Assembly (NCBI GenBank): GCA_025355505.1
Contig: JANXZM010000023.1
Location: 1 to 64,000, forward strand
Length of the DNA: 64,000 nt
From: Acidobacteriaceae bacterium
GTDB taxonomy: Bacteria > Acidobacteriota > Terriglobia > Terriglobales > Acidobacteriaceae
Direction of reading: 5' to 3'
The number at the start of each line of letters is the position of its first letter. The stretch's first letter is position 1. The position numbers were made by a program, and so were the translations under genes. Positions 1 through 64,000 of the stretch are shown here, in pieces. The notes beneath the pieces were generated by a model. The model worked only from the letters and a program-made list of their open reading frames with translations, had not been told where the DNA came from and ran no database searches.

Positions 1-73
1 CCGCCTTCCGCCCCGCCTCCAACTGCTTCAACGCTCCGATCATCTGCGCTTCCGTGTGCTGACTCTTCGACAT
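1..73 (-). CDS. IS3-family transposase OrfA, N-terminal fragment (cut by window edge)
   Basis: The reverse strand from 73 starts MSKSQHTEAQMIGALKQLEA and stays open to the window edge, so only about 24 codons are visible. This matches the usual start of IS3-family OrfA proteins (K/S-x-F/H-T/S-E-x-Q-I-I-G-x-L-K-x-x-E-A-G), which carry a helix-turn-helix that binds the IS ends. A purine-rich Shine-Dalgarno (GGGGAAGAGG) lies just upstream of the ATG. OrfB, the DDE catalytic part, would lie to the left, outside the window. Terminal inverted repeats could not be fixed. The element marks the downstream border of the exopolysaccharide locus. Confidence 0.75.
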   Translation of the reverse strand, partial: MSKSQHTEAQMIGALKQLEAGRKA

Positions 74-478
74 GCCTCTTCCCCTTTCCGCAATCTGAAA
101 TCATACTCAGCCGTGTGCGGTTTTTGGGGTTCACGTCAAAACAAATCAACGTCAACGGCAGCGGACAGGAGTGTCCGCTCTACCCGTGCAGAACGGTCCG
201 CCTGGGGTATCTGACGCCGAACAAATATGCGGAGCGGAGTGCAGTGCAGAAGCGCGCTATGGAAAAGACGGCGGTGAAGCTGCCTTGGAAAACGCTGAGG
301 AACGCGTTTCCCACTTTCCCACCGCTCCGGCTACGGCTGGGGATCTGTTAGAAACGAGTCAAGACCAAAACGTCGTATGATCCCGTGAACGGAAATAGGG
401 GGCAGGTCACGTTGAATAAGTTTCGGTAGGCCTGACTATGGTCGCGGCAATCGATAACTCGATCCTGAATCTTCGAAC
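74..478. other. Non-coding stretch between IS start and EPS locus
   Basis: This 405-base stretch contains no convincing gene. Short open frames here lack family resemblance and ribosome sites. It probably includes the end of the IS element just upstream of its first ORF, and it holds one small hairpin repeat (161-178). I see no clear terminator for the minus-strand locus that ends at 479. Confidence 0.5.
161..178. repeat. Short palindromic repeat, GCGGACA/TGTCCGC hairpin
   Basis: The arms GCGGACA and TGTCCGC flank the four-base loop GGAG. A related element with arms GCGGAC and GTCCGC lies at 61784-61801, directly before the smc ribosome site. The pair suggests a dispersed extragenic hairpin family. 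Confidence 0.55.
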
Positions 479-1297
479 TTAGTGCGTATTAAAGGAGAGG
501 TCGGTCGGGGCGTTGGGAGTTTGGGATTCATCCGTAGCCGTGAAGCTGGTAAATCCGTAGTCCACATCGGAACCAGCAGAACCTTGGTAGTAGAACCCCA
601 TGCCCGGATTCCCAGTCTTATAGCGATTCAGGGGGTCTGTGCCCTGAAGCACCCGTATGCCGTTGATCCAAATCGTGATTGTGTTCCCAACAATGCTGGC
701 ACTGACCACATCTCCCTCATGCAGTCCCGGCCCCATCGCAGAACCTATTCCACCGAATTGATTGAGCGGGCCATTCCAGTGGCCAAATTGAACGTAGGTG
801 TCAGGCCCGGTAAGGCACCGGAAGTTAATTTCGTAGCCGGTTGTAAAGTGTGGCGAAATGGTCCCCCTCAGCCACAGTTCCACTTCCTCGTAGGTGCTTC
901 CACCTTGCTGGTTTACCGTGTGGACCGTAGCGGTAGCCATCTGGTCCGGATTCCAAGTCCCCTTGAGTAAGGCTACCGCATCGTTGTAGGGAGGCCCGGT
1001 CGGTGGAACCTGCGTGCCGAACGCCAGTCCCTTGGTTGTTCTAACATCAGACCAGTCCAAACCGTCCGTCTTACCGTTTGTCCACTTGCCAACCTCGGAA
1101 ATGGGATCTTCGGTGAGCAAGAAGTTAGTGGTGTAGGTTCGGTGCTTCCCTTGGGGCCACGGGTTCCCGTGCATCCCGCCTGGAGCACAAGCGATGGGCA
1201 GGATACAGAGAAGCAGCGCGATGATTAATCCGAGCACCCGTCCAATGACGAACCTGCGTGCCGGGCCCTTGCAATCTATAAGGAGACAGTCAGGCAT
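479..1297 (-). CDS. Putative exported (lipo)protein with concanavalin-like / LamG-like fold
   Basis: The protein has 272 residues. Residues 15-37 form a hydrophobic export signal that ends in LPIAC, a possible but imperfect lipobox, so it is either secreted or lipid-anchored. The mature part is rich in beta-strand and aromatic residues (for example ISPHFTTGYEINFRC, VQFGHWNGPLNQFG, NTITIWINGIRVLQG). This resembles the concanavalin A-like beta-sandwiches that bind or hydrolyse glycans. I cannot name catalytic residues, so carbohydrate binding is an inference. It is the last gene of the minus-strand EPS locus. A downstream start is possible because the first 14 residues are unusually charged and cysteine-containing. 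Confidence 0.6.
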   Translation of the reverse strand: MPDCLLIDCKGPARRFVIGRVLGLIIALLLCILPIACAPGGMHGNPWPQGKHRTYTTNFLLTEDPISEVGKWTNGKTDGLDWSDVRTTKGLAFGTQVPPTGPPYNDAVALLKGTWNPDQMATATVHTVNQQGGSTYEEVELWLRGTISPHFTTGYEINFRCLTGPDTYVQFGHWNGPLNQFGGIGSAMGPGLHEGDVVSASIVGNTITIWINGIRVLQGTDPLNRYKTGNPGMGFYYQGSAGSDVDYGFTSFTATDESQTPNAPTDLSFNTH

Positions 1298-1390
1298 AAG
1301 ACATTTCTTTGCGTCCAGTTAAAGGCTTCCGCGGCCAAGGGGAGCCAAGGAATAGCCAGGCAAATAGCGAGTGCTAGCCGCACGAGCCGA

Positions 1391-1726
1391 CTAGGGAACC
1401 TGCACCTTCACTTCGCCGGAATATCTGCTTTCACGGCCTGCCTGGTCAAGTGCGGTCACGACGTAAGAGTAGGTTCGTCCGCTGTTGACCAACCGATCTT
1501 CATACTGCCGACTAGGGACGCGGGTGGCAACTCGTGCGTATTGCGTCCCAGACGTGGTGCTGCGATATACGTTGTAGCCCACCACGGTGACACCTTGGAG
1601 GGGCGGAGGTGCTTGCCAGCTGAGCGTGACGCTGTGAGACCGGACATCTCGGCGCAGCCACATGCTCCCGCCAATCGCCAGCACCACGCATGCTCCCAGC
1701 AGAACTCCGATTCGGATCGCTTTCAT
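1391..1726 (-). CDS. Small membrane-anchored fibronectin type III domain protein
   Basis: The 111-residue protein starts with an uncleaved-looking signal anchor (residues 5-24, then RRD). One FnIII domain follows: VTLSWQAPPPLQGVTVVGYN, the strand motif YNVYRS, then RTYSYVVTALDQAGRES, which is the classic C-strand and F-strand pattern. FnIII modules act as spacers or binding domains in extracellular and glycan-acting proteins. Here the domain stands alone, displayed outside the membrane. It lies between the exported beta-sandwich gene and a broken GT39 gene. It could be a free-standing remnant of a larger surface protein, but the frame is intact from ATG to stop. Confidence 0.7.
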   Translation of the reverse strand: MKAIRIGVLLGACVVLAIGGSMWLRRDVRSHSVTLSWQAPPPLQGVTVVGYNVYRSTTSGTQYARVATRVPSRQYEDRLVNSGRTYSYVVTALDQAGRESRYSGEVKVQVP

Positions 1727-1884
1727 GCTCTACGTTACTCTTCCCGACTCCGTAGGTTCTTGGGGGTGCGACCTACTGGCATCATTTTGTTCCCGTTGTA
1801 CATCGGATCTCCCCTATCCGCACAAATCCGTTCAATGGGAGATATGGACTACAAAACGGTCACTCTTGGCCGTCCCGTTCCGCC

Positions 1885-2361
1885 TCATTCTCCCCTTGGC
1901 ATAGGGACGGCGTGTGAACTGTCAGAGTAGTCGCCGCGGTGCCACCGAAATACCACAAATTTGTCAGCGCCTAACAGTGGGTGCAGTAAGGTTATCATCG
2001 CTGCGATGAATCCCACGCGCCGGTTAAACAGACGTGATGCGATACCAAACACCGGCAAGGGGAGCAAGGCTCCCATAATCAGCGTAACCAGTCGCCCCGC
2101 TCATTCATAGTTGTGAGTTACAAAGGAGGTTCCGGCAATAAGCAAGGAAAACAGTGGGTTAAAGAGGAGCTCGGCGCCGGGCGTCACAAGTCCAACGTAC
2201 CCTACGCCATTCCGCAAGTTCTCAGCTATTCTCGCGTATTCAGCGCCTTCGGATTCGATGGCGCCTGTTCCCCAGTAGGCGAATGCTGCCACACGGAGTG
2301 CGAAACTAGCAGCCACCATTATCGCCGGAAATACCCAAAAACGGCGGGGCCTATTGTTCAT
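1885..2361 (-). pseudogene. Glycosyltransferase family 39-type membrane protein, broken N-terminal remnant
   Basis: Reading from 2361, the protein begins with a transmembrane helix and the GT39/ArnT-like loop signature EGAEYARIAENLRNGVGYVG, with FNPLFSLLIAG after it. An in-frame TGA at 2101-2103 interrupts it, and the same frame then continues AGRLVTLIMGALLPLPVFG and FNRRVGFIAAMITLLHPLL. In homologues I recall a tryptophan at the stop position (YEWAGRLV), so TGG to TGA is likely. After about position 1965 the similarity ends, so most of the roughly 500-residue protein is missing. Such enzymes move sugars from polyprenyl phosphates to acceptors. The gene is therefore non-functional in this strain unless the fragments have a separate role. 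Confidence 0.75.
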
Positions 2362-2543
2362 GCCCTTCCCTCCTCGCTCGAACTTACTTGGAATCCGCCA
2401 AGTGTTTTTTTGGCAGTCGTCAGTGCTGGGGACTTCAGACCACCTTGCTTTGGTTCATTCTTCATAACGACAGCTTCACCCGTTATGGTTGAACAGTCTT
2501 CTCAAGTTCACGCCTCGCCACAAGGTGTCCGATACATCATCGC

Positions 2544-4022
2544 CTAAGTCGAGGCCAGAAGCCCCTCCTCGACCGATGAACGTCCTCCAAATTCTCGGAG
2601 GAGGTCCATGTAGAACGGTTTCTGTCCCATGACGTACAAGAGCATCCCGAGATATGCGGACAAGACCACAGCGACCCCTAATACAAGTCTGGGCAGTGGA
2701 GTAAGTAGAGAACCGTAGAGTAACTGCAATCCAAAGGCTAACCCTGCGCCCACAATACCCGAGAGCAGCGGTCGACTCGCAACCAGCAGAATGTCGCGGA
2801 GGGAAATCATGGTACCGCGGGTAGCCCATGCGACCAACGGAATGACGGACAGCATCATCACCGCTGAATAGGCACACGCGACACCCTTGGGGCCGTAAGG
2901 CAAGCCGATCAGATAGCCGGCAATCATGACAGGCCCGAGGACCAGAGCAATCTTTAGACCCCTTTCGACCAATCCGAGCGAAGAGAGCAGCCATCCTAAG
3001 GGATTGACAATGGCAAAAGCCAAGGTGGTTGGAGCGAGCAAGCGAAAGACAACCGCCGCGCTTTTCCACTTCGGCCCCAGGAAAACGAGAATCATGTCAT
3101 CCGCAAAAAGAGCGCAAGTAAAGGTGATGGGGACGGTCAGAGACAGAACCAGAGAATAGCCTTTCAAGAAATAGCTCTTGAGGCGAGCCGGTTCGCCCTG
3201 GAGTCTGGATAGGGCTGCAAAAGCCACACCGCCGGCGGCTGAATTCAGGTTTTCGGTTGGAATGTTAATGAGCTGGTAGGCCCTTCCGTAGAGTCCCAGC
3301 GCATCGACGCCCCAGAAGCGCCCTAACAGGATTTTTTCGAAGTTGCTGGCGATATACATGACCAAGCCATTCAGCGTGAGAGTGCCGCCAAAACGCATCA
3401 TGGAACGCACTCCCACCTGTTTGTGCGGCCTTCCGGGAACCCATGCCGTGGTCAGCCAGAGACCTACGGTGCAGACCAGTGGGGTGACAGTCGTGGTGGC
3501 GACTAGAGCCCAGTATCCGAAGCCATGGGTGGCCATGGCAATTGCAATCGACGTGCCGGCTAACAAAGAGACAAAGTCGATTACCGACAAGGTGGTGAAA
3601 CGCATCTGGCGCTCAAGCAGAGCTGTGTGCTGTACGCCCGCCGCGTTGAAGAAAAATGCCGTCGCCAAAACCGTCGTTACGCCGAACAGACGCTGTTCGT
3701 GATAAAAGGCGACGACAAATGGCGCCATCGCCAGTGCCAGGAGCCCGAGGATTGCGCCAACCAACAGGTTGATCCAGAACAGCGTTGAAGACTGTTCCTC
3801 GGTGACGGTTGTACGCTGAACCGCGGCTGCCGAGAGTCCGAAGTCCCTGAACACATTGAAAGCGCCAAGCACGGCGGTAACCATGCCCACCAGACCAAAA
3901 TCCTTGGGGTCCAGGAGTCGGGCCAAGATCATCAGCGAGCCCATTCGGAGCAGGAAATTGGCTCCTTGGGAACAGATCTTGGCGAAACCACCACGAATCG
4001 TCCGCCGCTTCAAATCCTTCAT
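2544..4022 (-). CDS. Polysaccharide flippase, Wzx/MOP superfamily (first copy)
   Basis: The 492-residue polytopic inner-membrane protein has about 14 predicted hydrophobic segments, typical of the WzxC-like branch. The N-terminus MKDLKRRTIRGGFAKICSQG is followed by a long membrane helix and LARLLDPKDFGLVGMV, the family hallmark. MOP flippases move undecaprenyl-diphosphate-linked oligosaccharide units from the cytoplasmic to the periplasmic face before polymerisation. It lies 73 bases downstream of the PIG-L deacetylase gene. A second flippase of the same branch is at 19839-21434, so the locus may export two different repeat units, or one copy may be left over from a merger of clusters. Confidence 0.9.
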   Translation of the reverse strand: MKDLKRRTIRGGFAKICSQGANFLLRMGSLMILARLLDPKDFGLVGMVTAVLGAFNVFRDFGLSAAAVQRTTVTEEQSSTLFWINLLVGAILGLLALAMAPFVVAFYHEQRLFGVTTVLATAFFFNAAGVQHTALLERQMRFTTLSVIDFVSLLAGTSIAIAMATHGFGYWALVATTTVTPLVCTVGLWLTTAWVPGRPHKQVGVRSMMRFGGTLTLNGLVMYIASNFEKILLGRFWGVDALGLYGRAYQLINIPTENLNSAAGGVAFAALSRLQGEPARLKSYFLKGYSLVLSLTVPITFTCALFADDMILVFLGPKWKSAAVVFRLLAPTTLAFAIVNPLGWLLSSLGLVERGLKIALVLGPVMIAGYLIGLPYGPKGVACAYSAVMMLSVIPLVAWATRGTMISLRDILLVASRPLLSGIVGAGLAFGLQLLYGSLLTPLPRLVLGVAVVLSAYLGMLLYVMGQKPFYMDLLREFGGRSSVEEGLLAST

Positions 4023-4095
4023 CGTGTTGTCACACTGCTCGGGTGGATATCAGCCTCCTTATCTTGATCTTGTTCTTGATGTGTCGCTCGCAAAC

Positions 4096-4749
4096 TCAGA
4101 GCACCAACTTGCGGCAGTAAAAGGCCTCAGCGTAACCACTGGGGGCGTTACATTCCATACCGCGCAGCCGCATGAGGGAAAGAAAGGTGTTCTCCTCAAA
4201 CCAGCGCTTGGTGTGCTGGGACTGAAAGGCATCCATGATGTACTGAACTTTCTTCTTGCACACGTCGGATTCAAGCGGCACGAACACGCTCGGTTGTCCC
4301 AAGTCGCCGTCATACTTCGGAACTTCGTACTCCAGGATGAAATGGTCGCGAAACGCATTCCACGTCAGTTCCGAGATCAGCCGGTGGTCCTGATGCGCAT
4401 CCTTTCGGTTGTGAGTAAAGATGACGTCCGGCGAGATTGTCTGCTTCAGTTCTTCGAAAACGTTTTTTACATCCGCACCCACAAATGGCATGAAAGTATC
4501 GGGGAATTCCTTAAACAGGGAACGCTCCATCCGCTTGGAGCCGACGAACGATTCGGCCCCGCGCTGCGCCTCAGCTTTCCGGACTCCGATGGCGCTGAAC
4601 ACCACCCAGTGAAATGTGCACCCCGGGTACTGCTCGATCAGCCGGAGTATCGTGCCGCCACAGCCAATTTCGATGTCGTCGGAATGCGAGCCCAGACATA
4701 AAACCTTTAAGGCTCCGTCCGTCCCACTACCGAGATTCAGTTTGATCAT
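4096..4749 (-). CDS. PIG-L / LmbE family zinc-dependent N-deacetylase
   Basis: The protein has 217 residues. The zinc-binding motif AHPDDxE appears as SHSDDIE (His22, Asp24, Asp25, Glu27), and the second metal motif appears as HQDH (119-122). Family members remove N-acetyl groups from GlcNAc-containing lipids, mycothiol precursors or antibiotics. In this locus the substrate is probably a nucleotide- or lipid-linked amino sugar in the cytoplasm, since no signal peptide is present. Removing an acetyl group would expose an amine that the locus's acyl or aminoacyl transferases could modify, which is an inference from context. It lies 65 bases after the FAD amine-oxidase-like gene. Confidence 0.88.
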   Translation of the reverse strand: MIKLNLGSGTDGALKVLCLGSHSDDIEIGCGGTILRLIEQYPGCTFHWVVFSAIGVRKAEAQRGAESFVGSKRMERSLFKEFPDTFMPFVGADVKNVFEELKQTISPDVIFTHNRKDAHQDHRLISELTWNAFRDHFILEYEVPKYDGDLGQPSVFVPLESDVCKKKVQYIMDAFQSQHTKRWFEENTFLSLMRLRGMECNAPSGYAEAFYCRKLVL

Positions 4750-4814
4750 AGGCTAGCCGCTATCACTTCCGAGTCACTTGAGAATGATGTTTGTGCTGTC
4801 TACGGACAACAACG

Positions 4815-6137
4815 CTACTTTGCGCACGCCACTCCCGATAGAGCGCGCTCTGCGGCGAGTTCTCCGCTCTTGAAACTCTCGTCTGTCCACATGTATCCCC
4901 ATTCCCCGTACCGGCCACAATAGGCGATACCGAGATCATCGAGATAGCCGTGCACCGTCTTGAGTGCAGCCGCGCGCTCCAGGTCGAAGATGATATTGGC
5001 GTATCGGAGCAACATCGCCTGGCTGGACAGGATCTTATCCTCATCCCGCAGGAGGCCGCAGCGGCGGAGATCCCTGATGACAGGCTCAATCCAGTCCTCG
5101 GGTGCGCCGGTGAAGGGCTTGTATTTGTGAGAGAAGTAGACTTCCGCCTGAATGCTTCCAGCACCCGGAGGCGCGTTCTTGGAGGAGAGCATGTGCGGGA
5201 AGCCCAGGCGGGCAAAGCAAATGTCCTCGTCGTAGAAGTAGGTCATATGCGCGCGGGAAATGTCCTCGCGATTCACACCGATGTTCACGACAACGCAGGT
5301 TGAGCAAGCCAAACGCCGGGAGGCGTCGACGACATCAGGCGGCGCTGCCTGAATCATGCGAATCAGATCGGGCAGCGGTACCGACGAGACCAACCGATCA
5401 TAGTGCGTCACCAGACCATTCGAGAACGTGAGCTGTCGCGTGCGAGGATCGATCGATACCAGCTCATGATTGAGTTTCAGGTTTCCCAGCGGGACAAATT
5501 TCTTCAGGTAGCACATGAATCCACCGTCGCTGGGGTAGCGGAAGTGGGTGATGTAATGAACCTGCGGAGCCGCCGCCGAGAGGGCTCCTCGCAGGACTTC
5601 CTCTAGACTCGGACGATAAATACGTGGCCCCAGCCAATCGGTGCTCATGTTCTCGGCCGTGGTGAGGTGGTACTTTCTCGTGTACTGCATCGGAAAGAGC
5701 TCGGCGAACGTCCGGCCAAAACTCGCCAACAACCAATCCGCGTAGTTCTTCACGGGGCGCTCTGGTGCCTGGCGCTCCTCAACGAAGTCGGCGATAACCT
5801 TGATGATGACATCTTCCGGCAGTCCGTGGAGGTGGATTTGCGCCGGATGCAGGGGCCAGTGGCCACGCCAGTAGTTGTTCAGATTGATCTGTATGGTCTC
5901 GTACCGCTGATCAACACTGTCGGCAAAGAGCTGCTGAATTCGGAGATCCTTGGTATAGGAAATGTGTGGCCCAACGTCGAAGATAAAACCGCTCTCGTAG
6001 CGGAATGACGCTGTGTGACCGCCGTAGTAGGCGTTCTTGTCATACATCACAGGTGTGATGCCCTCAGTGTGCAGTCGATGTGCAGCACCGAACCCGGCCA
6101 TCCCACTTCCCAGGACCACGATATTTGGCGTTGGCAT
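4815..6137 (-). CDS. FAD-dependent amine oxidase / protoporphyrinogen-oxidase-like protein
   Basis: The 440-residue protein has an N-terminal Rossmann FAD motif, VVLGSGMAGFGAAHRL, followed by the acidic ribose-binding end and a GG doublet (YYGGHTAS). The C-terminal region includes the second FAD-contact strand (YGEWGYMWTDESFKSGELAA). This architecture is shared by flavin amine oxidases and UDP-galactopyranose mutase-like proteins in polysaccharide clusters, and a ring-isomerising or sugar-oxidising role is possible. I do not see the specific active-site residues needed to call a UDP-galactopyranose mutase. It lies between the PIG-L gene and rfbG, so a role in making an unusual sugar is likely but unproven. 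Confidence 0.75.
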   Translation of the reverse strand: MPTPNIVVLGSGMAGFGAAHRLHTEGITPVMYDKNAYYGGHTASFRYESGFIFDVGPHISYTKDLRIQQLFADSVDQRYETIQINLNNYWRGHWPLHPAQIHLHGLPEDVIIKVIADFVEERQAPERPVKNYADWLLASFGRTFAELFPMQYTRKYHLTTAENMSTDWLGPRIYRPSLEEVLRGALSAAAPQVHYITHFRYPSDGGFMCYLKKFVPLGNLKLNHELVSIDPRTRQLTFSNGLVTHYDRLVSSVPLPDLIRMIQAAPPDVVDASRRLACSTCVVVNIGVNREDISRAHMTYFYDEDICFARLGFPHMLSSKNAPPGAGSIQAEVYFSHKYKPFTGAPEDWIEPVIRDLRRCGLLRDEDKILSSQAMLLRYANIIFDLERAAALKTVHGYLDDLGIAYCGRYGEWGYMWTDESFKSGELAAERALSGVACAK

Positions 6138-6206
6138 TGAAAGACTTCTCCTATTTCGTATGATCTACGTCTGGTCACCGCCCCGGGGGATAGGCGGCTT
6201 TACCAT

Positions 6207-7292
6207 CTAGCTTCCGTTCTTCGGGAGGGTCTCATACTGCTCGATTTGCTTTCGGGTAATCCGTTGAAGATCGTCCCCAGCATGGAAAGTACGGTACCAC
6301 TCGACGATCCATTCAAGCGCCGACTTCAAGGGCAGCACTGGATGCCACCCCAAGTAAGCTTTCGCCTTTGAGGCGTCTAGCTTGAGAGCGTGAGCCTCGT
6401 GCGGGTGCGCCGCGGTATCTTGAGTCCATACGGCCCCTTTTCCCCACGACCGTACCAGTTCATCCGCAATCCACGACACCGGCTTTGCGTCGGTGTCGAT
6501 GGGGCCGAAGTTCCATCCCGAGGCAAAACGAGGCCCGTCTTCCGTGAGTCGTTCCGCCAGCATGAGATATCCGCGCAGCGGCTCCAGCACAAACTGCCAT
6601 GGCCGGAACGCCGCAGGATTTCGGATCAGACAGGGCTCGCCCGCAAGGAACGCTCTGATCAGATCGGGAATAAGCTGGTCACTCGTCCAATCACCACCAC
6701 CAATCGCATTTCCGGCACGAGCGCTGCCGAGAGCAACGCCGTGTTGCCCATTTGACTCAGGCGGAAAAAACGATTCCCGGTACGCCGTGGTTACGAGTTC
6801 AGCACAGCCCTTCGAGTTCGAGTATGGGTCCCGCCCGCCCATGGGCTCGTTCTCGCGATAACCCCAGACCCACTCACGGTTCTCGTAGCACTTGTCACTG
6901 GTGACGTTGACCACTGCGCACGGCTGTTTTAGCTGCCGAACAGCCTCCAGAAGATTCACCGTCCCCATAACGTTCGATGAGTAGTTTTCGATGGGATCCT
7001 CGTAGCCGCGACGCACAACAGTCTGCGCCGCCATATGAATCACTACTTCGGGACGGCACTCGGCGATTGCACTTTTAAGCCGCGAAAAGTCCCGGATGTC
7101 GGCGCGAATCGAGCGGACTGTGCCTGCAACTCCCGCCTGCTCGAACAGGTTCGGCTGGGTCGGCGGATCAAGCGCATAACCAGTAACGTTGGCGCCCAGC
7201 GCATCCAGCCATAGCGACAACCAGCTTCCCTTGAAGCCGGTATGTCCGGTGAGGAATACCCGGCGTCCCTTCCAGAACGAACGGTTAAGCAT
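6207..7292 (-). CDS. rfbG: CDP-glucose 4,6-dehydratase
   Basis: This is an extended short-chain dehydrogenase/reductase of 361 residues. It converts CDP-D-glucose to CDP-4-dehydro-6-deoxy-D-glucose. The NAD motif TGHTGFKG is at residues 15-22, the catalytic threonine region TSDK at 131-134, and the YxxxK pair is Tyr157/Lys161 (DPYSNSKG). I chose ATG 7292 because homologues begin just before the FWKGRRVFLTG strand. The open frame extends upstream to a TTG at 7316, which adds eight residues without family support. It lies 27 bases after the SAF oxidoreductase and two genes after rfbF, which supplies its substrate. RfbH, the usual next enzyme toward 3,6-dideoxy sugars, is absent from this window. 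Confidence 0.93.
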   Translation of the reverse strand: MLNRSFWKGRRVFLTGHTGFKGSWLSLWLDALGANVTGYALDPPTQPNLFEQAGVAGTVRSIRADIRDFSRLKSAIAECRPEVVIHMAAQTVVRRGYEDPIENYSSNVMGTVNLLEAVRQLKQPCAVVNVTSDKCYENREWVWGYRENEPMGGRDPYSNSKGCAELVTTAYRESFFPPESNGQHGVALGSARAGNAIGGGDWTSDQLIPDLIRAFLAGEPCLIRNPAAFRPWQFVLEPLRGYLMLAERLTEDGPRFASGWNFGPIDTDAKPVSWIADELVRSWGKGAVWTQDTAAHPHEAHALKLDASKAKAYLGWHPVLPLKSALEWIVEWYRTFHAGDDLQRITRKQIEQYETLPKNGS

Positions 7293-7319
7293 GATTGGTC
7301 CAGGAGAACAACACAAACC

Positions 7320-8657
7320 TCATCGAACCCCTCCCGCAGGTACGGGCTGCAGTGACGATTCCTGTGATCGGTGCGTTGCAACCGGCCAGCACGCGTTCTG
7401 TTCCTGCCAGAGTTTTTCGACCACCCCTCCAGGAATTCCCTCGACATCATCGAAGGAAAGGATCTCATCCTTCGCAACGTTTCGACGCAACACGCGACCG
7501 TCCGAGAGACCAATTGGCAAGGCTGACATACCGCGAGCCGCCGACGCGTTGTCGATGAGTCCGTAGGTGCAGAACCCCCCGACGCCATCCAGACGTTCGC
7601 CCGCTTTCAGATCACGCTTGGCGACGGTTACGACTTCGCAGACTGGGCCGGCGATGGGCGCGACAGTCGGATCACGATGGATGACCGCTCGGCCAATGGT
7701 CGACGCGATCTGGAGGTGAGGCAGATGAAACGGTGTGTAGAAAACGTAGAATGGACCGTCTCCGAGCTTGTAGTAAGCCAGTTGCACCTTCTTGAGCGGT
7801 GAGTCCTCGTGAACCACGACAAAGGCGCCAGTATGAGGAGCCGCGCCCAGCGCGTAGTCGACAAGACCGGTCTCCAGCATTTGTTTGGCGGGCAGCAGGT
7901 TCGCAATCTCCCTCACATAACCGCAGGGTGGACCGTACATGCCACGGCGGCCAACGTGGAATCCCGTCGCATTGGAGAGGACGGTCGCCTCCATTGACAG
8001 CTTCGTAGAATCGGCAAACGACGTGACCTTTTTGACATCCTGGTCATGCTTTTCTGCAAATACCCGCTGCGTATCCGGCGTTCGATAGTAGTCGACCATG
8101 CCTTTAATGTTGCCCGCAGCCACCGTACGGAGTCCCAGGGTTCGCAGATAACGAAGCAGGGTCATCGCAACTCCCGGTTCGTCTCCGTCGGTATGCGTGA
8201 CCACGACCCCGGCCTTGTCCGCCTTTTCCTTCAGAATGGGGCCGATCAGCGAATCAAGTTCGGCGTTCACAAGAACCACATGCTTGCCGTGATCGAACGC
8301 ATCCAGAACTACACGGGCTGCGGGCTCGACGGTACCGGTCACTTCCAGCAACACATCAATCGCGTCACAACGCGTCAACACCGACGGATCATCGGTCAGC
8401 ACCGGCAATCCTCGGGCGATTGCCGCTTCCGCTTGATGTGCGGAGTCAACGCGGCTCCACTTTTCGGTGCCAGCTTCCCGGAACGCCCGCTCGCCGTGCT
8501 CCGGTGTCCGGTTGGCGATGGCAACAAGCCGCATCCCCGGCACCGGCGTTCCAAGCTGCAGTGCGATGGCTCGGCCCGTAGCGCCGGCTCCAACCATTCC
8601 GACGCGAATCGGCCGACCCGTAGCCTCAAGCTTCTGAAGGGCGGTATCAACACTCAT
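7320..8657 (-). CDS. NAD(P)-dependent oxidoreductase with homoserine-dehydrogenase-like Rossmann fold and C-terminal SAF domain
   Basis: The protein has about 445 residues. The N-terminus carries a dinucleotide-binding motif, VGMVGAGATGRAIA, followed by a homoserine-dehydrogenase-like middle (GKHVVLVNAELDSLIGPILK, HTDGDEPGVAMTLL). The C-terminus has a SAF (antifreeze-like/FlgA-like) segment, KRDLKAGERLDGVGGF. I place the start at the second ATG (8657) because AGGAG sits six bases upstream of it and only two bases from the first ATG (8663). The gene is sandwiched between rfbF and rfbG, so it probably acts on a CDP-sugar or a branched-chain derivative. No specific reaction is established that I can name. 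Confidence 0.8.
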   Translation of the reverse strand: MSVDTALQKLEATGRPIRVGMVGAGATGRAIALQLGTPVPGMRLVAIANRTPEHGERAFREAGTEKWSRVDSAHQAEAAIARGLPVLTDDPSVLTRCDAIDVLLEVTGTVEPAARVVLDAFDHGKHVVLVNAELDSLIGPILKEKADKAGVVVTHTDGDEPGVAMTLLRYLRTLGLRTVAAGNIKGMVDYYRTPDTQRVFAEKHDQDVKKVTSFADSTKLSMEATVLSNATGFHVGRRGMYGPPCGYVREIANLLPAKQMLETGLVDYALGAAPHTGAFVVVHEDSPLKKVQLAYYKLGDGPFYVFYTPFHLPHLQIASTIGRAVIHRDPTVAPIAGPVCEVVTVAKRDLKAGERLDGVGGFCTYGLIDNASAARGMSALPIGLSDGRVLRRNVAKDEILSFDDVEGIPGGVVEKLWQEQNACWPVATHRSQESSLQPVPAGGVR

Positions 8658-8821
8658 GGACATCTCCTATGCTCGGCCAGCGACCGGCTGCAATCCTGTT
8701 TATTTCCCCTTGAGTCTTCATCACGTTCTCACGCTGCCAGCGGCGCGGTCAATCGCGCGCCCTTGTAGAGAAATCAGACGCGCCTTCAGGCGCCGAGGCC
8801 GGAGATTGAACTCAGCAAACG

Positions 8822-9637
8822 TCACTTGGCAGAAACGGCTTCTTGCCGGCCATTGCCGTTCGTCTTCCACACTTCCCACGGAGCCGCGCCGCTCCCCCAC
8901 AGCGTTTCCAACTGCTGCTTATCTTTGAACGTGTCCATGCCGGCCCAAAAACCGTCGTACGAGTAGCCAATCAACTGCTTTTCTTCGATCAGTCTGTGGA
9001 AAGGCTCGTTTACAAGTTCTTCTTTCTCAGCGATGTAATCGAAAATCTTCTTCTTGAAGATGAAATAGCCTCCGTTGATCCGCACGCTTCCATTATTGAT
9101 GGCGTGGATTCCTGAGACTAAGCTGCCGTCGCCTTCCTGCAGTGAGACCATGTGATAGCTGAGGTTCGGTCGAACGCAGAGAAAGCTGGCAAGTTTCCCG
9201 TGCTGGTGAAAGTGTTCCAGTTGTTGCGGAAGCTGCAGATCGGTGAGACCGTCACTGTAGTTGGCGAGGAATTCCTCCTCCCCTTCCAGGTGCTTTTCTA
9301 CCGCCTTCAGCCGCTGCCCGATATTCGAAGTGATTCCCGTGTCCGCAAATGTGATTCGCCAGTCGTGAATGTCACTATTGAACAGCTCCACTTTCTTCCC
9401 CCCGCCCGATAAGACGAAGTCGTTGGAGGCACATTCGTTGTAATTCAGGAAATAGTTCTTGACCGCGTCGGCCCGGTAACCCAAGCATAGGATGAAATCC
9501 TTGTGGCCGAAGTGCGCGTAGTACTTCATGACATGCCAAAGCACAGGGCGGTACCCAATCTGCACCATAGGCTTCGGGATGTCTTCCGCATCGCGAATGC
9601 GCAATCCGAGTCCGCCGCAAAACAATACAACTTTCAT
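8822..9637 (-). CDS. rfbF: Glucose-1-phosphate cytidylyltransferase
   Basis: The 271-residue protein starts MKVVLFCGGLGLRIRDAEDI, the nucleotidyltransferase signature with G-G-x-G-x-R. The motif KPMVQIGYRPVLWHVMKYYA binds sugar phosphate. Other family features include ILCLGYRADAVKNYFLNY, YSDGLTDL (metal-binding aspartate) and GFWAGMDTFKDKQQLE near the C-terminus. The enzyme makes CDP-glucose from CTP and glucose 1-phosphate, the entry step of the CDP-deoxysugar pathway. The ATG at 9637 has GGAGGCACTC upstream, a good ribosome site. It is separated from the SAF oxidoreductase by 164 bases and from the preceding GT2 gene by 112 bases. Confidence 0.93.
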   Translation of the reverse strand: MKVVLFCGGLGLRIRDAEDIPKPMVQIGYRPVLWHVMKYYAHFGHKDFILCLGYRADAVKNYFLNYNECASNDFVLSGGGKKVELFNSDIHDWRITFADTGITSNIGQRLKAVEKHLEGEEEFLANYSDGLTDLQLPQQLEHFHQHGKLASFLCVRPNLSYHMVSLQEGDGSLVSGIHAINNGSVRINGGYFIFKKKIFDYIAEKEELVNEPFHRLIEEKQLIGYSYDGFWAGMDTFKDKQQLETLWGSGAAPWEVWKTNGNGRQEAVSAK

Positions 9638-9749
9638 GAGTGCCTCCTGTCGTGGCGAAAGGACGGTTCGTTGGAAAGAATAATCATCGTCAGCAGTGAC
9701 CTGCCCGCCACACCTGTCTCCTCACGCATGCGAAACCATTGCAGTCGCT

Positions 9750-10832
9750 TCACCCTACGCGTGCACCTGCTCTGCGATTCGGCAGGTCCGCAGGTGGATT
9801 TGCTGGCGCTGGCTGAGCAGTCTGCTCAATACTTTTCCTCGATTTTGGGAACACGCGCCCCCAAGCCTTCTTGAACGCTTGCCCTGGATTTACAACTTCG
9901 CGCAAGACCGTGGCCGATGCAGCTTTGAACAGGTCCAGTCGCTTGAGCGGTTGCCCTAATTCCGCGAGCCTGCTCTTGTGATAATCCCAGAACTCTTTTT
10001 CTCTGAACCCGACAAAATAGTTCAATGCCAAAAACCGATGATAGCTCTTGAGCGTCTCCGTCAGGAGCCGATCAAATTCTTCCTTGTTGAGATACAAAGG
10101 ACCGTACTTGATAACATCATTCAGATCCGCTGATAAATAGCGGTTCAGCTGTACAGACTTTGAACTCTGGGTCGCATCGTGAATTCTCTCGTACGCCAGT
10201 ACCTGGTAGACAAAACCGAAATCAGACTTCTCCAGGTATTGGAAACACGCGCTGGTATCTGCGTGCGGTGACGCATTCGGATAAAAAGCCGTACTATTTC
10301 TTACGAGGTCGGCTCGATATAGAAGTGAAGTCGGACTGCCAAATCCAAACGCCCTTTCATCTCCGAGGAACATCTGGCGGCACATTTCGCGGCCAGTGAG
10401 AACAGGTCGCGGATACTGGAAGCCCTGCCATCGGACACGATCTCCGCTAATCTGGTAACAACCAACGAAGCCTACCGATGGATTCTCCTCTGCAACTTCA
10501 ACCATTCGCGTAATGCAGTCGGGCAGAATGAAATCATCCGCCGAAACGACCTTGCAGTACTTGGCCTCCGGGGAGATGAGGCTGAAGGCGAGATTATGAT
10601 TGTCGATGACTCCAACGAACTTTTCATTGTCATGAACCCGAATCCGGTTGTCTTTCGCCGCGTATTCCCGGGCAATTTCCAGCGTGCGATCTTTGCTGCA
10701 GTTGTTGACGATTATGTATTCGTAGTTGTCATAGGTTTGCTTCAGAACGCTTTCAATACACTCCACTAGAAAATCTTCCCCGTTGTAGACGGGCGTAACC
10801 ACACTGACCAGGGGATTCGTGCTGGTACTCAT
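9750..10832 (-). CDS. Family 2 glycosyltransferase (GT-A)
   Basis: The 360-residue cytoplasmic or membrane-peripheral enzyme has an N-terminal GT2 domain: PLVSVVTPVYNGEDFLVECI, IVNNCSKDRT (UDP-binding loop) and VVSADDFILPD, where ADD is the DXD-type metal site. The region after residue 150 is typical of GT2 enzymes that use a deoxysugar or hexose donor. The last 40 residues are proline- and alanine-rich (AQPAPANPPADLPN) and look like a disordered tail. It lies between rfbF and the RmlC-like gene, so transfer of the CDP-derived sugar is a reasonable guess, although the donor cannot be read from sequence. Confidence 0.88.
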   Translation of the reverse strand: MSTSTNPLVSVVTPVYNGEDFLVECIESVLKQTYDNYEYIIVNNCSKDRTLEIAREYAAKDNRIRVHDNEKFVGVIDNHNLAFSLISPEAKYCKVVSADDFILPDCITRMVEVAEENPSVGFVGCYQISGDRVRWQGFQYPRPVLTGREMCRQMFLGDERAFGFGSPTSLLYRADLVRNSTAFYPNASPHADTSACFQYLEKSDFGFVYQVLAYERIHDATQSSKSVQLNRYLSADLNDVIKYGPLYLNKEEFDRLLTETLKSYHRFLALNYFVGFREKEFWDYHKSRLAELGQPLKRLDLFKAASATVLREVVNPGQAFKKAWGRVFPKSRKSIEQTAQPAPANPPADLPNRRAGARVG

Positions 10833-10920
10833 TGTCTCGCCTCCTGCAACTACTGACCTAGCTTATGATCGCCTTGGCTGCACGCTCGCGAAAGTTGGTA
10901 TCTGCATTCCCGGACAGGCA

Positions 10921-11451
10921 CTACCGCACTACCAGCGGCCAGTTGCGATCCTGCTCAGAAACTACAGTAGCATCCAACGGCCATTGAATTCGGAATACCG
11001 GGTCGTCAAAGCGCGCTCCCCGCGCGGCGCTGGGCGTGTAATACGCGGAGGTCATGTAGTGCATCTCCGTGGCCTCTTGCAGTGTCTGGTATCCGTGCGC
11101 GCAGCCCTCGGGCAAGTACAGCATGCGGCCGTTCTCCGCAGTCAACTCTGTGCCGTGCCATTTGCCATAGGACGGGGACGCCGGCCTGAGGTCGAGCACC
11201 ACGTCGAAGATGGCACCCCGAGTGCACCGCACCAGCTTTGCCTCCAGTGCGGGCTCTGTCTGGAAGTGCATGCCCCGCGTCGTCCCCATACGTACGCTAA
11301 AGCCCATATTCGCCTGGACTGGCGCGAAATCGATACCGTGCTCGGCAAACTCACGCGCACACCACGCTCGCATGAATCGTCCGCGATCATCTTCGTGTGG
11401 ATTGGGATCAATCACTTTCGCCCCAACGATGTCGGTTTCGGTGAAACGCAT
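10921..11451 (-). CDS. RmlC-like NDP-4-dehydro-6-deoxyhexose 3,5-epimerase
   Basis: The 176-residue protein is a cupin of the dTDP-4-dehydrorhamnose 3,5-epimerase family. Diagnostic segments are DDRGRFMRAW, TTRGMHFQ (catalytic histidine in R-G-x-H-x-Q), DVVLDLRPASPSYGKW and LPEGCAHGYQTL. The enzyme epimerises C3 and/or C5 of a 4-keto-6-deoxy sugar nucleotide. Because rfbF and rfbG are the only visible sugar-nucleotide pathway here, the substrate is probably CDP-4-dehydro-6-deoxyglucose rather than the dTDP form. That is an inference, as no rmlA, rmlB or rmlD is seen. The four-cysteine protein gene ends the next step upstream, 90 bases away. Confidence 0.88.
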   Translation of the reverse strand: MRFTETDIVGAKVIDPNPHEDDRGRFMRAWCAREFAEHGIDFAPVQANMGFSVRMGTTRGMHFQTEPALEAKLVRCTRGAIFDVVLDLRPASPSYGKWHGTELTAENGRMLYLPEGCAHGYQTLQEATEMHYMTSAYYTPSAARGARFDDPVFRIQWPLDATVVSEQDRNWPLVVR

Positions 11452-11541
11452 GCAGTTGCTATCCTTCCGAATCGCTCCGATGTTGGCAGGCCTTCGTGCT
11501 ACGAGAGTCTGCTCCCCATTAGAGCACGGCTAACAATCTTA

Positions 11542-12660
11542 CTAACGCTGGCTGGACGACAGGACTGGCAGCTTTTCCTCATAGGTTCCGGAAGCGCCCG
11601 GGCCATTCGCTTCAACTCTCTCCAGCCAAATCTCCCGCCAATACGGATACATCGCCTTGGGGCAGAGCATGCGGCACGGGCTATATCGTGCCTGACACAC
11701 CACCGAATCCAGGATGATGCAGGAGTTCTTCATCTCCACCATCTTCGCCGTCTTCTCGTCGATAAGCCTGGTGACACGCTTCAGGACCCGATACGTTCCG
11801 CCGCAGTATGGAACCAGTTCCGCATCCCAGTACATTCCTCGATTCCGGTTGCTGCTGTCGACGGATTTCAGGATCTCCTCGTGCGACTTCACGCGGACCA
11901 GTTCGCCCGGCTGCAGATTCAGCGTCCCCGCCGGTGTGGGCTTCCCCTCGGGGATCAGTCCTGGGGTTCTGGGATACAGCGAACCTCCCCACAACCGATG
12001 GAACTTGTTATAGAACCAGCGCATCGCAGGCCCAAGCCCGATGCCGGCCTGGCTGAGATGGTAATAGATCGAATAGGTCAAGCCACTGAAAATGCGCCCG
12101 AGACCCACATTTCCCGACCAGTAATCCTCGATATATTGACGCAGGTCCCACCAGGCAAGAGGCTTCGTCGCGTAGGGCACTTGCGTGGCTTGGCAGACGT
12201 ACGTAGGCGGTCCACCATTTGGATCGGATACCTGGGTGTGAGCCGAAACCTCGGATTCGCTGCATCGTGTACTGGATGCGCCGTCAGCATCTCCTCCGGA
12301 GGCCGTTTCAGCGATCGAGACAGTAACCTTCTTTGGATCCCCGCTGGCCGGCTTCAGCCACGCTTCTTTCCAGTAGAGCAGGCACCCCGCCTGGCACCCG
12401 CCATGCGCTTCTCCGTCGCAGCGTGTCTCCAGATGAACCGTTTCTTCGAGCCGGCGCATGTGGAATGGATAAGGCGTCGTATAGTCGCAGGTCTTGTGCG
12501 CCCGCTTGTGGACCTGGAGTCTCTGTCCGCAAAAGCGAAACATCTCGGGCATAAATGGCATCCCGTCGAGCTGTCCCTTGCCGTCGAGGGTCCGCAGGAT
12601 TTCTTCTTTGCTCCGGACTTCCACCCAGTCGCCGACGCTCAATGGTGTTTTCTTCTTCAT
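11542..12660 (-). CDS. Unrecognised protein with duplicated four-cysteine module
   Basis: I do not recognise this 372-residue protein. It contains two related modules, at about 7-103 and 248-349. Each begins G-D/E-x-V-x-V-x-S-x-E-E-I-L, has an F/Y-C-G turn, a V-x-K-R strand, then a cysteine cluster and a final Y-W-K/R-E-x-W-L. Four cysteines align between the copies (44/286, 81/322, 89/329, 93/333), which suggests a metal or Fe-S site in each. A linker of about 140 residues with a basic, aromatic stretch (181-230) joins them. No signal peptide is seen. I chose ATG 12660 because the open frame upstream overlaps the ATP-grasp gene. It lies 29 bases after that gene, so joint function is plausible. 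Confidence 0.65.
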   Translation of the reverse strand: MKKKTPLSVGDWVEVRSKEEILRTLDGKGQLDGMPFMPEMFRFCGQRLQVHKRAHKTCDYTTPYPFHMRRLEETVHLETRCDGEAHGGCQAGCLLYWKEAWLKPASGDPKKVTVSIAETASGGDADGASSTRCSESEVSAHTQVSDPNGGPPTYVCQATQVPYATKPLAWWDLRQYIEDYWSGNVGLGRIFSGLTYSIYYHLSQAGIGLGPAMRWFYNKFHRLWGGSLYPRTPGLIPEGKPTPAGTLNLQPGELVRVKSHEEILKSVDSSNRNRGMYWDAELVPYCGGTYRVLKRVTRLIDEKTAKMVEMKNSCIILDSVVCQARYSPCRMLCPKAMYPYWREIWLERVEANGPGASGTYEEKLPVLSSSQR

Positions 12661-12689
12661 AACTTCGTATCCGCGCGCGTATCCCGGAC

Positions 12690-14018
12690 TCACACTTTCG
12701 ACGTTTCGGAAACTTCTGGCGCCGCAACGGCAGCGGGGAAAACGCAGCCCGGCGTTGCATGGTCTTGGCTCCCCAAGCGGCATAGAGAGTCAACGGCGCG
12801 ACCAACCAGACTTCGCTCTGACCACGGATGCAGAAGCGCCTCGATCAGGTCTGGCTCCTCCTCCGGAACGTCATTAAAACTCGACTCCAGAAACTGGCTC
12901 TGGGAGGTCCATGCCTGGGGGAAGTAGGCGATCATGTCGTTGTGAGTGACTGGAGGTGTGTCCCCGAACGACTCGCCCGCTAACTGTGCCTGCAGAGATC
13001 CGATCATGTCACGCCCCTTCCCAAGCCGCAAATGGCAGAGCGGCGTGCAACGCGGATTCATTTCGATCAGATAGGTGGCATTGGTCTCTTCCTCAATCAT
13101 GAAATCCAACCCAAAGAACCCTGATAGGCGTAAGCGCCGCGCAATGCGTTCGGCGGCAACCATCATTTGCGAATTGTCTACAACGCGAACCACAATGGCT
13201 GGGCCTTGCAGTCCCTCCGCACTCACCACCTCAACGCCAATCCCGGCCAAGACTCTTCCCTCCCAACACGCGACCGCACAGTTCGCCGGACGTCCCTGAA
13301 TGTAGGACTGAACAATGACTGCCGGTTTCGAGCGGTGCCACGAGGCCCACAGCCTCAGTCGGTCCCGGTGCATGACCAGCCGTTTGATGACGGCCGTGGC
13401 TCTGGGCGCTCGGGTCAGTTCCCCGAAGAATTGCTCAGCCTGCTCTCGCATATTGGCAATCCTCACGCCTTTGCCTCCCCATGTCCCATCCGCCTTCAAA
13501 ACCCAGGGAAAAGTCCAGCCAGCGTAACCGGACCCAAAATCATCGATGGTGTCGATCGGGTTGGTGTGCGGCACTAAAAGTCCTTCCTCGCGGGCAATCT
13601 GGAGAAGGCTGTAGCGGTTGGAAACAATGGGGTAACTTTCGGGCGAGCCCAAGGATCGCTCGATCAAGGTTGCGATCCGGTCCCCCGATGCTCCTTGGCT
13701 TCGCGCCCGCACGTACAAATCGTGGAGGTGCTGGACTCCGAGGTCATCGCACGGAATCATGACCCGCGGGTCGGTTACCTCAATTGCGGCCGTCAATGAG
13801 TCCAGAGGGCGAAGGGCACTGTAAGGGAATGCTCGTTGCACGGCGCGCGTCTTCAGCAAAGGATGACCAGGAGAGGGGCAGACGGCCGAAACCTCGCAGC
13901 CGGCTTTCGCAAAGCCAATGGCGAGCCGTGCCGGAGCGGGCCATCGATTGGTACCCGTTAGCAAAACCCTTGTGGGGGCTCCAGTTCGCTCCTTCGAATT
14001 GATGTCGGGGTGCTCCAT
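12690..14018 (-). CDS. ATP-grasp family carboxylate-amine ligase
   Basis: The protein has about 442 residues from ATG 14018, which has AGGT about 12 bases upstream; the longer open frame overlaps the FAD monooxygenase gene and lacks homology. An N-terminal pre-ATP-grasp Rossmann region (RVLLTGTNRWPAPARLAIGF) precedes the ATP-grasp fold. Key segments are FPWVLKADGTWGGKGVRIA (ATP-binding lysine and glycine loop), VIVQSYIQGRPANCAVACW, and the metal-binding end LIEMNPRCTPLCHL. These ligases activate a carboxylate with ATP and join it to an amine or thiol. In this locus a role in attaching amino acids to sugars is possible. The specific substrates cannot be inferred. Confidence 0.82.
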   Translation of the reverse strand: MEHPDINSKERTGAPTRVLLTGTNRWPAPARLAIGFAKAGCEVSAVCPSPGHPLLKTRAVQRAFPYSALRPLDSLTAAIEVTDPRVMIPCDDLGVQHLHDLYVRARSQGASGDRIATLIERSLGSPESYPIVSNRYSLLQIAREEGLLVPHTNPIDTIDDFGSGYAGWTFPWVLKADGTWGGKGVRIANMREQAEQFFGELTRAPRATAVIKRLVMHRDRLRLWASWHRSKPAVIVQSYIQGRPANCAVACWEGRVLAGIGVEVVSAEGLQGPAIVVRVVDNSQMMVAAERIARRLRLSGFFGLDFMIEEETNATYLIEMNPRCTPLCHLRLGKGRDMIGSLQAQLAGESFGDTPPVTHNDMIAYFPQAWTSQSQFLESSFNDVPEEEPDLIEALLHPWSERSLVGRAVDSLCRLGSQDHATPGCVFPAAVAAPEVSETSKV

Positions 14019-14025
14019 ACTTTGG

Positions 14026-15318
14026 TTAGACCTTGCTTGCCTTCGACGGGATATAGTCGGTGCACTCGGCGTCACGATCAAGGGCTTGAATGCCAGGCGT
14101 TGATCTGGCCAGCGCCCGGCTGCGCGACGCCGATTTCGCGAGGTGTCGTGAGAGCCGCTCAGCGGTGAATCGGGCTCCGAACGCAAAGCGCAGGAGCGGA
14201 CCGAAGGTATTCGCCGCCGACGTACCCACGAAATACAGCCCGGGCACCGAGGACTGAAAGTTCGACGATAAGACAGGCGTGTGTTCGACGGATCGGATTT
14301 CCGCCATGACATTCGCAGTTACAAAGGTCAACCGCCGGAGATCCACTTTGTAGCCAGTGGCGGCAATCACGTGATCTGTCACCAGCGTTCGCTGCGTGCC
14401 AGCGCCGTCGGTAAGTTGCAGGCTGACCCGGCCATTCTGCACATTCGCTTGCGTAATCGTAACCCCAAGGTTGAACGGTACCTTGCCTACCACCTGCTCC
14501 TTGATGAACCAACCCGGAGCAGGACCGAGAACCCGGCGCACTGCGTCCAATCGAAATTGCTCGGGCATGTGGCGGAACAACCAGGGCGCGTTGGTACACC
14601 ACCATAACTTCCACCCAGGTCCTATCCCGGTCGGCGGCATACGCAACCGTTCGATCAAGGAAGGGGCAAGCTGTTCGGGAGGATCGTGGAACCGGATGGC
14701 GGGTTTGCGGGCCACGACCTGCACGCTGGCCCCCGCATGGTGGAGCAGCGCCGCCACGTCCAGGGCCGACGCTCCTGCTCCCACCACCGCTACTTCACGC
14801 CCCTTGAACTGGTCCAGAACATGGTGCCTGGCGCTGTGGCTCAAGAATTCCTCTGGAAGTTCGGACAGCACCGACGGGACATACTCGTAGTGGCTCAAGC
14901 CCACCGCCATCACGACCCTCCGCGCGCCCACGATTTCACCATTGCCGAGACCGAGTTGAAAGCCCTCCGAGGATCGCTCGATCTTCACAACGACCTTGTT
15001 CTCCAGTTCCGGCACGAACCGTCGCTGGAACGCCAGTCCGTACGAAGTGAAAATCTCGAGCGGAACGGGAAGCCCTATGTCTGAATATGGAATCCCCTCC
15101 TGCCTGCAGTATTGCGCGAGAGTGAATTCTGAATCCGGGTCATACAGGGAGGAGGCAAAACCCTCGGATTTCAATCGCATTCCTTTGGGCATGTGCGTTA
15201 GCCAAGTGTGCATCGGGTTGCCAAAGATGCGGAAGTCGACGGAGCGTACTCTAAGGTGGGCGGCAATTGACAGCCCATATGGCCCTGCTCCGATAATCGC
15301 TACATCGCAAACACTCAT
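14026..15318 (-). CDS. Flavin-containing monooxygenase-like NAD(P)H oxidoreductase
   Basis: The protein has about 430 residues and two dinucleotide-binding motifs: DVAIIGAGPYGLSIAAHL at the N-terminus (FAD) and VAVVGAGASALDVAALL near the middle (NADPH). The C-terminal segment ATGYKVDLRRL is the characteristic ATGY/F strand of class B flavin monooxygenases and ornithine or lysine N-hydroxylases. The motif LYFVGTSAANTFGPLLRF completes FAD binding. Likely reactions are N- or S-oxygenation of a small amine or an intermediate. The start is ATG 15318 or the GTG two codons upstream, as ribosome sites fit both. It ends only seven bases before the ATP-grasp start, so the two are surely co-transcribed. 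Confidence 0.82.
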   Translation of the reverse strand: MSVCDVAIIGAGPYGLSIAAHLRVRSVDFRIFGNPMHTWLTHMPKGMRLKSEGFASSLYDPDSEFTLAQYCRQEGIPYSDIGLPVPLEIFTSYGLAFQRRFVPELENKVVVKIERSSEGFQLGLGNGEIVGARRVVMAVGLSHYEYVPSVLSELPEEFLSHSARHHVLDQFKGREVAVVGAGASALDVAALLHHAGASVQVVARKPAIRFHDPPEQLAPSLIERLRMPPTGIGPGWKLWWCTNAPWLFRHMPEQFRLDAVRRVLGPAPGWFIKEQVVGKVPFNLGVTITQANVQNGRVSLQLTDGAGTQRTLVTDHVIAATGYKVDLRRLTFVTANVMAEIRSVEHTPVLSSNFQSSVPGLYFVGTSAANTFGPLLRFAFGARFTAERLSRHLAKSASRSRALARSTPGIQALDRDAECTDYIPSKASKV

Positions 15319-15601
15319 TGCCACCTTACCTCACAGTCATAGTCTGGGTTAGCGATGCCACAACACACCTCTTCGCGGCGCCGCTAAGACGGAACCGCAA
15401 TGGCGGCAGAAAAGGGGAATCGCACGGTCGAGGGGAACCGGCTGGTGGTTGCGAAAGAACAAAGAGGAGGAGGGCTACACCTGTTCCTGAAACAGAGCTC
15501 TGTTCGGAGACAAGCAACGCTCGCTTTCGACCACGAACGTCTGCGGCGAAGTAATCCTTCAGGCCGACCCTACCACTCTCGTCCCCAGCTCAGAGTGCGG
15601 A

Positions 15602-17548
15602 TCAGTGAGTAACTTGGGTCAGGCCGTTTGGGGGTGGCGGGCCAGAATCTGCGCTGTAGCAGGTGCCGGGATCGAATGCTAGAGGCCCGCTGCTCCCATC
15701 GGTCCTGCCGTTCATGACGTTCAGATAGCAACTGGCGGCGGGATTAAGATACACATGCCCACCCGGTCCCGTTCCTCCGGTAACATCGGGTCCGATCGCA
15801 GGCCACGGGATGCTACTTCCCCACCAGCCCGGCTTCGCGCTCAGATAGAACGAACTTGGCAGAGTCTGATTCGCTGGCACAGGGTTACCATACGGGCTGA
15901 GGCCACTCGGGACTTCTGCACTCACGAAGCGAACTGCCGCATTCACCGTATCGTAGTTTCCCCAACGCATCAGTGAGGTTACGGCCAGTGTGTCGTTATT
16001 AATCTGAAAGTTAGCGCCGAGTCCGTTCGGACAAATCCCAAGAGGGGCATAGCGCGTGCCCATTTCGCTCGAATATCCAATATCGTAGATGGAGACGTTC
16101 CCTTTGCCCGAGCTGCCGCAGTCGGTCGAGCTGGGAGCCGCCGTTTGATAGGTCGTGTGGTATCCCGCCTTGCCTAGCACGTTTCCGATGAGATTCACGT
16201 AGCGACTACCGGCGTAGATCTGCACGGGCACGGTCTGTGCCGATTTTGTGCCCCCGGTATCCATGCCTGTCCAGTAGTTGCGGAAGGCGGTGTACATGAA
16301 GCTGGTCCCGTGGATGTCGTCCAGTTCCAGTTCTGAACCTATATTTCCTTCCCACAATCCGTGATCGCCCATCGCGTGGCTGTAGGCATCGCCTTGCTGC
16401 CAATCACCGCCACCCGCAGTGTAATAGTTGTCCACTGCATAGTTGTGGCCGAACACGGACCCGGCATCCCCTTCCCTGATGGTACCCGTCGCAATGTGTT
16501 GGACAATGTTGTTCTCGATCAAGTTGTCGGAGCTACTGTATGCGGTATCCACGCCATACGACTCGGATGCTCCGCCGGCGCCGTAAAAATAGCTGTCTCG
16601 AACCGTCATGTGGGAAGACTGATATAACCACACATGCTTATGCAGTGCGTGTGTGCCGGTGCTGTTGATGCTGCGGATACCCTTGATCCAACTGTTGACC
16701 ACGTTCTGAAAGAAGAAGATACCGCTGTTCACGTTCGAGACCGATTGTACGTCGACCGAGAAATCCTCGAAGCCGACTCCGGTGACCGGAGGAGCGCTCG
16801 ACCACCACGCACCCGGAGATTGCCCCGATCGCCAGTTCTGCGCATAGAGTCCAGGAGTGATGCCGACCGTCCAGGGACCGCTCCCGGAGATGGACGTAAC
16901 CGTCACCTGCTGATTTTGTGATCGGCCCGCTCTGCCATTGTGCGAACTTCCTTCCTGGGAACAGGTGCCATTCGATCCGGAGGACTGACAGACGTAGATA
17001 TTTCCCGGATCGTTGGCATCGTCAAGCTGATCCAGAATTAACAGGCTCCCTACTTTCAGATTGCCGATGCTTCCCGTGGTCACCGACCCCAGGGTGATGG
17101 AGGTCGCACCCGCCGGGTAGCCTGATGTCCAAGTCCCCACATTGTGAGGGTCATCCGAGTAATTGGTGTCGGGGTTCGTGGTGTAGATAACACCACCAGC
17201 ACCGCCTGAGCTGAACACAAGAAATGTCTGATTCGATCCCGCCCCGCGCAGGGTCACATTCGACTTGTTGTAGACGGTTAGTCCGCTCGTAAGGTTATAG
17301 GTCCCCGCCGACAGGAAAACCGTCTGGTTGGCAGGGCAGCTGGCAATGGCAGTATTGATCTGCGCTGCGCTAGCTCCGGGATTTAACGTAGTACAGATCG
17401 TGGATCGCGATGGAATCGTCCCTGCTCCTGCCTGACTCCAGTTGATTGCGCGACTCGGGTCAAGAATGCCCGACCAGTTCTGGGCCTGAGAGTACGAACC
17501 AAGACACAGCAACAATAGGGGGAGCAAAAATCGATTCTGCTGTCTCAT
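15602..17548 (-). CDS. Secreted right-handed parallel beta-helix protein (pectate-lyase-3-like fold)
   Basis: The 648-residue protein starts with a clear signal peptide (MRQQNRFLLPLLLLCLGSYS, cleavage near SQAQN). The mature part opens with an ordered segment typical of pectate-lyase-superfamily beta-helices: QINTAIASCPANQTVFLSAG, then YNLTSGLTVYNKSNVTLRGA. Later coils repeat N/D-rich turns (DNLIENNIVQHI, DSYFYGAGGA). Such proteins cleave or bind acidic polysaccharides. In an EPS locus the likely role is trimming or releasing the polymer outside the cell. I cannot identify a catalytic triad, so lyase versus hydrolase versus binding protein stays open. It ends about 280 bases before the monooxygenase start. 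Confidence 0.78.
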   Translation of the reverse strand: MRQQNRFLLPLLLLCLGSYSQAQNWSGILDPSRAINWSQAGAGTIPSRSTICTTLNPGASAAQINTAIASCPANQTVFLSAGTYNLTSGLTVYNKSNVTLRGAGSNQTFLVFSSGGAGGVIYTTNPDTNYSDDPHNVGTWTSGYPAGATSITLGSVTTGSIGNLKVGSLLILDQLDDANDPGNIYVCQSSGSNGTCSQEGSSHNGRAGRSQNQQVTVTSISGSGPWTVGITPGLYAQNWRSGQSPGAWWSSAPPVTGVGFEDFSVDVQSVSNVNSGIFFFQNVVNSWIKGIRSINSTGTHALHKHVWLYQSSHMTVRDSYFYGAGGASESYGVDTAYSSSDNLIENNIVQHIATGTIREGDAGSVFGHNYAVDNYYTAGGGDWQQGDAYSHAMGDHGLWEGNIGSELELDDIHGTSFMYTAFRNYWTGMDTGGTKSAQTVPVQIYAGSRYVNLIGNVLGKAGYHTTYQTAAPSSTDCGSSGKGNVSIYDIGYSSEMGTRYAPLGICPNGLGANFQINNDTLAVTSLMRWGNYDTVNAAVRFVSAEVPSGLSPYGNPVPANQTLPSSFYLSAKPGWWGSSIPWPAIGPDVTGGTGPGGHVYLNPAASCYLNVMNGRTDGSSGPLAFDPGTCYSADSGPPPPNGLTQVTH

Positions 17549-17771
17549 TTTACCTCGCCATGGCCCTTAATTTCGGCCTCCGGCAAATCCAACGATGCCC
17601 TTCTAAAGAGTTTACGTCAGGCAAACGTAAGCTCAAGACACGGAAGTGCACCGGGCGCAACCCCGGACCTTGGATTCGTTGGCCATTCGGCCATGGCCCC
17701 TTGGCGCAGCCCCAACTGGCGCAGGCCCCGAGTGCGCCGAGCCAGCAAGCGCCATCCGATCCCAGGCGGCA

Positions 17772-19676
17772 CTAGATTGGCTTAACGGGCGGTAGCGGCT
17801 CGGTAAAAACAACTCTTGCTTCCCGGTCCAAGGGCCGCGCTGCGTGTATTCGGTTGTCGATCGAAAAGAGCGCTTTATCCAATGCCTTGTTTGCCGACTT
17901 CCGGAGTATGCGCAATTCCAGCGCCAGGCGCTTGGTCATCTCCCAGCCGATGACCGACTTAATGCAAGAGTATTCCCAGGACAAGTGTGGAGGTCCCAGC
18001 TCTCCGCCCAAGTCCCTGGCGATTTGTTGCGCATGGCTGACAATGTCGGGCCGATCAAGATAAAAATAAAACAGGTTTCTTTGCAGGTAGTCCAAGCTGG
18101 CAGTTCGACTCCCTGGGCTATCCTCCAACGATCTCAGGTATCCAATATGCAACTGCATGGACAGCCACAGAGCGTCGCGCTTCACGTCCGATACTCCAAT
18201 GTAGCTCAAGCTGTCATACCCGAACACACGATAATAGACTCTCGCCTCCGGAACGAACTGCACGCCATTGCTGGCGAGAAGAACGCGACAGAAGTACTCG
18301 CCATCATCGTCATTTCCCCGCAAGCGGACGTCCCACGGGCCGGCCGCCTCGGTCAACTCGCGGCTGACCAGCCACGTGGCCGTCTGCATGAAGAGGTTCT
18401 GTCCCATCTTCCGCAGCAGCCACTCCTTGGGAGACAGATCGCTCCACAATGCAGTCGGAACGAACTGCGCACGATACCACCGGTACATGAATTGTCCGAA
18501 GGGCGAAGACAGCAGCATCCGCTTCCCGCGGGACCGATCCAGCACCTCCGCCTGCCTGGCAATCTTGTCGGGAGCCAAAAGATCGTCGGCATCCAGCCAC
18601 TGAATGTAGTCGCCCTTACTGAGAGATAAGGCTTTGTTTCTGGCGGCCGTAGCACCCTGGTTTGGCTGCGAGACAACCTGGACCGAGTCCGATTCAAACT
18701 GTTGCGCGACGGCCAGCGTTCGATCGGTGGAACCATCATCAACAACGATGATCTCCTTATGTTCCCACGTTTGTGCCAGTGCGGAGCGGAGTGTATCCGC
18801 GAGCCATTCCTCCGCGTTGTAGGCGGGAATGAGGATCGATACCAAGGGTTTCAAGGACGGCTGGCTTACCGATACTCTTACCGCAGAAGCGACAAGACGC
18901 GGAGAGGGCCGGACCTGACGGCAGCCCGGGGCGTCGAGCACTTCCAATGCCTGGATCACGGGCAGAATGCGTGCGCCCGAACCCACCGCGTAACGGACGA
19001 CCTGCGCGAAGAAATCCGGCGTGCAACCAAAGGGCGTGGGGTGATCGGAAATGTCGTGAGTCGCAAAAATGAGCCAGCCGCCCTCTTGCCGGTTACGGTC
19101 GATGAGATTCTTGACGGATTGAATATCATGACGGCTTTGCTCCAGGAAGTAGGCCGATAGCTGATTGAGATCCGCCGTTCCAACATTGAAAGTCTGCCCG
19201 CCAGCGCGACATCCCAGGAAGTGGCTGGCAACCTTCGCTTTGGTCCTGGGTCGAGGCAGGCTGATGGGGTAGGAGAAAGTCTTGAATTCGGCGCCCGGAA
19301 CAAGTCTGCTGAGTGCCGCACGATTTTCAACGATCGAGTTCTCAAATGTCTCGGTATCTGTTTCCCAGGAATCACAATGGGCGAAGGTGTGGCATCCCAG
19401 TTCATGTCCCTGGTCGAAGAGGGTTGCCAGGTCATCCGCAACAAAGATTTGACCGCTTGGCGCCTCCTTACCGATAAGGCCAAGAGAGGCATAGTAGGTT
19501 GCAGCCAAACCGAAACTGTTCAGGATGGAACCACCCACCAATAATGCCGATCGCGGAAAATCATCAAACGTAAATGAGATCAAAGGCTGCTGCGGACGGA
19601 TCAAGAATGGCTTCCTGAACAGCAGCCTCGCAGACTTTCTCTGATAGTACCCCTTCAATCTAAAACGAAATGACAT
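17772..19676 (-). CDS. Fusion of NodB-type polysaccharide deacetylase and family 2 glycosyltransferase
   Basis: One continuous 634-residue frame holds two enzymes. Residues 30-245 are a carbohydrate-esterase-4 (NodB) domain: SFTFDDFPRS contains the catalytic and metal Asp pair, HTFAH the metal histidines, and FATHD a late motif. Residues 275-480 form a GT2 domain: LVSILIPAYNAEEWLADTL, VVDDGSTDRT and QWLDADDLL (metal site). No signal peptide is evident, so both domains probably act in the cytoplasm, deacetylating and extending a lipid-linked or nucleotide sugar. That differs from ordinary NodB enzymes, which act outside. It is flanked by untranslated gaps of about 160 and 220 bases. Confidence 0.88.
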   Translation of the reverse strand: MSFRFRLKGYYQRKSARLLFRKPFLIRPQQPLISFTFDDFPRSALLVGGSILNSFGLAATYYASLGLIGKEAPSGQIFVADDLATLFDQGHELGCHTFAHCDSWETDTETFENSIVENRAALSRLVPGAEFKTFSYPISLPRPRTKAKVASHFLGCRAGGQTFNVGTADLNQLSAYFLEQSRHDIQSVKNLIDRNRQEGGWLIFATHDISDHPTPFGCTPDFFAQVVRYAVGSGARILPVIQALEVLDAPGCRQVRPSPRLVASAVRVSVSQPSLKPLVSILIPAYNAEEWLADTLRSALAQTWEHKEIIVVDDGSTDRTLAVAQQFESDSVQVVSQPNQGATAARNKALSLSKGDYIQWLDADDLLAPDKIARQAEVLDRSRGKRMLLSSPFGQFMYRWYRAQFVPTALWSDLSPKEWLLRKMGQNLFMQTATWLVSRELTEAAGPWDVRLRGNDDDGEYFCRVLLASNGVQFVPEARVYYRVFGYDSLSYIGVSDVKRDALWLSMQLHIGYLRSLEDSPGSRTASLDYLQRNLFYFYLDRPDIVSHAQQIARDLGGELGPPHLSWEYSCIKSVIGWEMTKRLALELRILRKSANKALDKALFSIDNRIHAARPLDREARVVFTEPLPPVKPI

Positions 19677-19838
19677 GGATCCCCGTTTACTTTATGAAGA
19701 TAGCCGGTAATTAAATCCAGCTCTGCCTGCACTTGGCGAGTGCGGCGCCGGAACACTGAGGATGAGAACCATAACCCGCGCTTCATACATTGCATCCGCT
19801 CGCTTCGATCGAGTGGCCGAGGCAATGGAGCGATCCAT

Positions 19839-21434
19839 CTAATCCAAGACACCACTGGTTGCGACTCCCGCCGCGGCCAAGGGCTCCTCTGGAGCGCTCC
19901 GCCGGCCGAAAATCAGCCGGCCTCCGGGAATCATATCTGGCAAAAGCCGCGCGATCTGACGGAGGGGTTCAAACCCTCCGTGCAGGACGACAACCGCGCC
20001 GACGTAGAGAACCAGGAAGAAGACGGAGATGGTCAAGATGCGCACAATCGCCGCAGCCGCGCCGCTGGCGGCTGCGGGGTAGATTTCGTGGATCATCCAG
20101 GCACAAGCACCGCCCGCCAGCAGCGAGGCCAGAGCATACTTCCAAATCGCACCAATGATCGGTCCGACGCCAAATTCGATGGGCTTTCCCGCATACCAGA
20201 AAGCGGGCAGGATCAGAATCCAGAAGGATGCCGTCCAGGCTGCGGCGATGCCCGTCGGCCCCCAGCGCAGCGCCACCAAGAACAGCAGGACGGTCACGGC
20301 AATCTCTATGAACCCCCAGCGCAGCCAGCGGTCTGCCCTCCCAATGGAAAGGTGGATCCAGCCGTGGGTGTAGTAGATCAGCATGATCCCAATACCGGGC
20401 CCGAAGACGGTGAAGATACGGCCCGACATTTCCCACCCTGGTCCCAATAGCAGGCAAATCAAATCCTTGCCCACCAAAGTGAGGTCCGCACCCAATCCCA
20501 TGCCTACAAACGCAAGGACCGATAAGCCTCGGAGAAAGTAGCGTCGATACTGGACCTGATCCCGCTTCCACCGGCTCAGGGCGGAAATGACGACCTCCGA
20601 AATATTGGACACGAGTTGATTCGAAGGCAGGACGAATAGGTCATAGGCCCTTTTGTAGAAGCCGAGAGAATGCGTGCTGAAGCGCCATCCCACCAGCAGG
20701 TTGTCCACGTTCCGGGTGGAGTAGTTGAGGCTGAAGCGCGCAAAAACGTTGGTCGCAAACCGCACCATGGCCCCCGTGCCATCGACGCGCCGGGGAAAAC
20801 GGGGGATCCATCGACACCGCGTCCAGGCCAGGGTGGAGACGGTCAGTGGGAGCGCGATTGCCCCTGCGACCAAGGCCCAGTATCCCCAGCCCGCCCAACC
20901 CAGAGCGATGGAGACGGCTACCGAAACGGTACGGGAAAAAATCTCATTGACGGAGACCACTGAAAAACACATGGCCCGCTTGAGGAGGGCCAGGTGCAGA
21001 ACGGAAGTGCTGGTGATGAAGATCGTTGCCGACATGGCGACCGCGACGTGGGCCACGCGCGGCTCGTGGTAAAACTTCGCCAGCAGCGAACCCGCCGCCG
21101 CAAATCCAATGCTCAGCAGAAGGCCTACGGCAACGTTGATCCAGAACAGGTTACTCGCCAGAGAATGATTGATCTCATCCCGCTGGAGGATCGCCTCGGT
21201 AAACCCATTCAGCCCCACGTTCAAAAGAAGCAGGCTAAATGTAGTCACCATGGTGACCAGGCCATAGTCTGCGGGTGTCAGCAGCCGGGCCAGTACCACG
21301 GTAGCGACCATCTGGACAGTAAAGCCCAGACCGCCGGAAAGCATTGTGACACCAGCGCCGCGAACGGCGAGTTGACGAATTCCGCCGCTGTCCGCGCCCT
21401 GCCGGAACGCGCCACTCTCATCGAATGGCTTCAA
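19839..21434 (-). CDS. Polysaccharide flippase, Wzx/MOP superfamily (second copy)
   Basis: The 531-residue polytopic protein is close in type to the copy at 2544-4022: ARLLTPADYGLVTMVTTFSL corresponds to the LARLLDPKDFGLVGMV motif there. It has about 14 membrane segments and a short polar C-terminus. It presumably moves undecaprenyl-diphosphate-linked repeat units across the inner membrane. Its start overlaps the stop of the upstream O-antigen ligase gene by four bases (ATGA), so the two are translationally coupled. That coupling links this flippase with polymerisation. Confidence 0.9.
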   Translation of the reverse strand: MKPFDESGAFRQGADSGGIRQLAVRGAGVTMLSGGLGFTVQMVATVVLARLLTPADYGLVTMVTTFSLLLLNVGLNGFTEAILQRDEINHSLASNLFWINVAVGLLLSIGFAAAGSLLAKFYHEPRVAHVAVAMSATIFITSTSVLHLALLKRAMCFSVVSVNEIFSRTVSVAVSIALGWAGWGYWALVAGAIALPLTVSTLAWTRCRWIPRFPRRVDGTGAMVRFATNVFARFSLNYSTRNVDNLLVGWRFSTHSLGFYKRAYDLFVLPSNQLVSNISEVVISALSRWKRDQVQYRRYFLRGLSVLAFVGMGLGADLTLVGKDLICLLLGPGWEMSGRIFTVFGPGIGIMLIYYTHGWIHLSIGRADRWLRWGFIEIAVTVLLFLVALRWGPTGIAAAWTASFWILILPAFWYAGKPIEFGVGPIIGAIWKYALASLLAGGACAWMIHEIYPAAASGAAAAIVRILTISVFFLVLYVGAVVVLHGGFEPLRQIARLLPDMIPGGRLIFGRRSAPEEPLAAAGVATSGVLD

Positions 21435-22825
21435 GCTTTCTCCAGACTTGGCGATAATTCTGAACTAGGTGCAGGGGCAACAGTTTTCTTGGTCTTCGTC
21501 CGCACCCAACCTCCAGGAACGGCGATGGTCGCTAAGAGGAAGCAGATCCACACCGGGTGCATGATCCTGACTGCCGACTCGGTGAAGTTGTAGGCTACCG
21601 CCACAACAAAAAACGCCAGCCGAAGCCCCGCGGAGTCAGTATCCCTGCGTAGCGCACCCATCGCAGTTCGATATCCCGTCACCATTAGGACGGCAAGCAG
21701 GCTCACGCCGATCCACCCCAGGTTCAAGAACACTTCGATGTAACCATTGTGAGCCTCATTCGGATGCCACCAGTAGACGCTCCAAATCTTCTCGAGCCGC
21801 GGGCCCAGCCAGAAACTCTCAAAGCCGGTTCCGATCATCGGATTTGCGGTCAGGCTCAGGACCAGGTCCCAGACTGCCGTTCGGCCGGTGAGTGTCGGGT
21901 CCTTTCCCATCGTCGTCAACAGACCCGATCCAATACCAAGAAACAGGGCGGAGAAGGAAACCAGCAGCATAGCAACGACCAGGACGTGTATGACCCAGGT
22001 CCTCCGGGTGAACCTTGGAAAGCAGGTCACGATAAGGATGGCGCTGCCCATAAGAAAGCAGGCCAGCGCAGTCATCGTCTGGGCTTTCCAAAAGAGCCAC
22101 AGCACCATCCCGAGAAGAGCGCCCTGAGAGATCAGGAACCCAGTTCGCCTGCCGTTCCTTTTTCCTCGAAAGTATTCGCAGAGGCGCCACACGGATCCGA
22201 GTCCGAAGAGAAGACAAATCCCTCCCAGCTCATTCTTGCTCGTAGTAACCCCCGTATACAAAGCTTCGCCGCCTTCTCCAAATCCCCGCCCCAAATGCGT
22301 GTAATACTTACTGACCAGAATGGATGCAGGTATCAGCAGAAAACCCACGCGCGCCAGCAGTCGCTTGACTGCGGCGGACGTATCCAGATCGGTCAGAACG
22401 ATCAGCACCATGGTGAGGTCGCCCAAGGCCTTGATCCACCTTTTGAACGATACATCGGCGTAGTCGGACCAGGTCGTGCTGACCCCGCAGTAGAGGAAAA
22501 ACAAAACGATCGGAGCATTTGCTCGCAGCAGTGTCCCGACCCTGCGCCCCCTCCTGATGAGCACAACCACCCCAAGCACAAGGAGTCCCGTGAGCAGAGC
22601 ACGATCAAAGGGATTGCCATCCAGGAGCTGACCAGCCGTGTAGTACACCGTCGATCCTGAACCGATTGCCGTAATCCATTGCGACGCCATGCGAGACCCG
22701 GCAATGGCCAGCCATATGACGGGAATCCAGAGCGCCGGCGAGGTGCGGACCTTTGGATCCCGATTGAGCGCGAAGAGCCCGAGTATCCCCACAGCGAAAA
22801 GAAGGGTTGCGATCTGCGGGGGCAT
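21431..22825 (-). CDS. O-antigen ligase / polymerase family membrane protein (WaaL/Wzy-like)
   Basis: The 464-residue protein has about 12 hydrophobic segments and a large periplasmic loop before the C-terminal helices. That loop contains GRTAVWDLVLSLTANPMIGT and HNGYIEVFLNLGWIGVSL, the conserved region (G-R-x-x-x-W, HN-x-x-L/I-x-x) of the O-antigen ligase family. Members either polymerise repeat units (Wzy) or transfer polymer to an acceptor, and sequence alone rarely tells which. As the only such protein in the window, it is the best candidate for the polymerase of this locus. It is coupled to the flippase downstream and starts 40 bases after the asparagine-synthetase-like gene. Confidence 0.85.
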   Translation of the reverse strand: MPPQIATLLFAVGILGLFALNRDPKVRTSPALWIPVIWLAIAGSRMASQWITAIGSGSTVYYTAGQLLDGNPFDRALLTGLLVLGVVVLIRRGRRVGTLLRANAPIVLFFLYCGVSTTWSDYADVSFKRWIKALGDLTMVLIVLTDLDTSAAVKRLLARVGFLLIPASILVSKYYTHLGRGFGEGGEALYTGVTTSKNELGGICLLFGLGSVWRLCEYFRGKRNGRRTGFLISQGALLGMVLWLFWKAQTMTALACFLMGSAILIVTCFPRFTRRTWVIHVLVVAMLLVSFSALFLGIGSGLLTTMGKDPTLTGRTAVWDLVLSLTANPMIGTGFESFWLGPRLEKIWSVYWWHPNEAHNGYIEVFLNLGWIGVSLLAVLMVTGYRTAMGALRRDTDSAGLRLAFFVVAVAYNFTESAVRIMHPVWICFLLATIAVPGGWVRTKTKKTVAPAPSSELSPSLEKA

Positions 22826-22865
22826 TAGCGCCTGCTCGCGAGTTCGCGCGGTGAATTGGGCGCGG

Positions 22866-24704
22866 TCATTTGGGATCGAGGAACAAGCGGTGTATGAGTT
22901 CCAGAGTCAGGAGCAGGTGGATATCGTTGGTATGGTTGCGGTCGCCTTTGAGATGACCTTGTACCATCGCTTCAAGCCGGTTTCGTTGAACGTAAGGCCG
23001 GGAAAGAGCCCGAGGATCGAGCAACATCCTTCGAACGTACTCCGAGAGGGCGTCCCGGTACCAGACACGAAAGTGGCTGAATTTGTGCCAGCCCAGAAAC
23101 AGACGTTCGAGGCGCAACCGCGACAAGGAGTGATCGACTCGTGCCATCCGCTGTGGCATCCCCGAGTCGTAGGCATACTCCGCCTTGAACGTGAACTCCA
23201 GTAAATGCCGCAACGCGATTGCGGAAATCACTCCGCCGTTCCCGCCCAATCCGCGGTCGGTCCGGATGGATCCCAGCGCCGCGTTTCCATCGGCGATCAG
23301 CCGCAAGCAAATGTCACTGTTCATCGCACTTTTCTTTGTGATGGCCGGTTGCGGAGCGCGAAAAACCGTCCGCACCAGGTCGTTGTCAAGGTATGGCGTT
23401 CGGAGCGACAGTTGCGTTTGTTCCAGCGCCAGTAGACCGTGATGGTGCCAGGGGGCTTGCCGAAATACTGCAAAGGATACAGGGTGCCCTTGCAGCACTC
23501 GGTCGTAGGTATCGCTGGCAGCATGGATAAAGGGAAGAAACTCCTGCGAGAATAACCCGGAATCAGGCCGCATCGGCTTGAATGCGGGAACCCAGCGCAG
23601 CACCTCGCTGCCATAGTTTCCGGTCATTCTCGCGGGGGCGATGTCGCGAGCCAGTTCATTCAGGTACAGGTCGGCGCCACGGTTGACGCGGACGCAACCG
23701 TCCGTTAGATAAACCGCACGCTCCGCGTAATGGGCAAAACGCGATAGGAACTCCGCTCCAAGCGGAATCACTTCGTAGGACTGGTGGCAGGCGCGGGCCA
23801 CTTCACGCGACACGACGACATCCTGACAATCCCGGTACGTCCCGCCAAACGTGTAACACGGAAGCGTGTTCGGAGGCGCCTTGTACCAAGCCAGTATCAT
23901 CCGGCTGTCAAGTCCGCCAGTGAGCGATAAACCGACGCGCTCGTCACCGTCAAAATATCGGGGGACGTTTCGCGCGAACACTCCTCGAAGTTCTTGATAG
24001 TAGGATTCCGGGTCTAATCGTTCTTGATCTTCCCATTCCTGCGGCTGAAAATAGCTTGCTTTCCGTTGCAGCGAGCCGCCCCGAAAAAGCCAGGCTGAGG
24101 CAGGCGGGAGTACCTGAACCCCCTGGAACAGAGTCCGGTTTCCCAGGACACAGCCGCAGGCGACAAACTCCCCGAGACCCTGAGAATCCACTCTCCGCAG
24201 TTCGGGCCGCACTTCGAGAATCGCTTTGGTTTCCGCGGCGAAATAAAAAGCCTCTTTGGACTCGTGATAGTAGACCCGATGCATTCCGTACCTGTCGTTG
24301 AACAGCGTCGCCGTTCCCCGTGTCCGGTCGGTCACGATTCCCTGAAACCTTCCGTTCAGGCTGGCGGGAAACGCCGGGTCGTCCTCGTAAATGTGGACAA
24401 GGTAGGAAGGACCCGCCGGATTCAACGCATGGCCTTTCTGCTGAAGGCGGCCAGCCGTCCCCGGCTCGGGAAACTCCTCCCCGGAAAAGACCAGGGTGAC
24501 ATCCCCTTGTTCGTTAGCAACCGGCATTCCCTGGGAAAAGGAATTCTTCCGCTCCGCCCAACCGACGTAAACTCCGGCCGCCTCATCGACCCACGTACCC
24601 GTTTCGTAGAACGACTCGTGGCGGATGGACTGAACCATGCGCAACAGCTGAGGTTCAGCCCATTCCCGCGGCATTTTGGTCACGAGTCCAACGATTCCTG
24701 GCAT
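22866..24704 (-). CDS. Asparagine-synthetase-like protein lacking the glutaminase cysteine
   Basis: The protein has 612 residues from ATG 24704. The N-terminal half has the class II glutaminase fold (LFNDRYGMHRVYYH, FYFAAETKAIL), but the first residues are MPGIVG instead of MCGI, so the nucleophile Cys2 is missing. The C-terminal half has the ATP pyrophosphatase loop SLTGGLDSRM and aminoacyl-AMP region LRTPYLDNDLV. Loss of Cys2 predicts no glutamine hydrolysis, so the protein would use free ammonia, another amine donor, or act as an amide-forming ligase. Such proteins occur in EPS clusters. The alternative TTG at 24719 lacks homology. No good ribosome site is visible. Confidence 0.82.
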   Translation of the reverse strand: MPGIVGLVTKMPREWAEPQLLRMVQSIRHESFYETGTWVDEAAGVYVGWAERKNSFSQGMPVANEQGDVTLVFSGEEFPEPGTAGRLQQKGHALNPAGPSYLVHIYEDDPAFPASLNGRFQGIVTDRTRGTATLFNDRYGMHRVYYHESKEAFYFAAETKAILEVRPELRRVDSQGLGEFVACGCVLGNRTLFQGVQVLPPASAWLFRGGSLQRKASYFQPQEWEDQERLDPESYYQELRGVFARNVPRYFDGDERVGLSLTGGLDSRMILAWYKAPPNTLPCYTFGGTYRDCQDVVVSREVARACHQSYEVIPLGAEFLSRFAHYAERAVYLTDGCVRVNRGADLYLNELARDIAPARMTGNYGSEVLRWVPAFKPMRPDSGLFSQEFLPFIHAASDTYDRVLQGHPVSFAVFRQAPWHHHGLLALEQTQLSLRTPYLDNDLVRTVFRAPQPAITKKSAMNSDICLRLIADGNAALGSIRTDRGLGGNGGVISAIALRHLLEFTFKAEYAYDSGMPQRMARVDHSLSRLRLERLFLGWHKFSHFRVWYRDALSEYVRRMLLDPRALSRPYVQRNRLEAMVQGHLKGDRNHTNDIHLLLTLELIHRLFLDPK

Positions 24705-24770
24705 AGGAGGTGAGTGCAAACGGGAAGGACGCGCTCGGATCTTCCCGGCATGGGGAGGATGCGTCCGCGA

Positions 24771-25802
24771 TTAAGAACTGGAGCCGGCGGGAGGATTTGA
24801 ACACTCCGTCTGCCGATCACGATTCGACCGCTCTGCAATTGAGCTACACCGGCTCATTCGACTGCGCGAGATCAGATCATACCATTTCGCTCGCCCGCCG
24901 ATTCCTAACGCAATGACACGATGGGGGACGATTCCGAGCAGTCCTTGATGGAGTTTGGATGAGATGCAAAATGCGCCCCAGCGCGTCAAGGGCGCATAGA
25001 ATCGGGGCGTCAGCATTTCCTCAAAACCATTGCGAATCTTGAATTCCAGCAAGGGATTGTCGCGCTTATTGCCGTAGCGGTACAAGCCGTACGTCAGGTA
25101 AGAGACTCCACGCGCCTCGCAGAGTTCCACCGTCTTTGCGATTAAAGCGTTGGCCGGCCGTTTGTCGGAGTGTCTTGCCTTGGGAAGACATTGCAGGATG
25201 GAAGCGACCTCTCCCCGGTAGACAACCTTCACCAGGCCGATCAATTCATCGCCGAGATAGGCGCCGATCAAATCGCTTCGATCGAGAAATGACGAGTAGT
25301 CCCTCTTCACCTCATCGAACGATTTGCCGTAGTGATTGTTGGGCCTTCCCTGTCGTACCGGAGAGTCATTGTTCAAGCCCACAATCTCCCGGACCATGTC
25401 ATCGCTGAACTCCCGGACGGTGACGACCACGCCACGTTTTTGCGATCGCCTGACATTCTTGCGCGTCTCTTGCGGCAGCTTCTCCCACCACTGCTTAAAA
25501 CTGGTGGTCGCGGCGACGGCCCAGCTTTCCAGATTCATCGGATAGTTGAACTTGGGCTGGGTTGCCGGAAGTTTCTGCGCGAAGGTGAAGATGTCAGCGT
25601 GCAGGCCGTCCGATCCTTGCTCCTTCAGTTTCCGGACACAGCCCTCCGGGTCTTCGAGTTCCGTTGCCAGCCACTCTTCGTCATGGACAGCGGCCATCCG
25701 AATCCATCTTCCCTTCACGAAGATCGTCTTCCCGCCCACGTCCAGAGCAGGAACTCGTATCCACTTTCCTCGAACGCTGATCTCGATACTGCTGTCTGCC
25801 AT
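24771..25802 (-). CDS. FemAB/GNAT-like acyl- or aminoacyltransferase
   Basis: The 343-residue protein has a GNAT-type fold. The region LIGAYLGDELIGLVKVVYRG matches the beta4-beta5 core, and NALIAKTVELCEARGVSYLT matches the late helix and strand of FemAB-like proteins. The stretch NLESWAVAATTSFKQWWEKL with RKNVRRSQKRG resembles the N-terminal subdomain of aminoacyl transferases. It could attach an amino acid or acyl group to a polymer sugar. The ATG at 25802 follows a strong GAGGAGGG site. The last 27 codons (from about residue 317) read through the tRNA-like gene, so the natural end may have been shorter. Confidence 0.7.
   Translation of the reverse strand: MADSSIEISVRGKWIRVPALDVGGKTIFVKGRWIRMAAVHDEEWLATELEDPEGCVRKLKEQGSDGLHADIFTFAQKLPATQPKFNYPMNLESWAVAATTSFKQWWEKLPQETRKNVRRSQKRGVVVTVREFSDDMVREIVGLNNDSPVRQGRPNNHYGKSFDEVKRDYSSFLDRSDLIGAYLGDELIGLVKVVYRGEVASILQCLPKARHSDKRPANALIAKTVELCEARGVSYLTYGLYRYGNKRDNPLLEFKIRNGFEEMLTPRFYAPLTRWGAFCISSKLHQGLLGIVPHRVIALGIGGRAKWYDLISRSRMSRCSSIAERSNRDRQTECSNPPAGSSS
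24779..24853 (-). tRNA. tRNA-Thr(CGU)-like gene, CCA end encoded; possibly degenerate
   Basis: Read on the minus strand, the 5' acceptor arm GCCGGTG pairs with CGCCGGC (one G-U) followed by discriminator U and an encoded CCA (24779-24781). TA is at positions 8-9, the D stem is GCTC/GAGC, and the anticodon stem is GTCGA/TCGGC with a seven-base loop ATCGTGA, giving anticodon CGU for threonine (ACG codons). The T loop is the canonical TTCAAAT. Two oddities occur: the D loop has only one of the usual GG pair, and the T stem needs a one-base bulge. The gene may be functional or a decaying copy. It overlaps the end of the GNAT gene. Confidence 0.7.
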
Positions 25803-25850
25803 CGTAAACTTTCCCTCCTCGCGTCGTGCTCCGGACCTAATCTCTACGCG

Positions 25851-26744
25851 CTATTCAGAAACGTAGTTCTGTCCGATCGGGTTGACACCCACGACGGCAA
25901 GGAGCCTGCCCAGATGATACGAAAACTTAAACACGCACTTCATAAATCTGGCCTGCCCGAACACCAGAGCAACCGGCAGCGCGACGCCATAAGCGGGCAG
26001 AGCAATGACTGACTGCAAGATTCGCCGCGCAGGGAAGCCGTGATTGCGCACTGAGAACACTCCCCGAAACAAAGCGCGCCGCACCAGAAAGCTGCGTTTC
26101 CAGCGCGCCGGTGGAACGACTTCGTACGCCACCGCTTCATTGCACCAGACAAACGCATGGCCCTTTTCGATCATGCGCCGAAAGAAATCCTGATCTTCTC
26201 CCGACAAACACTCCGGCCGGAACGGCGGCTCTGTCTGCGCAAAGAGCTGGCGCTTCAGCAGCACATTGCCGGTTCGACACTTGCTCCAGTCCAGACGCGT
26301 GCCCGTCGGGTCCATGGGCCGGTCGTGGAATCCGCCCTCAATGACCCACCGCGGCGGTTCCGCGTCAAAGTGCGGTTTTACGGGCCCGAGTACGCCGTCA
26401 ACCTGGTACTCGGTGAGCGTCTTCAATAGACTCAGCAGCCAGACTCGGGTCGGAAACTCGTCGTCATCGATAAAGGCGATGAAGTCGCCCTCGGCATTCT
26501 CGACAGCTTTGTTGCGCGCCCGCGCGATATTCTGCCTGGACTCCACGCAGTACCGAGCCAAAATCGGCGAGTTCTTGACAAACTCCGACACCACCGCCTC
26601 GGCGGACCGCAGTTGATCGTTGTCAACCACCACGATCGAATACGTGAATTGCCCGTCAGTATCCTGGCCAGTGAGTTCGTGCAACAAGCGACTGAGGAGT
26701 TGGGCCCGCTTGAAGGTGCAGATGCACACCGTGATATGAGTCAT
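25851..26744 (-). CDS. Family 2 glycosyltransferase
   Basis: The protein has 297 residues from ATG 26744, which directly precedes the first strand THITVCICTFKRAQLLSRLL. The sequence continues with VVVDNDQLRSAE and IAFIDDDEFPTRVWL, where IDDDE carries the metal-binding DXD motif. The middle part has a GT2 acceptor-side segment (GNVLLKRQLF, CLSGEDQDFFRRMIEKGHAF with ED/FxxR). The C-terminal 60 residues contain hydrophobic helices that may anchor it to the membrane. It is 52 bases downstream of another GT2 gene and 48 upstream of the GNAT gene, so it probably adds one sugar of the repeat unit. Confidence 0.88.
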   Translation of the reverse strand: MTHITVCICTFKRAQLLSRLLHELTGQDTDGQFTYSIVVVDNDQLRSAEAVVSEFVKNSPILARYCVESRQNIARARNKAVENAEGDFIAFIDDDEFPTRVWLLSLLKTLTEYQVDGVLGPVKPHFDAEPPRWVIEGGFHDRPMDPTGTRLDWSKCRTGNVLLKRQLFAQTEPPFRPECLSGEDQDFFRRMIEKGHAFVWCNEAVAYEVVPPARWKRSFLVRRALFRGVFSVRNHGFPARRILQSVIALPAYGVALPVALVFGQARFMKCVFKFSYHLGRLLAVVGVNPIGQNYVSE

Positions 26745-26796
26745 TGCGAATCGGCTCCGCACGCCGGTCCGGTTTGCCGGCAGAGATCGGCGATGT

Positions 26797-27708
26797 TCAG
26801 GAGCGAACCGTCATCGGAAGGCTGTTCCGTCGCAACGGATGGCGAAGCACGTCTTTCAATCGCCGTATCTGATCCCGCTGCCGAAGCTCGATTAGCTCCT
26901 CGGGCATAGTACGTTCTAAGCCGGAGAGCATGGACCAGCCATATCCAGCCAGCATCAGAACTCCCCCGATGACAAGCGGCCTGCTCTTCATCTGGTACGC
27001 CGCCCGAAAGATCTCAAAGCCCGCATGGCTTCCGAGCAGGTAATCTTTCTTTCCCCGGTTCCACAACCTGCGAAAAATGCCGGCATGGTCGCCGCTGCCC
27101 ACGTTGCGATGGTGAAAACACGCCTTCTCGTCAAATCTCCAGGTCTGCCAGCCCTTCGCCTGCGCACTCAGCAATGCGATCAGATCGATTCCCCCGGAAC
27201 GGATCGGCCGATAGCCGCCGATCTCCTCAAAACATTCCCGCCGGAACATCTGACAGGCACCCGACACATGAGTCGGGCTCATAAACTGAACATCGTGCGA
27301 CGCGTTCTCCTCCCGATACGGTGTCCCTGCAACTCCCAGCCTGGGATTCTCGGCAAACTTGCCCATCAGGAACGCAAAATAATCCTCTTCGAACGTGATG
27401 TCGGCGTCCAGATTGCCAATCACTTCGTACTTCAGTCCCGCCACGCGGGCGTATCCCTGGTTGAAGGCAGCCGCCTTGCCGGCAAAACTCCTCTCGACGC
27501 GTTCCGGTATCCTCACCAATTCGATCCAGTCGTGCTGGACCGCATAGCTGTTCACGATGTCATCGGTACCATCGGTCGCACCATCGCTGACGATTACCCA
27601 TTTGACGGGGCGCACCGTCTGGGTCACCACCGACTGGATGGTCTGCTCGATCAACCGCGCCTCGTTCCGCGCCGGAGTAATCAGAACGTAAGTAGGAAGA
27701 TTTGACAT
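26797..27708 (-). CDS. Family 2 glycosyltransferase
   Basis: The protein has 303 residues from ATG 27708 (MSNLPTYVLITPARNEARLI). The GT2 features are VIVSDGATDGTDDI, VIGNLDADITFEEDYFAFL (DXD as DAD) and GACQMFRRECFEEIGGYRPI. A C-terminal membrane segment (PLVIGGVLMLAGYGWSML) suggests anchoring, as in processive or polyprenyl-linked transferases. The longer upstream frame to 27759 lacks homology and a ribosome site, so the shorter start is preferred. The methyltransferase gene upstream leaves a gap of about 190 bases with no recognisable content. Confidence 0.88.
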   Translation of the reverse strand: MSNLPTYVLITPARNEARLIEQTIQSVVTQTVRPVKWVIVSDGATDGTDDIVNSYAVQHDWIELVRIPERVERSFAGKAAAFNQGYARVAGLKYEVIGNLDADITFEEDYFAFLMGKFAENPRLGVAGTPYREENASHDVQFMSPTHVSGACQMFRRECFEEIGGYRPIRSGGIDLIALLSAQAKGWQTWRFDEKACFHHRNVGSGDHAGIFRRLWNRGKKDYLLGSHAGFEIFRAAYQMKSRPLVIGGVLMLAGYGWSMLSGLERTMPEELIELRQRDQIRRLKDVLRHPLRRNSLPMTVRS

Positions 27709-27899
27709 TTCAGCGCTGCTTGAACACAACTGTCGAATCGCATGCCCGGCCCCGCACAATAAGGAGTTGGAAGTACCGGAGAATGCGAACCGACGACGAG
27801 GATTGGGTCAGTCGGGCTTACGATGGGTGCCGTGACGAACAGCACGATCGCTTGCAGGCGAGGGCCAGAGCATATCGACAACGCTGGCGCTTGCGCCGC

Positions 27900-28619
27900 T
27901 CAACTCCTGGTGTCCTTTTGCATATCTGACTTGGGGCGATCCATCGGGAAGCCCCCAATTACGATCCAGGACTTAACCAGTCCGCAAAATCGCTCGGGAA
28001 GCAGAGTCGCGCCCGGAAAGAGCACTTGCAGCTCGCGTCCCGTCATAAGCCTGACCTCCTGAACCAGGTTCCGGGCGCGCGCCGGATCAGGGCAGGGACC
28101 GCGCCATCCACATCTCCACCGGCGGATCAAGGACACCCGCAGGTTCAGCGGCATCCATTGCCATCCCGGCACGTGGAAGTGTGGTTCCATGGGGAACCAG
28201 TAGTTAGGGGTCTGGACCCAGAACGACTTGCTCACCCGTTGAATCTCCGACGCCATCCGGCGCTGCTGCTCGAAAGTAAACAGATGCTCGATGACGGAGT
28301 TGCTGAATGCAACTTCAAAGCTGCCGTCGGCGAATTGAGCGAGATCGGTTGCGTCGCCGGTGAGCGGAGTGATGTTTTCGTGCCGCTGTTCCTCTGCCAC
28401 CAGGTTCAGGCTGAATATCTGAACGTCCGACCGGCCGGCCCATCCTCGATTTTTCCAGAACTCATTCGTACCCCCAACGTCGAGAATCCGCAACGGACGG
28501 GGCAAAGAGGCGACCAGCGCCTCAAACTGCCGGAACCGCCGGGCGCGAAACCTGTTTGAAAACGAGTTTGGATTCTTGCCCTCGGCCAGTTGTCGTATCG
28601 AAGGAATCGATAAATCCAT
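27900..28619 (-). CDS. Class I SAM-dependent methyltransferase
   Basis: The 239-residue protein has the methyltransferase core: RILDVGGTNEFWK is motif I, where SAM binds, and ITPLTGDATDLAQFADGSFE is the following acidic loop. Motif post-I appears as VAFSNSVIEHL, the usual S-V-I-E-H of the methyltransferase-11 family. The acceptor is likely a sugar or lipid-linked intermediate, since the gene sits among glycosyltransferases. Methylation may cap or modify the polymer. I cannot tell O- from C-methylation. It starts 69 bases downstream of the FemAB-like gene. Confidence 0.82.
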   Translation of the reverse strand: MDLSIPSIRQLAEGKNPNSFSNRFRARRFRQFEALVASLPRPLRILDVGGTNEFWKNRGWAGRSDVQIFSLNLVAEEQRHENITPLTGDATDLAQFADGSFEVAFSNSVIEHLFTFEQQRRMASEIQRVSKSFWVQTPNYWFPMEPHFHVPGWQWMPLNLRVSLIRRWRCGWRGPCPDPARARNLVQEVRLMTGRELQVLFPGATLLPERFCGLVKSWIVIGGFPMDRPKSDMQKDTRS

Positions 28620-28688
28620 AGCTTTAGAAAACCCCCAATATGGGTTTGGGCTCAGGCAGCACAGAAAACATCAGGGATACGGTTCGTT

Positions 28689-29801
28689 TTATCCAATATG
28701 TCCGTATAGCACCCTGCCGATTGTGGATAACGCTCCCAGCGGCAAGTGCGCCAGTATGTATTTTGTTGCCCTGGACTTCCACTTTGCGGCGGACAAATCG
28801 AACGCGTGCGCACACTGTTCCGACACGCTATATCTCGAATAGGTCACCACCGACTGGGTAGCTCCCCAGCGATTCTTGAACGTGATAAGCCCTTGTTGAC
28901 CCGCGTCCGTCCGCCCAAAGTCGAAAAACCGCAGCCCCGAAGCCTTCGCAGACTGGATCGCTTTCCAGAAAAGAAAGTGCATGCTCCCGAGATTGTTGAA
29001 GCGAGCGTCGCAGCCGCCATACTTGTACACCAGCGTCTGTTTGTAACGAATCGTGAGGATTGCCGCTATCGGCCTGCCCTGGTGAGACGCCACTTGAATC
29101 TTCAGCGCGTCACCAAAGCGGTCCATCAAATTGGCAAACCATTTCCGGGGCGGCGGGGGCAGTTTGTGTCTTTTCCGGGTAACGGTAAAGAGTCCGTAAA
29201 ACTGATCGAGGAGCGCTTCCGTCGACCCTTCCGAGTAGGTCAGACCTTCGCGTTCCGCCCGCCGAATTTTTCTTTGCGTTGAACTCTTGTGACAATTGCG
29301 GAAGAGCGTATCCAAATCGGAGCCAAGATCCAGTTGATGAAAAGTGTAGGGCACGGCCGTATGGTGGAGCGCAGTCACCATTTTGAAGGGCTCCAATGGC
29401 CGTATTTCTACGTAGCGCCACTGCTCGCGGATGGAGTCAAGATCGAGAGCCGCAGTCAAAACCTCCAGGTCATCTTCCTTGTCCACTAGCGGCTCGCAGT
29501 GGTCCGCGAATGGCAGCGACACTAGCCGGCGTCCGGTCAACCAGCTTTCCACACGGCAAAACACCATTGCGTTCTGCAACTCCTGGCCAGCGGGAGTCGT
29601 TGTGAAGGCAACGGGCTCGTAGCCGTAGGTTCTGGAGAGCGCACTCAGCCACGCCGAGGAGTGAAACACGGACGCCCGCGGGTGTGCTTGCAGGAATGCA
29701 TCCCACCGCGGGTCCCGGAGCGGTTGGATGCAATAACCCAGTTTCGGCTCAACATTCGTTGGTATGGCCCTCGGGACATTCAGGCATTCCCCGTAGGACA
29801 T
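28689..29801 (-). CDS. FemAB-like peptidoglycan-interpeptide / aminoacyl transferase family protein
   Basis: The protein has 370 residues from ATG 29801, chosen because the longer frame to 30035 overlaps the DUF354 gene by 130 bases without homology. It has two GNAT-like halves. The motif HPRASVFHSSAWLSALSRTY is near the N-terminus, then QRKIRRAEREGLTYSEGST. The C-terminal half has IAAILTIRYKQTLVYKYGGCDARFNN and MHFLFWKAIQSAKASGLRFFDFGRTD. These segments resemble FemAB proteins found with polysaccharide and exosortase systems, which transfer amino acids to glycan or lipid acceptors. With the GNAT gene at 24771 this makes two such candidates in the locus. Confidence 0.75.
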   Translation of the reverse strand: MSYGECLNVPRAIPTNVEPKLGYCIQPLRDPRWDAFLQAHPRASVFHSSAWLSALSRTYGYEPVAFTTTPAGQELQNAMVFCRVESWLTGRRLVSLPFADHCEPLVDKEDDLEVLTAALDLDSIREQWRYVEIRPLEPFKMVTALHHTAVPYTFHQLDLGSDLDTLFRNCHKSSTQRKIRRAEREGLTYSEGSTEALLDQFYGLFTVTRKRHKLPPPPRKWFANLMDRFGDALKIQVASHQGRPIAAILTIRYKQTLVYKYGGCDARFNNLGSMHFLFWKAIQSAKASGLRFFDFGRTDAGQQGLITFKNRWGATQSVVTYSRYSVSEQCAHAFDLSAAKWKSRATKYILAHLPLGALSTIGRVLYGHIG

Positions 29802-29905
29802 AACGATGGGGATGGCTTTCTCTCGTACTGGAGCCGGCGCACAAAGGGCCGTCCCCTCTCGCGATTCCGACAACACCGCCCCCGGGAAAGCGGAATGCCT
29901 GACCA

Positions 29906-31150
29906 CTAAGATTTCACCTGAATCCTTGGCTCTGTTTGCCCAATCTTCGAGTCTGTGTTGGCTGGCATCTTCGATTGGACGCGCTGTCCTGGCCCTCTCG
30001 TCTCGAGGACGGAGAGGATGTTTGCTACGATGCACTGAAGCACCGGCCGATCACGATGATCCGGCTGGCTGGGCCGATTCCAGCGGACTAGTTTGATCTT
30101 CGTATGGACATCACAAGTATTTTCGATTAGGGTTAGCCGGCCTTCCCGCTCCAAATAGTGGTCCACGGCCCCAATCTTTCCGCGGAAGATGCTATAAACG
30201 GGCACACCAAGCGCTGCGGCTTCGCGATTCATCGTTCCGCCGCCGCTCACCACGAGATCGGAAAACCAGATCAGGTTCAGACCGTTCACTGGTGCGCTTG
30301 GAATCAGCGTACGACCGGCAGAAATCAGGTCACTCCAGTCCGCGCGCAGTTGCTGACCTTGACGCGGGTTTCGCGGAAGAACGACGGTTCGTACGCCAGG
30401 AGTGGACCCCATGAGTCGCATGGTTTCCGCGAACAGTACGTCACTCTCGGGGTTGTGGTAGTGGGCCTCAGTTGCGGGAGGACGAACGGTCACGACAAGA
30501 TCGTCGGGCGAAATCCCCAATTGCACCAATATCGACGGATCTGGTCGGAAGCCCGGTGTATAAACGTCTTCCTTCAGGCCTGGGTACCTTACCACCCTGT
30601 CCGCCCTTCTACTCATTGCTCCTTCTGGTATGACATCGGGCATAAGGACCCAGTCTGGCTCCAGAAACCCCGTCTTCACAGAGTATTCGTAGTCATGCAT
30701 CATCATGGTCGGTATGCCCAATATCTTGCAGACCAGAACTTGTGCTCGGGAGCCGTGCGAAACAGCGAGGTCGGGACGTTGGCGAACCGCGATCGGCACC
30801 AACTGCAAAGCTCTCAAACAGTTGCACAATACTTTCAATAACTTGTTCTTGCCGTAATGTCCACCGACGACCTTGCAGGGCAACTGGAAAAATTCCAGGA
30901 GATCGCAAACCTGATACATATTCCGGGCGGTCAGAATAAGTTCAATATCGTGCTTCTCCAACTCCTTTACGATGGGTACAAAAAATGGCACATGCGGAGA
31001 GTTGTCGATATCAACCCAGACTCTCTTTTTTCGCGTAACCGAGTTTGGCGGCACAGGCAGCGGCATTTTTGTGTGCCCCGATTTCCGCTCACCACGGCCC
31101 TGATCGGCTTCCTGCTCGGTTTCTGCAATGACGCTCTTACTCTCTTTCAT
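29906..31150 (-). CDS. DUF354 family glycosyltransferase-like protein
   Basis: The 414-residue protein matches the DUF354 family, which resembles GT-B glycosyltransferases. Features are KKRVWVDIDNSPHVPFFVPI near residue 42, the nucleotide-sugar-like segment LAVSHGSRAQVLVCKILGIP, and a C-terminal LVVSGGGTMNREAAALGVP that matches the GT-B donor-binding loop. The first 40 residues are polar and lysine/glutamate-rich, so a start at internal Met29 is also possible. The last 25 residues form a polar tail. It lies right after the priming transferase and may add the second sugar. The donor is unknown. Confidence 0.78.
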   Translation of the reverse strand: MKESKSVIAETEQEADQGRGERKSGHTKMPLPVPPNSVTRKKRVWVDIDNSPHVPFFVPIVKELEKHDIELILTARNMYQVCDLLEFFQLPCKVVGGHYGKNKLLKVLCNCLRALQLVPIAVRQRPDLAVSHGSRAQVLVCKILGIPTMMMHDYEYSVKTGFLEPDWVLMPDVIPEGAMSRRADRVVRYPGLKEDVYTPGFRPDPSILVQLGISPDDLVVTVRPPATEAHYHNPESDVLFAETMRLMGSTPGVRTVVLPRNPRQGQQLRADWSDLISAGRTLIPSAPVNGLNLIWFSDLVVSGGGTMNREAAALGVPVYSIFRGKIGAVDHYLEREGRLTLIENTCDVHTKIKLVRWNRPSQPDHRDRPVLQCIVANILSVLETRGPGQRVQSKMPANTDSKIGQTEPRIQVKS

Positions 31151-31295
31151 GTTTCGATCCGCACCTCATACTCCTCTAATTTCCAGTCTCCACCTCAATC
31201 GAAAGACTTCCGGCGCTACGGTGACAGCGTCGAGACCGGACAGGAGCAACGAATGCTTGTATATTGGTCAGCCACTTAGCCGTAGAGATTTTCCG

Positions 31296-32471
31296 CTAAA
31301 ACGAATCTCTGCCGAATAAAACGGCTCTAGGCGTCTGCATCAGAATTTGAATGTCAAGCCACAGGGACCAAGTGCGCACATATTGCAGGTCTAGACGCAC
31401 CATGTCGTCAAAGCGGACGCGGCTGCGGCCTCTAACTTGCCACAAGCCCGTGAGTCCCGGCTTCGTCTCCAGGATGCGCCGGCGATGCCAGATGGCATAT
31501 TCTTGATATTCGTATGCCAGAGGCGGCCTCGGCCCCACCAGCGACATATCGCCATTCAACACACTAAGAAATTGTGGGAATTCGTCCATGCTTGTCCGCC
31601 GCAGAAATCGTCCCAGTGGAGTAACACGAGGATCATTTGTCATCTTGTAGACGGGTGCGCTTGTACCCGTCGCATTTCCGTCGTAACTACCCTTAATTAC
31701 GTCCTTGATGAACTTCTGGTGGAGCGTGAGGTCATTGTTGACATACATGGATCGGAACTTCAGGAATTCAAACGATTTCCCGAATTGACCAAGACGCCGT
31801 TGCCTGAAGATGATGGGGCCTTCCGAGGTCAACTTTACGCACACCGCGATGATGGCAAACACCGGAGAGAGCACTAGCAAAGCCGCGATGCTCCCAACAA
31901 TATCAATCAGCCGTTTGCTGATGCGCGAGAGCTTCCGCTCTTTGTCGCGGTGCACCAGATCTGGATAAAGGATCGGATTGCTGCTTCGGTCCTGCGATTG
32001 ATCGTCCCAATCCTCCGGATACAAATGAAATGAAATGGTAACTTGATTGAACTGCGTACGACTCAGGTTTGAGCGCAGCGTTTCGCTCAATCGGGCCATC
32101 ACGGTTGCCTGGATCGGACTCCGCTCATCGGCATTGATTTCGATGAACATGACGCCTACAACAGTGTTGTCCTTGTACCAGCCGATCACGTCGGTTTCCC
32201 GCGTGGTTAGCGAAATGGCGGAGAACATCTCCCGTAAAGCCTGCCCGTTGTGCCCGCATGGCAGGGTGTGCCCCAGGTCCAGAAGCATCAAGAGGAACGG
32301 CTTTCGCGAGCGATCCGACCGCTTACGCTCGAGCGTGAGCGTTCGCCGGAAAGACGGTTCGTTCGCGATCATTCGCTGAAAAGGCTGTTCATCTAACGCG
32401 CTGCTCTCGGCCACGCTGTCAGACTCGAATCGATTGGGCGTCGTAACATTGGTTGATCGTCTTGAATTCAC
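31296..32471 (-). CDS. Priming undecaprenyl-phosphate sugar-1-phosphate transferase (bacterial sugar transferase family)
   Basis: The protein has 391 residues and two parts. Residues 1-170 are a degenerate regulatory-looking region (RKPFLLMLLDLGHTL, WYKDNTVVGVMFIEINADE), possibly a divergent GGDEF-like fold. Residues 180-391 are the sugar transferase: one membrane helix (VGSIAALLVLSPVFAIIAVC), then QRRLGQFGKSFEFLKFRSM, LRRTSMDEFPQFLSVLNGDM and LVGPRPP. The enzyme attaches the first sugar phosphate to undecaprenyl phosphate at the inner membrane, starting the repeat unit. The start is a GTG preceded by a strong GGAGGAG site eight bases away. Confidence 0.92.
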   Translation of the reverse strand: MNSRRSTNVTTPNRFESDSVAESSALDEQPFQRMIANEPSFRRTLTLERKRSDRSRKPFLLMLLDLGHTLPCGHNGQALREMFSAISLTTRETDVIGWYKDNTVVGVMFIEINADERSPIQATVMARLSETLRSNLSRTQFNQVTISFHLYPEDWDDQSQDRSSNPILYPDLVHRDKERKLSRISKRLIDIVGSIAALLVLSPVFAIIAVCVKLTSEGPIIFRQRRLGQFGKSFEFLKFRSMYVNNDLTLHQKFIKDVIKGSYDGNATGTSAPVYKMTNDPRVTPLGRFLRRTSMDEFPQFLSVLNGDMSLVGPRPPLAYEYQEYAIWHRRRILETKPGLTGLWQVRGRSRVRFDDMVRLDLQYVRTWSLWLDIQILMQTPRAVLFGRDSF

Positions 32472-32582
32472 AGCTTGTTCTCCTCCGCAGCATTCGGCAG
32501 GCGTAGCGCTGCCACCCGTGTGGAACGAACTTCAATTGGACTAGGGGGAACTGGCCTAACCATGCAAGAGGCCAGGTAATAA

Positions 32583-33509
32583 TCAGCCTTCGGTTAATGG
32601 GGGAGGAACTTCGGTTAAGTTTACCGTATTCTGGCCGTATCGCGAATAGTAGTATTGGTGCTCGCCGCTGCTGCAACTATTTACAACCAGACCTAACAAC
32701 GTTGAACGGTCCAGAGTTTCGACCGCCCTTTGCACTAGTTTCTTCTCACTGACACCTTCCCGGATCACAACGAGCACTCCGTCCGCAAGCTTCATCCAGA
32801 ACGTGGTATCCGCCACGGGAATGACCGGTGGAGTGTCAATGATGATCCAGTCGAAGAAGTTTCCCAGCCGGTCCAGCAGTTCCGGAAGGCGTCCGCTCTG
32901 CATCAGGTCGAGCGGGTTCTCGGGTGCGCGCCCGGCGGGGAGGAACCAAAGACCGGAGCCACTGAGTTTGTACACTACTTCAGAAAGTTGCCGCTCGCCG
33001 CGCAAACATTCGCTTAGTCCTGGCAAGGAACCGTCAAACCCAAATCGACTGGCCACGGTTGGCCGCCGCAGATCTCCGTCCAGCAGTAGCGTCTTCAAAA
33101 CCTTACTGCGCGACTGATTAAGCGCCAGATTGGCTGCAACCAGACTTTTGCCTTCTTCCGGGGCCGTACCGGTCACCACAATCCGTTTGAGCTTGCGTCG
33201 TTCGCGCAGGTTTCGCAGCTTCAACCCCAGCACGCGAAATTGTTCTGCCGCCAAGCCACCCTGATCCGTCAGACACACCAGCCTGGAATCTGCCGGCAAT
33301 GTGGGCAAGAGCAATTTCGCAGAGGCAAACGAATCCACACCTGGAGACTCTGGTATTGCCGCCGCCGGCAACTCGGAAAGAGATTGCCTGCGCTCGATTT
33401 CTTGTTCGACCCCTTGCAGCAGATCCGAGACCGAGTCGGCGCTTTTTGCCAAGCTTCCGCCTGACCGCTCGGCCTCTGCTCGCTGCAACGCTTCAAATAT
33501 ATAGCTCAT
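32583..33509 (-). CDS. CpsD/CapB-type tyrosine autokinase (BY-kinase)
   Basis: The protein has 308 residues from ATG 33509 (MSYIFEALQRAE). The P-loop GTAPEEGKS is at 114-122, Walker A' LLLDGDLRRP at 141-150, and Walker B WIIIDTPPV at 221-229. A tyrosine cluster (286-288 and 291) near the C-terminus is the expected autophosphorylation tail. No transmembrane segment is seen, so it needs a separate activator, most likely the Wzz-type protein encoded two genes upstream. Cycles of phosphorylation control polymer length and export. It starts 16 bases after the ExeA-like ATPase, suggesting coupled expression. Confidence 0.9.
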   Translation of the reverse strand: MSYIFEALQRAEAERSGGSLAKSADSVSDLLQGVEQEIERRQSLSELPAAAIPESPGVDSFASAKLLLPTLPADSRLVCLTDQGGLAAEQFRVLGLKLRNLRERRKLKRIVVTGTAPEEGKSLVAANLALNQSRSKVLKTLLLDGDLRRPTVASRFGFDGSLPGLSECLRGERQLSEVVYKLSGSGLWFLPAGRAPENPLDLMQSGRLPELLDRLGNFFDWIIIDTPPVIPVADTTFWMKLADGVLVVIREGVSEKKLVQRAVETLDRSTLLGLVVNSCSSGEHQYYYSRYGQNTVNLTEVPPPLTEG

Positions 33510-33525
33510 GTGGAAGCAACCCTGC

Positions 33526-34476
33526 CTATTGCAGCCTGCCTTTGGTCTCGGCTTGCTGCATGCGATCACGCACTTCGAGCAACGTCTTCACCGCCAGCAG
33601 GAGTTCGTTCTGCTCCTGTTCTTTCGACAGCCGCGCCGCACCGTTTTTCTGCTCCACGGCCACCACCCCGAGCCGCAAGTCCCGCGCGACGCCGTCAATG
33701 ATTTCGGGTGTAATCGTGGCCGCCTGCTTGGCATAGCCCGAGAGCAGCGCGTTTTCGCAGATGGTGTTGATCAGCCGCGGAATTCCCTGCGAGTGCCGGA
33801 ACACAGCCTCGATCGCCGGCTCGGAAAAAATCTTGTCGGTGGCCGCCGTCCCCGCAATCTGGAGACGGCGGGCCATATACGCCTTGGTTTCGTTCCAACT
33901 GAGCGGGTCGAGGTGGCAGCGCAACGCAATCCGTTGTTTTAGTTGCCGGAGTTCATGGGAATCAAGTTTCTGATCGAGTTCCGGCTGACCCGCCAGCACA
34001 ATCTGGAGCAATTTCTGCTGCGATGTTTCGAGGTTGGTTAAAAGCCGGATCTCTTCCAGTATTTCCGCCGACAGGTGGTGCGCCTCGTCCACCACCAGGA
34101 TCGTGGTCAATCCCTTCTGATGTCTCTGCAGCAGAAAGCCATTCAGCACGTGGATCAGTTCGTCTTTCGCTTTGCCAGTAACCGGCAATCCGAAATCGAG
34201 TGCGATATAGCGCATGAATTCGAGAGGCGAAAGCGTCGGATTAAAAATTAGAGCGAAAGCAACATCGCGGCGCTGCAGCAACCCCAGCAGCGAGCGCAGA
34301 ATGAGCGTCTTCCCCGTGCCCACCTCGCCCGTTAGAACGACAAATCCCCGGTGCGCTGTCACCCCGTAGTACAGCGAGGCGAGCGCCTCGTTGTGCCGCG
34401 TCGTAGGAAACAAGAACGACGGATCCGGTGTGATCTCAAACGGGTTGCGCTGCAGATTGTAGAAGCTCTTGTACAT
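33526..34476 (-). CDS. ExeA-like AAA+ ATPase of exopolysaccharide export
   Basis: The 316-residue protein starts MYKSFYNLQRNPFEITPDPS, the typical ExeA start, followed by the P-loop LTGEVGTGKT and Walker B ILVVDEAHHL. A sensor region follows (IVLAGQPELDQKL, QRIALRCHLDPLSWNETKAY), with C-terminal helices and a basic, coiled tail after residue 280. ExeA-type ATPases in EPS clusters pair with outer-membrane or chain-length proteins; the exact role is unclear. The gene is five bases from the Wzz-type gene and 16 bases from the BY-kinase gene, so the three form a tight export module. Confidence 0.88.
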   Translation of the reverse strand: MYKSFYNLQRNPFEITPDPSFLFPTTRHNEALASLYYGVTAHRGFVVLTGEVGTGKTLILRSLLGLLQRRDVAFALIFNPTLSPLEFMRYIALDFGLPVTGKAKDELIHVLNGFLLQRHQKGLTTILVVDEAHHLSAEILEEIRLLTNLETSQQKLLQIVLAGQPELDQKLDSHELRQLKQRIALRCHLDPLSWNETKAYMARRLQIAGTAATDKIFSEPAIEAVFRHSQGIPRLINTICENALLSGYAKQAATITPEIIDGVARDLRLGVVAVEQKNGAARLSKEQEQNELLLAVKTLLEVRDRMQQAETKGRLQ

Positions 34477-34481
34477 GATTT

Positions 34482-36074
34482 CTAGCCGTACAAATACGTT
34501 ACAGCCGATCCTAGCAGGATGAAACCCACGATCGCCACTGCCGCCACGCCTGCGATCCAGGCACTTCGCCGGTTGGACGACTGTTCCTCTAAGCTCTCGA
34601 TCGGCGGAATTTCCGCAATCACCTCGAAAGGAACCAGCTTCTTGATCTCACGCTCGCTATAAATCTTGCCACTCAGTTTTTCCTGGCTGAAAGCGAATAC
34701 CCCGCCGAACACGAACCCCACCGCCAATCCCGCCCCGCACAGCAGCAAACGGTTCGGCTTGTAGGGTCTGGCCGGGAGATTCGGCGGATCCAGCATACGA
34801 AAACGTTCACCCTGTTGCGTTTTCTCCAGGTCGGTCGACATTTCCGACTGGTTTTTCTTGGCCAGCAGTGATTCGTAATCGGCTTTCGACTGATCGTAGT
34901 CGCGCGTGACGTCGGCAAACTGCTGTTCCATCACCGGGGCCATGTTGAGCCGGCCCTGATATTGGTTGATCTTCGCTTGCTCGTCCTTGATTTCCGCTTC
35001 CCGGTTCGCGATTTCGAGGCGATTGGCCTTGAGCTGACTTTCCAGCTCCAGCAGCGGCGCGCTTTTCGGATCGAGCGGCGTAGTCGCGGCCGTTTCCGGA
35101 CTGGAACTACTCGCCCTGCTATTCATGTCAGCGATCATCCGTTCGCGCCTGCTCTCCGCCCGGGCAATCTGCTCTTTGGTCTTGCGGACGTCGGGATGTT
35201 TATCGGTGTAGTGAGAAGTCAAGTCGGCCAGCTGCGCCTTCAGTTGATCCAGCTCTTTGTCGATCGCCGCCAGCCCCACCGGCCCACCCTCACCCGGTTT
35301 CGAAGCGCTTCCCATGGCGCGATATTGATTGATCAGCGATTCCAGATAGGCATTCTGCTGCTTGGCCCGGTTGAGCGCGTCCTGGTTGGCTTGCACCTGA
35401 CTCTGAAGGCCGGCCAGGATCTGCAGATTGCTCTGGGTCTGGGTGGGCAACTCGCCCAGGTGTTGATCCTTGAACACGCGCATTTTCGATTCTTGTTCCG
35501 CAAGCTTTGCGCGTGCCTGATCGAGCTGATCCTGCAGGAAGCTGGTCGTATTTTCGGAGCGTTTCTGCCGTTGCTCGATGTTCTCGGTGATGAACAGGTT
35601 GGCCAGTTCGCTGGTCGCCGTCTGTGCCATCTTCGGATCGCGACTCGCGTAATAAATATTGAAAGCCGAGAGCTTCCTGTCGTCGCCATGCGAAAGCTCG
35701 ATTTCAATATCCTTACGCATTCTCTCCACCAGATCGTCCGGGCTCTTGTGCTTGCGCTCCTGGGCGTAAAGTCCGAGAGAGTCGATGATGCGGAGCAGGC
35801 GGGTACGGCTCATGATCTGCTGCGTAATGCTGTCCAGCTGGTGCTGTATGTCGCTGTCGACGTTCGAAACTACGTATTTCTCCGGCACTGAAGGCTGCTC
35901 GACCAGGATCAGCGTCCCCGAGCGGTAGGTCGAAGGGATCAGCCAGCTCGCACCCCACACCAGCAACCAGCCGCAGAAAAATGGCATCAGAAATTGCCAC
36001 CGGCGACGGCGGACCATTCCCTTGATCTCGGTGAAATCGATGGGTGCGCCTGTTTCTTCCTGTTGTTCTTCCAT
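34482..36074 (-). CDS. Wzz/GumC-type polysaccharide co-polymerase (chain-length determinant)
   Basis: The protein has about 530 residues and two membrane helices: one near the N-terminus (FFCGWLLVWGASWL) and one at the C-terminus (AGVAAVAIVGFILLGSAVTY). The large periplasmic part between them has long coiled-coil segments rich in Q, E and A (QRQKRSENTTSFLQDQLDQA, LNRAKQQNAYLESLINQY). A typical Wzz box lies after the first helix (STYRSGTLILVE). The start at 36074 avoids overlapping the OMP gene, while 36116 would add 14 residues. The protein sets chain length and activates the cytoplasmic BY-kinase encoded two genes on. Confidence 0.9.
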   Translation of the reverse strand: MEEQQEETGAPIDFTEIKGMVRRRRWQFLMPFFCGWLLVWGASWLIPSTYRSGTLILVEQPSVPEKYVVSNVDSDIQHQLDSITQQIMSRTRLLRIIDSLGLYAQERKHKSPDDLVERMRKDIEIELSHGDDRKLSAFNIYYASRDPKMAQTATSELANLFITENIEQRQKRSENTTSFLQDQLDQARAKLAEQESKMRVFKDQHLGELPTQTQSNLQILAGLQSQVQANQDALNRAKQQNAYLESLINQYRAMGSASKPGEGGPVGLAAIDKELDQLKAQLADLTSHYTDKHPDVRKTKEQIARAESRRERMIADMNSRASSSSPETAATTPLDPKSAPLLELESQLKANRLEIANREAEIKDEQAKINQYQGRLNMAPVMEQQFADVTRDYDQSKADYESLLAKKNQSEMSTDLEKTQQGERFRMLDPPNLPARPYKPNRLLLCGAGLAVGFVFGGVFAFSQEKLSGKIYSEREIKKLVPFEVIAEIPPIESLEEQSSNRRSAWIAGVAAVAIVGFILLGSAVTYLYG

Positions 36075-36091
36075 GTCTAAACTCGAATGAC

Positions 36092-37522
36092 CTACATTCC
36101 TAAGGGTTTGGCCCACTGATAGGACAGGGTCGCAAAAAACCGGTTTCGATGGGCGTCCGCGGCCAGCCCCGTCAGACCAATTTGTTGTTGAAAGTCGTGC
36201 GTGTAGCCCATGCGGAGCCCGATGCTCTTCCCGACGTTACGCTCCACCGAGATGCCAGCCGAAGTCAAACGCGCTGAACTCGAGCTCCCCTGGAAAGGTG
36301 TAAGCGACTCGCTTGTTCCGTGACTCGCGGTAACAGCGGCCGCCCAGCCCGGAACCAGTTCGCGCCGAAAATTGGCATGCACCGCCTGCAAACGCACCGA
36401 ACCCAAAACCCCGCCGCCATCGCTGATGCTGCGGGAGTATCCCGTGGACACGCTGGTCCGCTGGTCCGCCCATCCGCCTTCCGCGCCGCCAGCAATCGAC
36501 AAATCACTGGATTGAAACGGCGTCCCGCCGGGAGCGAACCGGTTCTCCACGTACTGCGGACCAATGAACCCGGTCAGCGTGACTCGTTTCGAAAGGCTCA
36601 GCGTGTTGACCACCAGAAAATTATGGGTCCGGGTCTCGCCGTTGGGATTGAAGGTAATGCGCTGGAAACCGTAGCTCACGCCGCCCCAGTCTCCGCGAAA
36701 GATCCGATGCAGCCAGAAGGCAGACCCCGACGCGGTTTGCGAATCCGTCAGCTGCTGCGCTCCTGTGGGCACGTTGGTGAAATGTAAATCGTAGAATGAC
36801 CCGCTTGCCCCAATCAAATCGTTCAAGGCAAAGTGATAGCTCGTCCCGACTGTCGTCAGACTGGATCTTTGCGTGGCCAGTGGGGTAAGCAAACTGGCAT
36901 TCGGACCGCCCGAGCCAATGACTCCGGCGCCATTGCCCCCGTCAAAAAATCCAGTGACCATGGAAAATTTTTCCGCGACCCGCAGATTCACGTGCGAGCT
37001 GAGCCGGTACTGCGAATCGAAATTAAAGTTGTGCGAACCCTGATTCTGGCTCTTGAGCATCTTGTTGTCGTTGATGGTCACGCCGCCAACGTACCCCAGT
37101 GTCCAGCGCGTTCGAGACGTCGATTGCTCAATGCTGAGGTTAGGGAAGATCGATACGCCGGTATTGCCTCCCCCACTTGAAAGCAGCAGCGGGTTATCGT
37201 CGTAGGCGGCACCCACACTCACCCCGCCGCGCAGGTAATTCGATCTTCCGATCTCGGAGAGGAACGCCGAAGAAATTCCCTTCCCCCCAAGCAGCGAAGG
37301 AATCTGGGGCGTATCGCTGCCACTATCCTCGACACCGCCTTCGGGCTGCATTCCGGCAATGGCCGAGAGCGGAGCAGCGGGAGCGGTTCTGTCACCGGCG
37401 CTGTCATTGCCCGGACTCTGGGCCGGCGGGTTCTGCGGAGCGGGGTTCTGCCCCGCCGAGAGCACCTGCAACCCAGCCATCATCCACACCAGAATCACCC
37501 AGCGTCGCATATTCATAACCAT
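36092..37522 (-). CDS. Outer-membrane beta-barrel protein of the EPS export module
   Basis: The 476-residue protein has a signal peptide (MNMRRWVILVWMMAGLQVLS). A proline-rich periplasmic linker follows, then a beta-barrel of alternating hydrophobic/polar strands from about residue 95 (NYLRGGVSVGAAYDDNPLLL). It ends RFFATLSYQWAKPLGM, similar to a C-terminal barrel signature. Barrels of this kind accompany Wza-like proteins in acidobacterial and proteobacterial EPS loci and probably form or support the outer-membrane exit route. The identity of the transported polymer and the exact barrel size cannot be read here. It lies 16 bases after the Wza-type gene. Confidence 0.82.
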   Translation of the reverse strand: MVMNMRRWVILVWMMAGLQVLSAGQNPAPQNPPAQSPGNDSAGDRTAPAAPLSAIAGMQPEGGVEDSGSDTPQIPSLLGGKGISSAFLSEIGRSNYLRGGVSVGAAYDDNPLLLSSGGGNTGVSIFPNLSIEQSTSRTRWTLGYVGGVTINDNKMLKSQNQGSHNFNFDSQYRLSSHVNLRVAEKFSMVTGFFDGGNGAGVIGSGGPNASLLTPLATQRSSLTTVGTSYHFALNDLIGASGSFYDLHFTNVPTGAQQLTDSQTASGSAFWLHRIFRGDWGGVSYGFQRITFNPNGETRTHNFLVVNTLSLSKRVTLTGFIGPQYVENRFAPGGTPFQSSDLSIAGGAEGGWADQRTSVSTGYSRSISDGGGVLGSVRLQAVHANFRRELVPGWAAAVTASHGTSESLTPFQGSSSSARLTSAGISVERNVGKSIGLRMGYTHDFQQQIGLTGLAADAHRNRFFATLSYQWAKPLGM

Positions 37523-37538
37523 AACTACGGAACCACTG

Positions 37539-38204
37539 CTACGGAATCACCACCGTATCGCCAGCTTGCAGGCGGATGTTTTGCTCCGGATTCTTGCCTT
37601 TGATCACTTCTTTGAAGTTGAACAAAATTCGTTGCTGCGTTCCGTCCGCAGCTTGTCGAAGAACATACATCGACTTCTGCTTGGCGAAGTCTTTAAAGCC
37701 CCCGGCCATCGCAACCGCATCGAGCACGGTGGTCGAGCTCGTCAATAAATAGGCGCCGGGTCGAGCCACCATACCCAGGATGTTCACCTTCTGGCTCTTG
37801 CTATCGGTAACGATGACCGTGACTTCAGGCTCGGAAATGAAGCTCTGCAGGCGTTTTGTAATCTCTTGTTCTAGCTGCCGTGGCGTCTGCCCGCCCGCCT
37901 GCAACTCGCCGACTAACGGCAAAGAAATCTTTCCATCGGAACGAACCGGAACGGAACGCGAGATGTCAGGTTCTTTCCAAACATTGATGGCCAGCACATC
38001 GTTGGCCCCAATCACGTAGGAACCATCCGAATGTGCGGCTGGCGAGCCTTCCCCAGGCTTCGCTCCCGCTTGCTTCTCGGCTGCAGCGGCTGCGGGCGCC
38101 GCAGGTCGCGATCCAGGATCGGATTGCGCGAAAGCTCCGATCGACACCAGCACCAGAAGCGTCAGGACCGGCATGATTCGATAGGCCGTCATCGATTGTG
38201 TCAT
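37539..38204 (-). CDS. Wza-type polysaccharide export protein (small)
   Basis: The protein has about 221 residues. A signal peptide (MTAYRIMPVLTLLVLVSIGA) is followed by an Ala/Pro-rich linker. The Poly_export domain follows: YVIGANDVLAINVWKEPDIS, PVRSDGKISLPLVGELQAGG and VNILGMVARPGAYLLTSSTT, where the last starts a SLBB domain. At about 220 residues it is shorter than E. coli Wza (about 380), with only one clear SLBB unit and no obvious lipobox cysteine. The neighbouring barrel may supply the outer-membrane pore. The gene starts at ATG 38204 or 38210, and lies 123 bases after the AAA+/Fis regulator. Confidence 0.88.
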   Translation of the reverse strand: MTQSMTAYRIMPVLTLLVLVSIGAFAQSDPGSRPAAPAAAAAEKQAGAKPGEGSPAAHSDGSYVIGANDVLAINVWKEPDISRSVPVRSDGKISLPLVGELQAGGQTPRQLEQEITKRLQSFISEPEVTVIVTDSKSQKVNILGMVARPGAYLLTSSTTVLDAVAMAGGFKDFAKQKSMYVLRQAADGTQQRILFNFKEVIKGKNPEQNIRLQAGDTVVIP

Positions 38205-38333
38205 AGGCAATCCCTCTTAGCTATTCCCCGGTTCATTAGCTGCTGGTTCAATATATGCTGGTTCAATCGTGTTTCGTTCAATCCTAGCTGCGCAATGCCA
38301 TCTGCTTCCATCGTAGCCGCTTCCGTGACAACG

Positions 38334-39434
38334 CTATTTCGCTTGCCGCATACCATCGGTACCAAGAAGTCGCCTGGCCTCTGCCGGCGGCGCCAGGTGG
38401 TACTCCTGAATCTTGTACAGCAGCGCACGATAGCTGACATTCAGTAAACGAGCTGCCGCTTTCCGGTTCCAGTGCGTCTGTTCCAGGGTATGGGCAATCG
38501 CGCCCCGCTCGGCTTCCCCTTTTGCGTTTCTTACCAGTAACTTCAGAGACGACCTTGCTTCCGATGGGTGCAGGTTCAAAGAGTGAACGTCGGATGGGTG
38601 AGCGCTGGTTTTCGCGCGCCCGTTCCCATTCCCACCCTTGGCTGCGGACCCGTAATCGGGACGCGAATGTAATTCCTGCAACGCCGAGTCTTCATCGCCG
38701 TGCGCCAAAAAGCGTTTGGCAAAATTCTCCAGTTCGCGCAGGTTGCCAGGCCACCCATAGTGCTGGCACGCGTCCAGCAACACGCTTGAAAAGCGCGGGG
38801 CCGGCACGCCATAGCGCCGGGTCAGCCGGTTCATCACGTGCCCCAGCAGCAGCGGGATTTCCTCGTGCCGCTCCCGCAGAGGCGGCACGCGCAATTCGAA
38901 AACGCTCAAGCGGTAGAACAGCTCTTCCTGAACTCTCTTCTCCGCCGCTGCCAACTCCAGATCGCCGCACGTGGCCGCGATGATGCGCACATCCGCCCGG
39001 ATCGGGTTCTGTCCCCCGCACCGCACAAATTCTCCCGTCTCCAGCAATTTCAGAAGCCGCCGTTGCACCGCACCCGGCATGGCATCGAATTCGTCCAGCA
39101 AGATCGTTCCCTTGGCACACTGCTCCAACTTCCCTAACGTCGATTCCGGCTGCCCCTTGGCGGAACTGTGCTCGTAACCAAACAGTTCATTCTCCAGCAA
39201 ATCGGAGGTGAGCACCGCGCACTTGACCCGTATGAAGGGAAAGCTGGAACGAATCGAAAGCGAATGGATCAGCCGGGCCGCGGTCGTCTTCCCGCTTCCT
39301 GCTTCTCCGGTAATCAGCACCGGCACGTCCGTCTGCGAGAGTAATTCCGCTTGCGCACGCAGCCGACGTGTCGCCGGGCTGGCCGCAATGAAATACAACT
39401 CCTCGCTGATTCGCTCGATTTCTGGTTGATACAT
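38334..39434 (-). CDS. AAA+/Fis-type transcriptional regulator with degenerate sigma-54 contact loop
   Basis: The protein has 366 residues from ATG 39434 (MYQPEIERIS). It has the enhancer-binding ATPase core: Walker A GEAGSGKT at 43-50, Walker B ILLDEFDAM at 111-119, arginine-finger region LRERHEEIPLLLG, and a C-terminal Fis-like helix-turn-helix (AARLLNVSYRALLYKIQEY). The N-terminal receiver or PAS sensor is missing. The GAFTGA loop that contacts sigma-54 is replaced by GYEHSSAKGQ (86-95), so contact with sigma-54 is doubtful. It may instead repress, or act through another partner. It is the second gene of the EPS locus. Confidence 0.85.
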   Translation of the reverse strand: MYQPEIERISEELYFIAASPATRRLRAQAELLSQTDVPVLITGEAGSGKTTAARLIHSLSIRSSFPFIRVKCAVLTSDLLENELFGYEHSSAKGQPESTLGKLEQCAKGTILLDEFDAMPGAVQRRLLKLLETGEFVRCGGQNPIRADVRIIAATCGDLELAAAEKRVQEELFYRLSVFELRVPPLRERHEEIPLLLGHVMNRLTRRYGVPAPRFSSVLLDACQHYGWPGNLRELENFAKRFLAHGDEDSALQELHSRPDYGSAAKGGNGNGRAKTSAHPSDVHSLNLHPSEARSSLKLLVRNAKGEAERGAIAHTLEQTHWNRKAAARLLNVSYRALLYKIQEYHLAPPAEARRLLGTDGMRQAK

Positions 39435-39534
39435 GATTTTAAGAGGACGGGTCGCTTGCGGTTTGCCTACGAGCTTCAACTGCTTGGATTGGCAGACTGC
39501 AAAATTCTTTAGCCTAACTCTTCCGGCTTTCCCT

Positions 39535-40092
39535 TCAGACTGGCTCTACGTCGTACCCATCAATTCGGACGGCCATCGACCGCTGAATCGCATCCACGGA
39601 AATAATCAGGCTGTGATCGCCGTTCTCCGACAGAAACACGCCTTCCACGCCGTCCATCGCCCCACCGCGCACTCGAACACGCTGCCCCACCTTTAGGAAG
39701 GGGTACGAACGCCAGGGCGCCGTCTGCGCCAGAACCTTCTGGATGCTTTCAATCTGGTCATCTGGAATCGGCAGGCTCGCTCCGCGCGTGCCCACAAAAC
39801 CGTGCACGCTCTCCACCTGGTACACCCGCGTCCGGTCTTCCGCGCTCAAAGCGCAACGGATGAACACATAGCAACTGAACAGCGGCACTTCAACTTTCTT
39901 CTTGCGATCGCTCCACCGATGCACTTCCATCGTGCTCGGCATGAACGTTTCCATGCCTTGATCGCGCAAACGCCGCTCGATCGCTTTTTCATGGCGCGCT
40001 CGGGTGTGCAGCGCGTACCAGCGCATCTCTTCCTGCGATACCAATGGGCTCAGCCCGCTCTCCACTTCGTAGCTCTGATCCGGGGTACTCAT
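39535..40092 (-). CDS. NusG-like specialised transcription antiterminator (UpxY/LoaP/RfaH type)
   Basis: The protein has 185 residues from ATG 40092. The NGN domain starts at MRWYALHTRARHEKAIERRL and includes DQGMETFMPS and VPLFSCYVFIR, and the KOW domain follows with VGQRVRVRGGAMDGVEGVFL. General NusG is encoded with ribosomal protein genes, but this copy is the first gene of a 39.6-kb polysaccharide locus. That matches UpxY, LoaP and RfaH paralogues, which let RNA polymerase read through long operons. A leader of about 340 bases separates it from a promoter candidate (40435-40464). Function is inferred from family and position. Confidence 0.9.
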   Translation of the reverse strand: MSTPDQSYEVESGLSPLVSQEEMRWYALHTRARHEKAIERRLRDQGMETFMPSTMEVHRWSDRKKKVEVPLFSCYVFIRCALSAEDRTRVYQVESVHGFVGTRGASLPIPDDQIESIQKVLAQTAPWRSYPFLKVGQRVRVRGGAMDGVEGVFLSENGDHSLIISVDAIQRSMAVRIDGYDVEPV

Positions 40093-40222
40093 AGCTTCGC
40101 CCTCTGGGTCCCATTGCACTGGGGTCCGCCTGAATAGCACGGGCTATGCCTCTAAACGCCTTCGGGGGAAGAAAGCACAAGGAACAACTAGGGGGAGTTT
40201 CGTACTGGCCAACACTAATGTC

Positions 40223-40241
40223 GCTTGCAAGAGCTTGCAAG
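40223..40241. repeat. Tandem direct repeat GCTTGCAAG in the EPS leader
   Basis: Two copies of GCTTGCAAG lie at 40223-40231 and 40233-40241 with one base between them. The core CTTGCAAG is itself palindromic, so the pair could bind a dimeric regulator. It lies about 130 bases upstream of the antiterminator start and inside the predicted leader. A similar TTGCAAG occurs at 40568-40574. Confidence 0.4.
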
Positions 40242-40434
40242 TGGTAGGACTTCTTAGGACATATCAACCCTATTTATACGCGGGCTGATCTTCTCATGAC
40301 TACGCTAAACGGCTTGGAGACGTTATTCTTTGGCACAGCCGTGGTATACGTGCCTTCTTGCCGTCGGCCAGTTCCTTTACTACAGTTACTCTTCTAGTCG
40401 AAGACACTATAGCTATCGCATTGATATTATTAGC

Positions 40435-40464
40435 GTTATATATGTCAGTTTTGCGTCATAACAA
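40435..40464 (-). promoter_or_regulatory. Candidate sigma-70-type promoter for the EPS operon
   Basis: On the minus strand, TTGTTA (40459-40464) and TATAAC (40435-40440) are separated by 18 bases. They resemble the -35 and -10 boxes, with four and five of six matches to consensus. It would give a leader of about 330 bases before the NusG-like gene. It is based on sequence only, and the AT-rich setting makes chance matches likely. Confidence 0.3.
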
Positions 40465-40738
40465 CGCCTATATCGTGGCCCGGGCTGGGGGCTGATTCTT
40501 CGCATTATCCTACAACCGGCCAAACTGAAACGGGGGCCGCGACGACCAGTGCACTTTCTTGCATAGGTTGCAAGTCTCTTGCTTGCCGGTTCGTGAATTT
40601 AGTGATACATTTTCAACTGGAACAAGAGACGTTGGTCGGCTTTTTGCCCTACTTTTTCCCTCTCCCCCGAGGCCATCGTCTAAACGAACGGAGTGATTCC
40701 CCCCTCCTGGTTCGTATAGCCAAGTGTCAGGAGACCCG

Positions 40739-41797
40739 ATGCCATCCCATGAAGAAATGGGTTCGGACTTTGTCAGTATCGTAGTTGCCGACGGCACCCG
40801 CATCCACACCCAACTCTTGGCGGACGCGCTGCGCAATGATCGCGGCCTGCAGGTCGTAGCTGCCGCCTCCAATTCCGAGGAGTTGTTGGCCGCCATAACT
40901 CGTGTGCCCATTGATGTCGCGGTCATCAGTCACAATTTGGACGACCAGCCGGGCCGTGGCACCCAGGTGTTGCGGGAGATGCGCGCGCTCCGACCCCAGA
41001 TCAAGGGCGTAATCCTGCTGGACTCCTCCAAGCCCCAGGAAGTCCTGGAGTGCTTTCGCGCTGGCGCAAGGGGTCTTTTTTCCAAGCAAGAGCGCCTGGA
41101 GAGCCTCTGCAAATGCATTCGCAGCGTCCATGAAGGACAAGTCTGGGCGCGTAGCGTGGACCTGGATCATGCACTCGAAGCTCTGGCCGACTCGCCCCGC
41201 GTCCGCGCCACCAATCACAAAGGAATCGAACTGCTTTCTGCGCGCGAACGCCAAGTCATCCAGCACTTGGCCGGGGGCATGACCAACCGTGAAATTGCTG
41301 TTGCTCTCGACCTCAGCCCGCATACGGTCAAGAACTACCTGTTCCGCATTTTTGACAAACTGGGCGTCTCCAGCCGCACCGAGTTGCTCTACCTAACCAT
41401 GAATAACTCCCAAGTCCAGCTCCAAGGCGCCAGCAACCCAGAGAGCACCGGATTCGCCGCGACCATCGCAGCCGCCGAGGCCGGCGACCCTTTCGCACAA
41501 TTTCGTTTGGCCGAGCATTTTTGTCAGCTTGAAAATGCACCCATCGACGGCGCCCAATCCGACTCCGTTTCCGCTTACATGTGGTACCTGCTCGCTGAGA
41601 AGACAACGGTCCCCATGCTTGAACAGATCGAGGCAGGCAAGAAAAGCATCAGCCTGACCATGTCTGCTCAACAACTGGCCGAGGCCGAAGGCAGATCTGC
41701 CGCATGGTTCAGCAACACCAGGAACAATTCTGGTTTTGCTCGCGGCAGTAAGGCACTAACTGGCGGGCACCGTAAAATGCGCGCCGGCGCCCGGTAG
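40739..41797 (+). CDS. LuxR/NarL-type regulator with atypical receiver and C-terminal repeat-like tail
   Basis: The protein has 352 residues from ATG 40739, which has AGGAG at 40729-40733. Residues 11-130 form a receiver-like domain, but the phospho-acceptor position is Ser64 (VAVISHNLDD) instead of Asp, so it may not be controlled by phosphorylation. A LuxR helix-turn-helix follows (LLSARERQVIQHLAGGMTNR, VKNYLFRIFDKLGVSSRTEL). The last 100 residues include AEAGDPFAQFRLAEHF and AYMWYLLAEK, which resemble Sel1-like repeats. It is transcribed away from the EPS operon and is a candidate regulator of it. Confidence 0.82.
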   Translation: MPSHEEMGSDFVSIVVADGTRIHTQLLADALRNDRGLQVVAAASNSEELLAAITRVPIDVAVISHNLDDQPGRGTQVLREMRALRPQIKGVILLDSSKPQEVLECFRAGARGLFSKQERLESLCKCIRSVHEGQVWARSVDLDHALEALADSPRVRATNHKGIELLSARERQVIQHLAGGMTNREIAVALDLSPHTVKNYLFRIFDKLGVSSRTELLYLTMNNSQVQLQGASNPESTGFAATIAAAEAGDPFAQFRLAEHFCQLENAPIDGAQSDSVSAYMWYLLAEKTTVPMLEQIEAGKKSISLTMSAQQLAEAEGRSAAWFSNTRNNSGFARGSKALTGGHRKMRAGAR

Positions 41798-41950
41798 CAC
41801 TCCCCATGATGGTCGCGTAACCTTTGCACCCTCTCGCGGGATGATTCCGGGTACTTACATCATTCAATCCGCCCGCGGAATCCAGCGGATCGATTGGTAA
41901 CCGTAATACACCGCCAACCAACGGTCTCGCCAGCTATTTCGAGACTGCAC

Positions 41951-43276
41951 CTAACGCTTTGAGCGCACCGCCGAAGCTTCCGTCTTCGCCCGGCTGAAGC
42001 CGAACTGAAGTTCCCATTCCCTGTCGCCGGACTGCTCACCGGCCGGCACCGCAGAAAATTTCCAATCCTGCGCAGCCTCCAAGGCCAGTCGCTTAAAATA
42101 CTTGCTCTCCCCACCAGATTCGATTCTCGCCGTCTCCACATTGCCCAAGGCATCCACTTTGACTTTCACTCGAACCTGAATCTTGCCGTGAATCGTGCGG
42201 CGCGCACCCGGCGAAACCTCTGGCACCACTCGCCGTATGACATCGCCATGATTGCTCGCAGCACCAGCGTTCGCGGACCCTCTTTCCGCATCACTCACCC
42301 CTGACGCCGGCATTGCGGATTGAGTCGCCCCCTGCTCAGCTCCCGTCGCTTGCATCTCTGCCGGAGCGCTCGACGATTTCGGGCGAAAAATCAAGAAAGA
42401 GGCAACCGCAACCACCGCCGCCAATCCCAACACGTAGGGCCATTTTGCGGATACTTTCTGCGGACCTGAAACCGCTGGCGCCGAACCTGATTTTTCAATC
42501 TGAGCTGGCCCCGGCACTGGCCGTCCCTCCAGACGACCCAGTATCTGCGCCACCGTCCATCGCTTCCCCGCATCGACTTCCAGGCAGTGCCCTGCGATTT
42601 CGCGAAATGGTTCCGGAACCGCCGACGGTATTTCCATCGCGCTCTTCCCTCCGCGATCCCAAACCGGCAACTGCTGCGTCAGCACCTCGACCAGTGTCAT
42701 TCCCAACTGCCAAACATCGGCCGCCGCTGCCGTCGCTCCCATCGCCTCCTCTGGCGGATCATCGGCGCTCGGCACCCTCGCAACACTCTTCTCCACAGCC
42801 TTCCTAAGACCGTCGGACGACAGCTTCACCTCATCCCCAATGGCCAGAATATTCGATGCCTGGATGTGGCCATGCCCAAAGCCCTTGCCGTGCACGAACT
42901 GCAAAGCCCGCAAAACCGACGGCAGCATGCCTCGCGTTTCCTCTGCCGTCAGCGACCGCTCGGGAAGAATCTGCGAAAGATTTTCTTCCGCATACTCCTG
43001 CACAACATAAAGCAGTTTCGTGCCGTCTAGCTGGCAGCGTCCCGCCTCATAAATGCGTATCAAATTTGGATGGGTCAGGTCGCGAGCCGCCCTCCATCGC
43101 AGCAGTTGCTCCTCCGCGTCCGCCCCTTCGGCGGAGATTAACTTGATCGCGGCATTTTTTAAATCCGCGCCCTGCGTATGGAATACAGCACTGTGATCGG
43201 AGCCGCCCAAGTAGCTTTGTAACGGAAATCTCCCGTCGACGGTACGGCCCACCCATTGTTTCCACATCTCACTCAT
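41951..43276 (-). CDS. Pseudokinase-transmembrane-TonB C-terminal fusion protein
   Basis: The protein has 441 residues. Residues 10-250 have a Ser/Thr kinase fold: the beta3 lysine is present (AAIKLI, Lys45), but the HRD aspartate is His137 (HGHIQASN) and the DFG motif is SSDG (153-156). Catalysis is therefore unlikely. A transmembrane helix at about 276-294 (YVLGLAAVVAVASFLIF) leads to a periplasmic TonB-C-like domain, VRVKVKVDALGNVETARIES with AAQDWKFSAV. Such TonB-C domains bind outer-membrane proteins or transmit force. A cytoplasmic sensor fused to an envelope contact is an inference. It lies between the LuxR-type gene and the PPOX gene. Confidence 0.82.
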   Translation of the reverse strand: MSEMWKQWVGRTVDGRFPLQSYLGGSDHSAVFHTQGADLKNAAIKLISAEGADAEEQLLRWRAARDLTHPNLIRIYEAGRCQLDGTKLLYVVQEYAEENLSQILPERSLTAEETRGMLPSVLRALQFVHGKGFGHGHIQASNILAIGDEVKLSSDGLRKAVEKSVARVPSADDPPEEAMGATAAAADVWQLGMTLVEVLTQQLPVWDRGGKSAMEIPSAVPEPFREIAGHCLEVDAGKRWTVAQILGRLEGRPVPGPAQIEKSGSAPAVSGPQKVSAKWPYVLGLAAVVAVASFLIFRPKSSSAPAEMQATGAEQGATQSAMPASGVSDAERGSANAGAASNHGDVIRRVVPEVSPGARRTIHGKIQVRVKVKVDALGNVETARIESGGESKYFKRLALEAAQDWKFSAVPAGEQSGDREWELQFGFSRAKTEASAVRSKR

Positions 43277-43411
43277 ATCCGAGCCTCAATAGCCCGCCTC
43301 ATTGTATGCGCCCATTCGCACAACCGGTCAACAGCAGGCCACGGAAGTTGAACTTAATATTCGCGTGCATTCTTCCGCAACAATCCTTACGCAGCACTTT
43401 ACAATATCCGC

Positions 43412-43732
43412 ATGGCTGTCGTCCCCGCTGAAATCCACGGCCAGCGTTACATCAGCCTCGCCACGTTCCGCAAGAGTGGTGGCGCAATATACACGCCCAT
43501 CTGGTTTGCCGAACACGACAACAAGCTCTACTTCATGACGAACGGTAAATCCGGAAAGTGCAAGCGCATTCGCAACCACCCGCAAGTCAAGATCGCCCCT
43601 TGCACCATCCGCGGCAAAATCACCGGCCCCGAATTCCCCGCAACCGCCCGCATCCTGCCACCCGAAGAGTCTGCCCGCGTCCGCCATGCGATCAACGCAA
43701 AATACTGGCTCGCCCGCGTCCCCTTCCTGTGA
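43412..43732 (+). CDS. PPOX-class flavin/F420-binding-like small protein, C-terminally shortened by in-frame TGA
   Basis: The protein has 106 residues and resembles the PPOX/pyridoxamine-phosphate-oxidase split barrel: YISLATFRKSGGAIYTPIWF, LYFMTNGKSGKCKRIRNHPQ and IRGKITGPEF. After PFL a TGA ends the frame at 43730-43732. The same frame continues for 12 sense codons (RNTDTYIEITSP) to a second stop at 43769-43771. In similar proteins I recall a tryptophan at this position (PFLWRNTD), so TGG may have mutated to TGA. The lost end would contribute the last strand, and the shortened protein may still fold. Ligand and reaction are unknown. Confidence 0.65.
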   Translation: MAVVPAEIHGQRYISLATFRKSGGAIYTPIWFAEHDNKLYFMTNGKSGKCKRIRNHPQVKIAPCTIRGKITGPEFPATARILPPEESARVRHAINAKYWLARVPFL

Positions 43733-43951
43733 CGCAACACCGACACTTACATCGAGATCACATCCCCATGAATCAAACCTCGCAGCCCGCTCCGCACCGC
43801 AATCATTCGGGCTCCTTCGTGTCCTTTGTGGTTATCGCTCTGCCCTGTGATGGACGACATTTACGCTGGCTGCTCGACCCTGTTACCATCAAAAGTTGTC
43901 CACAGCACCTGAGTATTTTCTTAGGCAATCGAATTTTCTTTTGGAGGCATC

Positions 43952-44962
43952 ATGGCCGTAAAAGTTGGCATAAATGGATTTGGACGCATCGGACGCAACG
44001 TTTTCCGCACCGCGCTCGCGGACAAGAACCTCGACTTCGTCGCCGTCAACGATCTCACCGACCCCAAGACTCTGGCCCACCTGCTCAAGTACGACTCCAT
44101 CCTCGGCAACCTGCCGCACACAATCACCGCCGGTTCTGACAGTATTTCGATCGACGGCAAAGTCATCAAGGTATTCAAAGAGAAAGATCCCGCTGCCCTG
44201 CCTTGGGACTCCGTCGGCGCTCAAGTCGTCATCGAGTCCACCGGCCACTTCACCGACGCCAATGACGCCAGGAAACATCTACGCGGCAGCGTGAAAAAAG
44301 TCATTATCTCCGCCCCCGCCAGGAACGAAGACCTCACCGTAGTGCTCGGCGTGAACGAAGAGAAGTACGATCCCGCCAAGCACCACATCGTCTCGAACGC
44401 TTCCTGCACCACGAATTGTCTGGCCCCGATCGCCAAGGTCCTCCACGACGTTTTCAAGATCGTCAGCGGCACCATGACCACCATCCACTCTTATACGAAC
44501 GATCAAGTCATTCTCGATTTCCCGCACAAAGATTTGCGGCGAGCCCGCGCAGCGGCGATCAACATGATCCCAACCTCGACCGGCGCCGCCAAAGCGCTCA
44601 AGCTCGTCATCCCCGATCTCGCCGGCAAAATCGACGGCTTCGCCATGCGTGTCCCAACGCCCAACGTCTCGGTTGTCGACCTCGTCGTCTGGGTAGAAAA
44701 AAAGACCACCAAAGAAGAGGTCAACGCCGCCCTGAAAAAAGCTTCCGAGTCAGGCCCGCTGAAGGCCTATCTCGGGTTCGAGGAGAACGAACTGGTCTCG
44801 TCCGATTTCAAAGGAGACTCCCGCTCGTCCATCGTCGACTCCCACATGACCCTGGTAGTCGCCGGCAACTGCGTCAAGGTGATCTCCTGGTATGACAACG
44901 AGTGGGGATACTCCTGCCGTGTCCACGATCTGATCAACCTGATGGCGGCCAAAGGGCTGTAG
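43952..44962 (+). CDS. gap: Glyceraldehyde-3-phosphate dehydrogenase, class I
   Basis: The protein has 336 residues and a TTGGAGG ribosome site just upstream. The NAD motif [18 protein letters not shown] begins the protein. The catalytic Cys152 lies in [12 protein letters not shown], and the C-terminal part contains [13 protein letters not shown], the family signature. It oxidises glyceraldehyde 3-phosphate with phosphate and NAD(P). The next gene is pgk 86 bases downstream, then the macro-domain gene and tpiA, so it is part of a glycolytic cluster. Length matches the usual 330-340 residues. Confidence 0.97.
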
Positions 44963-44987
44963 GTTCCGTAGCAATGGATCATACGGT

Positions 44988-45016
44988 GGAGGAACGGGCG
45001 TCTCGCCCGGCTCTCC
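44988..45016. repeat. Palindromic repeat between gap and pgk (GGAGAGCCGGGCG type)
   Basis: The arms CGGGCG and CGCCCG close on the three-base loop TCT, with flanking GGAG and CTCC extending the stem imperfectly. The reverse complement starts GGAGAGCCGGGCG, which also occurs at 55759-55771, so this is a dispersed repeat. It could also affect mRNA stability between the two genes. Confidence 0.55.
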
Positions 45017-45048
45017 ATCGGCAAGCGTCGAACGACTGAGTTTTTTTC

Positions 45049-46260
45049 ATGTCCAAACTTTCCATTCGCGATCTCCCGCTCAACGATCACCGCATCTTCA
45101 TGCGCGTCGACTTCAACGTCCCGCTCGAGGACGGCCGCGTTATGGACGACACGCGCATCCGCGAGACCCTGCCTAGCATCGAGTACGCTCTGCGTCACGG
45201 CGCTCGCCTCATCCTCGCCTCTCACCTCGGCCGTCCCAAGGGCAAGACCAATCCCAAGCTAAGCCTCAAGCCCGTCGCCGAGCGTCTGCGCATGCTGCTC
45301 GACAAAGAATTGTCGCGTGGCGAAAACGTTGGCTTCTGCCCCGAGTGCGTGGGGCCCGAAGCCGAAGAAATGGCGTTCAAACTCGAAAAGGGCCAGGCCC
45401 TGCTGCTCGAAAACCTTCGCTTCCACCCCGAAGAAGAAAAAAACGACGACAAGTTTTCCATGCAACTCGCCGCTCTCGCTGAGTTCTACGTCAACGACGC
45501 CTTCGGCACCGCCCATCGTGCCCACGCTTCCACCGTTGGCATCACCCGGTTTGTAAAGAAATCCGCCGCCGGTTTGCTCATGGAAAAAGAGCTGCAATAT
45601 CTGGGTCGCGTTTTGCAGAACCCCGAGCACCCCTTCGTCGCCATCCTCGGCGGCGCCAAAGTCAGCGACAAAATCGGAGTCATCCAGAACCTGCTCGGCA
45701 AAGTCGATGTCCTGATTATCGGCGGCGCCATGGCCTACACCTTCCTTAAGGCGCAAGGCGAATCCGTCGGCAAGAGTTTGGTCGAAGAAGACAAGATCCA
45801 ACTCGCCCGCGATCTTCTGCAGCAGGCTAAAACCCATAAACTCAAATTCCTCTTGCCCACCGATCACGTAATCGCCGACCGCGTCGAAACCGGCGCCGTA
45901 ACCAAGATCGTCGGCCACGGCGAGCCCATCCCCGCCAACATGATGGCCCTCGATATCGGCCCGCAATCCATCGAAGCTTTTTCCGAACAAGTTGCCCGCG
46001 CCCGCACCATCGTCTGGAATGGTCCCATGGGCGTTTTCGAATTGCCGCCCTTTGCCAAAGGCACCTTCAAGATCGCCCAGGCCGTGGCAGATAATCCCGG
46101 AGCCACTTCGATCGTCGGTGGCGGAGATTCCGTAGCCGCCATCAAAGCCGCCGGCGTAGCCGACAAGATCACCCATATTTCAACCGGTGGTGGCGCCTCA
46201 TTGGAATTTCTGGAAGGCAAGAAGTTGCCCGGGCTTGAAGCGCTAACGGATAAAAAGTAG
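45049..46260 (+). CDS. pgk: Phosphoglycerate kinase
   Basis: The protein has 403 residues. Diagnostic segments are [20 protein letters not shown] near the N-terminus, ASHLGRPKG (substrate-binding loop), [13 protein letters not shown], and the C-terminal ATP site [14 protein letters not shown] with [15 protein letters not shown]. It transfers phosphate from 1,3-bisphosphoglycerate to ADP. Length is normal for bacterial pgk. It follows gap, and the region to the macro-domain gene (46261-46381) contains hairpin repeats. Confidence 0.97.
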
Positions 46261-46312
46261 GCTCTTAGCTGTTGGCTTATAGCTCGGAGCGCGTAGCTCG
46301 CAGCCCCTAAGC

Positions 46313-46342
46313 TTCGTATCAGGGCATCGCTTTAGCGATGCC
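46313..46342. repeat. Dispersed hairpin repeat with core GTATCAGGGCATCGC
   Basis: The 20-base string starting TTCGTATCAGG at 46313-46332 is found exactly, in reverse complement, at 54317-54336. Within the copy here, GGCATCGC (46323-46330) pairs perfectly with GCGATGCC (46335-46342) across a TTTA loop. It lies just upstream of the macro-domain gene. Confidence 0.6.
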
Positions 46343-46363
46343 GAAAACCGCACTTCACCAACT

Positions 46364-46377
46364 GCCCCTTTAGGGGC
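46364..46377 (+). promoter_or_regulatory. Ribosome site of the macro-domain gene inside a small hairpin
   Basis: GCCCC (46364-46368) pairs with GGGGC (46373-46377) across TTTA. The AGGGG at 46372-46376 is the best Shine-Dalgarno, five bases before the ATG at 46382. When folded, the hairpin would hide part of the site. Confidence 0.4.
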
Positions 46378-46381
46378 CGCT

Positions 46382-46986
46382 ATGTCCGACTTCGCAGCCC
46401 GACTCACTTTCGCCAACGGCAAGACCGTCGAACTCGCTGGCCCCGCCGACATCACCAAAGAAACCACCGAAGCCATCGTCAACGCCGCCAACTCATCTCT
46501 GCTCGGTGGCCGGGGAGTGGATGCAGCGATTCACCACGCTGGCGGCCCCTCGATCCTCCAGGAGTGCAAGCGCATAGTGGCCAAGATCGGCACACTCCCA
46601 GCCGGCAAAGCCGTAATCACCACCGGCGGACGATTGCCCGCCAAATATGTAATTCACACCGTCGGCCCAGTGTATAGAGGAGGCCAACAGCACGAGGCAA
46701 AAACCCTCGCCAGTTGCTATCGTGAATCTATCCAGATTGCCGACGATCACGGAATCCGCTCATTGGCCTTCCCTTCGATATCAACCGGCGCATTCGGCTA
46801 TCCCGTTCACCAGGCCGCTGAAATCGCCCTTCGCACCATTGTCGAAGCTCTGCCGCATTGCACCCATGTAATACAAGTCCGTTTCGTGCTCTTCGACATA
46901 GCCACCAGCAATGCCTACGTCCAGGCCGCCGAAACATTATCCCAGCAACCACGCGCAATTTCCGCTGTCTTCGAGAAAGGTCCTTC

Positions 46987-46990
<4 letters not shown>
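46382..46990 (+). CDS. Macro-domain ADP-ribose / O-acetyl-ADP-ribose hydrolase (MacroD type)
   Basis: The protein has 202 residues. The macro-domain signature is ITKETTEAIVNAANSSLLGG followed by GVDAAIHHAGG, with the substrate-phosphate loop FPSISTGAFGYP. The N-A-A-N and G-V-D/A-A-I/H motifs are those of MacroD-type enzymes that remove ADP-ribose from proteins or O-acetyl-ADP-ribose. Its stop overlaps the GTG start of tpiA by four bases (GTGA), so the two are translated together. The position between pgk and tpiA is unusual for this family. The substrate in this bacterium is unknown. Confidence 0.9.
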
Positions 46991-47736
<746 letters not shown>

Positions 47737-47773
47737 AGCAGGCCGTTAACGCATGGCAAGAACGAGGTTTCTC

Positions 47774-48469
47774 ATGAAATTTGGCGTCATTATTTTTCCC
47801 GGTTCGAACTGCGATCACGATGCTTTCTGGACCATCCAACAGGTTGCCAAGCAGCCCGTAACTTTCCTCTGGCACGACTCGCACGACCTCCAAAACTGCG
47901 ACGCCATCATCGTCCCTGGAGGCTTCGCCTTCGGCGACTACCTCCGCACCGGCGCCATCGCCAAGTTCTCGCCGGTGATGGAATCCGTCCGCAAGTTCGC
48001 GGCCGGGGGCGGGCTGGTGCTTGGCATCTGCAACGGCTTCCAGATTTTGTGTGAGGCAGGTTTGCTCCCCGGAGCGCTGATGCGCAACGTCGGACTGAAA
48101 TATGTTTGCAAGCCGGTGCAGGTGAGAGTCGACAACAACCAGACGCCATTCAGCAACACCTGCCGCAAAGGCAAAGTGCTGACCATTCCCATCGGTCACA
48201 TGGAAGGCAACTATTTTTGCGATGAATCGACACTCGCGGAACTGAAACGCGACAACCGCATCGTCTTCCGCTACTCAAACCCGCAAGGCGAAATCACACC
48301 GGAATCGAATCCCAACGGATCGCTCGAAAATATCGCCGGAATCTGCAGCCCCGGACGCAACGTGCTGGGCATGATGCCCCATCCCGAACGCGCCGCCGAA
48401 CCAGAACTCGGCGGCACCGATGGATGCAAGATTTTCGAGTCGCTGGTGGAAGCGCTGGAATTGAAGTAG
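47774..48469 (+). CDS. purQ: Phosphoribosylformylglycinamidine synthase, glutaminase subunit
   Basis: The protein has 231 residues from ATG 47774, with GAGG seven bases upstream. It is a class I glutamine amidotransferase. The nucleophile Cys86 is in [10 protein letters not shown], and His203/Glu205 lie in MPHPERA. It supplies ammonia to PurL for the fourth step of purine synthesis. PurL and PurS are not in the window. The upstream in-frame ATG at 47753 adds seven residues without support. Its end faces fabH and is followed by a bidirectional terminator candidate. Confidence 0.95.
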
Positions 48470-48474
48470 AAGGA

Positions 48475-48530
48475 TTCAAGGTTTCAGAGTTTCATAAGAA
48501 CTCCGCGAACTTTTATTTTGAAACCTTGAA
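48475..48530. terminator. Long-loop inverted repeat between converging purQ and fabH
   Basis: TTCAAGGTTTCA (48475-48486) and TGAAACCTTGAA (48519-48530) are perfect 12-base complements separated by 32 bases, with T/A-rich flanks. It sits in the 77-base gap between two converging genes, as expected for a shared terminator. The long loop lowers confidence. Confidence 0.45.
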
Positions 48531-48546
48531 ACTTTGCAACCTGGCA

Positions 48547-49545
48547 CTAATACGCCCATCGAAGCAGTGTCGCTCCAGAGGTAAATCCCGCTCCGACCGA
48601 AGCCAGCAGCACCAGGCTTCCCTTTTTCAGTTTGCCTTCCTGGCGCGCCGTTTCCATGGCCAGCGGAATCGTTGCCGCGGTGGTGTTTCCGTACTGCTCG
48701 ATGTTAATGATCACCGCTTCCGGACGCATATTCAGACGATCGGCCGTCGCAGTGATGATGCGCTTGTTCGCCTGGTGCGGAATGAAGGCGTCGATCTCGC
48801 TGCCCTTAATGTTGTTGCGTTTGAGAATTTCTTCGCAGAGCGACGCCATCTTGCGCACCGCAAACTTGAACACCGCTCCTCCGTCCTGATGAACAAAGTG
48901 CATCTTCTTGTCGACAGTTTCGTGGCTCGCAGGATTCAGGCTTCCACCACCAGGCATGTACAGCGAGCACCCACCCGATCCATCCACTTCATGGACAAAG
49001 TCGATGAGTCCGACGGAATCGTCTTCCGCCGGTTCGAGCAGGACCGCGCCCGCTCCATCGCCGAAAATAACGCAGGTCGCGCGGTCGGTGTAGTCGATGA
49101 TCGACGACATCACGTCCGCACCGATCACGAGTACTTTCTTATGCGATCCGGTTGCAACGAACTGCGCTCCCGCTTGCAGCGCGTAAACAAACGCCGAACA
49201 GGCAGCGGAAAGATCGAACCCCCAGACATTTTTCGCGCCCAGCTTGTGTTGGACCAGACAAGCGGTCGAGGGAAAAAACATGTCCGGCGTAACCGTACCC
49301 ACCACAATCGCGTCGAGATCGGAAGCTTCGATGCCGCGCTCGGCGAGCGCCTTCTTCGCCGCCTCAACCGCAAGATCGCTGGTCGCAACTCCCTTGTCCA
49401 CGAGATGACGCTCACGGATGCCCACGCGCTCCATGATCCACTGGTCATTGGTATCGACAAGTTTTTCGAGGTCGGCGTTGGTGAGAAGGCGAGGCGGAAC
49501 GTAGGTGCCGAGAGCGCTGATCTTAACGCGCTGAAGCTGGGTCAA
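48547..49545 (-). CDS. fabH: 3-oxoacyl-ACP synthase III
   Basis: The protein has 332 residues. The catalytic triad is Cys116 ([12 protein letters not shown]), His257 ([10 protein letters not shown]) and Asn287 (EQYGNTTAA). The C-terminal [13 protein letters not shown] matches the FabH end. It joins acetyl-CoA or branched acyl-CoA with malonyl-ACP to start fatty-acid synthesis. The ATG at 49545 has a GGAGACGTC upstream, which is a good ribosome site. It stands alone on the minus strand between purQ and the zinc-ribbon membrane protein gene. Confidence 0.96.
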
Positions 49546-49727
49546 TGACGTCTCCTGAGATGCGCAGTGCGATGTAAAGCGAATTGATTATTTTCAACGA
49601 TGAGCGCGAGAATGTCTAACGCCAGTGTCCTAATTCCCCACAAAGGAGCACAGAGGAACAACTAAACGACGAAACCCTAACGGAATTCACGCCTCTCCGT
49701 GACTTCGTGTTTTTGGTGGTTGATGAA

Positions 49728-50201
49728 TTATGGCAGACGCGCCGCCAGATCCCCGAACACCGGCAATTCGAAACGCTCGCCTTGCCATGCTTTGAACGAC
49801 AGAACGATCCACAAGAACAACATGGCCAGCGAAGCTAGAATTCCAAACAGAAGAAAAGCCATGGCGGCAGCGACATTCGAAAACAAAAGTGCAGCGATGG
49901 TCAAAACGAAAAAAACTCCCCAGAGCAAAATGCTTTGCCATGCGTGAAAGCGGACAAAGCGGCTCTTGCGAAATGCCGGCAGAAACAATATCACTGCGGC
50001 AGGGACGAAGATGAGATAGGCGACAGCCGCGGCCGCTCGTTCCGCGGGAGGAAGCGGCGTCATCGACCATCCGCATCCCGGACAAAATGCCGCGTTCGCC
50101 GGCATCACCGTTCCACAGTGGGGACACTTGACGGAGGATTGCGCCGGATTCGCTGGACTATCTCCTGAACTTTGTTCTGAACTAGACAATTCGGCGTCCA
50201 T
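49728..50201 (-). CDS. Zinc-ribbon membrane protein (DUF4870-like)
   Basis: The protein has 157 residues from ATG 50201. A zinc ribbon near the N-terminus (CPHCGTVMPANAAFCPGCGW, two C-x2-C pairs) precedes three to four membrane segments (AVAYLIFVPAAVILFLPAF, ILLWGVFFVLTIAALLFSNV, FGILASLAMLFLWIVLSF). It resembles the DUF4870-type family, with polar FRKSRFVRFHAWQSI between helices. Function is unknown. Its start lies 20 bases inside the end of the upstream Fur-family gene on the same strand, so co-translation is likely. Confidence 0.75.
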   Translation of the reverse strand: MDAELSSSEQSSGDSPANPAQSSVKCPHCGTVMPANAAFCPGCGWSMTPLPPAERAAAAVAYLIFVPAAVILFLPAFRKSRFVRFHAWQSILLWGVFFVLTIAALLFSNVAAAMAFLLFGILASLAMLFLWIVLSFKAWQGERFELPVFGDLAARLP

Positions 50202-50724
50202 TCGTCTTCTTCGGATTGCGGCATTCTTCGCAAACGCCGTAGATCTGGAAAGTGTGGCGGGTCGTAACGTAGCGATGTTTGCGCCCGATTTCGTGCTCGA
50301 TCGCGCCGACTTCTTCGGAGAAAAACTCGACCGAAGCGCCGCACTCGGTGCAGACCATGTGGTGATGACTGCGGCGATTGTACTGGTGTTCATAACGCGC
50401 GATGCCGTCGTGGAAGGCGACTTCGCTGGCCAGTCCGCAACCGGCGAGAAGTTTCAGCGTCCGGTAGACGGTGGTGACGCCGATGCGCGGGTCGGCTTTC
50501 TTGACTAGACGATGCAATTCGTCGATCGAAAGGTGTTCACGCGTTTCCAGAAAGGTCCTCAGAATTGCGTTGCGCTGCTCCGTCTGCTTGAGCCCGACAC
50601 GTTTGAGATGCTGAAGAAAAATTCCCTCGGCTTCGCGGATATTCTCGCGCGAGATGGAGGGCTGATCGTCAATTCGTTTCTGCAGCATTTTGGGCGGCGC
50701 GGACAACTTAAGATGATAATGCAC
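50182..50724 (-). CDS. Fur-family metalloregulator
   Basis: The protein has 180 residues from GTG 50724, or 168 from ATG 50688. The winged helix is LKQTEQRNAILRTFLETREH and VGVTTVYRTLKLLAGCGLAS. The metal and zinc sites are HHHMVCTECG and YGVCEECR, two C-x2-C pairs that form the structural zinc. Family members sense iron, zinc or peroxide, and I cannot tell Fur from Zur or PerR. The C-terminal tail NPKKTNGRRIV is basic. Neither start has a strong ribosome site, so the N-terminus is uncertain. Confidence 0.85.
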   Translation of the reverse strand: MHYHLKLSAPPKMLQKRIDDQPSISRENIREAEGIFLQHLKRVGLKQTEQRNAILRTFLETREHLSIDELHRLVKKADPRIGVTTVYRTLKLLAGCGLASEVAFHDGIARYEHQYNRRSHHHMVCTECGASVEFFSEEVGAIEHEIGRKHRYVTTRHTFQIYGVCEECRNPKKTNGRRIV

Positions 50725-50903
50725 GCCGAGGGTTCCCGACAGGATACTTGGGCAAGTGCGGATTACGCCAACCGAGTCGGCTCGCTGCGAGTCTGAGGCC
50801 AGCGCGCGTCTGAATTGGGGAGTCGGGCTGAAGCTGATGGGGAATGCGATCGTCCAGTTATCGCGGGCGGGATGACGGGGTTTTTACCCCCCCCAATTTC
50901 CTC

Positions 50904-50959
50904 TAAAGTATTCTAAACAAAGGACTTACTTGTAAAGTATTCTGGAATAAGGACTTAGT
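50904..50959. repeat. Tandem direct repeat, two 27-base units
   Basis: Units at 50904-50930 and 50933-50959 both begin TAAAGTATTCT and share AGGACTTA near their ends, with a few mismatches and two bases between. Only two units are present and no spacer or cas gene is nearby, so this is not a CRISPR array. Confidence 0.6.
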
Positions 50960-51246
50960 GGGCTGACGCTCCGTTTTCGTTTCGATTCGGGACGTGCGAT
51001 GGATGCTCAAATGTCGCAGACCAAGAGTTCTTTTCGCTTCGCTCAGGATTTCGGCGGCGGGCTCCCGCCCGCCAAACGCCTCAAGTTGTCAAGGAGCGCG
51101 GAAAATGGCTTCGTGCGGGATCGAAGGGCCGTCTCTGGAGACGGGGACACTTCTTCCCTGGCCAATCCGATTTCTATTTTCGCGCGTGGCGGGTTGGTTG
51201 TCTGTGATCGGGGGACAGCGAGTTTGTGATGAATCGGGGGTCAAAG

Positions 51247-51275
51247 GCCCCGCCCAAGCGAAGCTTGAGCGGGGC
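51247..51275. repeat. Inverted repeat GCCCCGC...GCGGGGC
   Basis: The arms GCCCCGC and GCGGGGC, plus inner CAAGC and GCTTG, fold around GAA with one mismatch. It is part of the repeat cluster upstream of the acylase gene. Confidence 0.55.
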
Positions 51276-51375
51276 ACCCTTCAGAGTTGGGATGGAGGCG
51301 AAGTCCGGGCCACCCGCCAATGACGGAAAACGTTCCGTCTGTCCCCGGGTTTCTCTCATCGGCAGTCCAATCCAT

Positions 51376-51402
51376 AGGTCCTTCGCTGCGCTCAGGATGA
51401 CA
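51376..51402. repeat. Partial copy of the CCTGAGCGAAGCGAAGG dispersed repeat
   Basis: The sequence TCCTTCGCTGCGCTCAGGAT matches, with one difference, one arm of the perfect palindrome inside the acylase gene at 52389-52466. A further short copy is at 51030-51049. Confidence 0.6.
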
Positions 51403-51563
51403 GCGCGGATCTATACCGATCAGAGTTCAAGGCGTTTCCGACCTGCCGCAAATTTTACTCTCATAATCGGACACGACCATTGATAGTAGTGTTCAGTCGC
51501 GTAGCTTGGCAATTCCGTCGCACGGTTGTCACAGACACCACGCACCCCTACAATCTTTTAGTA

Positions 51564-54221
51564 ATGTCGTCTACTTTTTCCCTGCCTGAAGTCCGCCGGC
51601 GCAATCCTGCGCTCCGCATCCTGTACTACGCGGTTTGCCTGTTGCTGGTGGCGCTGCTCGCCGTGGTCTGGTGGTTGTACTGGATTGCCCACTCGGCGGT
51701 GCCGCAACTGGATGGCAGGGTCGTGGTGCCGGGGATTTCGTCCAAGGTGCGGGTGGTGCGCGATGGGCACGGGGTGCCGACGATTGAGGCGGCTACGCTG
51801 GAAGATTTGTTTTTTGCGCAGGGGTACGTGACCGCGCAAGACCGGCTGTGGCAGATGGACATGATGCGGCGCGCGGCTGCCGGAGAACTTTCGGAGGTGA
51901 TCGGCGAGGCTACGGTAAGGATGGATCGCGAGGAACGGATTTTGGGACTGCGGCAGGCGGCGGAAGCGGCGGAGAAAACGCTTTCTGTACGCGATCGAGC
52001 TTACTTTGACGCCTACGCCCGAGGAGTGAATGCGTTTCTGGAATCGCATCGCGACCGGCTCTCGCTGGAATTCCGCTTGATGAAGTACACGCCGCGGCCG
52101 TGGACGGTGACCGATTCCCTGCTGGTGGGCGCGCGCATGGTGCAGGACCTGAACCACTACAGCGATCCGCACGCGCTGACACGCGAGAAAATTCTGGCCA
52201 AGCTCGGATCGGAATTGACGGCGGACCTGTACGTGAATTCTTCCTGGCGGGATCGTCCGCCAACCGAGGCACGGAGGATCGACGAGGAGCCTGGGGTTAG
52301 CAGCGGGGACGAAGACAATGACGATGATGATGAAGAGGTTGATCCGGAGGGTGGAAACAGCCGGTTGATTTCGGGGCTGCCCAAGGTTGTCATCCTGAGC
52401 GAAGCGAAGGACCTGCTTTCGCGTCAGGGCAAGAAACAGCAGGTCCTTCGCTTCGCTCAGGATGACAATAGTCTCTCTTCTGCGCGAGTTTCTGAGTTCC
52501 ATTCTGCGTTGCCTTACGCGTTGTCCTCTACTTTCACTTTGGAAGAGGCCGATTCATTCCGGCCTGGCTCGAACAACTGGGTTGTTTCCGGGCAGCACAC
52601 GGTTTCGGGGAAACCTCTGCTGTCGAACGATATGCACCTCGACCATCAGATGCCGAACCTGTGGTTTGAGGCGCACCTGAGAACAACAACAAAGACGGGC
52701 AACTTCGACGTAGCAGGCGTTACGCTGCCCGGAGTTCCGTTCGTGATTGTCGGCCACAACCAGCGCATCGGCTGGGGATTCACCAACGTCGGTCCAACCG
52801 TGGAAGATGATTTCCTTGAGGAGTTCAACGCGCAGGGGCAGTACAAAACTCCGGCGGGATGGCTCGATGCGCAGCACCGGCAGGAGACTATCCACGTCAA
52901 AGGCAAGCCGGATGTGACGCTCGACGTGGTGACAACCCGTCACGGACCGATCGTCACCGAGCTGATTCCGGGCGAAACGCGAAACATTGCCTTGCGCTGG
53001 ACCTTGCAGGACGGCGAGGGGCTGGTTTTCTTCGACGTTGACTTGGCACAGAACTGGGAAGAGTTTCGCAAGGCGTTCTCGACATTTGGCGCGCCGGGAC
53101 AAAACGTGATGTATGGCGATGTGGATGGTCACATCGGATATCAGGCGACGGGGCGAGTACCGATCCGAGCGGCGGGCGATGGCAGCCTGCCGGTGAGCGG
53201 CAGCGATGATGCGCACGAGTGGAAGGGTTGGATTCCTTTCGACGAGATGCCGCATGTTTACGATCCGCCGTCGGGTATTCTGGCCACCGCCAACGGACGC
53301 ATCGCTCCGGACGGCTACAAGTATTCCATCAGCACGGAGTGGGAAGCGCCGTGGCGAACGGATCGCATTTACCGGGTGCTGGAATCGGGAAAGAAATTTG
53401 CGCCTGCGGATATGCTGGCGTTGCAACTGGATCTGTCGTCCACTTACGACCGTTTCTGCGCCGACAAGTTCGTGTATGCGGTCGATCACGTCGCCAGCGC
53501 CTCAGACCGGGCTAGGCGGGCAGCGGAAATTCTGCGGGACTGGGATGGGCGGATGTCGGAGGATTCAGCGGCGCCGACGATTGAGACCAAGGCACGTCAG
53601 GAACTGGCGCGGTTGCTGCTGGAGCCGAAGCTCGGTGCTGCGTCGGATAAGTCGCATCCAGGCGCGCTGAGTTGGAAGAGCTATCACTGGGCTATGTCGT
53701 CGGTCTGGTTGGAAAATGTGCTTACCAGGCAACCGGTACGCTGGCTGCCGCCGGGATACTCCGACTACGGGAGCCTGTTGACGGCTGCGGTTGAGAACGT
53801 GGTGAAGCAGACGGAAGTTGCTTCGGGCGACGCCTCGAAAGTTTCCGCGCAAGTTCCTTCCGACCTCGGTCAATGGAAATGGGGAAAGAATCATCCGGTT
53901 GAAATCGATCATCTTGTGCTCAGCCATCTTCCCGTGATTGGGCGCTTCACGGGACCTGGAGTGCATCCATTGAGCGGGAGCGGGTACACGGTAAAGGCGG
54001 TGGGCGGCGATTTTGAGCCTTCCGAACGGCTGACGTGGAATTTTGCGGACTTTGACGAAAGCACGCTGAACGTGGTCACGGGAGAAAGCGGGATATTTCT
54101 CAGTCCGTATTATATGGACCAATGGGCGGCGTGGTACGGAGGCTCGACGTTCGCGTTTCCATTCTCGCAGGCTGCGGTGGAGAAACAGCGGGCGCATGAG
54201 ATGACGCTGGAGCCGGAGTAG
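51564..54221 (+). CDS. Penicillin-acylase-family N-terminal-nucleophile amidohydrolase
   Basis: The protein has 885 residues from ATG 51564. A membrane anchor (ILYYAVCLLLVALLAVVWWL) leads to the alpha-chain region: VRVVRDGHGVPTIEA and QGYVTAQDRLWQMDMMRRAA. The nucleophile is predicted to be Ser336 in PGSNNWVVSG, which becomes the beta-chain N-terminus after self-cleavage. Later segments include LLSNDMHLDHQMPNLWFEAH and VIVGHNQRIGWGFTNVGPTV. Family members cleave beta-lactams, acyl-homoserine lactones or N-acyl amino acids in the periplasm. Residues 276-301, near the spacer, come from an inserted repeat, next to an acidic run. Confidence 0.88.
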   Translation: MSSTFSLPEVRRRNPALRILYYAVCLLLVALLAVVWWLYWIAHSAVPQLDGRVVVPGISSKVRVVRDGHGVPTIEAATLEDLFFAQGYVTAQDRLWQMDMMRRAAAGELSEVIGEATVRMDREERILGLRQAAEAAEKTLSVRDRAYFDAYARGVNAFLESHRDRLSLEFRLMKYTPRPWTVTDSLLVGARMVQDLNHYSDPHALTREKILAKLGSELTADLYVNSSWRDRPPTEARRIDEEPGVSSGDEDNDDDDEEVDPEGGNSRLISGLPKVVILSEAKDLLSRQGKKQQVLRFAQDDNSLSSARVSEFHSALPYALSSTFTLEEADSFRPGSNNWVVSGQHTVSGKPLLSNDMHLDHQMPNLWFEAHLRTTTKTGNFDVAGVTLPGVPFVIVGHNQRIGWGFTNVGPTVEDDFLEEFNAQGQYKTPAGWLDAQHRQETIHVKGKPDVTLDVVTTRHGPIVTELIPGETRNIALRWTLQDGEGLVFFDVDLAQNWEEFRKAFSTFGAPGQNVMYGDVDGHIGYQATGRVPIRAAGDGSLPVSGSDDAHEWKGWIPFDEMPHVYDPPSGILATANGRIAPDGYKYSISTEWEAPWRTDRIYRVLESGKKFAPADMLALQLDLSSTYDRFCADKFVYAVDHVASASDRARRAAEILRDWDGRMSEDSAAPTIETKARQELARLLLEPKLGAASDKSHPGALSWKSYHWAMSSVWLENVLTRQPVRWLPPGYSDYGSLLTAAVENVVKQTEVASGDASKVSAQVPSDLGQWKWGKNHPVEIDHLVLSHLPVIGRFTGPGVHPLSGSGYTVKAVGGDFEPSERLTWNFADFDESTLNVVTGESGIFLSPYYMDQWAAWYGGSTFAFPFSQAAVEKQRAHEMTLEPE
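52389..52466. repeat. Palindromic dispersed repeat inserted in frame in the acylase gene
   Basis: Two perfect 29-base arms (52389-52417 and 52438-52466) surround a 20-base loop. The arm begins GTCATCCTGAGCGAAGC. Translated in frame it gives VVILSEAKDL and later QVLRFAQDD, and the acylase reading frame stays open across it. I associate this string with many Acidobacteriota genomes. Confidence 0.8.
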
Positions 54222-54263
54222 GCTTTTGGCTCTTACGCCCCTGACGGGGTGTCTCATTTCCCA

Positions 54264-54289
54264 TAGAGACGGGGCAAACCCCGTCTCTA
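54264..54289. repeat. Hairpin repeat TAGAGACGGGG/CCCCGTCTCTA
   Basis: Perfect 11-base arms flank a CAAA loop. A close relative with GTAGAGACGCGGC arms lies at 61380-61407. It sits in the 120-base gap between the converging acylase and beta-propeller genes and could double as a terminator, although no T-tract follows. Confidence 0.65.
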
Positions 54290-54308
54290 CAACCGGAAGA
54301 ACTTGCCG

Positions 54309-54336
54309 CATCCCTGAAGCGATGCCCTGATACGAA
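54309..54336. repeat. Second copy of the GTATCAGGGCATCGC repeat
   Basis: Positions 54317-54336 are the exact reverse complement of 46313-46332. The hairpin part is imperfect here (GCATCC facing GCGATGCC). It lies between the acylase and beta-propeller genes. Confidence 0.6.
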
Positions 54337-54344
54337 ACATTTTT

Positions 54345-55673
54345 CTAGAAATCGATGGTCTTGACGTCGGAAAACTCGCCGATGAAGCCAAATATCTGAC
54401 CGGGGTTATTTGGATTGTTCGGGTTGAACTCCAAGGCATCGGTGGTGGTGTCGTAGATACGGAGTGCTCCGCCCTGGATCACATACACCACAGTACGCTT
54501 GGCAATGGGCTCGATGCCGGTCACGTCTCCGTTAGCGGGAGGAATTACGACCGCGCCGGTCAGCGTGTTGTAGATGGAAAGGCAACCACGGGTCTCGGCC
54601 CCTTGCGGCGGGACGGGTGGAGCGATCTCAGTGCAAGTGCGCGCGCCGATGAAGAGCTGTCCGTTGGCGCCGAGCGCGATGCGGTTGTGATATCCGTCGG
54701 TGATGATGATCGGGGTGCTATTGGTGACGGTCATGGTGCTGAGGTCGAAGACGGTGAGCAGGCCGCAGGATGTCGCCTGCGTTGTCTCTCCAGTGCAGGG
54801 CTGTGGGTTGGGGTTGGGTACGGGAGTTCCAGCGAGATACATGGTTGAGTTATCCACCACAGCGACAGTGGCGGCTGGGACGGAAACGGCGGGACAGACC
54901 CCGGACGGCAGACATTGTGTCAGCGTCAAATCGACTTTTTGGACGCTGGCCTGAGTGCCGCCGCACTCGGCGCCACAGTTCACCACGTAGGCGGTGCTGT
55001 CGTCGCTGCTGAAGAAGGCCGCAACCGGATGATCGAAACCGCCGATGTATGTAACCGCATTGCCGATCCCGATATTCGACGGCGTAATCACCGCCACCGA
55101 ATCCGAGTTTTCGCTGAAGCCGAAAATTCGGTTGCCACTGTGGTCGATAGAAAGATAGCGAACTGCGGGAACGTCGACCTCTCCTGTGAAAGCGCCGGTG
55201 TTCAGCGAGATCGCCTTCACTACACCGGGAGACTGCCCCACAACCGGCGCGGTCGGCACCGCGACATAGGTGGCGGAGCCATCGGGGGAAACGACGAAGC
55301 TCTCGGTGAATCCCGGCAACGTCAGGTGACCAGCAGCAGATTCGCTGGTGTTGTTAATGATGGTGAACTGGTTGTCGGTGAATTGCGTTCCGGTGCCGCT
55401 GTACACCAGGGTCCGGCCCCGGTTCGGCGTGAGCACCATCATTCCCGGAGTGTTGCCGCCGGCAATCGGGGACACGTTCCCACGCACGTCTTTTGCGGCG
55501 TTGATGATGTATACGCCCGCAGGTCCGCTGCCGGACGACACGCTGTTCGTGATGAAGGCGCGGAATTTGAGACCGCTGGTTTGCGTGTTGCCGGTTGGGG
55601 AGCTATAGCCGCAGCTCAGCCAGATCAGACTGGCGGGCAGCAGGGAAAACAACAGAATCAGGACTCTTTTCAA
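54345..55673 (-). CDS. Exported beta-propeller (YVTN-like) putative lipoprotein
   Basis: The protein has 442 residues. A hydrophobic start (MKRVLILLFSLLPASLIWLS) ends at a cysteine, so lipidation is possible though the lipobox is imperfect. The rest has repeated propeller strands with D-G/N turns (SESAAGHLTLPGFTESFVVS, VRYLSIDHSGNRIFGFSENS, GGFDHPVAAFFSSDDSTAYV) similar to YVTN/Lactonase-like blades. Such proteins bind ligands or proteins in the envelope. I see no catalytic residues. It faces the acylase gene with about 120 bases between, and the 5' side toward the patatin gene contains another hairpin. Confidence 0.7.
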   Translation of the reverse strand: MKRVLILLFSLLPASLIWLSCGYSSPTGNTQTSGLKFRAFITNSVSSGSGPAGVYIINAAKDVRGNVSPIAGGNTPGMMVLTPNRGRTLVYSGTGTQFTDNQFTIINNTSESAAGHLTLPGFTESFVVSPDGSATYVAVPTAPVVGQSPGVVKAISLNTGAFTGEVDVPAVRYLSIDHSGNRIFGFSENSDSVAVITPSNIGIGNAVTYIGGFDHPVAAFFSSDDSTAYVVNCGAECGGTQASVQKVDLTLTQCLPSGVCPAVSVPAATVAVVDNSTMYLAGTPVPNPNPQPCTGETTQATSCGLLTVFDLSTMTVTNSTPIIITDGYHNRIALGANGQLFIGARTCTEIAPPVPPQGAETRGCLSIYNTLTGAVVIPPANGDVTGIEPIAKRTVVYVIQGGALRIYDTTTDALEFNPNNPNNPGQIFGFIGEFSDVKTIDF

Positions 55674-55758
55674 ACCTGGGACTCCAACCTCATGCCGGAT
55701 AATTACTTGGATGCAAGAATAAGGATTATAGCAAAGGAAGAAATTACGGATAGCTGGT

Positions 55759-55785
55759 GGAGAGCCGGGCGTCCCCGCCCGCCGG
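55759..55785. repeat. Palindromic repeat GGAGAGCCGGGCG...CGCCCGCCGG
   Basis: GGAGAGCCGGGCG is shared, in reverse orientation, with the element at 44988-45016. The arms GGGCG and CGCCC close on a short CCC-type loop. It lies upstream of the beta-propeller gene and downstream of the patatin gene. Confidence 0.5.
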
Positions 55786-55838
55786 ACGGCTGCACCGGCG
55801 AGGACACCCGTAACTCGATCACGGCAGTGCTGAAAATC

Positions 55839-56993
55839 TCAAACATAGAACTGTTTTAGCAATTCCATTCTTACCTCTTCCTTGGCGATCGCCTGTCCGA
55901 TGCGCTGAAAGTTGCCGATCTGATCGGCGGCATCCATTTCGCCTACCTTTGCTGGGTCGATGTCGCCGAGGTTGAGCCCATCGAGGCGCTCGCGCGTCAA
56001 GCTGACTGTGATTCGCTGGTAGGTCAGAGCCTTGGACGCGACCGCGCCGGGGCTGATGAAATCAAGCGCATCGTTGGCCGGAACGCCGCTGGCTCGGGCC
56101 GCGTTTGCTTCCGCAGTAGGCGCCGGAGCCTTGCCCGCCGGGGGTTGCCCGATCAGGTGCATCAGCACATTCTGCTGCAGGTTGGCATCGTTCATCAGTT
56201 CCTTGATCGCATACCGAGCCCAGTTGAAAAGGTTGTAGCCGGAAGCCTTGCCGGCTGGAACGGTGATCGCGTTGAAGCCGGTACCGAGCGACAGCAACAA
56301 AAGTTTGCTGGCTCCGGTGGGCCATCCAAATTGATATTTCGGGTCGGTCGCTTCGAGAAAAACCTGCATCGAGGGATTGTTGTAGCTGCTGACGCCGCCG
56401 TCGATAAACTCATAGTCCTGGGGCTGGCCTTGGTCGTCGGGGACGGAAATCGTCTGCGGCGGAAAGTAGGTGGGAGCGGCGCTGCTGGCTCGCACGATCT
56501 GCCACAGCGGTAGTCCCCGGTTGTTGGTAAAGTACTTTCCCTTCGGATTGTTGGTGAAGAACCAGGTTGTCCCCAGGGTAACGTTCTTAGCGACGATGAG
56601 GATGTTGGTACGCAGTTTCGCGCTTCCCAGCGTGGTGTCTTCCCCAAAAATATCTTTCAGGTGCTCTTCGAGCGGACTACTGGGATAGCTGTGCCAGAAA
56701 CGCTCGGGCAAGAAGACCTTGTGGAATATCTGCTTTCCAAATTTGAGGTAGAAGTCCCGAAGCTCGACTGCTTTCAAGCCGAGCGCAAGTCCCACGGCAA
56801 GAATGGCGCCGGTGCTGGTACCTCCGATCAGGTCGAAGCGGTCGCAGAGTGGCAGCGAGCGGCCCGTCAGCGCGTCGAGTTGGCTTTCGATCGCAATCAG
56901 AGCTTCGGCGGGGATCAGCCCTTTCAGGCCACCGCCATCAATGGACAGAAGACGCATCGGGCGGGTTGGGGGATTCGGGGTGATATTCAGCAT
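55839..56993 (-). CDS. Patatin-like phospholipase
   Basis: The protein has 384 residues. The oxyanion hole is DGGGLKG (19-25), the nucleophile Ser60 is in GGTSTG, and the second half of the dyad is Asp198 in FIDGG. These define a patatin-type Ser-Asp lipase or acyl hydrolase that cleaves ester bonds in membrane lipids. No signal peptide is present, so it probably acts in the cytoplasm or at the inner membrane. It resembles CapV-type and stand-alone patatins, but no cyclic-nucleotide synthase gene lies nearby. The neighbouring antitoxin gene is 35 bases upstream. Confidence 0.88.
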   Translation of the reverse strand: MLNITPNPPTRPMRLLSIDGGGLKGLIPAEALIAIESQLDALTGRSLPLCDRFDLIGGTSTGAILAVGLALGLKAVELRDFYLKFGKQIFHKVFLPERFWHSYPSSPLEEHLKDIFGEDTTLGSAKLRTNILIVAKNVTLGTTWFFTNNPKGKYFTNNRGLPLWQIVRASSAAPTYFPPQTISVPDDQGQPQDYEFIDGGVSSYNNPSMQVFLEATDPKYQFGWPTGASKLLLLSLGTGFNAITVPAGKASGYNLFNWARYAIKELMNDANLQQNVLMHLIGQPPAGKAPAPTAEANAARASGVPANDALDFISPGAVASKALTYQRITVSLTRERLDGLNLGDIDPAKVGEMDAADQIGNFQRIGQAIAKEEVRMELLKQFYV

Positions 56994-57028
56994 GTCGAGT
57001 TCTGTTTCTGGTGCATCACAGTGCGCGA

Positions 57029-57310
57029 TCAGTACGAAGAGGATTGCTCGGCGGCCAGGCGGGCAGGTCCGCGCTCTTTCACTTCCTCGGCCGGTTGCCC
57101 CATCGATTCCTGCGTGATCGTGCGCCCTTCGCCCCGCGCGAGGAAAGCTTCCGCCACATCAATGGCGGTCAGAATTTCAGCTCGGGTGCGCTCGCGCTCT
57201 TCCCACAAGGAAAGCGCCTCCTGGACAGTGGCTTTTTCGCGATGGAAGCATCCGCTGTCAATCGCCTGACTTATAAAAGCTTTCTGATCGGGCGTGAACT
57301 GTACTTTCAT
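57029..57310 (-). CDS. ParD-like antitoxin
   Basis: The protein has 93 residues from ATG 57310. The N-terminal part MKVQFTPDQKAFISQAIDSG with FHREKATVQEALSLWEERER matches the ParD/CopG-like DNA-binding antitoxin type. The remainder is a charged, probably disordered tail that would wrap the toxin. The likely toxin gene is encoded upstream at 57400-57690, the reverse of the usual antitoxin-first order. Its ribosome site is weak. The gene may still be intact even if the toxin has decayed. Confidence 0.75.
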   Translation of the reverse strand: MKVQFTPDQKAFISQAIDSGCFHREKATVQEALSLWEERERTRAEILTAIDVAEAFLARGEGRTITQESMGQPAEEVKERGPARLAAEQSSSY

Positions 57311-57399
57311 GCGATTCAGGGTAGACGCCGACAAGTTGGGTGTCAAACGCCGGTGGGAACGCCGGTGGGATCACCGGGCTAAGAATAGCGAAACTCAGC

Positions 57400-57690
57400 C
57401 TACATCAGATCGGACGGCTTCCGCTTTCGCCTGGCTGCGTGGCGGATGTGGAGCGCTTCAACTTGCTTCTGTTTCTCGATGACACGGTATATCACGCGAT
57501 AAACATGAGTCTTTCGGCCGTAAAGCAAGTACCGCAGCTTGTCCTTCTTGCGCGTTAGCGGGCAGCGGTTCGGCTGATGTTCCAGACTGAGAATGGCCTC
57601 ATTGCGCTGAAGAGAGACAACCGCTGGAACCCGTTTACCCGCTGCCAGATGCGGAGACCTCGCGGCTTCCTGTATTCTCGGAAAGATGCC
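57400..57690 (-). pseudogene. ParE/RelE-type toxin, likely decayed (no clear start)
   Basis: The minus-strand frame contains EAILSLEHQPNRCPLTRKKD and LRYLLYGRKTHVYRVIYRVI with a final EALHIRHAARRKRK. These are the core and C-terminal strands of the ParE/RelE family. The N-terminal third is unusual and lacks a plausible ATG or GTG before it runs into the divergent homocysteine methyltransferase start at 57686. The order toxin then antitoxin is also reversed. I therefore call it a remnant. If functional it would inhibit gyrase or translation. Confidence 0.55.
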
Positions 57691-59548
57691 GCGGAACTTT
57701 CTTGAACGTCTGAAGCAATCGCCCGTGCTCTGCGACGGAGCCATGGGAACGCTTCTCTATGCCAAGGGGATCTTCATCAACCGCTGCTATGACGAGTTGA
57801 ACGTTTCGCAACCGGAGCTGATCCGCGCGGTCCACCACGATTATCTGCAGGCTGGCGCCGAGATAGTCGAAACCAATACTTTCGGCGGGAACAGCTTTCG
57901 CCTGGCGCGGCACAGCTTGGCGGATCGCGTGCGCGACATCAATTTGGCGGGCGCTCTTGTGGCTCGGGAAGCGGCCAAGAGTTTCGATGCTTGGGTCGCC
58001 GGATCGATTGGCCCGTTGGGCATTCGCATTGAGCCGCTGGGCAAGACTTCGTTTGAAGAAGCTCGAACCGCGTTTCGCGAACAAGTCGCAGCCCTCGTCG
58101 AAGGCGGCGTGGATTTGCTGATGCTCGAAACCTTCGGCTACCTCGAAGAGTTACACCAGGCTCTGCTGGCCTGCCGGGATGTGAGCGCGACGATTCCTAT
58201 CGTAGCCCAGGTCACGATCGACGAAGATGGAAACTGCCTGGATGGCTCCCAACCCGAAGCCTTCGCCGCCCGCCTCACAGAATGGAATGTCGACGTGCTC
58301 GGTATCAACTGCAGCGTGGGGCCGGTCGCAATGCTGGACGCGATCGAACGCGTGCGGGCGGTGACTTCCCTCCCACTGGCCGCCCAACCAAACGCCGGCA
58401 TGCCGCGCTCGGTCGAAGGACGGAACATCTATCTCTGTTCGCCGGAATACATGGCGAGCTACACGCGAAAATTCGTGGCGGCCGGCGTACATCTCATCGG
58501 CGGATGCTGCGGCACCACGCCCGATCACATCCGCGCCATGAAATCGGCGTTGCGGGTGGGCGAAGCACGCGGCAAGGCCGCGGTTACGGAGGCGATTCAT
58601 TCCGCCACTGCGCCTTCCCCTCCGGCGAGCATTCCCATCGCGGAGCGGTCCCGGCTAGGAGCAAAGCTTGCGTCCGGGGAATTTGTGACCATGGTCGAAA
58701 TCGTGCCGCCCAAGGGAATCGACATCCGAAAGGAGATCGAGGGCGCGAAGTTCGTCAAATCGGTCGGCGTCGACGCCGTGAACATCCCCGACAGCCCGCG
58801 AGCCTCGGCCCGCATGAGCAACCAGGCCTTGTCCCTGCTGATGCAACAGGAGGTTGGCATTGAAGCCATCCTGCACTACACCTGCCGCGACCGCAACGTG
58901 CTCGGCATTCAGTCCGACCTGCTGGGGGCCGCGGCAACCGGAATTCGCAACCTGATCTGCATCACCGGCGATCCCCCCAAGATGGGGAACTACCCCGATG
59001 CCACGGCGGTGTTTGACGTGGATTCGATCGGCCTGGTGAATATCGTCCACAACCTGAACCGGGGACTGGACCTCGGTGGGAACCCGATCGGCCCCGGCAC
59101 CAGCTTTGTCATTGGCGTGGGTGCAAACCCGGGCTTGCCCAACCTCGACGAAGAGATCAAGCGTTTCGAATACAAGGTGCAGGCCGGTGCGGAATACGTG
59201 GTGACGCAGCCGGTGTTCGACCTGAGTCTCCTGGAAAAATTCCTGAAACGGATCGAACACTGCCGCATTCCCCTGATCGCCGGAATCTGGCCCCTGGTAA
59301 GTGCCCGCAACGCTGAGTTCATGAAGAACGAGCTGCGAGTTTCCGTCCCCGATGAAATCCTGAACCGCATGATTAGGGCCGCAAGTCCGCAAGCGGCTCG
59401 CGAGGAAGGCGTGGCCATCGCTCGCGAAATGCTCGCGGCGGTTCGCGAGCGGGTCCAGGGTGCGCAGATCAGCGCTCCCCAGGGCCGATATACCTCCGCG
59501 GTGGATGTTCTGGAGGCTCTCGGATCGAAGCGTCCGACCTCAGTTTAG
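57686..59548 (+). CDS. Bifunctional homocysteine S-methyltransferase / methylenetetrahydrofolate reductase
   Basis: The protein has 620 residues. Residues 1-300 are the homocysteine-methyltransferase barrel: LCDGAMGTLLYAKGI, ETNTFGGNSFRLAR and zinc cysteines in GINCSVGP and IGGCCGTTP. Residues 330-610 are a MetF-like methylenetetrahydrofolate reductase barrel: TMVEIVPPKGIDIRKEIEG, ICITGDPPKMGNYP and YVVTQPVFDLSLLEKFLKRI. This matches YitJ-type fusions that make methionine and supply methyl groups. The start is on the plus strand, opposite the toxin remnant. No riboswitch was seen in the short upstream gap. Confidence 0.92.
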   Translation: MPRNFLERLKQSPVLCDGAMGTLLYAKGIFINRCYDELNVSQPELIRAVHHDYLQAGAEIVETNTFGGNSFRLARHSLADRVRDINLAGALVAREAAKSFDAWVAGSIGPLGIRIEPLGKTSFEEARTAFREQVAALVEGGVDLLMLETFGYLEELHQALLACRDVSATIPIVAQVTIDEDGNCLDGSQPEAFAARLTEWNVDVLGINCSVGPVAMLDAIERVRAVTSLPLAAQPNAGMPRSVEGRNIYLCSPEYMASYTRKFVAAGVHLIGGCCGTTPDHIRAMKSALRVGEARGKAAVTEAIHSATAPSPPASIPIAERSRLGAKLASGEFVTMVEIVPPKGIDIRKEIEGAKFVKSVGVDAVNIPDSPRASARMSNQALSLLMQQEVGIEAILHYTCRDRNVLGIQSDLLGAAATGIRNLICITGDPPKMGNYPDATAVFDVDSIGLVNIVHNLNRGLDLGGNPIGPGTSFVIGVGANPGLPNLDEEIKRFEYKVQAGAEYVVTQPVFDLSLLEKFLKRIEHCRIPLIAGIWPLVSARNAEFMKNELRVSVPDEILNRMIRAASPQAAREEGVAIAREMLAAVRERVQGAQISAPQGRYTSAVDVLEALGSKRPTSV

Positions 59549-59648
59549 TTTTGGGAATACCGTGCACAAGAAATTACAAGTATTGAAAACTTTCGCTGGA
59601 CATTTCGTATCTAAAACGGCATTACAATAGAGTGCAGGAGCAAATGAA

Positions 59649-59885
59649 TTGGTAAAGTTTGAAGATGGCCTCGATCGTCTGCAGAAGATCGTTCAGGAAC
59701 TCGAGAAGGGCGAGGTTCCTCTAGAGAAGTCTCTGACGCTGTTTGAAGAAGGCATGCAACTTTCCGCCACCTGCCGGAAACAACTGGAGGAAGCGGAAGG
59801 CAAAGTGGAGATTCTGTTAAAACAGAACGGAAAGCTGCAAACTGAACCTTTTGAGCCCCCGACCGAGAAAGCGTTGCGCAAGTAA
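59649..59885 (+). CDS. xseB: Exodeoxyribonuclease VII small subunit
   Basis: The protein has 78 residues from TTG 59649, eight bases after AGGAG (59636-59640). The signature FEDGLDRLQKIVQELEKGEV is followed by PLEKSLTLFEEGMQLSATC. It pairs with XseA to degrade single-stranded DNA. The xseA gene is not in the window, although in related clusters it lies beside xseB. The next genes are the receiver-like protein and ispA. An ATG at 59644 fails because its frame stops after three codons. Confidence 0.92.
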   Translation: MVKFEDGLDRLQKIVQELEKGEVPLEKSLTLFEEGMQLSATCRKQLEEAEGKVEILLKQNGKLQTEPFEPPTEKALRK

Positions 59886-59969
59886 CGTTGTCGCTCTCGG
59901 ATCGGAATTGACAACGCCTGTGCTAGCCGTTTGCTGTCGCAGCCAATCGCGGTGAAGTCAGGGGGATGT

Positions 59970-60332
59970 ATGGAACCACTCTGCGTAGTTCTCTATCAGA
60001 ACGACGCCGGAACTGCTCAAACTCTGGCGGTCGGTCTTTCCCAACACTTCGAATCTGTTTATCTGGTCCGCACCTACGAAGAAGTCCGTCCCGCGGTTGC
60101 CCGCCACCGCGCCGAAGCGGTGGTGCTGGATCTGGAAACTTCGGGACCGGACGAAGTCGAGCGACTGCATCAGGAGTTTCCCGGCCTTTGCATCGTCGGC
60201 ACCCACAGGCTGGCCGACGACAAACTATGGGCCGAGGCGATGAGTCTAGGAGCGTCCGACATTTGCGAGCCGCGTAATGATGAAGTCGTGTACTCGTTGT
60301 TGCACAGGCACACGCGCCATGCGGCCGCCTGA
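59970..60332 (+). CDS. Stand-alone CheY-like receiver protein
   Basis: The protein has 120 residues from ATG 59970, preceded by a GGGGG ribosome site. It is a single receiver domain: VVLYQNDAGTAQTL is strand one, VVLDLETSGP carries the phospho-acceptor Asp54, and IVGTHRL holds the conserved threonine. The late lysine is not seen (ICEPRND). No output domain is attached, so it probably acts on a partner, as CheY does. It is the end of a transcript, with a strong terminator 47 bases downstream. The 39 bases before ATG 59970 are open but lack homology. Confidence 0.7.
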   Translation: MEPLCVVLYQNDAGTAQTLAVGLSQHFESVYLVRTYEEVRPAVARHRAEAVVLDLETSGPDEVERLHQEFPGLCIVGTHRLADDKLWAEAMSLGASDICEPRNDEVVYSLLHRHTRHAAA

Positions 60333-60378
60333 TCGTTTGTTTTTTCGGTGTGGAATGTTTTTGAGAAACTGGTTTCAG

Positions 60379-60407
60379 AAAGGACGTCTTCGGACGTCCT
60401 TTTTTAT
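60379..60407 (+). terminator. Rho-independent terminator with TTCG loop
   Basis: The stem AAAGGACGTC (60379-60388) pairs with GACGTCCTTT (60393-60402) around the stable loop TTCG, followed by TTTT. It is the clearest intrinsic terminator in the window, between the receiver gene and ispA. Confidence 0.9.
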
Positions 60408-60452
60408 TTCATTTTTCTTCTCAGTCATGCTCGCTTGCTATACTGCGATGCC

Positions 60453-61373
60453 ATGCTGAAACAAGTTCTGGAGCAGGGACGAGAAGCTGCCGACGCCGCG
60501 CTCCAGCGACTCTTGCCCCCACCCACCCAAAATCCAACCTCGATCCATGAGGCCATGCGGCACAGCGTATTTGCCGGCGGAAAGCGCCTGCGTCCGATCC
60601 TCTGCATGGAAGCGGGCCGCATGATCGGAGCGGCATCGGTTGCTGCTTCCGATGCTGGTTCCCCTGCTGCATCGCTGCCCGCCGGCATCGAGCAGGTAGG
60701 CGCCGCGCTCGAGATGCTCCACACCTATTCCCTGATCCACGACGATCTGCCCGCGCTCGATAACGACGACCTGCGGCGCGGACGTCCCACCTGCCACAAG
60801 GCGTTCGGTGAGGCAATCGCTATCCTTGCCGGAGACGCCCTGCAGACGCTGGCCTATGAAGTTTTGGCGCAGATCGGGTGCCCAGCGGAGGCGCGCGTCG
60901 CGATCATCCGGGAAATCGCCCACGCTACTGGCACCATCGACGGCATGATCGGCGGCCAGGTCGTTGACCTCGAAGCCGAGCACAAGAAGCCCGACCTCGC
61001 CACGCTCGAATACATCCACCGCTCCAAGACCGCGGCGCTCATCACGGCCAGCGTGGTCAGCGGAGGAATATATCCCGGAGGAACGGCTGCGGACATCAGC
61101 CGTCTGCGAACCTATGGGCAGTCGATCGGTCTGGCGTTCCAGATCGTGGACGACGTGCTCGACCTGACCCAGACCTCCGAGCAACTGGGAAAAACCGCGG
61201 GCAAGGACGCGGCGGCGGAGAAAACTACATATCCAGCGCTATTCGGAATCGAGGAATCCATCCGCAAAGCCGACGCGCTGGTCGATCAGGCATGCGCCGA
61301 ACTTAACCAATACGGGGAGGCTGCGTCCACCCTAAAAGCCCTGGCACACTACTTGGTAGAGCGCAAGAAATAA
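60453..61373 (+). CDS. ispA: Polyprenyl (farnesyl/geranylgeranyl) diphosphate synthase
   Basis: The protein has 306 residues from ATG 60453 (MLKQVLEQGREAADAALQRL). The metal-binding motifs are DDLPALDND with flanking LIHDD, and the second DDVLD in FQIVDDVLDLT. It joins isopentenyl diphosphate units. The chosen start gives the normal length. The upstream open frame to 60348 lies across the terminator and is not supported. Product length (C15 versus C20) cannot be read reliably. The region downstream to smc is non-coding. Confidence 0.93.
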   Translation: MLKQVLEQGREAADAALQRLLPPPTQNPTSIHEAMRHSVFAGGKRLRPILCMEAGRMIGAASVAASDAGSPAASLPAGIEQVGAALEMLHTYSLIHDDLPALDNDDLRRGRPTCHKAFGEAIAILAGDALQTLAYEVLAQIGCPAEARVAIIREIAHATGTIDGMIGGQVVDLEAEHKKPDLATLEYIHRSKTAALITASVVSGGIYPGGTAADISRLRTYGQSIGLAFQIVDDVLDLTQTSEQLGKTAGKDAAAEKTTYPALFGIEESIRKADALVDQACAELNQYGEAASTLKALAHYLVERKK

Positions 61374-61379
61374 TCCCCC

Positions 61380-61407
61380 GTAGAGACGCGGCTTGCCGCG
61401 TCTCTAC
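61380..61407. repeat. Hairpin repeat GTAGAGACGCGGC...GCCGCGTCTCTAC
   Basis: Perfect 13-base arms with a two-base loop, just after the ispA stop. It belongs with the element at 54264-54289 and may add transcript stability or weak termination. Similar strings occur in other bacterial phyla, which suggests spread. Confidence 0.7.
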
Positions 61408-61568
61408 AGAAAATAACGACGCCCCCTGCACTACCGGCCCTTGAATCTTCTCCCGGTCAGCGCTACAGTGTCTATGCTCTCGCGGTCTCCCGCCTTCCTT
61501 ATTCCTCACCAACAACTTGCGTGTAATTGCTGCAGTGTCTGTGCAACTAAAGGCGGTAGCCGGACCAC

Positions 61569-61592
61569 CACCACAATATGTGGTGTTTTATT
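61569..61592 (+). terminator. Weak terminator-like hairpin
   Basis: CACCACA and TGTGGTG pair around ATA and are followed by TTTTATT. Seven base pairs and an interrupted T-tract make it a weak candidate for ending the ispA transcript. Confidence 0.35.
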
Positions 61593-61783
61593 ACTTGACC
61601 CGTCCCCGTATTCGCCGTTAGAGTTGGTCAAAAGCGTGGGTGACGTTCCTGCTTCATAGGGACGGCATCACACGATGCGACCAGCGAGGAACCTTGGAAG
61701 TTAACCGCAGAAGTTAACGGCAGGAAGTTACCTTCCGGTTCCCCGCAATTTGCAGCGCACTCCAGCCAGCGCAAACCGAGTCC

Positions 61784-61801
61784 GCGGACCACAGTGTCCG
61801 C
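61784..61801. repeat. GCGGAC hairpin before smc
   Basis: GCGGAC and GTCCGC flank CACAGT. It is the partner of the element at 161-178 and lies five bases before the AAGGAG ribosome site of smc. Confidence 0.5.
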
Positions 61802-61817
61802 CTACAAAGGAGTCACT

Positions 61818-64000
61818 TTGCTCAAACTCAAGAAGCTGCAAATCCTGGGATTCAAGTCGTTCTGCGATCGCACCGAACTGAAATTTCCTGGCGAAGGCAT
61901 CGCCGCCATCGTCGGCCCCAACGGCTGCGGCAAGTCCAACATCGCCGACGCCATTTCCTGGGTGCTCGGTGAGCAGTCGGCGAAGTCGCTGCGCGGCTCG
62001 CGCATGGAAGATGTGATCTTCTCCGGCACGCGCGACCGCAATCCAACCGGCATGGCGGAAGTGTGCCTGACTCTCATTGACCCCGAAATTTATGGCGGGC
62101 CGGATACCAACGCGCCTACCGCGATCGAGATTCAAGACGACCTACCTTCGGCGGGAATAAACTGCGAAGAAAACTGGGACGAAGCGGAGATCCGCGCCCA
62201 GGCCGCCGCGGAAACCGAACAGGCCGTCGAGGAAGCCCAACCCGGAAAGACCGAAGAGCTTGAAGACGAGACCGCGTTCGAAGCGTCGGCCAATGAATCA
62301 CAAGCCAACCAAGCTTCAGCGAACCACGCCGCCGTGGCAGTCCTCGGACCGCAGGTGGTTCTGAAAATCCGCCGCCGCAAATTCAATTCGCAGCAGCACC
62401 ACGCCGGAGAAATTTCGGTAACGCGCCGGTTGTTCCGCAGCGGCGACAGCGAGTACCTGCTAAATGGAAAACTGTGCCGATTGCGTGACATCCAGGAACT
62501 GTTCATGGGAACCGGTCTTGGGCCGGAGTCCTACGCACTCATCGAGCAGGGACGCATCGGTCAGATTCTGAGCAGCCGTCCGACCGACCGCCGCGCCATC
62601 ATTGAAGAAGCGGCTGGGATTACGAAATTCAAAACGAAAAAACGTCTTGCTGAGGCGCGGCTCGAAGACGCCAGGACGAATCTGCACCGCGTGAACGACA
62701 TTTTCGAAGAGGTCACGCGGCAGATGAACTCGCTCAAGCGCCAGGCCGGCAAGGCCGAACGCTATGCCAGGCTGCGCGACGAGATGCGCGCCAAGCTGCG
62801 GGTTGTGCTCGCCAGCAAATTCACCCAAATGGATCGGGAGGCCGTGACTCTCGAAACCCAGATCCAGCAACTCGGCGAGGAAATCCGGCAGCAAAGCGAC
62901 AGCGTGCAGCAATCCGAAACTGAGCACTCCGCGCGCACGCAGCGCGGATACGCGATCGAGACCGAGACCCGGCAGAATCGCGACCGGCTCAACCAGATCG
63001 CCATCGAAGGCGATCGCGGAAAAGCGCGCATCCGCACCAACCAAGAGCGCTGCGCGGAACTGATCGTTCGCACCGCATCCGCGGAAGCGGAACTGGCCCA
63101 GGCCCTGCAACGGCTCGCGGCGCTTGAGGAAGAACGCGATGGTCACCGGCAAGTACTCGACTCAGCGGCTGCCGATCTCGCGGCGGCCCAGCAGGAACTT
63201 GCCCTCAGCCAGCAGGAAACGGCATGCGCGGCCAGCAACCTGGCGATGCTGGAACAGGAGCAGGAGTCGCATCGCGCCTCCATTCTGGAGGCCGTCGGCG
63301 GAGCCTCCAATCTCCGCAACCAGCTCACGCAGTCCCAGGAGCGGCTGGCGGGCATCGGCCGCGAGGAGCAGCGTCTGCGGGCCGAGATCGCAACCGCTTC
63401 GTCGCAATCGGAAACCTTCGGCGGACAACGCGGTCAGATTGCTCTGGAATTCGAAAGCGTTTCGCAGCGAGCCAGTGGCCTGACCACTGAGATCGCGGGC
63501 CTGCGTCAGACCCTCGAAACCAAGCGCTCTGCCGAAAACGAAACCAAGAAGCATCTCGACTCGATCCGTTCCGAATTCGCTACGGCACTTGGCAAAAAGG
63601 GATCGCTTGAAGCGGTCATCGCTGAGCACGGTTATTCCACCGAATCGGTGCGGCGGCTTTTTCAATCCGGCGCAATGCAGGGCGGAAATACCCCCGCCGG
63701 TGTCCTCGCCGATTTCCTTGAAGTCGAACCTCGCTATGAGCGCGTCGTCGAAGATTTTCTGCGCGACGAACTGAACTACGTTGTGGTTAAGTCGTGGGAC
63801 GCCGCCGCCGAAGGCCTGCGCCTGCTGCAATCCGACGTCAACGGGCGCGCCACTTTCCTTGTGCATCCCGAGGACTCGCAGGCCAAGTTTTCCTTTCTCA
63901 AGGATGAAAGCCATCACTACTCTCCTCTCAACGACACGGTCCTCCCGCTGAAAAACTCGATTCGCGTGCTGAACGGATTCGGCAAGTCGCTCGAAGTGAT
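61818..64000 (+). CDS. smc: Chromosome segregation protein SMC, N-terminal part (cut by window edge)
   Basis: The first 727 codons are present, starting at TTG 61818 with AAGGAG five bases upstream. The ATPase head has GPNGCGKSN (Walker A, 33-41) and later LIEQGRIGQILSSRPTDRRA. Residues 93-197 hold an insertion of about 100 residues, mostly acidic and low-complexity (EEAQPGKTEELEDETAFEA), between the head strands. Coiled coils follow from about residue 260, and the hinge begins near 622 (TPAGVLADFLEVEPRYERVV). The rest, including the second head half, lies beyond 64000. The protein compacts and separates chromosomes, usually with ScpA and ScpB. Confidence 0.95.
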   Translation, partial: MLKLKKLQILGFKSFCDRTELKFPGEGIAAIVGPNGCGKSNIADAISWVLGEQSAKSLRGSRMEDVIFSGTRDRNPTGMAEVCLTLIDPEIYGGPDTNAPTAIEIQDDLPSAGINCEENWDEAEIRAQAAAETEQAVEEAQPGKTEELEDETAFEASANESQANQASANHAAVAVLGPQVVLKIRRRKFNSQQHHAGEISVTRRLFRSGDSEYLLNGKLCRLRDIQELFMGTGLGPESYALIEQGRIGQILSSRPTDRRAIIEEAAGITKFKTKKRLAEARLEDARTNLHRVNDIFEEVTRQMNSLKRQAGKAERYARLRDEMRAKLRVVLASKFTQMDREAVTLETQIQQLGEEIRQQSDSVQQSETEHSARTQRGYAIETETRQNRDRLNQIAIEGDRGKARIRTNQERCAELIVRTASAEAELAQALQRLAALEEERDGHRQVLDSAAADLAAAQQELALSQQETACAASNLAMLEQEQESHRASILEAVGGASNLRNQLTQSQERLAGIGREEQRLRAEIATASSQSETFGGQRGQIALEFESVSQRASGLTTEIAGLRQTLETKRSAENETKKHLDSIRSEFATALGKKGSLEAVIAEHGYSTESVRRLFQSGAMQGGNTPAGVLADFLEVEPRYERVVEDFLRDELNYVVVKSWDAAAEGLRLLQSDVNGRATFLVHPEDSQAKFSFLKDESHHYSPLNDTVLPLKNSIRVLNGFGKSLEV

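Follow-up and report, generated by a model that had tools for sequence, protein, structure and literature searches.

A candidate pause and loading element of 24 nt at the head of an UpxY-type polysaccharide locus in an Acidobacteriaceae bacterium

How would a NusG paralogue at the head of a long polysaccharide locus be loaded onto RNA polymerase? This question is raised by a locus of a soil Acidobacteriaceae bacterium (assembly GCA_025355505.1, contig JANXZM010000023.1), analysed here in a window, the whole stretch of DNA under study, of 64,000 nt. Gene calling in the window gave 32 genes, all on the minus strand, spanning 40092 to 479. A first-pass annotation of this DNA had described such a one-strand run, with about 30 genes and a polysaccharide function, and our results agree: the first call is a NusG paralogue of the UpxY family, and the majority of the calls matched polysaccharide-type Pfam or NCBIfam models. 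The length of 39.6 kb is a minimum, because the window starts at base 1 of the contig and the left end of the locus is the contig edge. The next gene upstream of the locus (40724-41797) is divergent and encodes a LuxR-type response regulator. No plus-strand ORF in the span is longer than 10819-12927 (702 aa), which showed no NCBIfam match and overlies rmlC and the gene at 11542-12783, whose homologues in the relative G016 are 73% and 69% identical. The annotation had also held that a single, processively read transcript of this size would be a striking case in Acidobacteriota. Size by itself is nothing unusual, since a passage of PMC13114119 describes a predicted polysaccharide locus of 30 genes in Phocaeicola vulgatus that starts with upxY.

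The first gene (39535-40092, minus strand; frame open to 40140) encodes a protein of 185 aa, which matched PF02357 NGN at 1.2e-22 and, over residues 25-178, NF033644 antiterm_UpxY with 129.5 bits (cut-off 100). Its scores for the RfaH model TIGR01955 (81, cut-off 144.5) and the LoaP model NF033641 (51.7 bits, cut-off 125) were below the cut-offs. No KOW Pfam match was found in the paralogue at E 0.001. The AF2 model, built from 23 sequences only (mean pLDDT 77), showed NGN and a beta C-terminal domain, with predicted strands in 138-184 forming beta structure as in KOW. The paralogue had been annotated as a specialised NusG with NGN and KOW domains; NGN stands, and in place of a KOW match there is a beta C-terminal domain by prediction only. 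We confirmed that an UpxY-family NusG paralogue heads this long one-strand polysaccharide locus.

The paralogue is followed by a sigma-54 activator with an AAA+ domain and a Fis-type HTH and without a receiver domain (38334-39479, profile match), a Poly_export/SLBB polysaccharide export protein (37539-38210; best NCBIfam model TIGR03027 XrtA export, below cut-off), a gene at 36092-37522, a chain length determinant of the XrtA type (34482-36116; TIGR03007, over cut-off), an XrtA-type ATPase and tyrosine autokinase (32583-34476; TIGR03015 below and TIGR01007 over cut-off), and an initiating sugar transferase (31296-32471, Bac_transf). This head order is kept in three of the four relatives compared (G016, G013 and G008; not G034), and the genes downstream of it are mosaic between relatives. 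The variable middle (15602-31150), whose order varies among relatives, holds glycosyltransferases, FemAB/GNAT, an amidotransferase, a Wzy-like protein, a Wzx flippase, a deacetylase-GT fusion and a beta-helix protein. A CDP-sugar cassette (2544-12783) with an identical order in G016 comprises the gene at 11542-12783, rmlC-like, GT2, rfbF-like, DRL, CDP-glucose 4,6-dehydratase, oxidoreductase, PIG-L and flippase genes. In G016 and G013, too, the homologues that were found share one strand. On the one hand, the locus resembles XrtA/PEP-CTERM exopolysaccharide export loci in its chain-length gene, which exceeds the TIGR03007 cut-off, and in the related ATPase, kinase, FemAB and export genes. On the other hand, the other XrtA models scored below cut-off here, and both exosortases found sit on another contig (C109).

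At the start of the paralogue gene lies a 24-nt block, TGKRASTSANAGGGCGRAGCTRTR (40113-40090), which overlaps the start codon and occurs once in the window. Read as an ops-like element, TGGGACCCAGAGGGCGAAGCTATG (40090-40113, minus strand), it has a candidate pause at T 40091 / G 40090, and its last three bases are the start codon of the nusG-like gene. The earlier suggestion to look in the leader (40093-40430) for a hairpin conserved in relatives proved fruitful, in that a strongly conserved element was found there whose core, GCGAAGC (40094-40100, minus strand; counted as GCGRAGC in leaders), has the letters of a GNA-loop mini-hairpin. The element carries the bases of the consensus pause, namely GG at -11/-10, T at -3, T at -1 and R at +1, and thus both traits expected of an ops-like element, consensus-pause bases and a position linked to the paralogue, were found. 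The T at -1, which lies outside the search pattern, is present in 98 of 103 sites in a logo made from pattern-found sites with six dropped; the bases fixed by the pattern are in part invariant by construction, because the sites were found with it. The edges are sharp: outside positions -1 to 22 the information is mostly below 0.2 bits (0.39 at -2, 0.24 at -5 and up to 0.40 at 23-25). With the flanks of the 24 nt so little conserved, an extended RNA structure around this site was rejected. The left half is partly palindromic in some sites (GTGACTCAC), and the hairpin CCCTGT-AAGTG-ACAGGG is seen in some sites only. With the DNA parameters of ViennaRNA, GGGCGAAGCTATG and GGGCGGAGCTATG gave 0 kcal/mol, that is, no stable fold and the same as a scrambled loop; for ops itself, a passage of PMC5995543 gives a single base pair by NMR.

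The core was counted in leaders that were collected by protein and not by pattern. It is present in 47 of 56 paralogue leaders, which are mutually related and drawn from part of the paralogue matches, and absent from nine; without the 14 nearest orthologues, the count is 33 of 42. By comparison, its reverse complement occurs in 3/56 leaders (200 shuffles: mean 3.7, largest 9), and the core itself in 5 of 30 housekeeping nusG leaders and 2 of 31 other gene starts of the same locus.

Across 399 genomes of the class, the pattern search returned 109 sites in 82 genomes, 37 of them exact, and no site at the chosen stringency in the other 317, whereas the reversed pattern gave 12 sites in 12 of the same genomes, none exact. 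At 75 of the 109 sites, the element stands where a NusG-paralogue gene starts; the open frame of that gene spans the site in 36 cases, begins no more than 22 nt away in 28 and begins 23-240 nt on in 11. Six sites lie beside a paralogue otherwise (two with one 674-683 nt downstream, four with one upstream on the same strand), two are truncated where their contig ends, although a paralogue start is still visible at one of them, and 26 are without a paralogue. Within about 2.1 kb downstream of 20 of these 26 is a polysaccharide-type gene, assigned by Pfam in 15 and by likeness to a scanned sibling (69-82% identity) in five; this type was judged after seeing the genes, with several genes examined per site, and L245 (Gfo/Idh) is ambiguous. 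At the reversed-control loci, no paralogue was found (0/12) and no polysaccharide-type gene among the 10 genes scanned (one gene each at 10 of the 12 loci). In other genomes, seven of the 20 polysaccharide sites have a paralogue 2.3-26 kb upstream that shares their strand and contig.

The element also extends to other phyla. In the class of Nitrospira, 26 of 68 genomes carry the element, at 34 sites in total (23 exact), against none for the reversed control; 26 stand at a paralogue start, four have a paralogue 427-535 nt on and four have none, so that 30 of 34 are by a paralogue. It recurs in some Bacteroidota and Marinimicrobia, where it lies 42-67 nt past the stop codon of the paralogue at five loci (L048, L053, L073, L087 and L088). 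The core was present in 0 of 21 stretches upstream of the paralogue in Bacteroidota; in some Bacteroidota the element sits downstream of the gene.

Upstream of the element, a MAFFT alignment of 12 leaders revealed a promoter-like block, TTGCAA, 17 nt, TAGTGT (40212-40240, minus strand), with a second TTGCA 10 bp on in its spacer. Among the nearest orthologues, the TTGC repeat is conserved in 14/14 leaders and TA at -10 in 12/14, and the element lies 93-189 nt downstream of the block (14 orthologues); L124 and L126 lack the block. Compared with the sigma-54 promoter consensus, the CTTGCACGnnnTTGCA block of the nearest orthologues (-24/-12-like) has a spacing one base short and TG in place of GG, and this candidate reading was not adopted. 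A TTGCAC-N17-TAnnnT reading of the region fits better, and either may hold. A partly conserved inverted repeat, TTGCA-ACCTA-TGCAA (40559-40573, minus strand), judged by eye in the alignment of the 12 leaders, is a possible upstream activator site.

We compared the paralogue and its element with known antitermination systems. The RfaH/ops system of Enterobacteria likewise combines a NusG paralogue, polysaccharide operons among the targets and an element in the leader, and GGCG is equally far from the pause TG in both. Both have a small non-template loop with GC on either side, GC-GGTA-GC in ops and GC-GRA-GC in the element. However, the loop of the element is one base shorter and has no counterpart of ops T6, the base flipped out by RfaH, and therefore its recognition must differ from that by RfaH. 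Further differences are the conserved upstream half of the element, the encoding of the paralogue within the operon, and the C-terminal domain, in which strands are predicted instead of the alpha-helical, autoinhibiting form of RfaH. The ops sequence GGCGGTAGCGTG is absent from the leader, which has GGCGAAGCTATG instead, and JUMPstart (RF01707, Rfam) had no match at gathering, and none on 40050-40350 even with E up to 10. In a passage of PMC5995543, the pause TG of GGCGGTAGCGTG is at 11-12, and substitutions at C3-G8, bases dispensable for pausing, impair RfaH recruitment.

In terms of family, the paralogue resembles UpxY of Bacteroides capsule loci, which belongs to the same NCBIfam family and is the first gene of long polysaccharide loci. 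The UpxY signals of Bacteroides are locus-specific, whereas one consensus is common to many genomes here. Saba et al. in 2024 reportedly found that UpxY of Bacteroides recognises paused polymerase via non-template and upstream duplex DNA. Upstream-duplex recognition by UpxY is credited to Saba et al. 2024 in a section of PMC12691694, and passages of PMC7315117 and PMC7819879 state that UpxY prevents early termination in the leader. Unlike in the Bacteroides loci, no UpxZ was seen beside the paralogue, the second gene being the sigma-54 activator; two UpxYs of B. fragilis likewise have none, according to an excerpt of PMC7593976. LoaP of Bacillus is also an operon-linked NusG paralogue and antiterminator, but the paralogue here is far below the cut-off of the LoaP model, and LoaP is described in part of PMC12691694 as using a leader hairpin without a discernible pause.

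Judging from letters and positions in the DNA, we consider that the block at 40113-40090 is probably the pause and loading site of the UpxY-type paralogue, as ops is for RfaH. RNA polymerase would initiate about 100 nt upstream of the element and then pause at the consensus-type pause within it. In this state, the non-template GCGRAGC could be exposed in the bubble, where the paralogue would bind it, possibly folded into a mini-hairpin with a GNA loop, while recognition of the upstream half TGKRASTSANA, at about -22 to -12, would be in duplex form. Once loaded, the paralogue would ride the polymerase through the polysaccharide genes as an antiterminator. RfaH homologues with a beta C-terminal domain, near their target operons, act without ops according to part of a 2026 preprint (PMC13015549). 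Considering that the paralogue here is predicted to be beta too, it might, by analogy, act without a loading site.

Instead of a pause and loading site in DNA, the block could act as RNA, either as a translation-control or ribosome-binding signal or as a hairpin bound by the paralogue as with LoaP. It overlaps the start codon in the window, its AGAGGG could pair with 16S rRNA, GCGAAGC is foldable as RNA too, and the final triplet is an in-frame ATG, GTG or TTG in 42 of the 75 heads. However, this triplet cannot be a start codon in the other 33, the five Bacteroidota and Marinimicrobia loci have the element past the stop codon, and 20 sites without a paralogue stand ahead of polysaccharide-type genes; on these same three grounds, the block as solely the ribosome site of the paralogue was rejected. 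The scant conservation of the flanks leaves no long common RNA structure, and the LoaP form is further opposed by the low LoaP score. Overall, we regard a role as RNA as unlikely. The block as coding sequence (WDPEGEA before Met) was rejected because the paralogue is not in a constant frame with the element among the 75 heads (49, 19 and 7 over the three frames). The sharp edges and the partly palindromic left half would also suit a double-stranded operator for another regulator of polysaccharide operons, but the element lies downstream of the promoter-like block, is oriented toward the downstream gene and accompanies NusG paralogues across phyla, and we give such an operator very little credence.

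A different matter, which bears on transcript length and can coexist with a pause and loading role of the element, is whether the paralogue and element serve only the leader and the locus head, with the 39.6 kb divided into several transcription units, each under a promoter of its own. The genes after the conserved head are mosaic, a sigma-54 regulator gene lies inside the locus, and the seven sites far downstream of a paralogue elsewhere look as if loading were repeated. The run also contains five intergenic gaps above 150 nt (162, 223, 277, 158 and 817 nt), in which the first-pass annotation had envisaged possible promoters or terminators. For a single processive transcript of 39.6 kb, further reservations come from the contig edge at the left end and a tRNA-like sequence in the middle of the run. 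However, sigma-70-like and terminator-like matches showed no excess over shuffles in the 37.5 kb of the window scanned (20001-24000 left out). Together with this result, the 32 calls on one strand, the same arrangement in G016 and G013, and the single element in the window speak against several units, which we hold to be possible with some reservation.

For the pause and loading reading, the question arises of whether the element is new. We found no published description of it in a search mainly at title and abstract level, with most subscription papers outside its scope. We take it to be a variant within a known kind, in view of the recognition of paused polymerase reported for UpxY in Bacteroides. 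More tentatively, operon-specific NusG paralogues of several phyla may share an old loading code, consisting of a pause site and a non-template DNA mini-hairpin with a GNA or GNNA loop. In this case, ops (GC-GGTA-GC) and the element (GC-GRA-GC) would be two settings differing by the base flipped by RfaH, and extra copies, within loci or in front of other polysaccharide operons, would reload the factor or widen the regulon. According to a passage of Wang et al. 2020 (PMC7593976), it is unknown how some NusG paralogues encoded in operons are recruited. A 24-nt consensus beside paralogues in Acidobacteriota, Nitrospirota, Bacteroidota and Marinimicrobia would offer a concrete, testable site and would let target operons be listed from sequence. 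Natural loop variants would help to resolve how NusG-like proteins read the non-template strand.

Within the run there is also a degenerate tRNA-Thr(CGT)-like sequence (24779-24853). The 60-kb stretches of three relatives hold no tRNA-Thr and one tRNA-Ile. As a working gene, the sequence is doubtful, as its score ranks last among the 41 tRNAs scored in the genome and a canonical tRNA-Thr(CGT) is present elsewhere.

The polysaccharide locus opens with a gene at 39535-40092 (minus strand), which the first-pass annotation had taken to be a specialised NusG paralogue. In agreement with this, the gene belongs to the UpxY family (NF033644, 129.5 bits against a cut-off of 100), and it scores below the cut-off of each of the RfaH, LoaP and NusG models. 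Its AF2 model (mean pLDDT 77, pTM 0.57) shows the NGN domain that had also been claimed, and the KOW part of that claim is narrowed to a beta C-terminal domain. In Foldseek, NusG structures top the list, and RfaH-ops complexes appear from rank 15 on.

The annotation had proposed to search the leader for a conserved hairpin in relatives; a leader search found the ATGGGACCCAGAGGGCGAAGCTATG block at the paralogue start codon, and it recurs in relatives. Alignment of 12 orthologous leaders gave two conserved blocks, this one and, about 100 nt upstream of it, a promoter-like one. A 19-nt stretch from the start-codon block has one site each in 16 of 61 relatives (11 exact), all preceding a PF02357 match from an independent list, and the reversed pattern gave 9 scattered matches. 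With a wider pattern, we found 109 sites in 82 of 399 Terriglobia genomes, 37 of them exact, against 12 inexact sites for the reversed pattern. When all 109 were classified by their relation to a paralogue gene, 75 stood at its start, with the open frame spanning the site (36), opening within 22 nt (28) or opening 23-240 nt on (11). The paralogue lies 674-683 nt on at two sites and upstream on the same strand at four; two run into a contig end (a paralogue start is still visible at one of them), and 26 have no paralogue. At one locus (L242, in genome G298) the element occurs twice, 136 nt apart, ahead of one paralogue.

Polysaccharide-type genes lie within about 2.1 kb downstream of 20 of the 26 paralogue-less sites, as called by Pfam (15) or from a scanned sibling at 69-82% identity (5), with L245 (Gfo/Idh) an ambiguous case. 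These genes include Bac_transf, Wzz/GNVR, GT1, Polysacc_synt_2, Gfo/Idh, sulfotransferase, Poly_export, amidotransferase and epimerase types. The other six (L238, L254, L273, L275, L293, L311) lack such a gene, and at L275 two response regulators come next, partly read by eye. None of the 12 control loci has a paralogue, and none of the 10 genes scanned at 10 of them is of polysaccharide type. All 18 genomes holding the 20 sites carry at least one paralogue-like PF02357 match (under 90 bits, a cut set in this analysis). By position, such a match precedes seven of the 20 sites by 2.3-26 kb on the same strand and contig, which suggests a role for these seven as second loading sites.

A logo built from 103 sites (6 of the 109 were dropped) shows a sharp block, T-G-K-R-A-S-T-S-A-N-A-GGGCG-R-AGC-T-R-T-R. 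T at -1, a base outside the search pattern, is found in 98 of the 103, and in 33 of the 75 sites at gene starts the last triplet of the element cannot be the paralogue start. We also took 56 leaders by paralogue protein similarity or PF02357, independently of the pattern. The core GCGRAGC is present in 47 of them (33 of 42 without the 14 nearest orthologues) and its reverse complement in 3; 200 dinucleotide shuffles averaged 3.7, with a maximum of 9. The core is absent from nine leaders (L145, L149, L151, L152, L153, L164, L165, L166, L173), and it occurs in 5 of 30 housekeeping nusG leaders and 2 of 31 other gene starts of the locus. Its flanking bases (G..T 32, G..C 8, A..T 7) are pairable in 47 of 47, where chance would give only about one mispair. 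A second paralogue group (L157, L167, L169, L170, L171, L174) has the same core with a different flank (GCTAAGCGGGGCTAGCGAAGCT type), and in all six loci a sigma-54-like site of the TGG-N10-TGCA type lies about 180-250 nt ahead of the conserved Trp codon.

The element also occurs in other phyla. One Nitrospira genome holds five exact sites. Across its class, 34 sites, 23 of them exact, are spread over 26 of 68 genomes, and the control pattern matches nowhere. Of these 34, 26 stand at a paralogue start, four have a paralogue 427-535 nt downstream and four have none; the paralogues from Nitrospira group in a single clade (SH-aLRT 99). GGGAC- and GTAAG-type elements both occur in Nitrospira's phylum and in Acidobacteriota. 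Allowing up to 2 mismatches, 9 of 21 Bacteroidota, Balneolales and Marinimicrobia genomes gave 12 sites (3 exact; control 3). The element lies 42-67 nt past the paralogue stop codon at L048, L053, L073, L087 and L088; among six new loci of this search, the distance past a paralogue frame is 635 nt at one more, and two show no paralogue in the sequence read. In a sample of 99 genomes across Acidobacteriota, six have sites, four of them outside Terriglobia; at one of these four (L335) the element follows the paralogue frame by 63 nt, and the other three have no paralogue within the 2.2-3 kb read.

The pause consensus is G-11 G-10 ... T-3 G-2 Y-1 G+1. Saba et al. are said to have found in 2024 that Bacteroides UpxY recognises paused polymerase via non-template and upstream duplex DNA. 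The upstream duplex contact is attributed to Saba et al. 2024 in PMC12691694, and the conserved left half of the element would sit on this duplex. In ops (GGCGGTAGCGTG), the pause-inducing TG is at 11-12, the C3:G8 pair closes a loop with T6 flipped into RfaH, and NMR shows one base pair; C3-G8 substitutions reduce or abolish recruitment, yet these positions are dispensable for pausing (eLife 2018, PMC5995543). When ops and the element (GGCGRAGCTRTG) are aligned TG on TG, GGCG and TG coincide, but the loop is one base shorter in the element. An aptamer paper (PMC4686876) describes DNA mini-hairpins that combine a GNA or GNNA loop with at least two G-C pairs; among them, GCGAAGC melts at 78 C. 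Judged by their letters, the core of the element would fall under the GNA type, and GCGGTAGC, the core of ops, under the GNNA type; the folding program used gave no stable hairpin. Taken together, we consider the element a likely candidate for the pause and loading site of the UpxY-type paralogue. Our confidence was lowered slightly by the nusG leader control and by a preprint (PMC13015549) that reports RfaH homologues encoded close to their operons, whose C-terminal domain is beta and which act without ops; this counts against the proposed loading mechanism.

Further upstream, TTGCAC repeats with a 10-bp period at 40212-40240 (minus strand), in 14 of 14 nearest-orthologue leaders and absent from L124 and L126; this block may be a sigma-70-like or a near-miss sigma-54 site. 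A LuxR-type response regulator (40724-41797, plus strand) diverges from the locus, and a partly conserved inverted repeat, TTGCA-N5-TGCAA (40559-40573), lies between the two.

The one-strand run from 40092 to 479 (minus strand) is confirmed, with 32 gene calls and five gaps over 150 nt, and the locus may be longer than 39.6 kb because the window starts at contig position 1. The second gene (38334-39479, minus strand) encodes a sigma-54 activator that lacks a receiver domain; XrtA-like export genes come next, then a long section of glycosyltransferases. Among four relatives (G016, G013, G008, G034), the first three retain this activator and the order of the eight head genes; in G034 the cluster behind the paralogue and leader element is a different one and lacks the sigma-54 gene. 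The middle section is mosaic, and the cassette at the end (11542-12783 to 2544-4022) keeps its order in G016 and not in G013; the G008 stretch stops short of it. Since this CDP-sugar and flippase cassette (2544-12783, minus strand) has the same order and 61-81% identity in G016, equal to or above most of the middle, we regard it as a separate module. From synteny in the four relatives, we thus read the paralogue and leader as constant and the sugar genes as variable.

Apart from the paralogue, its assembly has no PF02357 match, and this search found no housekeeping nusG there; most near-complete relatives carry another match with a higher score. The nusG gene is therefore probably missing with a contig. 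Two exosortases lie on another contig (C109), apart from the XrtA-like locus. Mid-locus, a second, degenerate tRNA-Thr(CGT)-like sequence that includes CCA (24779-24853, minus strand) overlaps the end of a GNAT ORF; it scores lowest among the 41 tRNAs of the genome and is possibly the relic of an insertion.
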